Source: a virus
Virus record (IMG/VR): IMGVR_UViG_3300010935_000129
Location: 1-32,542 of that record
DNA length: 32,542 nt
Reading direction: 5' to 3' (one strand)
The position numbers were made by a program, and so were the translations under genes. The first letter of the stretch is position 1. Every line of letters begins with the position of its first letter. Below, piece by piece: positions 1 through 32,542 of the stretch. The notes beneath the pieces are model-generated. The model saw only the letters and a list, made by a program, of their open reading frames with translations. It did no database searches and had not been told where the DNA came from.

Positions 1-10
1 TATTTTTTAT

Positions 11-50
11 TTTTTTATTTTTTTAAAAACTACTAATACTTCCAATACCT
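11..50. repeat. Left copy of the inverted repeat shared by both window ends
   Basis: Read outward on the minus strand, this 40-nt segment aligns with bases 32504-32542 read outward on the plus strand, with 36 matching columns, three mismatches and one single-base gap. It starts with AGGTATTG and ends with AAAAAAATAAAAAA. The extreme first ten bases continue the A/T tract. It lies just past the stop of the last lysis gene. It could be a terminal inverted repeat, a flanking repeat of the late module, or a low-complexity assembly limit. Confidence 0.75.
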
Positions 51-67
51 TCAATACCTTCAATACC
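43..67 (+). repeat. Short tandem repeats (CAATACCTT units)
   Basis: The 9-nt unit caataccttis present at 43-51 and 52-60, with a third partial copy at 61-67; a degenerate copy (taatacttc) precedes them from about 34. The core CAATAC also occurs three times on the minus strand at the right end of the window, in the same inward orientation. The array is non-coding. It looks like a small protein-binding iteron array, but no binding protein can be identified here. Confidence 0.7.
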
Positions 68-74
68 CAACAAA

Positions 75-413
75 CTATTTCTTATAGTCTACTGCAACCC
101 AATCAGATAGGGCTTTATGGTGTGTTGCGCATAGGTTTAACGAAGTAACAGTATCCGCCCACGCTGACAGCACATCAGCTTTACTTACTGGTGGCGAAGG
201 TAGTAGAGCTGCCTTGTCACAAATAAGCATTTCACTTACGGGCTCCTGCCGCAATATCGTTCCATGTATTGATGAACAGCCCATCAATACAAGTAACAGT
301 AGGACAAGTGCTAGGAATGTTACGCAGTTTCTCGCTACGAATCCTATTCCGCTCAAAACTCGATATAGCACGTTGCATAGAAGCTCGTTCCTTAATAACC
401 CTACCTGTTTCAT
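75..413 (-). CDS. Outer-membrane spanin lipoprotein (o-spanin, Rz1-like)
   Basis: This is the outer-membrane half of the spanin complex, which fuses inner and outer membranes in the last step of lysis. The 112-aa product has an unusually long N-terminus, then a hydrophobic stretch (residues 31-44) ending in a lipobox, L-M-G-C with the lipidated Cys at 46. Ser follows the Cys, which fits outer-membrane sorting. The mature part is about 67 aa and has a short proline patch (LPSPP). The gene begins inside the i-spanin gene in another frame and runs 157 nt past its stop, the classic overlapping Rz/Rz1 layout. The ATG at 413 is chosen because a perfect AGGAGG stands six bases upstream. Two extra Cys in the mature part could form intermolecular disulfides (inference). 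Confidence 0.85.
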   Translation of the reverse strand: MKQVGLLRNELLCNVLYRVLSGIGFVARNCVTFLALVLLLLVLMGCSSIHGTILRQEPVSEMLICDKAALLPSPPVSKADVLSAWADTVTSLNLCATHHKALSDWVAVDYKK

Positions 414-597
414 CTGTTGCCTCCTGTATGATGTCCGCAGCCTCTTGACCAGCAGCTATCATAGCAGCCTCTCTAGTTATTGAAGCTGCTTTAAAATCTA
501 GGGCTGCTACGCCCATGTGAATCCTTATACCAGAGCCTATCCCTAGAGCGTAGGCTATGATACACGACAAAACTAATGTCCTACTCAGAAGTAACAT
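232..597 (-). CDS. Inner-membrane spanin (i-spanin, Rz-like)
   Basis: The 121-aa product has an N-terminal signal anchor (about residues 3-25) and then a long charged helix likely to form a coiled coil (about 35-95), the usual i-spanin plan. Two Cys near the C-terminus (PSTCPTVTC) could form the dimer disulfides known in this class. It would span the periplasm and pair with the lipoprotein encoded by the overlapping gene at 75-413. The ATG at 597 has a GAGGGG site eight bases upstream. It overlaps the end of the preceding small gene by 17 nt. The call rests on topology and on the embedded lipoprotein gene, since spanins diverge strongly in sequence. Confidence 0.82.
   Translation of the reverse strand: MLLLSRTLVLSCIIAYALGIGSGIRIHMGVAALDFKAASITREAAMIAAGQEAADIIQEATDETGRVIKERASMQRAISSFERNRIRSEKLRNIPSTCPTVTCIDGLFINTWNDIAAGARK
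420..425 (-). promoter_or_regulatory. Ribosome binding site of the embedded o-spanin gene
   Basis: A perfect AGGAGG lies six bases upstream of the ATG at 413, inside the i-spanin reading frame. It fixes the start of the embedded o-spanin gene and is one of the strongest Shine-Dalgarno sites in the window. Confidence 0.8.
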
Positions 598-751
598 ATT
601 GCAGCCCCTCGTTATCTATGTTGTACACATCTTCACTAACATCTTCCAGCATGGCGAGCAGGTCTTCAGTTGTCATACTTGGATTATCTCTACGCAGAGC
701 GGAGAATATGTCGAGCTGACTTTCCGTAAGGCTATCCATACTGCTGACCAT
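581..751 (-). CDS. Small acidic protein in the lysis cassette
   Basis: This 56-aa protein is acidic, Ser/Met-rich at its N-terminus and mostly helical in appearance (LTESQLDIFSALRR, then TTEDLLAMLEDVSEDV). It has no membrane segment or recognised motif. I chose the ATG at 751, four bases after the holin stop, because GGGAG lies nine bases upstream; an in-frame ATG at 790 would overlap the holin by 35 nt and lacks a site. It sits between the holin and the i-spanin, overlapping the latter by 17 nt. A lysis accessory role, for example a holin or amidase modulator, is only a guess from position. Confidence 0.6.
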   Translation of the reverse strand: MVSSMDSLTESQLDIFSALRRDNPSMTTEDLLAMLEDVSEDVYNIDNEGLQYVTSE

Positions 752-755
752 GCTA

Positions 756-1097
756 CTATGCTCCCGTGTAGCCTGACATGTACTTGCCAAGACTACGCAT
801 CCAAGGAAGGGCGGCTTCTCTTAGCAGCCAAAACAATAGCGCACTCCGAGCCATGGCTGCTACCATGCCTACAGCAACGCCTATCAGTGCCCCGCTAGCA
901 TCCTGTGCCAGCATGGTGTAGCCAGTAAGCGCACCCAGAACATACGGCACTAGCCTAAACAATATTTGGCTGCGCTCCGCAACAGAAAGCAACGCCGCTA
1001 ACTGTGTTCCTACCACTGAAACCAAGGCTACCCAAAGGATGTCCACTCCGCCTAAGTAGTTCACCCACTCCATAACTAATGTGGATACTTCTTTCAT
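756..1097 (-). CDS. Putative holin, three transmembrane helices
   Basis: Holins form timed lesions in the inner membrane so that the endolysin can reach the cell wall. The 113-aa product has three hydrophobic segments at about residues 18-38, 46-64 and 69-92, as in class I holins, and a short C-terminal tail with Arg/Lys. It follows the amidase by one base and precedes the spanins, the usual position. GGGGAT upstream of the ATG at 1097 overlaps the amidase C-terminus and serves as ribosome site. I recognise no sequence family beyond topology and context; a different small phage membrane protein cannot be excluded. Confidence 0.75.
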   Translation of the reverse strand: MKEVSTLVMEWVNYLGGVDILWVALVSVVGTQLAALLSVAERSQILFRLVPYVLGALTGYTMLAQDASGALIGVAVGMVAAMARSALLFWLLREAALPWMRSLGKYMSGYTGA

Positions 1098-1098
1098 A

Positions 1099-1704
1099 TT
1101 AATCCCCTATTTGCCTAAGTAATTCTATAACACTTTTAAGCACAGCGTCTACCACCATGTTGTGCCTTCCACCCACCAAAAACTGCTTTACCTCCGCCTC
1201 ATTATCCATAAAGAAGGGCTCCAATATAAAGCTTGGGCACTTTGTTTTAGCTAAGAAATAATCTGGGACAGTCCCGTCACCCCAATACCAACCTTCCTGA
1301 CCGCCGTTATCTCTAATAGATAGCGTATCAGCAATAGAACGGCTGGCTCCAGCAGCTTGGCGTGAGCGTACTAAACTGTTTGGGTAGTACATGACGCAGC
1401 AGCCATGCCCCCGTGAGCTATCTCTGTCCATCGGGTCAGTGTGGTCACTATCTGCATTGAAGTGGAGCTCTACCGCTAGTTTGGGTGACTTTTTATTTAT
1501 AGAAACCACTTTGCTTGGAAGCTTACCACTCACTACTGAAGCAGCACAGCCAAGCTTCTTTAGTTCAACAGCAACATCTTTCAACACCGCAGTAGCTACA
1601 TCATACTCATTAAACTGAGGGTAGTGCGGCGACACTTTTCCTTTTTTATCTTTGTGGTGTCCAACGGATAGTACCACATCAAATCTTTCTTTTCTTAGCG
1701 TCAT
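1099..1704 (-). CDS. N-acetylmuramoyl-L-alanine amidase (endolysin, Amidase_3 type)
   Basis: It cuts the bond between N-acetylmuramic acid and L-alanine in peptidoglycan. The 201-aa protein shows the Amidase_3 zinc-site pattern: His16/His17 after the first strand (LSVGHHKD), Glu33 (QFNEYD), His81 (VELHFNA), and a catalytic Glu162 (FILEPFF). It is a single-domain enzyme without a separate wall-binding domain or signal peptide, so export needs the holin, the next gene. The ATG at 1704 lies four bases after the upstream stop, with GAGGAT as ribosome site. It opens the lysis cassette amidase - holin - small acidic protein - spanins. This is the best-defined enzyme assignment at the left end. Confidence 0.92.
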   Translation of the reverse strand: MTLRKERFDVVLSVGHHKDKKGKVSPHYPQFNEYDVATAVLKDVAVELKKLGCAASVVSGKLPSKVVSINKKSPKLAVELHFNADSDHTDPMDRDSSRGHGCCVMYYPNSLVRSRQAAGASRSIADTLSIRDNGGQEGWYWGDGTVPDYFLAKTKCPSFILEPFFMDNEAEVKQFLVGGRHNMVVDAVLKSVIELLRQIGD

Positions 1705-1708
1705 AATA

Positions 1709-1999
1709 TCATCCTCGCATTCCTAAATATTCAACAGTAGTCAAAGGCTGGTCAACTACATTCATGTGCTGCACTACATCTGAAATATCCCAAGGTACGC
1801 GGGCTACCATCGTGTAGCTGCCCCTTGGTAGAACGATGCTGCATTGGTACACAGCGCCAGCTACCTCAATGAAGGGTATACTGGACAATACAACGATGCC
1901 CACACTATCTACAATGTTCGCAGTGATGCTAGAAGAAGCCCCCGCACTAGCCAAAGGGCTAGTGATTACAGCAGTAAACTCTTTATTGCTATACAACAT
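1709..1999 (-). CDS. Small beta-rich virion protein, function unknown
   Basis: The 96-aa product is rich in alternating hydrophobic and small residues and looks like a compact beta-sandwich. It has no transmembrane segment and no family I recognise. The ATG at 1999 overlaps the preceding gene by 11 nt (its stop TAG lies inside the new frame), which suggests coupled translation. It is the last gene before the endolysin and follows the fibre and chaperone-like genes. A role as a small tail or fibre-associated protein is inferred from position only. Confidence 0.6.
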   Translation of the reverse strand: MLYSNKEFTAVITSPLASAGASSSITANIVDSVGIVVLSSIPFIEVAGAVYQCSIVLPRGSYTMVARVPWDISDVVQHMNVVDQPLTTVEYLGMRG

Positions 2000-2495
2000 A
2001 CACTGCGCTCTTTATATCTTGGTATGTCATGGAATCAAGCTGGGCTATCTGTGTCATCATTCTTAGATACACGTATGCCCTAGCTTGAACAGCATCTACA
2101 TGAGCCACCCGAACTTGTGATGCCGTGTGCGGAGACACACCCACATCAGTGACACAAAGGAATGTATCCGACGTGGCGGTATTTGAGCACACAGCTTGGG
2201 CTGTAAGATAGTCGAACGCTTCATTGTCTCCAGAGTAATGGAGAAGAGTTCCTGTGGCAGCACTAAAAAACCCCCCTGTTTGTATGGCTGTTCCTGCACC
2301 CAACCTTATGCGTGCAGTAGCTTTCCTTATTTCTCTTTTCCTAGCTACAATAACAACACTTAGGTCTAACAGGTTCTGCGGTATAGGGCTAGACTGCCAC
2401 ACAATATCTGCGTATTGGGCTCCGCTCCCTGACCATACTGCATCAGGGTACTGAGAAACAAGAATTTCTGCGTATGTTGCTTGCTCTATACTCAT
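1989..2495 (-). CDS. Putative tail-fibre assembly or chaperone-like protein
   Basis: The 168-aa product has a short N-terminal part (SIEQATYAEILVSQYPDAVW) that resembles fibre-assembly-type proteins, then a helix starting with a Lys/Arg cluster (VARKREIRKATARIRL), and a middle part with W-less beta segments and a C-terminal helix rich in Ala and Val (HVDAVQARAYVYLR). The overall order recalls the DUF4376-type phage tail proteins, which usually lie next to fibre genes; this is a weak resemblance by eye. It starts by ATGA overlap with the receptor-binding candidate upstream. If the resemblance holds, it would act during fibre assembly in the cytoplasm or stay bound to the tip. Confidence 0.5.
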   Translation of the reverse strand: MSIEQATYAEILVSQYPDAVWSGSGAQYADIVWQSSPIPQNLLDLSVVIVARKREIRKATARIRLGAGTAIQTGGFFSAATGTLLHYSGDNEAFDYLTAQAVCSNTATSDTFLCVTDVGVSPHTASQVRVAHVDAVQARAYVYLRMMTQIAQLDSMTYQDIKSAVYVV

Positions 2496-3064
2496 TTTAT
2501 ACAGACAAATTTTGCTGCTAAGTATGTGTACTTAGTGCCGTCAGCATCGCCATGCTCAGATTCTGGGGCATCGACATGCCCAGAAGTTAAGTAAGCCTCG
2601 AATCTAAGGTAGGATGGTTGCTGTATATCAAACATACCATACAGCGTGATTATGCCATTCCCGCTAGTAGACGTTGCTAGAACTACGTTAGTAGCCACAT
2701 CAACCAAACGTATATTGCCTTTACCCGCAGCGTGTGAGCTGAAGCTCCAGAGACCAGCAGGAACTAAAAAATCATCCCCTGCTATATTCCCTATGTTGGC
2801 TGGCACAGATACTAGCCTATTAATCGGGCGGGCTCGCCATTCGTCATCGTCAACGGAACCAAAGCTGTTGCGCTCATCAAACAACCACATGGTTGCACCA
2901 GCATGTCCATCGGTACGTAGCGTGCCATCAAGTAAAGCTTCGCTTATTGCGTACACTTCCTTAGCATCTTGCAGGGTAGCAAACTTTCTGCTCCCCCCAC
3001 TTACAATTGTTATCCCAGATACGGGGTCTATGAAATCAGCGCCATCATTAAATACGGTAATCAA
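2492..3064 (-). CDS. Putative receptor-binding protein with jelly-roll-like C-terminus
   Basis: The 190-aa product has a C-terminal region (about residues 90-190) with VPAGLWSFSSHAAG, then VATNVVLATSTSG and an LxGxFDIxxPxYLRF stretch. This matches the strand pattern of the C1q/TNF-like jelly-roll tips common on phage fibres. The residues before it include a surface-exposed acidic loop (SVDDDEWRARP). It starts with TTG at 3064, overlapping the previous stop as TTGA. The TTG is supported by AGGAGAG about six bases upstream. It follows another small fibre-type protein and precedes the chaperone-like gene. Binding to host cell surface sugars or proteins is inferred. Confidence 0.55.
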   Translation of the reverse strand: MITVFNDGADFIDPVSGITIVSGGSRKFATLQDAKEVYAISEALLDGTLRTDGHAGATMWLFDERNSFGSVDDDEWRARPINRLVSVPANIGNIAGDDFLVPAGLWSFSSHAAGKGNIRLVDVATNVVLATSTSGNGIITLYGMFDIQQPSYLRFEAYLTSGHVDAPESEHGDADGTKYTYLAAKFVCIK

Positions 3065-3678
3065 AGTGCTCTCCTGTAGTAGGCATCAATGTACAAAGTA
3101 TCTGCATCAAGACTTCCTTTGAGCTTGATACGAAGTACGCCAGATACATTCTGAGCTATATTATATGTTGCTCTTCCTGATACTGACAGCGCTAGGGAGA
3201 CTAGCGTACCCGTATCGTCTTCTAAGTCAATAACGCCACTGCTACTTATAGAGCCGTGCATGGATACATGAGTTAGTTTTCCTGTGATGAGATGTCCTGC
3301 GTCACCCTGCATTTTGTATGCTACAGGCATGGTGTCTCCACCTTCTACATGCCGACCAGCCCAAGATACTACAGCTTCGCTAGAGGCAAGGCTATCTGTC
3401 GCGCTGAATAGTACACCACTTGGTGAGCTTACACGAATGTCTGCCAATCTAGTGGCTACATCAAGAACATTTTGTGGTAGTGCGGATGCACCAAAAGACA
3501 CCCACCCCGTGTCAGATAATTGCCACAGGGTGGGCGGTGTTGTTTGGATATATAATGTTGAAGCAGGGACTGCACCAACCTCTAGGGCTGGTACAGTAGT
3601 TCCGTACAGTATTCCAGTTGTATCATCGAAGGTTATTCCGTCGCCTAGGTCGAAGCACCTACTAAGATTAGGGAACAC
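3061..3678 (-). CDS. Putative fibre-tip or receptor-binding protein
   Basis: The 205-aa product has an N-terminal part with a strand pattern of fibre attachment domains (LYIQTTPPTLWQLSDTGWVSFG), followed by a beta-rich C-terminal half (about 115-205) ending in LYIDAYYRRAL. The gene starts with GTG directly after the TAA of the long fibre gene, so translation is probably coupled. No convincing Shine-Dalgarno site precedes it. Together with the next gene it forms a pair of fibre-tip candidates. I do not recognise a named family; an adhesin role follows from position and fold impression. Confidence 0.55.
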   Translation of the reverse strand: MFPNLSRCFDLGDGITFDDTTGILYGTTVPALEVGAVPASTLYIQTTPPTLWQLSDTGWVSFGASALPQNVLDVATRLADIRVSSPSGVLFSATDSLASSEAVVSWAGRHVEGGDTMPVAYKMQGDAGHLITGKLTHVSMHGSISSSGVIDLEDDTGTLVSLALSVSGRATYNIAQNVSGVLRIKLKGSLDADTLYIDAYYRRAL

Positions 3679-5166
3679 TTAGATTGCTTGACGACGGCAC
3701 CGCGCAATGACTGGAATAGCTGAAGTAATAGCAATCTGCATTACTTGTGCTGCGCCCACGCCGTTGAGCACGACATCGACATTAAGACCATTGATTTCAG
3801 TACCCACTTTGTTTTTACCATAACGAGAACCATCCACATTATTAGCATCCGCAATAGTTGTTCCATTGTGCAATGCGTCAATAGTAAAGGATTCACGGTT
3901 GCCCACGTTAGCAGCATCTTCAACAACCACTTTCCATGTTGCCATTACTGCTGCATCAACAGGCACACTGTCTAGTGTTAGGTTAGTAGAAGCCACAATT
4001 ACTGCAACATCAGTGTTGGTAGATGAAATAGCAGCGTCAAGTAGTGCAATAGCCGCTGTTACATTAGCAGCGCCATCAACATAGCCAGTGCCCAACCAAG
4101 TACCTGTTCCAACTTTAGCGTCTACAGTTGCAATAGATGCAACAGCAGCAGCCACTTGGGTATCAAGCACTTGTAGGGACTGCACAACGCTTACTGCTGC
4201 ACCTAAGTAATTGGTAGCAACTAAGGAAGGGAAGGTTCCGTTAGCATTGAATCCAGAGCTTGTGTTCATAACATTCTGCTTACTTCCTACAGCAGCGAGA
4301 GCTGAATCAAGTAAGTCAGTAGCATTCACGATAGACGTTGCTGTGGAAATGTACGTTGCTGAAGCATTTGCAGTATACGTTCCAGAGGCGTTGAGACCAC
4401 TTCCAGATGTGACGGCATTGATTAAGTTTGTGTTTGCAGCAATAGCACTACCATTACTGTTTCCTGTTGATATAACAGCCGCCAAAGCAGCGTCCAGCTT
4501 ACCTACAGCAGTTTCTAAGTTGTCACCATTAGCTACAGTAATTGTAGATGTATATGATGGAAGCAAGGAGCCAGCAGTTGCTTTGCCCATAAAGGCACGC
4601 ATAGCAATGTCTTCAGCGTTAGATTGCTGACCAATCCATAACCACACACCAGCATTACCAAACAACCACTCTTGACCTGCATGTGTGCCATTGATAACAG
4701 CCAAGCGGTCTCCAGCAGTTGGCGTGTTCGTATCTTCGATAAGAGTCCACGCCCCTACAGTACCGCCAATAATGTATATGTTGGCTACGTCAGGAAGTGT
4801 TAGCCCTGTGTACAACACTCTATCGTTAGCTGAAATAGCTACGCCGTCTACAGTGTTTGATGTGTTCATAGCAGTAAGTGCAGCAGTAACAGATGTGGTT
4901 ACTGCATCAAGTGCTAGCGCAGGCTCTCTCCAACTATCTGCTGTTGGTATACCAGCGATGTCAGCTACAGTTGCTGAGCGAACCCAGTTAGCGACACCAG
5001 CGCCAACAGCAAACTTATGGTACTTGTCTCCAGTTGCTGTGTTTGACCAAGACGAGCCTCGTCCTGCGGCATCTGCATTGACACCAGTGGGCAGACCAAT
5101 ACCTGACAGATAGCTAATATTGCCATCTGTGAAGCCGCCTAGTACCTCAAATAAACTAATTCCCAT
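3679..5166 (-). CDS. Tail fibre protein with helical shaft repeats
   Basis: The 495-aa product is Ala/Thr/Asn-rich. Its N-terminal half (about 1-190) includes a domain with SANDRVLYTG, IYIIGGTVGAW and HAGQEWLFGNAG, seen in phage fibres. The middle (about 205-400) repeats a pattern of the type DNLETAVGKLDAALAAV four times with drift, typical of trimeric fibre shafts. The C-terminal 95 residues include VVVEDAANVGNRESFTIDALHNG and a basic end (ARCRRQAI). The start at 5166 has AGGAGAAC upstream, the same type of site as the capsid gene. It is followed at once by two small tip candidates and a chaperone-like gene. The role is adsorption at the tail tip; the exact receptor is unknown. Confidence 0.72.
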   Translation of the reverse strand: MGISLFEVLGGFTDGNISYLSGIGLPTGVNADAAGRGSSWSNTATGDKYHKFAVGAGVANWVRSATVADIAGIPTADSWREPALALDAVTTSVTAALTAMNTSNTVDGVAISANDRVLYTGLTLPDVANIYIIGGTVGAWTLIEDTNTPTAGDRLAVINGTHAGQEWLFGNAGVWLWIGQQSNAEDIAMRAFMGKATAGSLLPSYTSTITVANGDNLETAVGKLDAALAAVISTGNSNGSAIAANTNLINAVTSGSGLNASGTYTANASATYISTATSIVNATDLLDSALAAVGSKQNVMNTSSGFNANGTFPSLVATNYLGAAVSVVQSLQVLDTQVAAAVASIATVDAKVGTGTWLGTGYVDGAANVTAAIALLDAAISSTNTDVAVIVASTNLTLDSVPVDAAVMATWKVVVEDAANVGNRESFTIDALHNGTTIADANNVDGSRYGKNKVGTEINGLNVDVVLNGVGAAQVMQIAITSAIPVIARCRRQAI

Positions 5167-5176
5167 AATCGTTCTC

Positions 5177-5446
5177 CTATATTTGTATAGAGGTAGATGC
5201 TAACTGTGAGTAAACATCTACCGTAAGAACTCCTGCTCCACTAAAAGTCAGTGCTAAATCATTTCCACTTGTTGTGGCGTATACTACATTAATACTATCT
5301 CCTACGATACCAAAGATAGTAAAGTACCGTCCTACTTTAGTAACATCCATCATTGCTTCCAGTGAACCAGCCCGAAGATGCACAGTAAATTTACCAAAGG
5401 AAGGTAAAGGGACTATAGCGGTTGCTCCGCTATTTATGGATAACAA
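5177..5446 (-). CDS. Small beta-rich tail-associated protein (TTG start)
   Basis: The 89-aa product reads as a string of short beta strands (FGKFTVHLRAG, YFTIFGIVGDSINVVYATTSG, LALTFSGAGVLTVDVYS). I know no family for it. I place the start at TTG 5446 because GGAG lies about six bases upstream. The alternative ATG at 5488 would overlap the upstream gene by 59 nt and has no properly spaced site. The gene overlaps its upstream neighbour by 17 nt and ends ten bases before the fibre gene. It is likely a fibre-base or collar component by position. Confidence 0.55.
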   Translation of the reverse strand: MLSINSGATAIVPLPSFGKFTVHLRAGSLEAMMDVTKVGRYFTIFGIVGDSINVVYATTSGNDLALTFSGAGVLTVDVYSQLASTSIQI

Positions 5447-5624
5447 AGTTATCTCCAGTTGCAGATTCAATGATATTGCCAATATCATCCTGAACTACTT
5501 CAATGGTGATGCTAGCTAGCACTGTGTTTGTATTCTGGGGGTGTGAGGAAGTAGTTGATGACAGCACCAAAAGTACGTCGCTTCCTACGACAGTGTGCGT
5601 GGATGTTTTGATAGTGCTAAGCAT
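5430..5624 (-). CDS. Small hypothetical tail-associated protein
   Basis: The 64-aa product is Ser/Thr-rich with beta-prone segments (VLLVLSSTTSS, VLASITIEVVQDD). The ATG at 5624 overlaps the previous gene by eight bases and is the natural start; an in-frame ATG at 5675 would overlap by 59 nt. No clear ribosome site is seen, so coupling to the upstream gene is likely. I do not recognise a family. It belongs to a chain of four very small proteins between the giant gene and the fibre gene. Confidence 0.55.
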   Translation of the reverse strand: MLSTIKTSTHTVVGSDVLLVLSSTTSSHPQNTNTVLASITIEVVQDDIGNIIESATGDNFVIHK

Positions 5625-5928
5625 AAGTGGCTGCCAATCTATCTGCCCAGACACTGGTGAATGTATCCGCGCCAACTACTAAGGTGTCTCCAGATATGGT
5701 ATCAACCTTCCTTATTCTCCATACAGGAAGGTGTTGGGCAGCTCCTGCCACCTTAGATACACCAATATATCTTGTGCTGGCACCGACATAATCTTCTAGG
5801 AAGGATGCCAGAGCACCAGCTCCGACGTACACTGTCTGTCGCACAACTGTCCCCGCTGTTATAACAAGAGGAGCAGGCGACTCTTGCTGAACAACAATGT
5901 TTCTAGAGGACACCTCTACAACAAACAT
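5617..5928 (-). CDS. Small virion protein of a common phage family
   Basis: The 103-aa product has a C-terminal half (YIGVSKVAGAAQ, then PVWRIRKVDT and FTSVWADRLAATYA) whose pattern I recall from many phage proteins encoded near fibre genes, with Y-I-G, x-W-x-I and W-x-x-R near the end. Its molecular role is not known to me. It follows the preceding gene by four bases, with only a weak AAG element before the ATG at 5928. It overlaps the next small gene by eight bases. Likely a small structural piece of the tail or fibre base. Confidence 0.6.
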   Translation of the reverse strand: MFVVEVSSRNIVVQQESPAPLVITAGTVVRQTVYVGAGALASFLEDYVGASTRYIGVSKVAGAAQHLPVWRIRKVDTISGDTLVVGADTFTSVWADRLAATYA

Positions 5929-5932
5929 AAAG

Positions 5933-6286
5933 CTATCTTGTTATCTCATGAGATAGAGTGACAGCGCCTTGAAGTAGGCGGGTAACAACACCTTGGCTAT
6001 CTGCAATCTCTAAATCGTACTTAGCCGTGGTGAAATCTAATGCTGAAGTTTCCACTGCGCTAAGATGTATATGAATAGTTCCCGCTGCTCCGCCAAGCGT
6101 TACTTCTCCACTGTCTGTAGATATATCAACTAGAGCCAGTGGAGAGCTGTAGTCCTCACGAACCTGCATTCGAGCAGAGTATCCCGTCAAGTCCACGGGT
6201 GTACCAATGTTATCTTTGTAGGTCAACGTCCAAAAGAAGTCCGCACCTTGCTCAATAACTGGCATATCATAATCAGCAGCAGCCAC
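5933..6286 (-). CDS. Small immunoglobulin-like phage structural protein
   Basis: The 117-aa product follows a pattern that I know from many tailed phages: a start like DMPVIEQGADFFW, then VDLTGYSARMQVRE, then a strand-turn region ending in TRLLQGAVTLSHEITR. This suggests one beta-sandwich. It is commonly encoded close to fibres and the end of the structural cluster, but its role is unknown. It starts with GTG at 6286 in a TAGTG overlap with the membrane protein gene. AGGAG lies eight bases before that GTG, inside the upstream coding sequence. Confident as a real gene, low on function. Confidence 0.7.
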   Translation of the reverse strand: MAAADYDMPVIEQGADFFWTLTYKDNIGTPVDLTGYSARMQVREDYSSPLALVDISTDSGEVTLGGAAGTIHIHLSAVETSALDFTTAKYDLEIADSQGVVTRLLQGAVTLSHEITR

Positions 6287-6555
6287 TATAAATCTCCTTT
6301 CTCATGCTTCCGTACCCTCTCTTCAAGTATGGTAAGCCTGTGCTCTATTTTCTTTGTTTCCGTGATGAGTGAGTTTACGTTTATCAACCTGACTTTTACT
6401 TCTGCCATTGACACATTAAGAGCATTCAACTCCATAATAACCTTGCCTTGACCTTCAACGAACCTAATGCCCTGCCAAGACAGTAGCCCAAGTATAACGG
6501 TTACTGCTAGTGTTCTCCAGTGTGTCTCTATAGCCACCTGTTCCTTACTATCCAT
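6286..6555 (-). CDS. Small membrane protein with coiled-coil tail
   Basis: The 89-aa product has one transmembrane segment (about residues 13-32, LAVTVILGLLSWQGIRFV) and then a continuous charged helix with heptads (about 40-86), ending in a basic stretch. The ATG is placed at 6555, forming TGATG with the giant gene stop; a TTG one codon earlier is less likely. The topology fits a small holin-like, antiholin-like or spanin-like protein, yet the lysis cassette lies 4.5 kb away. It might also be a membrane anchor used with the giant protein. I recognise no specific family. Confidence 0.6.
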   Translation of the reverse strand: MDSKEQVAIETHWRTLAVTVILGLLSWQGIRFVEGQGKVIMELNALNVSMAEVKVRLINVNSLITETKKIEHRLTILEERVRKHEKGDL

Positions 6556-9500
6556 CAAAATACCTCTTGGAAAACCTTGTGATACTTACGCAGTTTAGCA
6601 GCATCATCCCCTTGTTTCTTGTACAGAGCATCCAGCTTAGCACGAAGCAACTTGCTAGGCAGTTTACGTTTATTTTTATTATATTCAATAATACTTTTAT
6701 TTATATTTCTGACCCTGCCCATAATGTATTTTATATCTGAGGCACCTACTAAGTATTTCTTATTATCTTTTTCGTACTCCCTAGCCTTCGCAATGTCACC
6801 ATTCTTTTTAAGGAAGGCTATAGTAGCTTGTATTGTATTGACCTTATTCAGCATAGCATATCCCATATCTTTATCTGCTGACGACTTAGACCAGCTCTCA
6901 CCCAAGAACCTAGTCAAACCAAGTATCTTGTATTCGGATAGTTTAGATTCTGGGCGAGGAACTCCTCGCAACGCTGCATCTGCTGCATTAGATGCCTCAA
7001 GTATGTAGCTACCAAAGCTTCCTAAGTACCCCCTAATCATGTGGTCAATTAGGATAGGTGATTTTATTGGGTCAGTAATAGTACCTAAGTCAGGGACTGC
7101 TTTAGTTACTTGCGCAATCCCTTTTCCAAGTGCGCTAGTATTTGGCAAAACCTGCTCGCTTGGCTCTATGCCTTTAATATACGTGGGAACTATTTCTCTC
7201 CCTGTAAAAATAGACTTATTGGCTGCGGCTTCAGCATACGGTAAAGCAACCTGTGGTAGCGGAGCAATAGCTAGCGTGCTGACAGTGGCAAAGGCAGCGC
7301 GTTCCATAAGCAAGCCGATGGTTCCGTCATATAGAGCAAACTGTGCCAACCTCTCAGCAGCCGTCGCTATTATACCAAGCTCAAAAGGCTTAGGAAAAAC
7401 AAGGTGATTGACACCCCACTCTTCTGGCAAAAAGAAATGCCAGTACATATCCTTCTGTGGCTCAGTCAAACGCTTATACCGTTCATCCCTATAGTTATTT
7501 ACGGCAAGACCAAAGCTCATAACGAACATTGCTCCAGTGACTTTAGCCATCCTTGCCTTATGCTCTTTTGCCCCAGTGTACAACCTAGCCCCACCTTGGA
7601 ATCTGGCATTCAAGAAAGGCATCGAATCTATGGCTGCAAGCATAGCACCGTTGTCGCCATGTTTACCGAAGTCAAGTAGGTCACGGGCTAGGAACCCTGC
7701 TTGCTTCCTAGATAAACCCTCCTCCATGGAACGTCGGTACACAGCTAGTCTAGCTATGTTCTCTGCTATGTTAGCTCCTCTTTCTGCTGTAGCCAATACA
7801 GTACCAAAAATACCCCTGCTGGCAAACCTACCCGCCGCAGTTTTTTTAGCCGCAACAGAAGCGTCAAAGGATATGTCGCCAGTTTGCGAATGCCCCGCTG
7901 TTGGTAGCGCACCAGAAAGCAACGCCTCTTGGTAATACTTATCCTTCTTCACAGCACTGCCGAAGCCGCGTATGAAGTCAGACATTCTCAGGTTTATGTC
8001 TGTGGTAGCGTATGCGGTAAGCACATCCCTTGCAGTAGACACTACCCAAAAAGCTGGGAAGGCAACTATAGTTCTAACAAGTGTCCTGCTCGCTGCTTTG
8101 ACAAAATTAGGCAGCGTACTTCGCCCACTTGTTAGACCTTTTATAGCCCGAAGAATATCTGCATCAATAACTTTTCTGTGTACACGTTTTCCATTACGCA
8201 TAAAGGTAACAATATCTTCACCCTTGGGTGCGATAAGGGCGGAGAACTCAACTATGCCATCCCGCTGCTCCTTAGATAGCTTTCCAATATCTATACCTTG
8301 TTTACGTAGACCTGACGCAACATTGCTGGCGGTAGCTGCTGCATTTTGCAGGGGAACAGCTTCTTCCCATATGCCATCACTATACACAGGCTTAACCTTA
8401 TGCCCAAGAAGCTCCATAGCTTTGGCATCCTCAAAGCTAAGAGGCATTTCCTTTCCATTGAACTTATGTACTGGCATGCCAGTGTCTTCATCAACTTTTA
8501 CCAAAGCTTCATCAATGGATTTCATAGCTCTAGTAGAGGCTATTAACTGTGTGATGCCTGTAATATTCCTGTGCATATTGTCAAGAACATTCGCTATCTG
8601 AATATTGCTATTATGCAGGGTATTTATGCCACCACTCAAGTTAGTACCTTTGGCAGCTTTCGGTGCGCCAATGAACCCTTCCATCTCGCGGTACATTGGA
8701 ATGTAATCACCACTGGATACAAGAGCATCAAACATACCTTCATTGATAGCACCTACTTCTTTAGCTACACCGAGCAAGGATGTGTTAAGCTCATAGTACG
8801 CTTCAGCAGCCGCATCAATATCAGCAAATTTTTCATGTTCCTCCGCCATTTTAATTGTTGCGGTAAGCTCAGCACGGGTAAACAGCCCTTTGCCATCTTC
8901 GGCAAACAAGCCATCTGGGTTACCCATGGTTGCACCCTCTTCCCTGCCAATACGCAAAGCTCTCTTCGCTATCATGTATGCTAACACGGTGTCCTGTATT
9001 TCATGGACGGGGGCAAGTATATCGTAAAGACCCTTTGTTCCTACCACAGGAACAATATCACCAGCATCATCTATTTTAATCTGACCGTGCTCTAGGATGA
9101 AGTACGCAATCTTAGAGGAATGCACTGCTTCTGTGGCACTCATATAAGATTGCGCGTGTGTTCTTGATGATTCGCCTGTCTTATACCTATCAAGCTCAAG
9201 CAACGGGTATAGTCTATCTACAACAGAAGTTACCGCTGATACCTTATTGTCCTTGCTCCACTGCTTCCAGCCACCGCTAACCACCGTACGCCATTTCTCT
9301 GCGGATGTCATCGTGGGAGAGCCAAGCTTATCTAGCATGTCCGCGTAGTCTTTTATATCAGCCTCAGAAACATGTGACAGCTCACCTTTTTCTACAGAGG
9401 TCATAAAGTCCCTATACATTTTAGTGTGTCCTTTGCTGTGCATAACTGAAGCTTCAGCATCTAACACAGCCGCGTATAAGGCGTTAGGCTCAGCAAGCAC

Positions 9501-12500
9501 ATTGGCATCTGCAAAACCACCAGTAGATGCCATGTGCATTATTCCTTCAGATGAAACAAAACCAAGACCTTTGAAATAGTTTCCTACCTTCTCAATATAT
9601 TCAACAATCTTGTTAAATATATTAGATAAGGTACCACCCACAAACAGGTCTCCACTTCTATATAGCTGGAAAGCGTAAGCAGCAGCTTCATCGGGAGATG
9701 CTATAGCTTCGTTTGCTGCATCATCCATGCCCAAAGAGCGTAGCCTTTCGATTAAGTTATTGTGGTGCTTACTACCTTTATTATATGCTCGTCGCATAAC
9801 GCTCAGGTTAGCTGGGGATAGCACATTAGCAGAGAGGGCATGAAACATTTCATGGTCAAGAGTTTCACGCAATGCACTAAGTGGCTGCTTGGTAGATATG
9901 CGTATCAGCCTTCCAGCAGTATCATACTCCCCAAGTGATTCTAAGTTAGCATCCAATGTAACAATAATATTTTTGCCAATAACGCTATTGATACGCTCAA
10001 CAAGAGACTCTGTGGTTGTTGCTGATATGCCGTTTACTTCAGCAGTCCTTGCGAACAGGGCATCTCTAAGTCTGGACTCTAAAATACGTGGTTTAACAGT
10101 AGCTTCCTCTGAGCCACGGAATTTAGCAGCGTCTAATATGCTGTGCATAGCTGAAAGGTAGGCAGTATGTGCATCCATCTTAGTGGGCGAAAACCCTACC
10201 TTACCAGAATCTGCAAACTCACCAGTAAGTACACGATGGGTTGCATCAGCAATATTTGTTATGTACTCACTATTGAAGTCCTCGTCGCTAACAAAAACGC
10301 CAGCGTCTTCAAACAACATGCGCTGAACCCTAAATGAGACATCTTCCCATTCGACGGCACGCATTGCTTCCGTAGTGGTCAGAGCATCAAACTCTTTAGT
10401 GATTCCTTTGCTTGGGTTGCCTACAGGATATTCAGTCTTTTTGCCTAGTGCACCCTGTCGTCTACTATCGCCATAGCGGCGGTGCATGAACTGCTCTGTA
10501 ATGGCGTGCGCCATCTCGTGTACAATTCTCCAAGTCTTGGTGTACTCTGGGTCATTAAACGCTCCGCTACTTTCAAACGGGTTATATATCCAGACCTTTC
10601 CTTTATCGTAGCCCTGTGCTTTTAGGCGGGGGGCTTTGAACGTATCTTTGTCAAAAGAGAACGTGTCATGCTCGAAGCCAAACTTGTCCATCATAGTTCT
10701 CAAGTTGGCAGAGACATTATCCCACTGCGCCTTAGTTGGTGCGTCCGTTGGTAGGGGAGAGGCGATGAGCTCTTTTGGAATAGGGTATCTCTTCAGTTGC
10801 TCTTCAGTATTCTTACCAGTGAACTCACCGAATCTTGCCGCAGTATGTCCAAACTGGGTAGGGTCAAGTGGCGTTCCCGCCGCGGCGAATTTATTCGCTT
10901 CATTTGCTGCCTTCTTATCTAGTGCGCCAAGCTCAGGTTGAGATTGGGCAGCAACATGCGCCTCTATGTCCTGAATAGGAGAGGTAGCTACTGCATGGCT
11001 GGGTGTTGCATATCCTTCACGACCTATGGCTTTCCCTTTCACAGGTATGATAGATGCTGTCGCACCTTCCGCTGAGTTTATACTGTCAGCAACAGCACTA
11101 AATATAGCTTGGTCAGCAGCAAGAACCTGCTCAGAACCCCCAGCCTCAACCTGCGCCTTAACATCTTTGTTGAAACGAGAAGCAAGCTCTGGGAACGATA
11201 CAGCGGTTAGCCCCGTGTAGTTACCAGATGAATCCTTGGTAAGGGTCGCACCAGATACACCCTGTTTAGTAAGCTCCTCTACATAGGCAACAGCAGCCTC
11301 TTTAGATAGCGGTGCATCAAAGGAAACAACTAGGGATGGTCTTGCCACATACTTTCCCGAAGCATCAGTTAGCGTGTCTGTGGGTTGTGTTATAATAACA
11401 TCATCTTGGTTGTACTCTTTAGCTACGTTTGATACAGCACGAGCAACATCCTCACTGCTACCAAAAACTTCTGTATTAGTGGAAGTCTCAGCCGCACCGT
11501 ATACACCAACAGTGCTTGATGATTTTGTTACATCAACACCTTCTTTTGTGCTAATATTGCGAAGTGCAGCAGAGAATTTATCTACTACTGCTCCGCTAGC
11601 ATCTGTCACTTGAGTAGGTGATATTCCTATTGTAAAAGCCTCACCGCCAGTTTGTGTATCTGTGGCAGAAGTATCTGTGGCAGAAGTATCTGTGGTAGAA
11701 GTATCTGTGGTAGAAGTATCTGTGGCAGAAGTATCTGTGGCAGAAGTATCCTGTATGGTTATGCCAAGCCTAGCCGCAGCTTTTACTCCTGCACCCAAAC
11801 CGTCTGCAAGATGTGAGTATAGGTAGGCAGAAACATTAGGTTCTACTGAAGCGGCTATATTTCTAAAGCTGTCATATGGGTTAGCTTTATCAAAAACAAG
11901 GTCATTACTGGACTGCTCAGACTTAGTAATTATTAATGCGTCAAGACCTTCAATAGCATCATCAACACGGGCATCAATGCTTCCCTGTTCCTGAAGAACT
12001 TTTTCTGCGGCGTATAATGAAACACCCGCATCGCTTCCAGAACTAGGGTCTAGCATTCGTACGCGTAGTTCGCTAAGTGTCGAGGAAAGTTCCTCTGGCG
12101 AAGAGTCTCGGATAGCTGCGAGTGCTGTCTCTCTGTCAGTATCAATAGCAGCTATTGCGTCAGCAAGAGTTCGTTCTTGTTTGTCACTACTAAGAATACT
12201 TTTAGCTGCCGTCGTGGTAACATCGAGAGCGCCGTCAGTAATAGCCCCAGCTATGAAAGCATCTTTAAGACGCTTAGTGCTCATATCGAAGTTACCTGTG
12301 CCAGCGTACCTTCCTGATTCTTGGGCAAGCTCATCGCCCACTTCAGAAAGTCCACCGAGACCTGCGCCTATGGTAAGTGTCTTAGCAGCCCCACCGCGTG
12401 TGGCTTTCTTTGTTCCATCCAGAACGCCCTTTGCTCTACCTATGGCGAATTTAGTGGGAAGGTAGTTTGCTGCTGCGGATAGCACAGCAGTAGTTGCACC

Positions 12501-13100
12501 AGCGCGTAGTGCGTCGTTAGTAGTACCACCTTCGTCCCTGACACCGTGCATAGTATTACCAGCATTAGACAGTACAGTTGGCGCAAGTAGCGTTGCTGTA
12601 TTCCCTTTTTTAATAATAGCGTTGCCTGTTTTAGATAGAACCTTGCCAGCTTGTTTGGCATGCGAAGAGTTTTTCGCTATCATGGGTAGAAGCTTTCCAC
12701 CATACTTAACAACAGCCCCTGTTGCCAGCTTAGCGCCAAGACCTGCACCCGTTGAAACAAGAGCCCCGCCTAGCTGACCTGCTATATTACCCAAGTAAGA
12801 GGCGGTATCATTCACTGCGTGCCCGAACGTATCTGTACGAACATCGTCCGTAGAGGATGTAACGCCTTCCATGGCTGCTTGAGACTCTTTAGCTAAGTTA
12901 TCAGCACGATGTGCAGCATCTGCGGCTGCCACTTTATCGCCAACAACCTCATTACCGACCTGCCTAATACCTTGGAACCCACCACTTATTTGGTTACTTC
13001 CCGAAGTATAGCCAGCGGATACACTATCTAAAAAGCCCTTTCTTGGCTTAGGTTTTCCCTTCCTGCGCGGTGGCTCAGGTAGCTGAGTAAATATGCTCAC
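6555..13100 (-). CDS. Giant polyvalent internal virion protein, two HExxH motifs, LPD38-like region
   Basis: This 2181-aa protein takes a fifth of the window. N-terminal 1-330 is Gly/Ala-rich with amphipathic segments and a GLSEVGDELAQESG element typical of injected phage polyvalent proteins. Residues about 452-482 are an (S/T)(A/T)TDT pentapeptide repeat. A first zinc-peptidase-like region has WRIVHEMAHA with HExxH at 861-865, followed by YGDSRR and a RAVEWE element. A second has TLDHEMFHAL with HExxH at 1083-1087. GDYIPMYRE lies near 1464, and residues about 1655-1915 match the LPD38 pattern (FPAFWVVSTARDV, PFLNARFQGG, FPKPFELG). Such proteins are packaged, enter the cell with the DNA and modify host targets (known for the class). 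It starts with GTG in a GTGA overlap. Confidence 0.85.
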   Translation of the reverse strand: MSIFTQLPEPPRRKGKPKPRKGFLDSVSAGYTSGSNQISGGFQGIRQVGNEVVGDKVAAADAAHRADNLAKESQAAMEGVTSSTDDVRTDTFGHAVNDTASYLGNIAGQLGGALVSTGAGLGAKLATGAVVKYGGKLLPMIAKNSSHAKQAGKVLSKTGNAIIKKGNTATLLAPTVLSNAGNTMHGVRDEGGTTNDALRAGATTAVLSAAANYLPTKFAIGRAKGVLDGTKKATRGGAAKTLTIGAGLGGLSEVGDELAQESGRYAGTGNFDMSTKRLKDAFIAGAITDGALDVTTTAAKSILSSDKQERTLADAIAAIDTDRETALAAIRDSSPEELSSTLSELRVRMLDPSSGSDAGVSLYAAEKVLQEQGSIDARVDDAIEGLDALIITKSEQSSNDLVFDKANPYDSFRNIAASVEPNVSAYLYSHLADGLGAGVKAAARLGITIQDTSATDTSATDTSTTDTSTTDTSATDTSATDTQTGGEAFTIGISPTQVTDASGAVVDKFSAALRNISTKEGVDVTKSSSTVGVYGAAETSTNTEVFGSSEDVARAVSNVAKEYNQDDVIITQPTDTLTDASGKYVARPSLVVSFDAPLSKEAAVAYVEELTKQGVSGATLTKDSSGNYTGLTAVSFPELASRFNKDVKAQVEAGGSEQVLAADQAIFSAVADSINSAEGATASIIPVKGKAIGREGYATPSHAVATSPIQDIEAHVAAQSQPELGALDKKAANEANKFAAAGTPLDPTQFGHTAARFGEFTGKNTEEQLKRYPIPKELIASPLPTDAPTKAQWDNVSANLRTMMDKFGFEHDTFSFDKDTFKAPRLKAQGYDKGKVWIYNPFESSGAFNDPEYTKTWRIVHEMAHAITEQFMHRRYGDSRRQGALGKKTEYPVGNPSKGITKEFDALTTTEAMRAVEWEDVSFRVQRMLFEDAGVFVSDEDFNSEYITNIADATHRVLTGEFADSGKVGFSPTKMDAHTAYLSAMHSILDAAKFRGSEEATVKPRILESRLRDALFARTAEVNGISATTTESLVERINSVIGKNIIVTLDANLESLGEYDTAGRLIRISTKQPLSALRETLDHEMFHALSANVLSPANLSVMRRAYNKGSKHHNNLIERLRSLGMDDAANEAIASPDEAAAYAFQLYRSGDLFVGGTLSNIFNKIVEYIEKVGNYFKGLGFVSSEGIMHMASTGGFADANVLAEPNALYAAVLDAEASVMHSKGHTKMYRDFMTSVEKGELSHVSEADIKDYADMLDKLGSPTMTSAEKWRTVVSGGWKQWSKDNKVSAVTSVVDRLYPLLELDRYKTGESSRTHAQSYMSATEAVHSSKIAYFILEHGQIKIDDAGDIVPVVGTKGLYDILAPVHEIQDTVLAYMIAKRALRIGREEGATMGNPDGLFAEDGKGLFTRAELTATIKMAEEHEKFADIDAAAEAYYELNTSLLGVAKEVGAINEGMFDALVSSGDYIPMYREMEGFIGAPKAAKGTNLSGGINTLHNSNIQIANVLDNMHRNITGITQLIASTRAMKSIDEALVKVDEDTGMPVHKFNGKEMPLSFEDAKAMELLGHKVKPVYSDGIWEEAVPLQNAAATASNVASGLRKQGIDIGKLSKEQRDGIVEFSALIAPKGEDIVTFMRNGKRVHRKVIDADILRAIKGLTSGRSTLPNFVKAASRTLVRTIVAFPAFWVVSTARDVLTAYATTDINLRMSDFIRGFGSAVKKDKYYQEALLSGALPTAGHSQTGDISFDASVAAKKTAAGRFASRGIFGTVLATAERGANIAENIARLAVYRRSMEEGLSRKQAGFLARDLLDFGKHGDNGAMLAAIDSMPFLNARFQGGARLYTGAKEHKARMAKVTGAMFVMSFGLAVNNYRDERYKRLTEPQKDMYWHFFLPEEWGVNHLVFPKPFELGIIATAAERLAQFALYDGTIGLLMERAAFATVSTLAIAPLPQVALPYAEAAANKSIFTGREIVPTYIKGIEPSEQVLPNTSALGKGIAQVTKAVPDLGTITDPIKSPILIDHMIRGYLGSFGSYILEASNAADAALRGVPRPESKLSEYKILGLTRFLGESWSKSSADKDMGYAMLNKVNTIQATIAFLKKNGDIAKAREYEKDNKKYLVGASDIKYIMGRVRNINKSIIEYNKNKRKLPSKLLRAKLDALYKKQGDDAAKLRKYHKVFQEVF
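11656..11745 (-). repeat. 15-nt tandem repeat inside the giant gene
   Basis: Six head-to-tail copies of a 15-nt unit (plus strand gtatctgtggcagaa) fill this stretch, with a single c/t difference in the two central copies and a five-base partial copy after it. The unit is a multiple of three and encodes a Ser/Thr-Ala/Thr-Thr-Asp-Thr pentapeptide, so copy-number changes keep the frame. It probably forms a flexible linker between the N-terminal part and the peptidase-like regions. Confidence 0.9.
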
Positions 13101-14506
13101 TGCTCACCCGCCTGTAGTCTGGAAAGGAAAGCGGGAAGACCGTCTTGCGCCACTTGATTCTCCCGTGCATTCAAGAGAAGAGACCGAAGCATACTAGGGT
13201 CTACCTCAGTAGCATCTTCAGGGTTTGTAAAAAGCATTGGCGCATTTTCACTGTCTAACCCAAGAGTAGCTGCTATATCTGAACCCACAAAAGAGCCGCC
13301 AGAACCGAGCTTGTCGATTAACTTACCATAGCTGAAGATGTCTGCTACTTTAGTAGGCTTGTCCTTCAGTTGCCCTAAGCGTTCCTTGGCAATGTCTAGG
13401 TTCACCAAGTCCCGCTGCTCTTGTAGAGCAGTCCTAGATGGTTGTGTAGGTGCTCTACCCGAAGCTCCAGCACTGGCTAGTAAGTTAGTCACTGCGTTAA
13501 GCTTATCTGTGTTATCCGCCTTATCTAATAACTGAAGACCACGCCTAAGTATTGCAGCGCGGGCGTTTTCAGAAGCCGTAGGCTGGGCTTCAGGAGCCGT
13601 GTATGTTGGTCTATTGGCAGGGTCAGAGTAAATACTTGGCAGAACACTAGGCGCTATACTCCCGCGAATAGCTTGCTCCTTAGCAATCTTCTCCCGAAGA
13701 ATCTTGTTTCTTGTGGGGTCAGTAGCTTCAAAGTATTGTATGTTACCATTGTTATCAACAAAGCCATTATCTGAACCTTCAAGAAGTTTCAAGGAAGGTG
13801 AGCTATCCGTAGGAGAAGCAGTAGCAGCAGATGCTACTTTCTTATCCTCGCCGCTGTTAAGTAGTTCGTTAGCAGTCAACCCCAAGGAGCCGATAGTAAG
13901 ACCTGTCTTGATAGGATGCTCTTTGGCATACTTCAATATACCAGCCAATCTACCCTGACTCCCAGATGCAATATCCGCAGACGGGGTTTTTCCTAGTGGT
14001 GAAGATGTGGGGATACCTAGTGGTGAAGATGTGGGGATACCCAGCGTGGGCTCCTTGCTAGGCACACTACCACCAATATGCTTAGGTGGCTTAACAACCT
14101 CTCCATCTATATAGTCAGGTTTTGCTGGTGGTGTTGCATCTCTACCGAGCTTCTCCCTGTTGCCACGGGGTATCTGCCTACCTGTTCCGCTTGCCCGTTC
14201 TTTGATAGCTGTGCGCGGTACTATGGATGTATTATTTTTTGGTAGCGCTTTAGTTGGGGGAATGACTTCGCCATCTATGATGTCCCGCTTTGCTAGACCA
14301 GTTGAGCGTTGCGGACTCTTAGGAACTTGCTTTACTGCTCCCATGTATTTCTTAGCTGCCTTTATTACTCCACCTATGCCCATTCTTCTTGCTCCGTTGA
14401 AAATTGCTTTTGCTGGGTTACCTAAGTTGAAAGGGTCAAGAAGTGGTTCTTCCAGCGGCTTGTCATCAAACTTAATTGGTTTTCCTCTCTCATCTAATTC
14501 TACCAC
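13097..14506 (-). CDS. Proline-rich virion protein of unknown function
   Basis: The 469-aa product is low in aromatic residues and rich in Pro, Lys, Ser and Ala, so long parts are probably disordered. A glycine/lysine segment lies at about residues 33-60. Two related motifs occur, DIIDGEVIPP and PDYIDGEVVKPP, then the exact duplication GIPTSSPL. A helix-rich C-terminal half follows (AILRRGLQLLDKADNTDKLNAVTNLL, shown here in its parts). It starts with GTG at 14506 in a TAGTG overlap and ends in a GTGA overlap with the giant gene, so all three are likely made together. Position suggests an internal virion or ejection protein; a binding partner role for the giant protein is inference. Confidence 0.65.
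   Translation of the reverse strand: MVELDERGKPIKFDDKPLEEPLLDPFNLGNPAKAIFNGARRMGIGGVIKAAKKYMGAVKQVPKSPQRSTGLAKRDIIDGEVIPPTKALPKNNTSIVPRTAIKERASGTGRQIPRGNREKLGRDATPPAKPDYIDGEVVKPPKHIGGSVPSKEPTLGIPTSSPLGIPTSSPLGKTPSADIASGSQGRLAGILKYAKEHPIKTGLTIGSLGLTANELLNSGEDKKVASAATASPTDSSPSLKLLEGSDNGFVDNNGNIQYFEATDPTRNKILREKIAKEQAIRGSIAPSVLPSIYSDPANRPTYTAPEAQPTASENARAAILRRGLQLLDKADNTDKLNAVTNLLASAGASGRAPTQPSRTALQEQRDLVNLDIAKERLGQLKDKPTKVADIFSYGKLIDKLGSGGSFVGSDIAATLGLDSENAPMLFTNPEDATEVDPSMLRSLLLNARENQVAQDGLPAFLSRLQAGEQ
13992..14039 (-). repeat. Exact 24-nt tandem duplication
   Basis: Two identical 24-nt copies (13992-14015 and 14016-14039) lie head to tail in the proline-rich protein gene and encode the octapeptide GIPTSSPL twice. 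Lack of any difference between the copies points to a recent slippage or duplication event that kept the frame. Confidence 0.9.
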
Positions 14507-16533
14507 TATGTAAATGCCTTGCTAGAGAGTTCCAGCATTGTGTTGTTAGCTGATAATGCTGAGCCAGCCACCCGTGATGCAATCTCTGTTGATGCAGTGA
14601 ACGCGCCAACAGACATTTCACCAAGCTTAATTGCTCTGTCCACGTTAGCTTTCGAGGATTGTAGCGTTATCTCTGCGTTAGACTTAGCAGCGTCAAGAGC
14701 TAATCGTTGGTTATTTATGGATAGAGTATCAAGACGGCTAGCCTCTTGAAGGCTAGTCGCATACGTTGCAGTAGCTACCTTGTACTCAGACAACAAATTA
14801 CCTACCTCTGCTTCGTGCGCAAGTAATGTCATCCTAGCTATATCTGAAGTAAGTTTTTGCGATTGAATAGCTAGCTCATTCGTGCGAAGAATAGCTTGCT
14901 GCTGCTCAGAATCTATTCGTGCTCGTACTTCTTGCCCACCAATCTCAGCCACATAAGCGCTAAGCTTAGCCTTATCTATATCTGCGGAAGCTAGAGCAAC
15001 CTTGACAGTGGCATCAACCTTAGTGGATGCTAAATCAACAGCAAGTTTATTTCCTGCTAGTGTAGAATTATAAATATCCACATTCAGCTTATCATGCTGT
15101 TGAACAGCCGCTACTCCAGCAAGCTCAGACTTATAAAGGTCTAGGGCTGACTTATCACTCTCAAGGCTCAGTGCCCTTGCAGATATTACAGTTTTATACT
15201 GTTCAAGAAGAACGCTATTGGTATCAATCTGTTTTGTGAACACACGCACATCTGTTGCATATATCTCTGCCTTCAAAGCCTCAGCTTTTTGCTGCGCCTC
15301 ATACACGTGAAGTATATTATCATTGGTTGCTGCTATGGCATTATTGACATCATAGCTTGTGCGCCAAGCAGACAGTTGCTGTGTATTGTAGTCTAGCTCC
15401 GCCTTGGCATATCCTAATCTAATCTGCTCAAAGTCATCCCTGCTCTTAGCAAGTGATATAGTTAAATCAAAAAATTTATACTCAAACTCTGCTAAAGTAA
15501 CTGCAACCTTGTACCCAATCTCTACGGAAGCCATATGGTACTTATTAAGCATATCAATAAGCTGCACGCCGCCCGATATAGCTGTGGCTACGTCAGCCCT
15601 ATTCATACGAGCCTCTTCTGAGACTACGTTTGCATACGTTTGTGCAAACTCTCTTCTTGCATCGTTGGCTGCCCGTCGGGAAGCTGCTAGAAGTAGTCCG
15701 CTTGGCGCAGGAAAGCCGCGAGCGGATAGTTCACGAGCAGAGCGTTCACCTGCGGCAGCTATAGCATCCGCCATCTTTCCTTCACCAGCTTTTAAAGCCA
15801 GCGTCTCCTCTGAGGTAGCGAATCCGTTACCTGAAATACCTCTACGTAGTGCATCGCGCATCGCAGAATCTAGCTCGTCTACAGAAATAGGCTCTGGCAC
15901 AAAGTCGAAAGCGCTGCTAGGAACTTGGTCTGGCATAGCCGAAGCTAGTGTCGCTGCTATGCCAATGAAACTTGATGTGGGAGTAAAGGGAGAGACCTCA
16001 GTATACGGCAAGTAAACTGGGTCAGTGATGGTGGCTAGGAGCGGCTTTGTCGGTGGCGCGTAAGCCGCAAGAACTGGTTCATTAGCTATCGCTGCCTTTA
16101 GCGAAGCAGTCCCGTTCAGCACAGGAACTGACGGCAATGTTACTGTTGTAGCTGAAGGTGCAGTTGCTGTGGTTATCGTCGGTAGTGAGGCTAGTAGGTC
16201 AGCAGCATTTATGCTCACATCCTGTGTGGCTGGGCGTTCAGGAAGCGTCAATCCTACAGGAGCTGATAGCGTCCCAAGCGTCACGTTCCCAGTTGTAGGT
16301 AAGGTTGGGACGTTTGGTAGGTTCGGGGGAATAGGTGTTGCTGCTGGCGTTCCAGTAGCCAAGCGGGGAGGTGAGTAATCAATAGTGGGTTGCTCCAGTG
16401 TTGGAACAAACGCCAAAGCATTCCCTACGTTAGCCTTTATTTCAAGAAGACCAGCCTTGGCAGAAGACACGAAAGTGTCTGCTACACTAGCCGCATTAGC
16501 CTGAGCGGAGGAAATTTCAGATGCTGTAGTCAT
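14506..16533 (-). CDS. Large helical virion structural protein
   Basis: The 675-aa product has three parts: a short Ala/Ser helix (1-42), a proline- and threonine-rich extended region (about 44-215) and a long, almost uninterrupted helical region (about 215-675) with heptad-like Ala/Leu/Lys patterning. Proteins with the segment type SARELSARGFPAPSGLL followed by a long helix are encoded in several phage tail clusters; I recall the type but no established name. It could be a tail needle, internal ejection or tail spine protein. A tape measure is unlikely, since no tail-tube genes are present. ATG at 16533 follows the previous stop by nine bases, with only a weak ribosome site. Confidence 0.65.
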   Translation of the reverse strand: MTTASEISSAQANAASVADTFVSSAKAGLLEIKANVGNALAFVPTLEQPTIDYSPPRLATGTPAATPIPPNLPNVPTLPTTGNVTLGTLSAPVGLTLPERPATQDVSINAADLLASLPTITTATAPSATTVTLPSVPVLNGTASLKAAIANEPVLAAYAPPTKPLLATITDPVYLPYTEVSPFTPTSSFIGIAATLASAMPDQVPSSAFDFVPEPISVDELDSAMRDALRRGISGNGFATSEETLALKAGEGKMADAIAAAGERSARELSARGFPAPSGLLLAASRRAANDARREFAQTYANVVSEEARMNRADVATAISGGVQLIDMLNKYHMASVEIGYKVAVTLAEFEYKFFDLTISLAKSRDDFEQIRLGYAKAELDYNTQQLSAWRTSYDVNNAIAATNDNILHVYEAQQKAEALKAEIYATDVRVFTKQIDTNSVLLEQYKTVISARALSLESDKSALDLYKSELAGVAAVQQHDKLNVDIYNSTLAGNKLAVDLASTKVDATVKVALASADIDKAKLSAYVAEIGGQEVRARIDSEQQQAILRTNELAIQSQKLTSDIARMTLLAHEAEVGNLLSEYKVATATYATSLQEASRLDTLSINNQRLALDAAKSNAEITLQSSKANVDRAIKLGEMSVGAFTASTEIASRVAGSALSANNTMLELSSKAFT

Positions 16534-16542
16534 CTGCTAAGG

Positions 16543-18771
16543 CTACAAAACGTCTGGTGTTATGTCCACCGTTATAGATTCTTGTGGTGCTGGAGTTTCT
16601 GGAGTTGCTGCTACTGTGAAATCAGGATGTGGAATATCCCCAACTCCTGTTTTATCTTCAAACGGAGCTGCGATAGTATCATGAATCTGCGTGGGGTATA
16701 TAGATATGCCCCCTGTCTTTGCCGTCAATGTATTCTTTGTCACATCCTCTGTCACTTCGGTTACAGCGTATGTTAGATTACCTACAGCAACACGCCTAGC
16801 TAGCCTGAGACGCATCTGTGTGACTCCCCTAGCAGACCACCAATCTAAAACATAAACCTCTGGATATATTCTTTCAACGCATATGAAGCTGTTTCCAGAT
16901 TCGGATACTGGTGCATTCTCTAGCGGAACTAGGCTAGGATGTAAGGTATCTGAAATGGTTGCACCTACGGGCGGCAAACTGCTCACTAAATCGTAATAAT
17001 CATTAACACCTCCGCCAACTCCCCTGCTCGTAAGCGGAATAGGTATCGCCGCCGACAGCTCTGGTATAATACTGGCTAAACGAATGTCACGGTAGTATAC
17101 GTCCTCTACATAGCTCTCACAATTACTGAGAGCTTCCAGCATGTCCTCCTCTGGTATGACTGGCACAGGGCTAAGCTTATAAGTGTACCTAAATGCTTTG
17201 GTAAATACTACGGTGGTTAGGTAATAACTCCAAGTTCCATTTGCGTACCCAGCGGGCATCCCTGTTGCATATAGATTATCGTTTATGTTTGCATCATTTA
17301 TGTTTACAGCAATGCCGATAACTGAGTATCCACCACTACCCCCTCTAGTGGGTGGTGCATCTCCTATCATATACAACCCAGTTTTACTAGAATCCGATGC
17401 GGCTCCTATTAATTTTTCCGCCGCGTATGCGTCATCAACACTACCATCCGCACATGTTATGCCGTTACTCCAGTAAGCTCTATCCAACCTTGGTCGTATT
17501 CTAAGCAGTGTGCCGAACCTAACATAGCCCGTACGCCAGAAGGCACTATTAGTTTGGCGGTAGTCGTTCTCATTATTATAGTATCCAGCATCTATGAGCC
17601 CTGTTGTATTACCTACCTCTATATCGTTGGCTGTTGGGAGGGGGCGATAAACGAAGTAATCATCCATGCCGCTATACTCTAATACCTCCACTGAAACTTC
17701 TGGTTTACTCCCACCATAATCGCGCACAGTGTACTTAGCGAACGTAGCCAACGTAATGTAGCTGTAATCTGGATGAACACCTCTGTATACTTCCTTAACA
17801 TGTGTAGTATAAGACAGTGGGGATGGGAACTTTACTGTTTTTTCTATGCCGTTAGCCACTACTACTCCGCCATGTGATACGCCTGATAAAGGGTAGCCCA
17901 GATTGAAATGGTAGTTTATTCTATAGACATCACCATAGGCGGTAGATTTCTCGTAGAATAAATAATTATAGAGCGCACCGTACTCTACTATGGTAGTTGG
18001 TGTAGTAGTAAGTTCAGGAGAGGCATAGAGAGAAGCAGGTGTGGCATACATGGTACTTTTATCCACTGTGGTAGTGGTTTTCCTTGCAGCGGCTATTAGA
18101 ACCTCGCCTGTGCCAGTCAGCGGAATTTCAGTTACACCATCCACTTCATTATCTAGTATAAGAATATTGGGTGGGATAATACCGTCTTTAGGAGGCAGTT
18201 CTTTATATGCTACTCGCCATGCCTTAGTCCAAGACTTTCTCGGCAGGTCATCCACATCAAGGTTGTCCCTATCTTCAAACATGCCGCACGTTGCCGATAC
18301 CATTGTATGTGGCAATGTGGCAGTCGCCCCTACCTTAGTTATGTACAGCACGGTTCCTCTTTCTAGCTTCACATCCGCACCATCCAGCCTAGCCTCTATA
18401 TGTAAAAGAACATCCTCAGCAATAACTGTTGTCGTATCTCCAGATGTCGCAGTGTCCACGCCTATGCCGATAAGACTGCCAGTAGTGGATGTTAGAGAAA
18501 TTTCTGTCCCTTTAGTACAGCAAAGTATGTAAATACCGTCGGATGTTATAGGTAGTATAGGTGTTACACCAATGCTTGCTGATACAGGGTTGAAATCGTT
18601 TACCATAAAAGAGCTAATATCAGTGGGTGCAGGCGCACCGAGAACTGTGAATACTTTTCCTAGCGGTGCTCCGAAAGGCTCAGAGCCAAAAGGTTTATTA
18701 TCACGATAAGAGCCATCATCCAGTAAATGGGATGTTGAACTCTCTGGTAGGTAGCTAGTTACTCTTCTCAT
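16543..18771 (-). CDS. Large beta-rich virion protein, unknown function
   Basis: The 742-aa product opens with RRVTSYLPESSTSHLLDDGSY (first residues quoted without the initiator) and goes on as beta-rich sequence with many Tyr, Gly and Thr, including VLYITKVGATATLPHT, a YYNNENDYRQTNSAFWRTGYVRFG region (given by its position, about 400-425) and a C-terminal stretch rich in Thr and Pro. It has no enzyme motif or membrane segment that I can see. It starts by TAATG overlap with the repeat protein upstream, which suggests fixed stoichiometry. By size and place it should be a major tail component, such as a hub or a spike base. Confidence 0.65.
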   Translation of the reverse strand: MRRVTSYLPESSTSHLLDDGSYRDNKPFGSEPFGAPLGKVFTVLGAPAPTDISSFMVNDFNPVSASIGVTPILPITSDGIYILCCTKGTEISLTSTTGSLIGIGVDTATSGDTTTVIAEDVLLHIEARLDGADVKLERGTVLYITKVGATATLPHTMVSATCGMFEDRDNLDVDDLPRKSWTKAWRVAYKELPPKDGIIPPNILILDNEVDGVTEIPLTGTGEVLIAAARKTTTTVDKSTMYATPASLYASPELTTTPTTIVEYGALYNYLFYEKSTAYGDVYRINYHFNLGYPLSGVSHGGVVVANGIEKTVKFPSPLSYTTHVKEVYRGVHPDYSYITLATFAKYTVRDYGGSKPEVSVEVLEYSGMDDYFVYRPLPTANDIEVGNTTGLIDAGYYNNENDYRQTNSAFWRTGYVRFGTLLRIRPRLDRAYWSNGITCADGSVDDAYAAEKLIGAASDSSKTGLYMIGDAPPTRGGSGGYSVIGIAVNINDANINDNLYATGMPAGYANGTWSYYLTTVVFTKAFRYTYKLSPVPVIPEEDMLEALSNCESYVEDVYYRDIRLASIIPELSAAIPIPLTSRGVGGGVNDYYDLVSSLPPVGATISDTLHPSLVPLENAPVSESGNSFICVERIYPEVYVLDWWSARGVTQMRLRLARRVAVGNLTYAVTEVTEDVTKNTLTAKTGGISIYPTQIHDTIAAPFEDKTGVGDIPHPDFTVAATPETPAPQESITVDITPDVL

Positions 18772-20342
18772 TAGCGAACCCTACGAGATAGTACCTCTGG
18801 TTCAAGAGATATGCTATGTAAGGAAGCAGGGGCATTACCCGTCACACCAACCTGCACGTACCTTGTCTTTATACCGCGAGGAACTTTAATTCTTCTCTCT
18901 ACGGCTCCCGATAAAGATATACCGCCAGTGAGTACCCTGCGAAGGTTGTTGTCTGTTGTGATAGATACAGAGGTTAAACCTCTACCGCCAAGCCATATAT
19001 CTACTATACGTTTCATGTGGGATGTGCTGAAGTCATCAAGCCCTGTCACAGCATTGTACTGTATCAAAGCTCCAGCATCTTGGCTTGTTCCAGCTATTGC
19101 GACACCAGTTGTCGTAGCAATAGCTGCTGTGCCACCTTGTCCACCAATGTACTCAGCGGGAATATTCCAGTTGGTTACCGCCCCGTTGTGTAGGTTCACA
19201 CAACGCCACGTAGTTGCACCAATAATAGTTATTGTGTACGCGGAGGATGCGGCTCTAATTCCCGCCAAGCCAACCAAAGAGTTTCCAACAAGAAGCGTAC
19301 TGTTTGATGTTACAGGAATATTGTAAGATGAAGATAGTAGGTTGCCTGATAAAGCTGAAGCACTTGACGTTATACGCATGGTTGAGAAACTGCCCACTAG
19401 CGCTACGCCGCGTAGTATGTGCGCTGCTGTAGCTACGCGAACATTAGCAGTCACGGATATTACTCCGTCAACAACTACTTTTGAAGTAGCACGTACAGTA
19501 ACTGCATTAACTGCCGACATAACCTGCCCAGTGAGGCTGTTGGCAACAGAGGACATTAAAGGAAGTGGCGCAAAAACACGTGCTGCGCCGTAGGCTTTGG
19601 CAGTCAACAGAGGAATACTTATTGCGGCGGACATATTCCCGTTTTGGAAGTAGCCCGCTTTCGTTCTTATCCTCGGCAGAACTACTGAAGCAGTAGCTAC
19701 TGCTGGGAAGTCACCTGTGGACGATGTTACTACGCGAACATGGGAGGCTGCCGAGATATTGCTTCCTACCAGCCACGATGATGCCGTAGATACCTTTGGT
19801 AGCGATACTTGAGAATCTATGTGGGATGTTACACTGGAGAATGCAGTAGTGGATACGTTTGGTAGTATTGCACTAGCTGTTGCCGCTCCGTAGGCAGTAG
19901 CGGATACGCTTGGCAGTATTGCACTGGCGTATCCACTGCCCATAGCCAAGTATGTTCCGTCAGCGGCTATGCTAGGAAGTATGGCGGATGCAGAGATAGT
20001 TTCTCCAGCAATCACAGTACCCGCTATCTTGGCTATGCCTATACTGCCATACCCAATCCTTGAATCAGGGTTTGATATATACCTAGCTATCGTGTTCGGT
20101 AGAGCCGTTCCTATATCAACAAAAGGAACTGCGCCGCCAAGAGGCGCGAAACCAGCCACAGCTACACCAATTACATTTGTGTATGTCCTAATATCTACAT
20201 GGTTTAGCGTGTGTGACGAAGCCGATAGGCTAGGCACTGCTATGCTGGCTGCCAGTATGTTTATTATGTTTACTGGAGCAGCCCCAACATTAAGGGCTGC
20301 ATTGAAAGCGGAAGCGTTTAACCCTGCACTATTAAAAGGCAT
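18771..20342 (-). CDS. Tail protein with about 13 copies of a 20-residue repeat
   Basis: The 523-aa product has an N-terminal part (1-115) beginning PFNSAGLNASAFNAALN, then from about 116 to 377 thirteen degenerate repeats of 17-22 residues. Their consensus is roughly S-A-x-x-x-L-P-x-V-x-T-x-A-x(4)-G-x(3). Each repeat has room for two short strands, so a solenoid-like beta rod is likely. The C-terminal 145 residues form a distinct domain with IVDIWLGGRGL, LRRVLTGGISLSGAVERRIKVP and a final VLSRRVR. The latter resembles the end domain of other phage tail proteins. The start at 20342 lacks a clear ribosome site. Probably a tail spike shaft or a tail-body protein. Confidence 0.68.
   Translation of the reverse strand: MPFNSAGLNASAFNAALNVGAAPVNIINILAASIAVPSLSASSHTLNHVDIRTYTNVIGVAVAGFAPLGGAVPFVDIGTALPNTIARYISNPDSRIGYGSIGIAKIAGTVIAGETISASAILPSIAADGTYLAMGSGYASAILPSVSATAYGAATASAILPNVSTTAFSSVTSHIDSQVSLPKVSTASSWLVGSNISAASHVRVVTSSTGDFPAVATASVVLPRIRTKAGYFQNGNMSAAISIPLLTAKAYGAARVFAPLPLMSSVANSLTGQVMSAVNAVTVRATSKVVVDGVISVTANVRVATAAHILRGVALVGSFSTMRITSSASALSGNLLSSSYNIPVTSNSTLLVGNSLVGLAGIRAASSAYTITIIGATTWRCVNLHNGAVTNWNIPAEYIGGQGGTAAIATTTGVAIAGTSQDAGALIQYNAVTGLDDFSTSHMKRIVDIWLGGRGLTSVSITTDNNLRRVLTGGISLSGAVERRIKVPRGIKTRYVQVGVTGNAPASLHSISLEPEVLSRRVR
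18815..18816. other. Remark: no gene on the plus strand across the tail module
   Basis: Across the tail module all open frames on the plus strand lie opposite the minus-strand genes described here. None has a ribosome site with a recognisable product, so the region is read as one-directional. This entry marks only that observation. Confidence 0.6.
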
Positions 20343-20348
20343 GGTAGG

Positions 20349-21197
20349 TTATTGTATAGGGACGAACTCTACGAGAACGACAATATCTTGCGCAAATGCT
20401 TGTATGACTGGCACCAGATTAACCATAGCATACTGCGCAGGGGGTGTAGATATGGTTATGGCTGGTATCTCTGCTAGTACGCCAGTGACTAGCACGTCTA
20501 TCTGCACAGTTGGATACTTAGCTATAAATCTGGTATTGGCTGTGGTAACGGCTGGGTTAGTAACAAAACTAGCTACATTGGTGGCGGCAGGAAGTGCAGC
20601 GGCGCCTGTTACTGCGGGAAGGGTTGCAATAGGTGTGCCTGTAGCAGACGTGACTGTTATTGTTGGCATATCTATTACGTAAGTACCCCCAACGGAACCG
20701 TCCACGATAATAAAGGCAGTGACACTTTTGGCTATATAGCCGTGCAGCCACTCGCCTACATTTACTTGTACACCTGCTATGCCCGTGGCGGGAACAGGAA
20801 TAACGTGCTTACTTACTTTAGTTTGAAAAGGGCGAGCAAGTTCTTTTATTGTTGTGTCTTCAATAGTTCCTGTTGCGGCATGTCGGAGAACCTCGGCAGT
20901 GATGCGCAAAGAAAGCTCTGTTCCAGCAGCCCATGCCCTAGCGGATGTGCCTTCAGTGGCACGAACCGCAGTGTAGTTGTTACCCACACCAAGAGTAGTA
21001 TTGTTTGTATGAAGCTCAACTATCTCATAGAAATTACCATCTGTTATGGTAGCAATAAGTGGCGCAGTAGGAGATATGATACTTGGTATACCAGCAGCAG
21101 TGTGTCTGCTAGTCAAAGATATTGTGTTTTCAGCTATGCCTAGAGGCGTACGTATCATACTTGTCCAATAGTTACCTATCGTAATATATTGAGCCAC
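20349..21197 (-). CDS. Tail protein with fibre-docking-type N-terminal domain
   Basis: The 282-aa product carries at residues about 24-104 a domain with NFYEIVELH, YTAVRATEGTSARAW and AAGTELSLRITAEVL. The pattern R-x-x-E-G-T-x-A-x-x(W)-A-A-G-x(4)-R-x-T-A is frequent at the N-termini of phage fibres and also occurs in the 571-aa protein encoded at 21953-23668. The remainder is Val/Thr/Ala-rich and beta-prone, with an Ala-rich centre. It starts with GTG at 21197, four bases after the previous stop, without a strong ribosome site. The most likely role is a structural tail protein that binds or carries fibres. Confidence 0.65.
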   Translation of the reverse strand: MAQYITIGNYWTSMIRTPLGIAENTISLTSRHTAAGIPSIISPTAPLIATITDGNFYEIVELHTNNTTLGVGNNYTAVRATEGTSARAWAAGTELSLRITAEVLRHAATGTIEDTTIKELARPFQTKVSKHVIPVPATGIAGVQVNVGEWLHGYIAKSVTAFIIVDGSVGGTYVIDMPTITVTSATGTPIATLPAVTGAAALPAATNVASFVTNPAVTTANTRFIAKYPTVQIDVLVTGVLAEIPAITISTPPAQYAMVNLVPVIQAFAQDIVVLVEFVPIQ

Positions 21198-21201
21198 TGT
21201 A

Positions 21202-21633
21202 CTATACCAAAGGTAAAGTTATTGTGAAAGCATCTACAGTCTGGGTTGCCCCTGATGTGATTGCCGTGTTACTAATATTCATATCGCTGTTGCTCACAGC
21301 CACTGCGCCGTCCAAGCGGGGGGCAGTAGTCGATACAGCACCAGCATCGGCTAGTAAGCTAAGACGATACCAGCCAGCAGTGCCTGTTGCAACAGCTACA
21401 GCAGACCATACTTCACCTACGGCTTTGGCTAATGTATTTCCTACAGGAGCGTCGAAATTAATCCCCGCCCCGCCCAAGTCAATAGTAGCCAAGAGAACGC
21501 CTGTCGGAGCATTATCTGCTACGGTGGGTTGAGCACCAGAGAAAATCTCTAGCTTAGCCGCAGCCAAACTAGCCCGCATAGATGAAGTACCCAGCACTGA
21601 ATTTGATAGCCCTGTAGATAATCTGATAGTCAT
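21202..21633 (-). CDS. Small virion protein of a common phage family
   Basis: The 143-aa product follows a pattern that I recall from many tailed-phage structural clusters: a start like TIRLSTGLSNSVLG, then LEIFSGAQPTVADNAPTG, TAGWYRLSLLAD, a DGAVAVSNSDMNISN stretch, and an end of the type ATQTVDAFTITLP. The fold looks like one beta-sandwich. Its role is not settled. ATG at 21633 has AGGAGAACG upstream, the same type of leader as the fibre and capsid genes, so strong translation is expected. The 63 nt upstream of it hold no other gene and only this site. Confidence 0.68.
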   Translation of the reverse strand: MTIRLSTGLSNSVLGTSSMRASLAAAKLEIFSGAQPTVADNAPTGVLLATIDLGGAGINFDAPVGNTLAKAVGEVWSAVAVATGTAGWYRLSLLADAGAVSTTAPRLDGAVAVSNSDMNISNTAITSGATQTVDAFTITLPLV

Positions 21634-21696
21634 ATCGTTCTCCTGTAGTTGCCAATGTTACCATACCTGATAGGGTGAGTAAATAAATCGCTTGTC

Positions 21697-21942
21697 TTAC
21701 GTATCAGACGAGCCTTTGTAGAATGTAAGACCTTTCACAAATTTATATGCTCCACCAATAGAATCACCAATCATAGATGTCGGTGCTGTTATCGTAAGGG
21801 TGTTCTCACGAACATTAATTCCCTCGCGTAAGGCTTGGTCTACATTAGAGGGAGCCATGGTAAATGTGGTTACCTTGTCGCTGTTATTTACTGAGAAGTC
21901 AGTAATCTTAATATTTAGTCCTTCAGTTGTTTTTAGTCCCAT
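21697..21942 (-). CDS. Small hypothetical virion protein
   Basis: The 81-aa product is beta-prone with no Cys or Trp (VTTFTMAPSNVDQALREG, TLTITAPTSMIG, FVKGLTFYKG). I recognise no family. The ATG at 21942 is preceded by a strong AAGGAGAAGG that overlaps the stop of the upstream gene. It lies between the YadA-like protein and a common small structural protein, so it is probably a virion component, maybe a decoration or a linking protein in the tail. Confidence 0.6.
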   Translation of the reverse strand: MGLKTTEGLNIKITDFSVNNSDKVTTFTMAPSNVDQALREGINVRENTLTITAPTSMIGDSIGGAYKFVKGLTFYKGSSDT

Positions 21943-21952
21943 GTCCTTCTCC

Positions 21953-23668
21953 TTATACGGTGCTAAGCAGTACGCCGCGCACCAGTAAATGTACTCTCCA
22001 CGCTGTTATTCCAACAGGGGGTGTTGTTAGTGTCAAACGAACACCAGTGATAGGCTTGTTAGCTGGAAACCCCGCTGTAAGCTTATCAAAGTTATTGTCT
22101 GCCACGATATTTGCTCCAAGTGTTCCGATGACTACAGGGGCAACCAAGGAAGCAACTACTTCATTGTCTGTAACTGTCGAGGATACTGCTTGAGTTTCAA
22201 GCGTAAATACTGGCGGCACAGAAGCTACGCCAGTAACATTGGTGATGTGTACGGTAACATCATCGGGAAGTATGCCCATGCCTATACCACTGCCCACATA
22301 TAGAGTAGAGCCTGCAATAAGAGATGTTCCGTTAACTTCGATAGCGGACGCTGCCGAGCTGTTATCTGTATTAAGGTAGTAGAGCATATGACGAGAATGC
22401 CCAGTTGAGAGTGTTCTTGGTTTGGTCGTATGTGTACCAAAACCAAGTGCTATGGAGCGTACAGCTAAAGCGTTATTTACGGATGCGCTGCCACCAAGAG
22501 CTACAGATTCCGCGGCTTGTACATCTGAAAACTGACCTACGGTAACTGAATCTGTAGCGCCGATAGTTGTGTAACAGTTCTGCCCAATAGCTATTGACCA
22601 ACTAGCATTAGTCTCAGCAAAATCACCGACTGACACGCATTTGTATGCAAGGCATTTGGCGTATGCGCCAATGGCTACAGAGCGTGCGTCAGTGCATGTG
22701 GCTGTATAGCCGATGGAAACGTCACGCTCAAGAGTGGCATTCGTCCCCTCGCCAATAACTACTGTGCGGATGGCTGACGCGACTGCCGATGTGCCAATAG
22801 CCACAGTTTTACCAGCCGATGGGGTGGACGACCCGTGCCCAATGGCAATGTTATCTGTTGAGGATAGGGCACCTGTTCCAATAGCAATGCCGTTGAGAAG
22901 AGCGTTTACAGAGGACACGTCACCAAGCTTCACACCACCGCCAGCAATGGACATAATAGTTTTGTCAATCTCGCGGATAATTACTTCTGTGGCTGTGGCG
23001 TATATTGTCTCTGGGGTAGGTAGTGTTTTCTGTTCAAGTAGACCAGCAGTAAGACGAATCTCTGCTTTACTTCCAGCGGCAAAAATATTCGCTAGTGTTC
23101 CTTCAGCTCCACGGGCGATGTCCATTGTGCCTGTGGTAGGGTCATAGCCAACAACAAGTACAATCTCGTCATTAGTGAGGTCGTCAAGTGTTAGCCTGTA
23201 CATAGCGTCAGGCAATCCCAGTAAGTCAGTGCTTGTGAATAATGAGCGTGCAGCCAACGGAACAACAAGGCTAGTTGATGTTTGGAGTAGTTGGGTATCA
23301 GTGACAAAAGAAGCATTGTTCACTGTGCGCTGTGTTGGTCTGGTAATAAGTGCCGTGGCTAGCGCATCAAACACAACATTGACAGGCGATACTCCGACAA
23401 GAGCTAGATTGGTATTGGTTGTTTTCAGTGCCACAGTATCAGCTAAGTTAGCAATAATGTTTACTGAGTTTGCTGCTACATTAATAGTGTCGATAGCAAT
23501 TATACTGCCTACGCCACCGACTGGAGTAAGCTCACTGGTTAGTGTGCATACGATGTAGTCACCAACACCGAGAGTAGGCAGTGTTGCGATAAGTGCTGCG
23601 GGCAATGTTAAGGTAGCGCCTATGGTAGATGCTACTAAACCCGTGCCGTTTGGGGCTACTTTTTCCAT
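21953..23668 (-). CDS. Tail adhesin with YadA-head-like repeats
   Basis: The 571-aa product has an N-terminal region (1-137), then a docking-type domain at about 138-213 (VVGYDPTTGTMDIARGAEGT, FAAGSKAEIRLTAGLLEQ) and at about 259-411 eleven repeats of 13-17 residues. Each repeat starts with a hydrophobic-x-(I/L/V)-G pattern such as IAIG, VAIG or VSIG. That is the pattern of the trimeric YadA/Hep_Hag head, a left-handed beta-roll used by bacterial adhesins and some phage fibres. The last 160 residues are a separate beta-rich domain. Its ribosome site AGGAGA overlaps the stop of the upstream gene. Expected as a trimer on the tail that contacts the host surface. Confidence 0.8.
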   Translation of the reverse strand: MEKVAPNGTGLVASTIGATLTLPAALIATLPTLGVGDYIVCTLTSELTPVGGVGSIIAIDTINVAANSVNIIANLADTVALKTTNTNLALVGVSPVNVVFDALATALITRPTQRTVNNASFVTDTQLLQTSTSLVVPLAARSLFTSTDLLGLPDAMYRLTLDDLTNDEIVLVVGYDPTTGTMDIARGAEGTLANIFAAGSKAEIRLTAGLLEQKTLPTPETIYATATEVIIREIDKTIMSIAGGGVKLGDVSSVNALLNGIAIGTGALSSTDNIAIGHGSSTPSAGKTVAIGTSAVASAIRTVVIGEGTNATLERDVSIGYTATCTDARSVAIGAYAKCLAYKCVSVGDFAETNASWSIAIGQNCYTTIGATDSVTVGQFSDVQAAESVALGGSASVNNALAVRSIALGFGTHTTKPRTLSTGHSRHMLYYLNTDNSSAASAIEVNGTSLIAGSTLYVGSGIGMGILPDDVTVHITNVTGVASVPPVFTLETQAVSSTVTDNEVVASLVAPVVIGTLGANIVADNNFDKLTAGFPANKPITGVRLTLTTPPVGITAWRVHLLVRGVLLSTV

Positions 23669-23669
23669 A

Positions 23670-24617
23670 CTATCTCCTAAATGCTACAGCGTCACTCAAG
23701 TTGGCAGCGTTGAGTGATGTAGCTTCCCGCATACATATAACGTACTGCCAAGAGCCTTCTACTTTCATAACTGCTGCGGATGCTCGGCGTGAAGTGTACC
23801 ATGATACCCTTTCTGAGGTAAGTTCTTTGTACTCGCCAGAAGCTGTCACGTAGCAAACCCCACCTGTGGTAGCGAATACAACTACTTCTACACCATTAGC
23901 TCCGACGGTCTCGCCGTCAGCAAGCACGGGAGAGCCTTGTATCATGGGGTAGTCAGATACCTTGCGCAAACTTTCACCATTGTAGATATATGTTCCATCA
24001 ATAGAGCTAAGGACTGTTATGTTGGCTACACGGGTAACCACATCCACAGCGCTTGGTAAGGCTATGTACTCTTCAGGGTTGAGAGTTGTTATTGAGTATG
24101 GGAATGTGTGTACAGCAACGCCTTCTGTGACGCATACGAGTATACCATTGCCATATCCTAATGAGTGTGTGGCTGGCGTTGTTGGCATGCCCTCAAGACG
24201 GGGCTCAGATAAATCAGCCACAGTCAATGTTGGGTCGGGCGCTTGGGTGTCACCGACCCAAGGGGCGGCTGTCACGCCGTTTACTACTAGCCCGACAACG
24301 CCATCTGTGACGATTGTTCCAAGAGGTGTATCGCAATGCGCAATAGTTTTTCCACCGCCCATAGGGGAAAGTAGTGTAGCTGTGTTGTTGGCTACTGAGT
24401 AAAGTCCACTAGGGGTGACTGCATACAACATCCCAGTAGCCATAAATAAGCTGTGGATTGTAAGTATGGTAGTAGGTGCGTTGTACCCTGTTCGGGACAC
24501 AATATTACCAGCATCTGTTATGCAAACATTGTCTGCTTCAGCTAGTGCGCCCAGTCCAGTGTAGTCAGAGGTGTCTACTAAACCTACCCATGCAGTGGTT
24601 CTTTGTTCATTACTCAC
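23670..24617 (-). CDS. Tail nozzle-like protein (propeller-type)
   Basis: The 315-aa product follows a pattern seen in short-tailed phages: ALAEADNVCITDAGNIVSRTG near the start (residues about 24-44), followed by repeated blade-like units such as MLYAVTPSGLYSV, GNGILVCVTEGVAV, NITVLSSIDGTYIYNGES and VEVVVFATTGGVCYVT. I take it for the propeller-type protein that follows the adaptor and closes or extends the tail (nozzle or stopper role; inference). It starts with GTG at 24617 in a TAGTG overlap with the adaptor gene, which fits co-translation of neighbouring connector parts. Confidence 0.65.
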   Translation of the reverse strand: MSNEQRTTAWVGLVDTSDYTGLGALAEADNVCITDAGNIVSRTGYNAPTTILTIHSLFMATGMLYAVTPSGLYSVANNTATLLSPMGGGKTIAHCDTPLGTIVTDGVVGLVVNGVTAAPWVGDTQAPDPTLTVADLSEPRLEGMPTTPATHSLGYGNGILVCVTEGVAVHTFPYSITTLNPEEYIALPSAVDVVTRVANITVLSSIDGTYIYNGESLRKVSDYPMIQGSPVLADGETVGANGVEVVVFATTGGVCYVTASGEYKELTSERVSWYTSRRASAAVMKVEGSWQYVICMREATSLNAANLSDAVAFRR

Positions 24618-25279
24618 TAGAAGTACGACGGTTTGGTACGTTGCTTACGGGTGTCACGCATAGTCTCTACTTGAGAGAAGTTCTGTTGCTGCCCAAAGGC
24701 TCTATCAAACAAGTTTCTAGCGTGGCGAGAGCGTTCAAGGCTCTCTGTCTCAGTATCATGCTTCAAGTAAGCACGAGATAGAACCCAGTTCACTAAGGAG
24801 CTGTGTTGGTATTGGGGCAGTGGGATAGCGTCTGCTGATTTCAAAGCCACTGTTAAGTATACTGCAACCTCTACATCAACAAGAAAGTCCAATAAAGGGG
24901 AGGTATCTAACCAAAGCTCTGGTGGTGTACGCATGTGGGCGATAGTTGTTGGAGTTGCAGATACCACGCCCCAGCGTTCCGTAGTGTCATCCTCAGTGAG
25001 GATATTCTTTCTTGTGGGCATGGGCAAAGACTTGAATACAGCATTCTCACCAACAGACAGGACATCGGCACCTAGTGGTACGCGAGATACTCCAGCGGGG
25101 AATGTGTACTCACGCTTTATTCGCAAGCCCTGTGTACGAATAGCTGCTTCATTAACAGCCTCATTCGCCCACAGGATTAGCTCAGCATCATCGTAAAGTA
25201 GGTCGCGCTGCGAGGTTCCTGTGGATAGTTTATCATCCAATAGACTCCTAGCTTCAGTGATGATGTCTTTGATATTCAT
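24617..25279 (-). CDS. Head-tail adaptor protein (SU10-adaptor type)
   Basis: The 220-aa product matches the head-tail adaptors that dock under the portal: an N-terminal helix (IKDIITEARSLLDD), then LLYDDAELILWANEAVNEAA, a beta hairpin zone (FPAGVSRVPLGADVLSVG), and a C-terminal helix with LVNWVLSRAYLKHD and an ERSRHARNLFDRAF stretch. It starts by TAATG overlap with the preceding gene and ends by TAGTG overlap with the nozzle-like gene. It should form a twelve-subunit ring at the portal exit, as known for this class. The assignment is by pattern and position, and I consider it good. Confidence 0.75.
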   Translation of the reverse strand: MNIKDIITEARSLLDDKLSTGTSQRDLLYDDAELILWANEAVNEAAIRTQGLRIKREYTFPAGVSRVPLGADVLSVGENAVFKSLPMPTRKNILTEDDTTERWGVVSATPTTIAHMRTPPELWLDTSPLLDFLVDVEVAVYLTVALKSADAIPLPQYQHSSLVNWVLSRAYLKHDTETESLERSRHARNLFDRAFGQQQNFSQVETMRDTRKQRTKPSYF

Positions 25280-25698
25280 TATTCAGCAGTGTCAGAAGAG
25301 TCCGCTTCTATAGCATCCGCTTCTATAGCATCCGCTTCCATGAGAATGCCGACAAGTGTGGGAAGTGATTTGCGTTTAAGCTTAGCTAGTTTGTCTACGC
25401 TAAGCTCACGTTCAATAATTAGTGTGCCTAGCTCTGCTTTAGTCATAGAATCATATGGCGTGCCGCTAGACATGCCTGTATCATCTATAGTAGGTGTTTG
25501 AGTTGGTGCTGATTTACTGCTTTGGTTGCCGTACTCACGAAAGGCTTCCTCAACAGCAAGAAATTTTTCGATATGCTCAGCATCGGATACTTTACATACA
25601 TGTTCCCCACCAGATTCAGTGGGCTGGAAGTCGTAGTCTTTGTCGTCCAATGTAACTAATGTTCCTAATGGTCTGCGGATAATGCTTTCAATAATCAT
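25279..25698 (-). CDS. Small head-tail region protein with HeH/LEM-like C-terminus
   Basis: The 139-aa product has an N-terminal beta part (IIRRPLGTLVTLDDKDYDF, HVCKVSDAEHIEKFL), a flexible Ser/Thr/Pro linker (about 58-80) and a short helical module at about 83-122 (MTKAELGTLIIERELSVDKL) of the HeH/LEM/SAP-like type, found in many small phage head proteins. The C-terminus holds the repeat EADAIEADAIEAD. It is the first gene after the intrinsic terminator, and its AAGGAGAG ribosome site follows the U-tract directly. It couples by TAATG to the adaptor. Likely a head completion or capsid-associated protein; function unproven. Confidence 0.6.
   Translation of the reverse strand: MIIESIIRRPLGTLVTLDDKDYDFQPTESGGEHVCKVSDAEHIEKFLAVEEAFREYGNQSSKSAPTQTPTIDDTGMSSGTPYDSMTKAELGTLIIERELSVDKLAKLKRKSLPTLVGILMEADAIEADAIEADSSDTAE
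25301..25340 (-). repeat. 15-nt tandem repeat at a gene end
   Basis: The unit tccgcttctatagca occurs at 25301-25315 and 25316-25330, followed by ten bases of a third copy with one change. It encodes Glu-Ala-Asp-Ala-Ile units near the C-terminus of the small head-tail region protein. The unit length keeps the frame. Confidence 0.88.
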
Positions 25699-25712
25699 AC
25701 TCTCTCCTTAAT

Positions 25713-25739
25713 AAAAAAAGGGCGCGTATGCGCCCTTTT
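25713..25739 (-). terminator. Intrinsic terminator after the head genes
   Basis: Read on the minus strand there is a GGGCGC/GCGCCC stem extended by four A-T pairs, with a four-base loop, followed by seven T. This is a strong rho-independent terminator directly after the capsid and decoration genes. It lies inside the otherwise continuous late operon and only 14 bases before the next start codon, so leftward genes depend on read-through or antitermination. Confidence 0.9.
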
Positions 25740-25775
25740 AAGTTGTCCAGCACACATGGTGTTGCTATGTGTTAT

Positions 25776-26195
25776 TTAGCTGCCGTGGCGTTGATTGCGA
25801 TAGCTTACCGATAAACCAACAACAGTGCCAGCTAAACCGCCGCCCGCTGTTGCAGTAACCACGATAACCTGTTCCACCAATGAAGGTGCTACAGACAATG
25901 CAGCGGCTGTGTCTAATCGGTCAACGCCAGCGCCAGCAGCAGTTACTGTGTTAGTGGACACTGCGATGAAAGAACCGCCTTGCTCACCAACTGTAGCTGT
26001 GCCAATAGCGGCTGATGAATCCAAGATAACGTCAGTCACCTTATTGCCGATAGGCAACTTCACCATTTGAATAACATCGCCAGCAGCTAATGGTGCGGAA
26101 AGCACCACCTCGCCACGGACGGTTACTGTTTCACTGTCGTCAGTCGTCACTGCTGGACGAGTTGGCGAAGCGTTTAGAGCTGTTAAGATAGCCAT
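25776..26195 (-). CDS. Probable capsid decoration or stabilising protein
   Basis: The 139-aa product directly follows the major capsid gene and is a beta-rich Ala/Val/Thr protein (ETVTVRGEVVLSAPLAAGDV, VEQVIVVTATAGGG, VVGLSVSYRNQRHGS). This composition and place are typical of small capsid-binding proteins. GGGGG is a usable ribosome site before the ATG at 26195, 13 bases after the capsid stop. The gene ends 37 bases before the intrinsic terminator, so capsid and decoration genes share the 3' end of one abundant transcript. I know no specific family; a head-completion role is the alternative. Confidence 0.6.
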   Translation of the reverse strand: MAILTALNASPTRPAVTTDDSETVTVRGEVVLSAPLAAGDVIQMVKLPIGNKVTDVILDSSAAIGTATVGEQGGSFIAVSTNTVTAAGAGVDRLDTAAALSVAPSLVEQVIVVTATAGGGLAGTVVGLSVSYRNQRHGS

Positions 26196-26208
26196 TTAGC
26201 TAACCCCC

Positions 26209-27309
26209 TTACACTTTAGGAGCAGCAGAATCAATAGCGATAACGCCATAGTCCGCGCCATTAAAGCGTGTTTTCTTAATACCGAAGATAGAAGATGACG
26301 AGATAACCAACTGATTACCGTTGTCACGCATAACTTCATTCCAATCAAAGCGAAGACCTGCACCAGCAGTTCCCCAAGCCAATGAACATGCTTGTGCGCC
26401 TAAGAATAGACCACGAGCTACTGGGATGTTAGCACCCACACCGCCTGTGTAGCGAATAACAGCGTCATGCGAATGCAATACCACGTTGTTATACATGCCC
26501 AAGTTGCCCTTGAATATGTCGCTGTTTTTGCCTTCAGCACCAGCGGCAGCTTTTTGAATGTCCAACCATTGACCAGCGTTGGTATTGGTACGTAAGGACA
26601 ATTCTTGCTCAGGGCTAAGTAACATAACGAAGTGCTCGTTACCATCAATTTTGATAGGGCGCAGTTTAGACTGACCACTGCCATCATTACCAAGAGTGCG
26701 GGCACGAGTTACTGCACGGTCAATGTCACCAAGAGAGAAAGTGTCTGCAATAGTCACTGTCAAGCCAGAGGTAGCATTACCAGAGTAAAGTTGGTGCGCA
26801 GTGTCTGGTGAAACGAAAGTATTACCAGCAAAACCAGTGTAGTTTAAAGGATATAGGTAATCGCCGTTCTCACCGCGCATACCTGATAAACTCATAAACA
26901 ACTGCTCATCGAAAGCTTGAGACCACCATTCAGATTGGCGAGAACGAGCTACAGCACGTAAATCATGCAGCGTGCGCTTGCGTGTCATGCGACCACCACC
27001 ATTTACGCCGCAGCGCATTTGGTCAATTTGAAGTTCGTCAGTGAAGAATTTTAAGTTTTCTTCGTTGCCTTCAAGAATGTCATCGCCTTCAACTGGTTGT
27101 TGGCGTAAGCGGGCAGATAAATCAACTTGGATTTTATCTCCTGCATCTTTTTCAAGCTCGGTATGAACTTGGATAGGTGCTGCCGCATCCACACCTGATG
27201 CCATAAATTTTGTTCCGAAGTAAGATTGACGTAAAACGTCAGTGGCTAAGAGCGCACTGTACTTACGGACGGCTTGCGGCGAGTTAACACCAATAACTGT
27301 AACAGCCAT
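26209..27309 (-). CDS. Major capsid protein (N4-gp56 family)
   Basis: This 366-aa protein builds the icosahedral shell. Residues about 57-142 contain the marks of the N4-gp56 family: GDKIQVDLSARLRQQPVEGD, the LEGNEENLKFFTDELQIDQ segment, GGRMTRKRTLHDLR and a WWSQAFDEQLFMSLSG stretch, followed by the usual DxxxxA-type middle part. The start is the ATG at 27309, as AAGGAGAA lies four bases upstream; a non-preferred ATG at 27348 would add 13 residues (RKRAVLKNKENN) that cover the ribosome site itself. It follows scaffold and the 59-aa gene after an 86-nt gap with a small hairpin. HK97-like fold is known for the family. Confidence 0.92.
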   Translation of the reverse strand: MAVTVIGVNSPQAVRKYSALLATDVLRQSYFGTKFMASGVDAAAPIQVHTELEKDAGDKIQVDLSARLRQQPVEGDDILEGNEENLKFFTDELQIDQMRCGVNGGGRMTRKRTLHDLRAVARSRQSEWWSQAFDEQLFMSLSGMRGENGDYLYPLNYTGFAGNTFVSPDTAHQLYSGNATSGLTVTIADTFSLGDIDRAVTRARTLGNDGSGQSKLRPIKIDGNEHFVMLLSPEQELSLRTNTNAGQWLDIQKAAAGAEGKNSDIFKGNLGMYNNVVLHSHDAVIRYTGGVGANIPVARGLFLGAQACSLAWGTAGAGLRFDWNEVMRDNGNQLVISSSSIFGIKKTRFNGADYGVIAIDSAAPKV

Positions 27310-27313
27310 ATTG

Positions 27314-27321
27314 TTCTCCTT
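27314..27321 (-). promoter_or_regulatory. Ribosome binding site of the capsid gene
   Basis: AAGGAGAA lies four bases before the ATG at 27309. It is a strong Shine-Dalgarno site and decides the start of the major capsid protein against the in-frame ATG at 27348. Confidence 0.85.
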
Positions 27322-27351
27322 GTTTTTAAGTACAGCCCTCTTGCGCATTTA

Positions 27352-27367
27352 GTCGCTAATTGGCGAC
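27352..27367 (-). other. Small hairpin in the leader of the capsid gene
   Basis: GTCGC and GCGAC form a five-pair stem with a six-base loop in the 86-nt gap before the capsid gene. No T-run follows on the minus strand, so it is not a terminator. It could be an mRNA-stabilising or processing structure in the capsid leader. Confidence 0.4.
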
Positions 27368-27395
27368 AGCGTAAGGCTAAGCTTTTGTTATATCT

Positions 27396-27575
27396 TTAAC
27401 AAGTGTTTTTAGTTTGGGTTATTTTTACATCGCTTGGAGCATCGACACAAAGACGAACGCTCCTGCCAGATTTACGTAAGGGTTCTATGGTAATCGTGTA
27501 GGTTCCTACTTCAGACGGAGCAGGAACCTCTAAGACAAGCGTGCTGCCATATTTTATTTCTGTGACTAAAGGCAT
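27396..27575 (-). CDS. 59-aa protein between scaffold and capsid genes
   Basis: This short gene starts at ATG 27575 in a TAATG overlap with the scaffold stop and ends with TAA at 27396-27398. The product begins PLVTEIKYGSTLVLEVPAP and has a beta-sandwich-like pattern (VGTYTITIEPLRKSGRSVRL), with two Cys near the end. There is no independent ribosome site; coupling to the scaffold gene is expected. Its place between scaffold and capsid suggests a small head protein or an assembly factor. I recognise no family. It is easily missed because of its length; the tight coupling and the otherwise unexplained 180-nt gap support it. Confidence 0.65.
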   Translation of the reverse strand: MPLVTEIKYGSTLVLEVPAPSEVGTYTITIEPLRKSGRSVRLCVDAPSDVKITQTKNTC

Positions 27576-28591
27576 TATTCGTTAAGGTACGTATCTAATT
27601 GCTTAGGAGTAAGCTTAGATATTGCATCTTCAAGTGCAGAGCCATCAAGATTATCTAGGTGAGAGAACTCGCCTTTGGATGTATTTGGTTTAGCAGCGGG
27701 GGCTTTAGCAAGGGTCTTTGTTTTTTTGCCCGCTTCTACTTGCTTCTTCTTAGCATCCTTGCTGACATCCTTGTTAGGTTTCTTCTCAGACTCTACATCT
27801 TTGCTCTTCGTATGGAAGAGCTTACTAATCTGAGTATGGACACGCTTCGCTGCTTCGCGGAGAATATCTTGGTTACTCATGGAATCAGCATCATCACCAC
27901 CAGCAATCTCTTGGATGTTGGCATTTAATGCACCAAACAAGGCTGGGTTTTCGTTACTGTTGAACACGGGGTTGGCGCGGATAAATGCGTTAGCATCTGA
28001 GTTCCACTGAGCAATCATAGCTTTCTCACCTTGAGCAGCTTGGTTGCGCATAACGGTTACTTCAGTGTGTATGTTATTTAGTTCAGAGTTAATCTTGTGG
28101 TAGGCGCGAGTGTAGTCAACAAGTTCCATCTCGCCATCACCGACCTTGGTGGCTAGTGTTTCAAGTTCCGCTTCAAGTTCGGTGATGCGTTCTTCATGTG
28201 CTTCAATTTCTTCAACAGGGGGAATGGCTACTGTAACTACGGGTTCTGCTAACTCAAAAAGCGAGGCTTCAGCAAGAGCTTCAACCATGGTTTCTTTGCG
28301 GTCATCTACTTCTTCGTCGGCAGTTTCATCTTCTGTTTCTGCGCCATCTTCATCTTCGTCGGTGTCATCATCTTCATCGGTATCTTCATCGGTATCTTCA
28401 TCGGTAGCTTCATCTTCGTCGGTGTCATCATCTTCTTCAGTTTCAGAAGTGCCTTCGTCGATGTCATCGTCTTCTTCCTTGGAATGCTCGGTATCATCGG
28501 CTTTTGATTTTGTTTCATCATCATCCTCCTCCGCAAGGGCAGCTAGCTCTTCGTCGGTCAATATCTCACCCATCAATACTCGTGTGGTCAT
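27575..28591 (-). CDS. Capsid scaffold protein with acidic N-terminal repeat
   Basis: The 338-aa product has the composition of a scaffold that guides capsid assembly inside the procapsid and leaves before packaging. Residues about 14-98 are almost only Asp, Glu and Thr. A coiled coil follows at about 125-190 (IEAHEERITELEAELETLA), then a basic Lys-rich stretch (262-305) and a conserved-looking short C-terminal module FSHLDNLDGSALEDAISKLT at 309-328. Such a helix-turn-helix end usually binds the capsid protein. AGGAGA lies six bases before the ATG at 28591. Position between portal and capsid is standard. The opposite charge of the two halves is notable. Confidence 0.82.
   Translation of the reverse strand: MTTRVLMGEILTDEELAALAEEDDDETKSKADDTEHSKEEDDDIDEGTSETEEDDDTDEDEATDEDTDEDTDEDDDTDEDEDGAETEDETADEEVDDRKETMVEALAEASLFELAEPVVTVAIPPVEEIEAHEERITELEAELETLATKVGDGEMELVDYTRAYHKINSELNNIHTEVTVMRNQAAQGEKAMIAQWNSDANAFIRANPVFNSNENPALFGALNANIQEIAGGDDADSMSNQDILREAAKRVHTQISKLFHTKSKDVESEKKPNKDVSKDAKKKQVEAGKKTKTLAKAPAAKPNTSKGEFSHLDNLDGSALEDAISKLTPKQLDTYLNE
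28348..28435 (-). repeat. Repeats in the acidic part of the scaffold gene
   Basis: A 28-nt sequence occurs twice without change, at 28348-28375 and 28408-28435. Between the two copies lie 12-nt units of the type cttcatcggtat. They encode the Asp-Glu-Asp-Thr tract of the scaffold. All units are close to multiples of three, so slippage can change the length of the acidic region without breaking the frame. Confidence 0.85.
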
Positions 28592-28612
28592 GTTAAGTCT
28601 CCTGTCTTTATG

Positions 28613-30640
28613 TTACTGCGGTAATATACCCATGGCTGCTGCTATTTCAACCTTGGTCTTCTTGGCTGTTTCCTTAGTATGCTCTGCCTTCACTGTCTTC
28701 CAAGCCGCGTCAGCCTCTTTTCTTGATGCTTCGGCTTCTTTGGTTCTAATGTCGAGCTGTCCCATCTTAGCTTCATGGTCAGCTTGCTGTTGACGAACAG
28801 CAGCGCGTTGCTCAGATGCTGCTCTATCTTCTGGGTTAGCCTCGTCTAACGGGGGTTCTTGCCCAGTAATTGTGCGTATGCGGTCAACGAATGTTTTCTT
28901 GTTCGGAATGTCTGACATATCCATAACAAGGTCAAGCATAGCCATAGATGTCTCTTGAGGAAGTTGCCCCATAAGCTCCATGAGTTTCTCGAACATTGCT
29001 TGACGCATAGTGTCCCTGTAGTCCACTTCGGATAGCACATAGTCGTGGCGGGTGTTTGAGATGTCGTTGAGTGTGGAGCCATCTTCCTCTTCTTTGTTTA
29101 TGGATAGGTATGTCCAGCCGCCATTCTCTGACTTGACCCGAACAACTTCTTCATCAACATAGGCTTGCTCAGCCAAGGACAATATAAGTTCACCCTCCTG
29201 CTGTAGGAATAGGCGGTAGTTGTCGAATAGTTCTGTGGTAACAACTGTGGATTGGTCTTGCCTTGCGAGAATAGCCTTGCTACTGGCATATGGGTTACCC
29301 CCGCCAATGGTATCACTGTTGACACCTGTGGTAAGAAAGATTGCTTCTTTGTCCTCTTGCATCAAGCGCAAGTGGCTATCCGCTAGCGATGTGTCCGTTT
29401 GTACTTCAAAGCGGGCTTTGTTTCTTCCATCAAGCTTGAGTATGCCATCTGGTCTAGGCAGCTCATCCTCTAAAGCCAACCACCCGTTTGGTGTGAGGGC
29501 GTCTGCATCCGCAATAACTTTATTGGTGGATAGAATATGTATGGCTTTAGAGCGGCGTTTGTTTAAGTCGTCCTGTGAGCCTAGTGCTGTGCGAACAACG
29601 CCGTATGGTGTGTTGTCCCGCTTTCTTCTATAGGCAAAGAATGGTACGAAAGGGAACCTATTGTGCTTATATGGGCTCACACCTTCTTCAAGTAGTGTAA
29701 GTGTTGGGCGAAGCATATCTGTGGATGATGCAAACATAGCTGTCTTAACGCGTTGGGTGAATACGTTAGACTTGCTGGCTACACCAAGCTCAATCTCAAG
29801 CTCAAGTAGCGGGCGCACGATGTCATCAATCTGGTCATCATAGTACCCGTTAAATGTTCCACCAACAATCTTATCACTGTGCTCTGGAATACGGAACCAT
29901 CCTTCAATAAGACGAACCATTGGGCGCTGTAGTGTTACGCTTATGGCTCCTCCGTAAGCTGTGGCTAATGTGTTTGATGCTGGGTCTGATGTACCAAACA
30001 TAGTATTGCCTTTGGTGGACAGACTTTTTATTAGCTCTTTTTTATCTGGGTACATGCTAAGTGCCATGTCCTCGTCCATTACTTTTGAGCGGAATAAGTA
30101 CCGTGCGTCATCTATGGTTCTACTTGTTGAGCGGTAATCAAACCATAGGTTACGCCAGTCCTCATTGCGTACTTCGATGGGGGACTCTGTATCTTCAGAA
30201 GAGAAGCAAACTTCTATCCATCCCTCGCCAGAAACAACGCCGTCTTTAAACACTCGGCTATTCTCGCTGCGAACATAGTTGTCTGTGTAGATATACTTAA
30301 TCAGGTTTGTTTTTGCCAACGCTGTTGTTGAATCAGCATCATCAAGCGAGCGGGGTACAACTTTGAAATCCATCCGTGTCCTGCGCTCAGTGCCTAGAAG
30401 CCAGTTTACTACTGGGGCACATACATTAATAACAAGTGGTGCCTGCCCGCGTTCTACAAGCTCAGCAATCTCAGAGTATGTCCATTGGATGCCATCATAA
30501 TAATCCTCATCACGGGCGCGTTCAGAGCGCACTTCCATGTTTAGAGTGTAGGCTTCATCCCACCAATCTTCAGCCATGGATACTAGCGAGGATTTATTTG
30601 CGTTAGCCTCTGCTCTGACTTCTGATAAGTGACTATCCAT
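28613..30640 (-). CDS. Portal protein (P22-type)
   Basis: The 675-aa product forms the dodecameric ring at one capsid vertex through which DNA enters and leaves. It has the signature of P22-type portals near the N-terminus: RDEDYYDGIQWTYSEIAELV, then RGQAPLVINVCAPVVNWLLG and TERRTRMDFKVVPRS (about residues 40-96). Further on it has FKDGVVSGEGWIEVCF and FPFVPFFAYRRKRDNTPYG, and a long charged helical C-terminus (about 590-675) suggestive of a barrel. ATG at 30640 overlaps the preceding small gene by eight bases. The first 20 residues are acidic. Length is in the range for the family. Confidence 0.92.
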   Translation of the reverse strand: MDSHLSEVRAEANANKSSLVSMAEDWWDEAYTLNMEVRSERARDEDYYDGIQWTYSEIAELVERGQAPLVINVCAPVVNWLLGTERRTRMDFKVVPRSLDDADSTTALAKTNLIKYIYTDNYVRSENSRVFKDGVVSGEGWIEVCFSSEDTESPIEVRNEDWRNLWFDYRSTSRTIDDARYLFRSKVMDEDMALSMYPDKKELIKSLSTKGNTMFGTSDPASNTLATAYGGAISVTLQRPMVRLIEGWFRIPEHSDKIVGGTFNGYYDDQIDDIVRPLLELEIELGVASKSNVFTQRVKTAMFASSTDMLRPTLTLLEEGVSPYKHNRFPFVPFFAYRRKRDNTPYGVVRTALGSQDDLNKRRSKAIHILSTNKVIADADALTPNGWLALEDELPRPDGILKLDGRNKARFEVQTDTSLADSHLRLMQEDKEAIFLTTGVNSDTIGGGNPYASSKAILARQDQSTVVTTELFDNYRLFLQQEGELILSLAEQAYVDEEVVRVKSENGGWTYLSINKEEEDGSTLNDISNTRHDYVLSEVDYRDTMRQAMFEKLMELMGQLPQETSMAMLDLVMDMSDIPNKKTFVDRIRTITGQEPPLDEANPEDRAASEQRAAVRQQQADHEAKMGQLDIRTKEAEASRKEADAAWKTVKAEHTKETAKKTKVEIAAAMGILPQ

Positions 30641-30989
30641 GCTTATCTCCTCGGACTACTGCTAGCTCTTCTTCACTGCTGCGAACTTCATTTCTATATG
30701 AGTTTCGGCAGTGGTTCTCTCCAAACACGAAGTCAATTACGGCTTGGAATTTTGTGGCGCTATAGCTACCATTTATGGAAAGGTAGTGGGTGTACGAAGA
30801 TACTGTCCAGTCTGGCTTTCCGTACAGGTAGCTTCCGCCAAACTGGTCAAGACCAATGGCTAAGTTGAAAAGGTACTCTTTTCTGGAAATGGCTGAACGC
30901 TTGGCAATAATCAACTTGTAAGGTATGACTAAAGGTGCGGTGACTGCTACGATTATTGCTGCTATAAAGACAAGAAATAAGTTTTTCAT
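30633..30989 (-). CDS. Small membrane-anchored phage protein
   Basis: The 118-aa product starts with one hydrophobic helix (about residues 3-28, LFLVFIAAIIVAVTAPLVIP), which may be an anchor or a signal sequence. The rest resembles a family of small phage proteins that I recall by the pattern L-D-Q-x(6)-G-x-P-D-x-T-x-S-S and, near the end, I-D-x-x-F-x(4)-H-C-x-x-S-Y-x-x-E. Here these read as LDQFGGSYLYGKPDWTVSSY and IDFVFGENHCRNSYRNE. Its function is unknown to me. It lies between terminase and portal, 19 bases after the terminase stop, with no clear ribosome site, and overlaps the portal start. Confidence 0.6.
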   Translation of the reverse strand: MKNLFLVFIAAIIVAVTAPLVIPYKLIIAKRSAISRKEYLFNLAIGLDQFGGSYLYGKPDWTVSSYTHYLSINGSYSATKFQAVIDFVFGENHCRNSYRNEVRSSEEELAVVRGDKHG

Positions 30990-31008
30990 GGGGCAATACT
31001 ACGTTATA

Positions 31009-32460
31009 CTACGCTGTTCGCCAACTTGTATTTCTACTCACACGCCTTCTTTTGTTCCTAACAAGCTTGGCAATAACAGGTCGGGCGTATGTCATGGATA
31101 AGGCATCCGCTCTATCTGGGGATGGAAGACCTTGTGACTTCATATCCTTTTTGCTGACAAGAATCATCCTGTTTTTCCCGTCAAAGAAATACTCTTGGGC
31201 TATTAATTGCTCTGAAAGGTCAGCATCCTTGGGGATAGAGCACGTCTCACCTAGATGCTTGCGCATTAAGTCCCACATCTCAGCACGCTTATTGGCGTAC
31301 TTATCTTCCTCAATAGCTGTATTTGCACCATTGACTTCCTCAACAGCATGCCCCATCTGGCGTAGCCTATCAACAACACCACCACCCACGCCGCCACCAT
31401 CAATGAAAACAGCGTCAGGGTTCATTGCTATAATCTGCTCGGATACTTTATCTGACAGTCCCATGGTATCAATGCCTTGGAAAGATAGGCACTTGTTGTG
31501 CTTCCTGCCACGGCGTGTATAAATAATGCTTTCATCATCACCATACCGTGCGACATCCACTGCCATAATTAATGGCTGACCTTCAACATCCTCCAGTGTA
31601 AGCTCCGTTGACATTGCCTTCTCAACAGCATCGCGGGGAATTAGCTGACAGCTACCTGATATAGGAAACTCTCCACGGATACGGATACGTACGAAGTCAC
31701 TATCAAAGCCATAATCGTCTATCCACTCCTTAATCTGCTTATCACTAGCCATCACAGCAAATCTGGAATCTACAGTTGTGCCATCCCAACGATGCTTTAA
31801 TTTGTTGAAGCAGTCATAGAATGCGCCGCTGTTCCTTGTTGGGTTTCCAAAGGCGCACCAGATGGCTCCGTTTGTTGTCATGGCTCCTTCACAAGTGTCC
31901 CATATACATTGGTCAATACCAGATGCTTCATCGAAAATAATAAGAACATTCTCATCATGGGTTCCAGCAAAAGCTTCAGGATTATTTGCAGACCAAGGAA
32001 TGGCATGGGCAACCCATGTCTCTGGGTGCTCATTGAAATAAAAAGATGTTGCAGTCCAAGTGAACCAGTCTTTATTTATGAGTAGCTTGTGCCACTTAGC
32101 AAGTTCCCGCCATGTCTTTGTTTTAAGTTGGTTCTGTGTGTTGGCAGTTACAACTATCTGCGGGTGGGGGCGACAGGAAGAGAACCACTGTACTAGCCAG
32201 CTAACAACTGCGGACTTACCAACACCATGCCCAGATTTAACTGCTTCACGGATTGCTGCTTTTACATCTTTGTTTGATGATGTTGAGGAGATGGCATCAC
32301 GTATTTTCTTTAGTACACCCTCTTGCCATACATCGGGCTTGGTGTGGTCAGCAAGTGCCGTCCCTTCTTTTCCCCATGGGTATGCGTAAAGAACAAATCC
32401 CCATGGGTCATCTCGGTAGGCAGAAATATCTTTGGCTAATTGAAGCTGGTCAGTAGGCAT
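31009..32460 (-). CDS. Terminase large subunit (packaging ATPase and nuclease)
   Basis: It pumps DNA into the procapsid and cuts concatemers. The 483-aa protein has the usual N-terminus (DDPWGFVLYAYPWG, 17-30), a Walker A motif SGHGVGKSA (76-84, Lys82), a Walker B motif VLIIFDEAS (172-180, Asp177-Glu178) and a coupling segment FGNPTRNSG near 204-212. The RuvC-like nuclease follows with acidic residues in VDVARYGDD (301-309), FIDGGGVGGG (352-361) and SPDRADAL (447-454). The first ATG at 32460 has no Shine-Dalgarno site. A sigma70-type promoter is placed so that transcription would start at this ATG. No small terminase is encoded in the window. It is the first gene of the late operon here. Confidence 0.93.
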   Translation of the reverse strand: MPTDQLQLAKDISAYRDDPWGFVLYAYPWGKEGTALADHTKPDVWQEGVLKKIRDAISSTSSNKDVKAAIREAVKSGHGVGKSAVVSWLVQWFSSCRPHPQIVVTANTQNQLKTKTWRELAKWHKLLINKDWFTWTATSFYFNEHPETWVAHAIPWSANNPEAFAGTHDENVLIIFDEASGIDQCIWDTCEGAMTTNGAIWCAFGNPTRNSGAFYDCFNKLKHRWDGTTVDSRFAVMASDKQIKEWIDDYGFDSDFVRIRIRGEFPISGSCQLIPRDAVEKAMSTELTLEDVEGQPLIMAVDVARYGDDESIIYTRRGRKHNKCLSFQGIDTMGLSDKVSEQIIAMNPDAVFIDGGGVGGGVVDRLRQMGHAVEEVNGANTAIEEDKYANKRAEMWDLMRKHLGETCSIPKDADLSEQLIAQEYFFDGKNRMILVSKKDMKSQGLPSPDRADALSMTYARPVIAKLVRNKRRRVSRNTSWRTA

Positions 32461-32466
32461 GTGAGT

Positions 32467-32494
32467 ATTGTATTAGGCATGTTTTTTCAGTCAA
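32467..32494 (-). promoter_or_regulatory. Putative sigma70 promoter before the terminase gene
   Basis: On the minus strand TTGACT (32489-32494) and TACAAT (32467-32472) are separated by 16 bases. Each box differs from consensus in one position. With the usual distance, transcription starts at base 32460, the A of the terminase ATG. Two CAATAC-type repeats lie just upstream of the -35 box, as an activator site would. Confidence 0.6.
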
Positions 32495-32503
32495 GGCAAT
32501 TAG

Positions 32504-32542
32504 AGGTATTGCAAGTATTGGCAGTTTTAAAAAAATAAAAAA
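32504..32542. repeat. Right copy of the inverted repeat shared by both window ends
   Basis: This 39-nt segment, read outward on the plus strand, aligns with bases 50 to 11 read on the minus strand: AGGTATTG, then AAGTATT, then AGTTTT, then AAAAAAATAAAAAA, with three mismatches and one gap. It lies upstream of the terminase promoter. It includes GTATTG at 32506-32511 and 32515-32520, nine bases apart; a third GTATTG at 32465-32470 overlaps the -10 box. Confidence 0.75.

Follow-up and report, generated by a model that had tools for sequence, protein, structure and literature searches.

Inverted elements of 9-bp phased repeats and A/T tracts at both ends of a podovirus late-module contig may bracket a missing early module

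Iteron origins, such as those of plasmids and the ori of phage lambda, are built of short phased repeats that adjoin an A/T tract. Mycobacteriophage L5 carries stoperators, which are repeated short operator sites located intergenically at gene borders. In the Bcep22-like podovirus DC1, the lysis genes come last in the late module, with the spanin in final position, and integrase, recombination and replication genes together with the small terminase are situated between lysis and the large terminase gene (TerL). The genome of JC1, another member of the Bcep22-like group, is reported to be circularly permuted and terminally redundant (PMC9144972). We found no description in the open-access literature of paired 9-bp inverted elements that bracket the early module of a phage.

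The stretch of DNA analysed here (the window) is an entire IMG/VR record of 32,542 bases. All its assigned genes are encoded on the minus strand, the terminase large subunit being the first and an Rz-like spanin the last of them. Both ends of the window are of low complexity, and each carries an intergenic element composed of the following features, listed together with the adjoining genes:

1-29, no strand: A/T tract at the left contig end, including an 8-bp tandem repeat of TTTTTTAT, about 2.9 copies at 3-25
11-50, plus strand: left copy of the inverted match, from the alignment
35-67, plus strand: 9-bp tandem array of AATACCTTC, 3.7 copies, intergenic, beyond the last late gene
75-413, minus strand: Rz-like spanin, last gene of the late module
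31009-32460, minus strand: terminase large subunit, first gene of the late module
32467-32494, minus strand: promoter-like TTGACT-16-TACAAT just inside the right copy, directed toward the terminase; no more than chance predicts (0.8 sites for the scanned stretch)
32504-32542, minus strand: right copy of the inverted match, from the alignment
32506-32520, minus strand: intergenic pair of GTATTG units in 9-bp phase, upstream of the terminase
32525-32542, no strand: A/T tract at the right contig end

The original prediction placed an A/T tract on the outer side and CAATAC-type repeats on the inner side of both copies, and this order holds: the tracts occupy 1-29 and 32525-32542, and the inner units are phased by 9 bp. 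In the left array AATAC starts at 35, 44, 53 and 62, in the right one GTATT starts at 32506 and 32515. The pattern AATAC-N4-AATAC occurs four times in the window, where 0.07 occurrences are expected, and only at the two ends (35-66 on the plus strand, 32506-32519 on the minus strand). The layout typical of iteron-type origins, phased short repeats adjoining an A/T-rich stretch, is thus present at these ends. An Rfam search returned no match.

Exact alignment of 11-50 with the reverse complement of 32504-32542 yields 36 identities, 3 mismatches and 1 gap (score 58), which agrees with the predicted inverted match of about 40 columns and 36 identities and lies far above the controls. Dinucleotide shuffling of the two 80-base ends, repeated 2000 times, gave at most 38, and the next-best place for the left end within the window scores 28. 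When 103 whole IMG/VR contigs were scored identically, the end-to-end inverted score did not exceed 23. Part of the score of 58 is contributed by the A/T tract common to both ends, TTTTTTATTTTTTTAAAA, whose 18 nt form the longest exact shared stretch (left 11-28, right the last 18 bases).

One alternative is a low-complexity coincidence: intergenic stretches that are A/T-rich and contain short tandem repeats would look alike without being related, and the assembly would have stopped in both by accident. Low complexity of both ends is consistent with it, and breaks at A/T tracts would by themselves select A/T-rich ends. Moreover, when the A/T tract is left out, the score of the inner part drops to 27, a value equalled by 33 of 20000 shuffles. 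The similarity of the inner part is therefore above chance but modest, so the claim that the match is not low complexity only stands for the inner part, at a modest level. Because of this modest similarity, phasing and position carry much of the weight. It is the confinement of AATAC-N4-AATAC to the two ends, together with the control contigs, none of which (0/103) has a comparable A/T tract at its end or a score above 23, that makes us consider coincidence unlikely.

Inverted repeats at contig ends are also a known signature of fold-back chimeras, and the ends of the window fit this signature of an amplification or assembly artefact. A fold-back would, however, give an exact complement, whereas the two copies differ by 3 mismatches and 1 gap. 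The exact stretch of 18 nt is not flush with both ends, being 10 bases out of register relative to them, and on the inner side the copies adjoin distinct genes, each in its proper place. An exact fold-back, named in the original prediction as something that would overturn it, is thereby rejected, and we find an artefact of this kind scarcely credible. The same shortness and lack of flushness make a break at a k-mer repeat unlikely; a k-mer overlap of 18 exact bases, out of register, was considered and rejected. The earlier suggestion of a repeat at which assembly stopped accordingly survives only in a loose sense, failure of assembly within the A/T tracts being likelier. No direct terminal repeat was found at the window ends, as had been noted before.

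Gene content points to the nature of the record. The PHROGs scan took in 30 of the 32 genes and recognised head, connector, packaging, tail and lysis functions, the remaining genes being of unknown function or matchless. None of these 30 genes was recognised as having a replication, regulatory or small-terminase function, and on this ground the record is very probably a fragment. Comparison with relatives suggests that it covers about half of a larger genome. The portal shares 36-39% identity over most of its length with those of PBC5, DC1, BcepMigl and others, and its best relatives are PBC5, Skulduggery, DC1, BcepMigl and similar podoviruses with genomes of 57-63 kb. Like the Bcep22/PBC5-type podoviruses, the window encodes related portal and head proteins (the head protein matches phrog_334), a very large virion protein and a late module ending in lysis genes. 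The genomes of that type reach 57-63 kb and contain an early module; the record has 32.5 kb and no recognised early genes. The viral contig G001, which is syntenic, has early genes immediately upstream of TerL and on its strand, among them a helicase-like gene identified by its sequence and not by family search.

Several further observations concern individual genes. The terminase (31009-32460) has no Pfam match at 0.01, and its best match in a named phage is that of a Methanomicrobiales virus (48%); set against the Bcep22-like affinity of the portal, this suggests a mosaic. The virion protein of 2181 aa (6555-13100) carries an LPD38 domain close to the C terminus; at 11656-11750, within the region of this protein, the DNA contains a 15-bp tandem repeat. 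The acidic protein encoded at 27575-28591 is of unknown function, its match to a family called ATPase being a weak one of repeat type. Between two structural genes, at 25708-25741, a GC-rich hairpin with T-runs resembles, by eye, an intrinsic terminator inside the late operon.

A fragment of this kind bears on whether the inverted copies could be true terminal inverted repeats of a linear molecule, one of the options raised originally. The match does lie at both extremes with an offset of just 10 bases, as if both ends were slightly truncated. Fixed linear ends are nevertheless not expected, since isolated relatives are longer (57-63 kb) and JC1 is circularly permuted. Further, the gene content is that of half a phage, the repeat is imperfect, and neither a terminal protein nor a protein-primed polymerase nor a telomere resolvase was recognised in this record (30/32 genes against PHROGs). 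We regard linear termini as very unlikely. A related reading would make the record a complete replicon: a tailed phage would have its genome in two segments, and this one, encoding the structural proteins, would carry either one palindromic origin, opened within its A/T core, or terminal inverted repeats, recognised in trans by an initiator from the second segment. This we hold to be extremely improbable. The option of an invertible or movable late module did not find support: no recombinase or transposase was recognised among the 30 genes, and no relative with an inverted module was noticed in an unsystematic look.

The occurrence of the same repeat in related genomes, which had been named as a check, was addressed in 34 relatives, and neither end sequence was present within 1.5 kb upstream of TerL in any of them. 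Inverted flanks did not stand out in DC1, Mwe-JY07 (partly covered) or Atu_ph08, PBC5 not being among the genomes scored. As far as could be tested within the relatives compared, the end element thus appears not to be a family trait. The closest relative, IMGVR_UViG_3300044576_000007, begins inside TerL and reaches neither border. To reach beyond the late end we looked for relatives of two proteins, the endolysin and the 2181-aa protein; none turned up, for the latter in a pattern search of viral contigs. Relatives in bacterial genomes were distant ones only, and a contig bearing the missing early module did not come to light. The exact pattern of the end sequences had no match among viral contigs in one scan and a single A/T-rich match, in an 82.8-kb contig, in the other. 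Only marginal matches were obtained against a phage collection.

Scans for 9-bp arrays of GTATTG and GTGTTG returned many coding or low-complexity matches and a smaller set of intergenic ones. Among the latter are arrays at module borders in three unrelated contigs, G008, G009 and G005. The first of them (IMGVR_UViG_3300037780_000078, a record of 43,876 bases) contains two inverted array copies 19 kb apart, at 16150-16470 and 35750-36000 (L239-L241), with a score of 72 for the inverted pair and a shuffle maximum of 30. These copies bracket DNA polymerase, primase and helicase genes. One of them is located one short gene upstream of TerL (L172), the second adjoins another helicase gene and not the end of the late module. 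Because this phage is unrelated to that of the window, the arrangement is a parallel and not a homology. Judging by its layout, pairing inverted 9-bp arrays at the borders of modules may be a design that recurs. In G009 (L186), inverted arrays with TTTTTTAAAA lie between a VapE-like helicase gene and a terminase-bearing block.

In two unrelated contigs, 9-bp arrays are found at or just beyond the 3' end of VapE-like helicase genes (L186 1710-1920, L166 752-790). A general link between the arrays and VapE-like helicases was seen in G009 and G015; it was absent beside GTGTTG arrays and was dropped.

In G005 (L237), a single element near a terminase-like block consists of inverted 9-bp arrays that flank an A/T core; the terminase genes of this block were recognised from sequence and not by family search. 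At about 6560-6860 of L237 (about 20640-20940 of G005), this imperfect palindrome of GTGTTG units with an A/T core, at the early/late border, looks origin- or operator-like. This contig lends some plausibility to a different geometry for the window, in which a circular molecule of about 32.6 kb, either a deleted genome or a separate structural segment, was cut open within a single palindromic origin-like element. Inverted arms at contig ends would be the simplest outcome of a circle broken in a hairpin, and the joined ends do fold into a long hairpin (z -7.6). Yet genes for replication, regulation and the small terminase were not recognised, so that a circle of this kind could not represent a normal member of the phage family, and the ends show no end-to-end overlap. 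We judge such a circle decidedly unlikely.

Taken together, we propose that the record is an incomplete contig, probably the late half of a podovirus genome, and that its ends belong to two related inverted intergenic elements bracketing a missing early module. The parent would be a Bcep22/PBC5-type podovirus with a genome of roughly 50-60 kb. Each contig end would then be the outward-facing portion of one intergenic element. One element would lie a short way upstream of the terminase gene, the other, oppositely oriented, shortly after the lysis genes, so that on a circular map the pair would bracket the early module. Each element would consist of a 9-bp phased array of GTATTGNAN adjoining an A/T tract. 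Assembly presumably stopped inside both A/T tracts, poor coverage of a pure A/T stretch being the likely cause of both breaks.

Binding by a phage-encoded DNA-binding protein is the likeliest role of these elements, and two possibilities may be envisaged. Firstly, a replication initiator could act at an origin-like site, where the iterons would be bound and the A/T tract opened. Secondly, a regulator could use the elements as operators at the early/late border. Among the options raised originally, the border arrays in unrelated phages and the inverted pair of G008 most favour a regulatory region shared by both sides of the operon, although the element was not found upstream of TerL in the 34 relatives. 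If a matched pair does bracket the early module, it would provide a handle on the start of replication or on the switch from early to late genes. The case also advises caution, as a contig that ends in inverted repeats may have been broken within intergenic elements and need not stop at genome termini.

With regard to known systems, the G008 pair resembles the window in having GTATTG units in 9-bp phase and two inverted copies, one of them close upstream of the terminase; it differs in its GC-rich flanks, in having no long A/T tract and in the presence of both unit orientations within each copy. The Bcep22-like podoviruses DC1, JC1 and PBC5 share with the window the portal, the head proteins and the order of the late module; unlike it, they are complete at 57-62 kb, and no inverted flanks were found in DC1. 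Like the L5 stoperators, the elements of the window are repeated short intergenic sites at gene borders, whereas the arrays here occur at two places only, are accompanied by an A/T tract and have no known repressor gene. Finally, in contrast to iteron origins, the window has no recognised initiator gene, its unit measures 9 bp, and two inverted copies are located at the two ends of a module. With these origins the elements share short phased repeats joined to an A/T tract, and by this analogy an origin role may be suggested for them.
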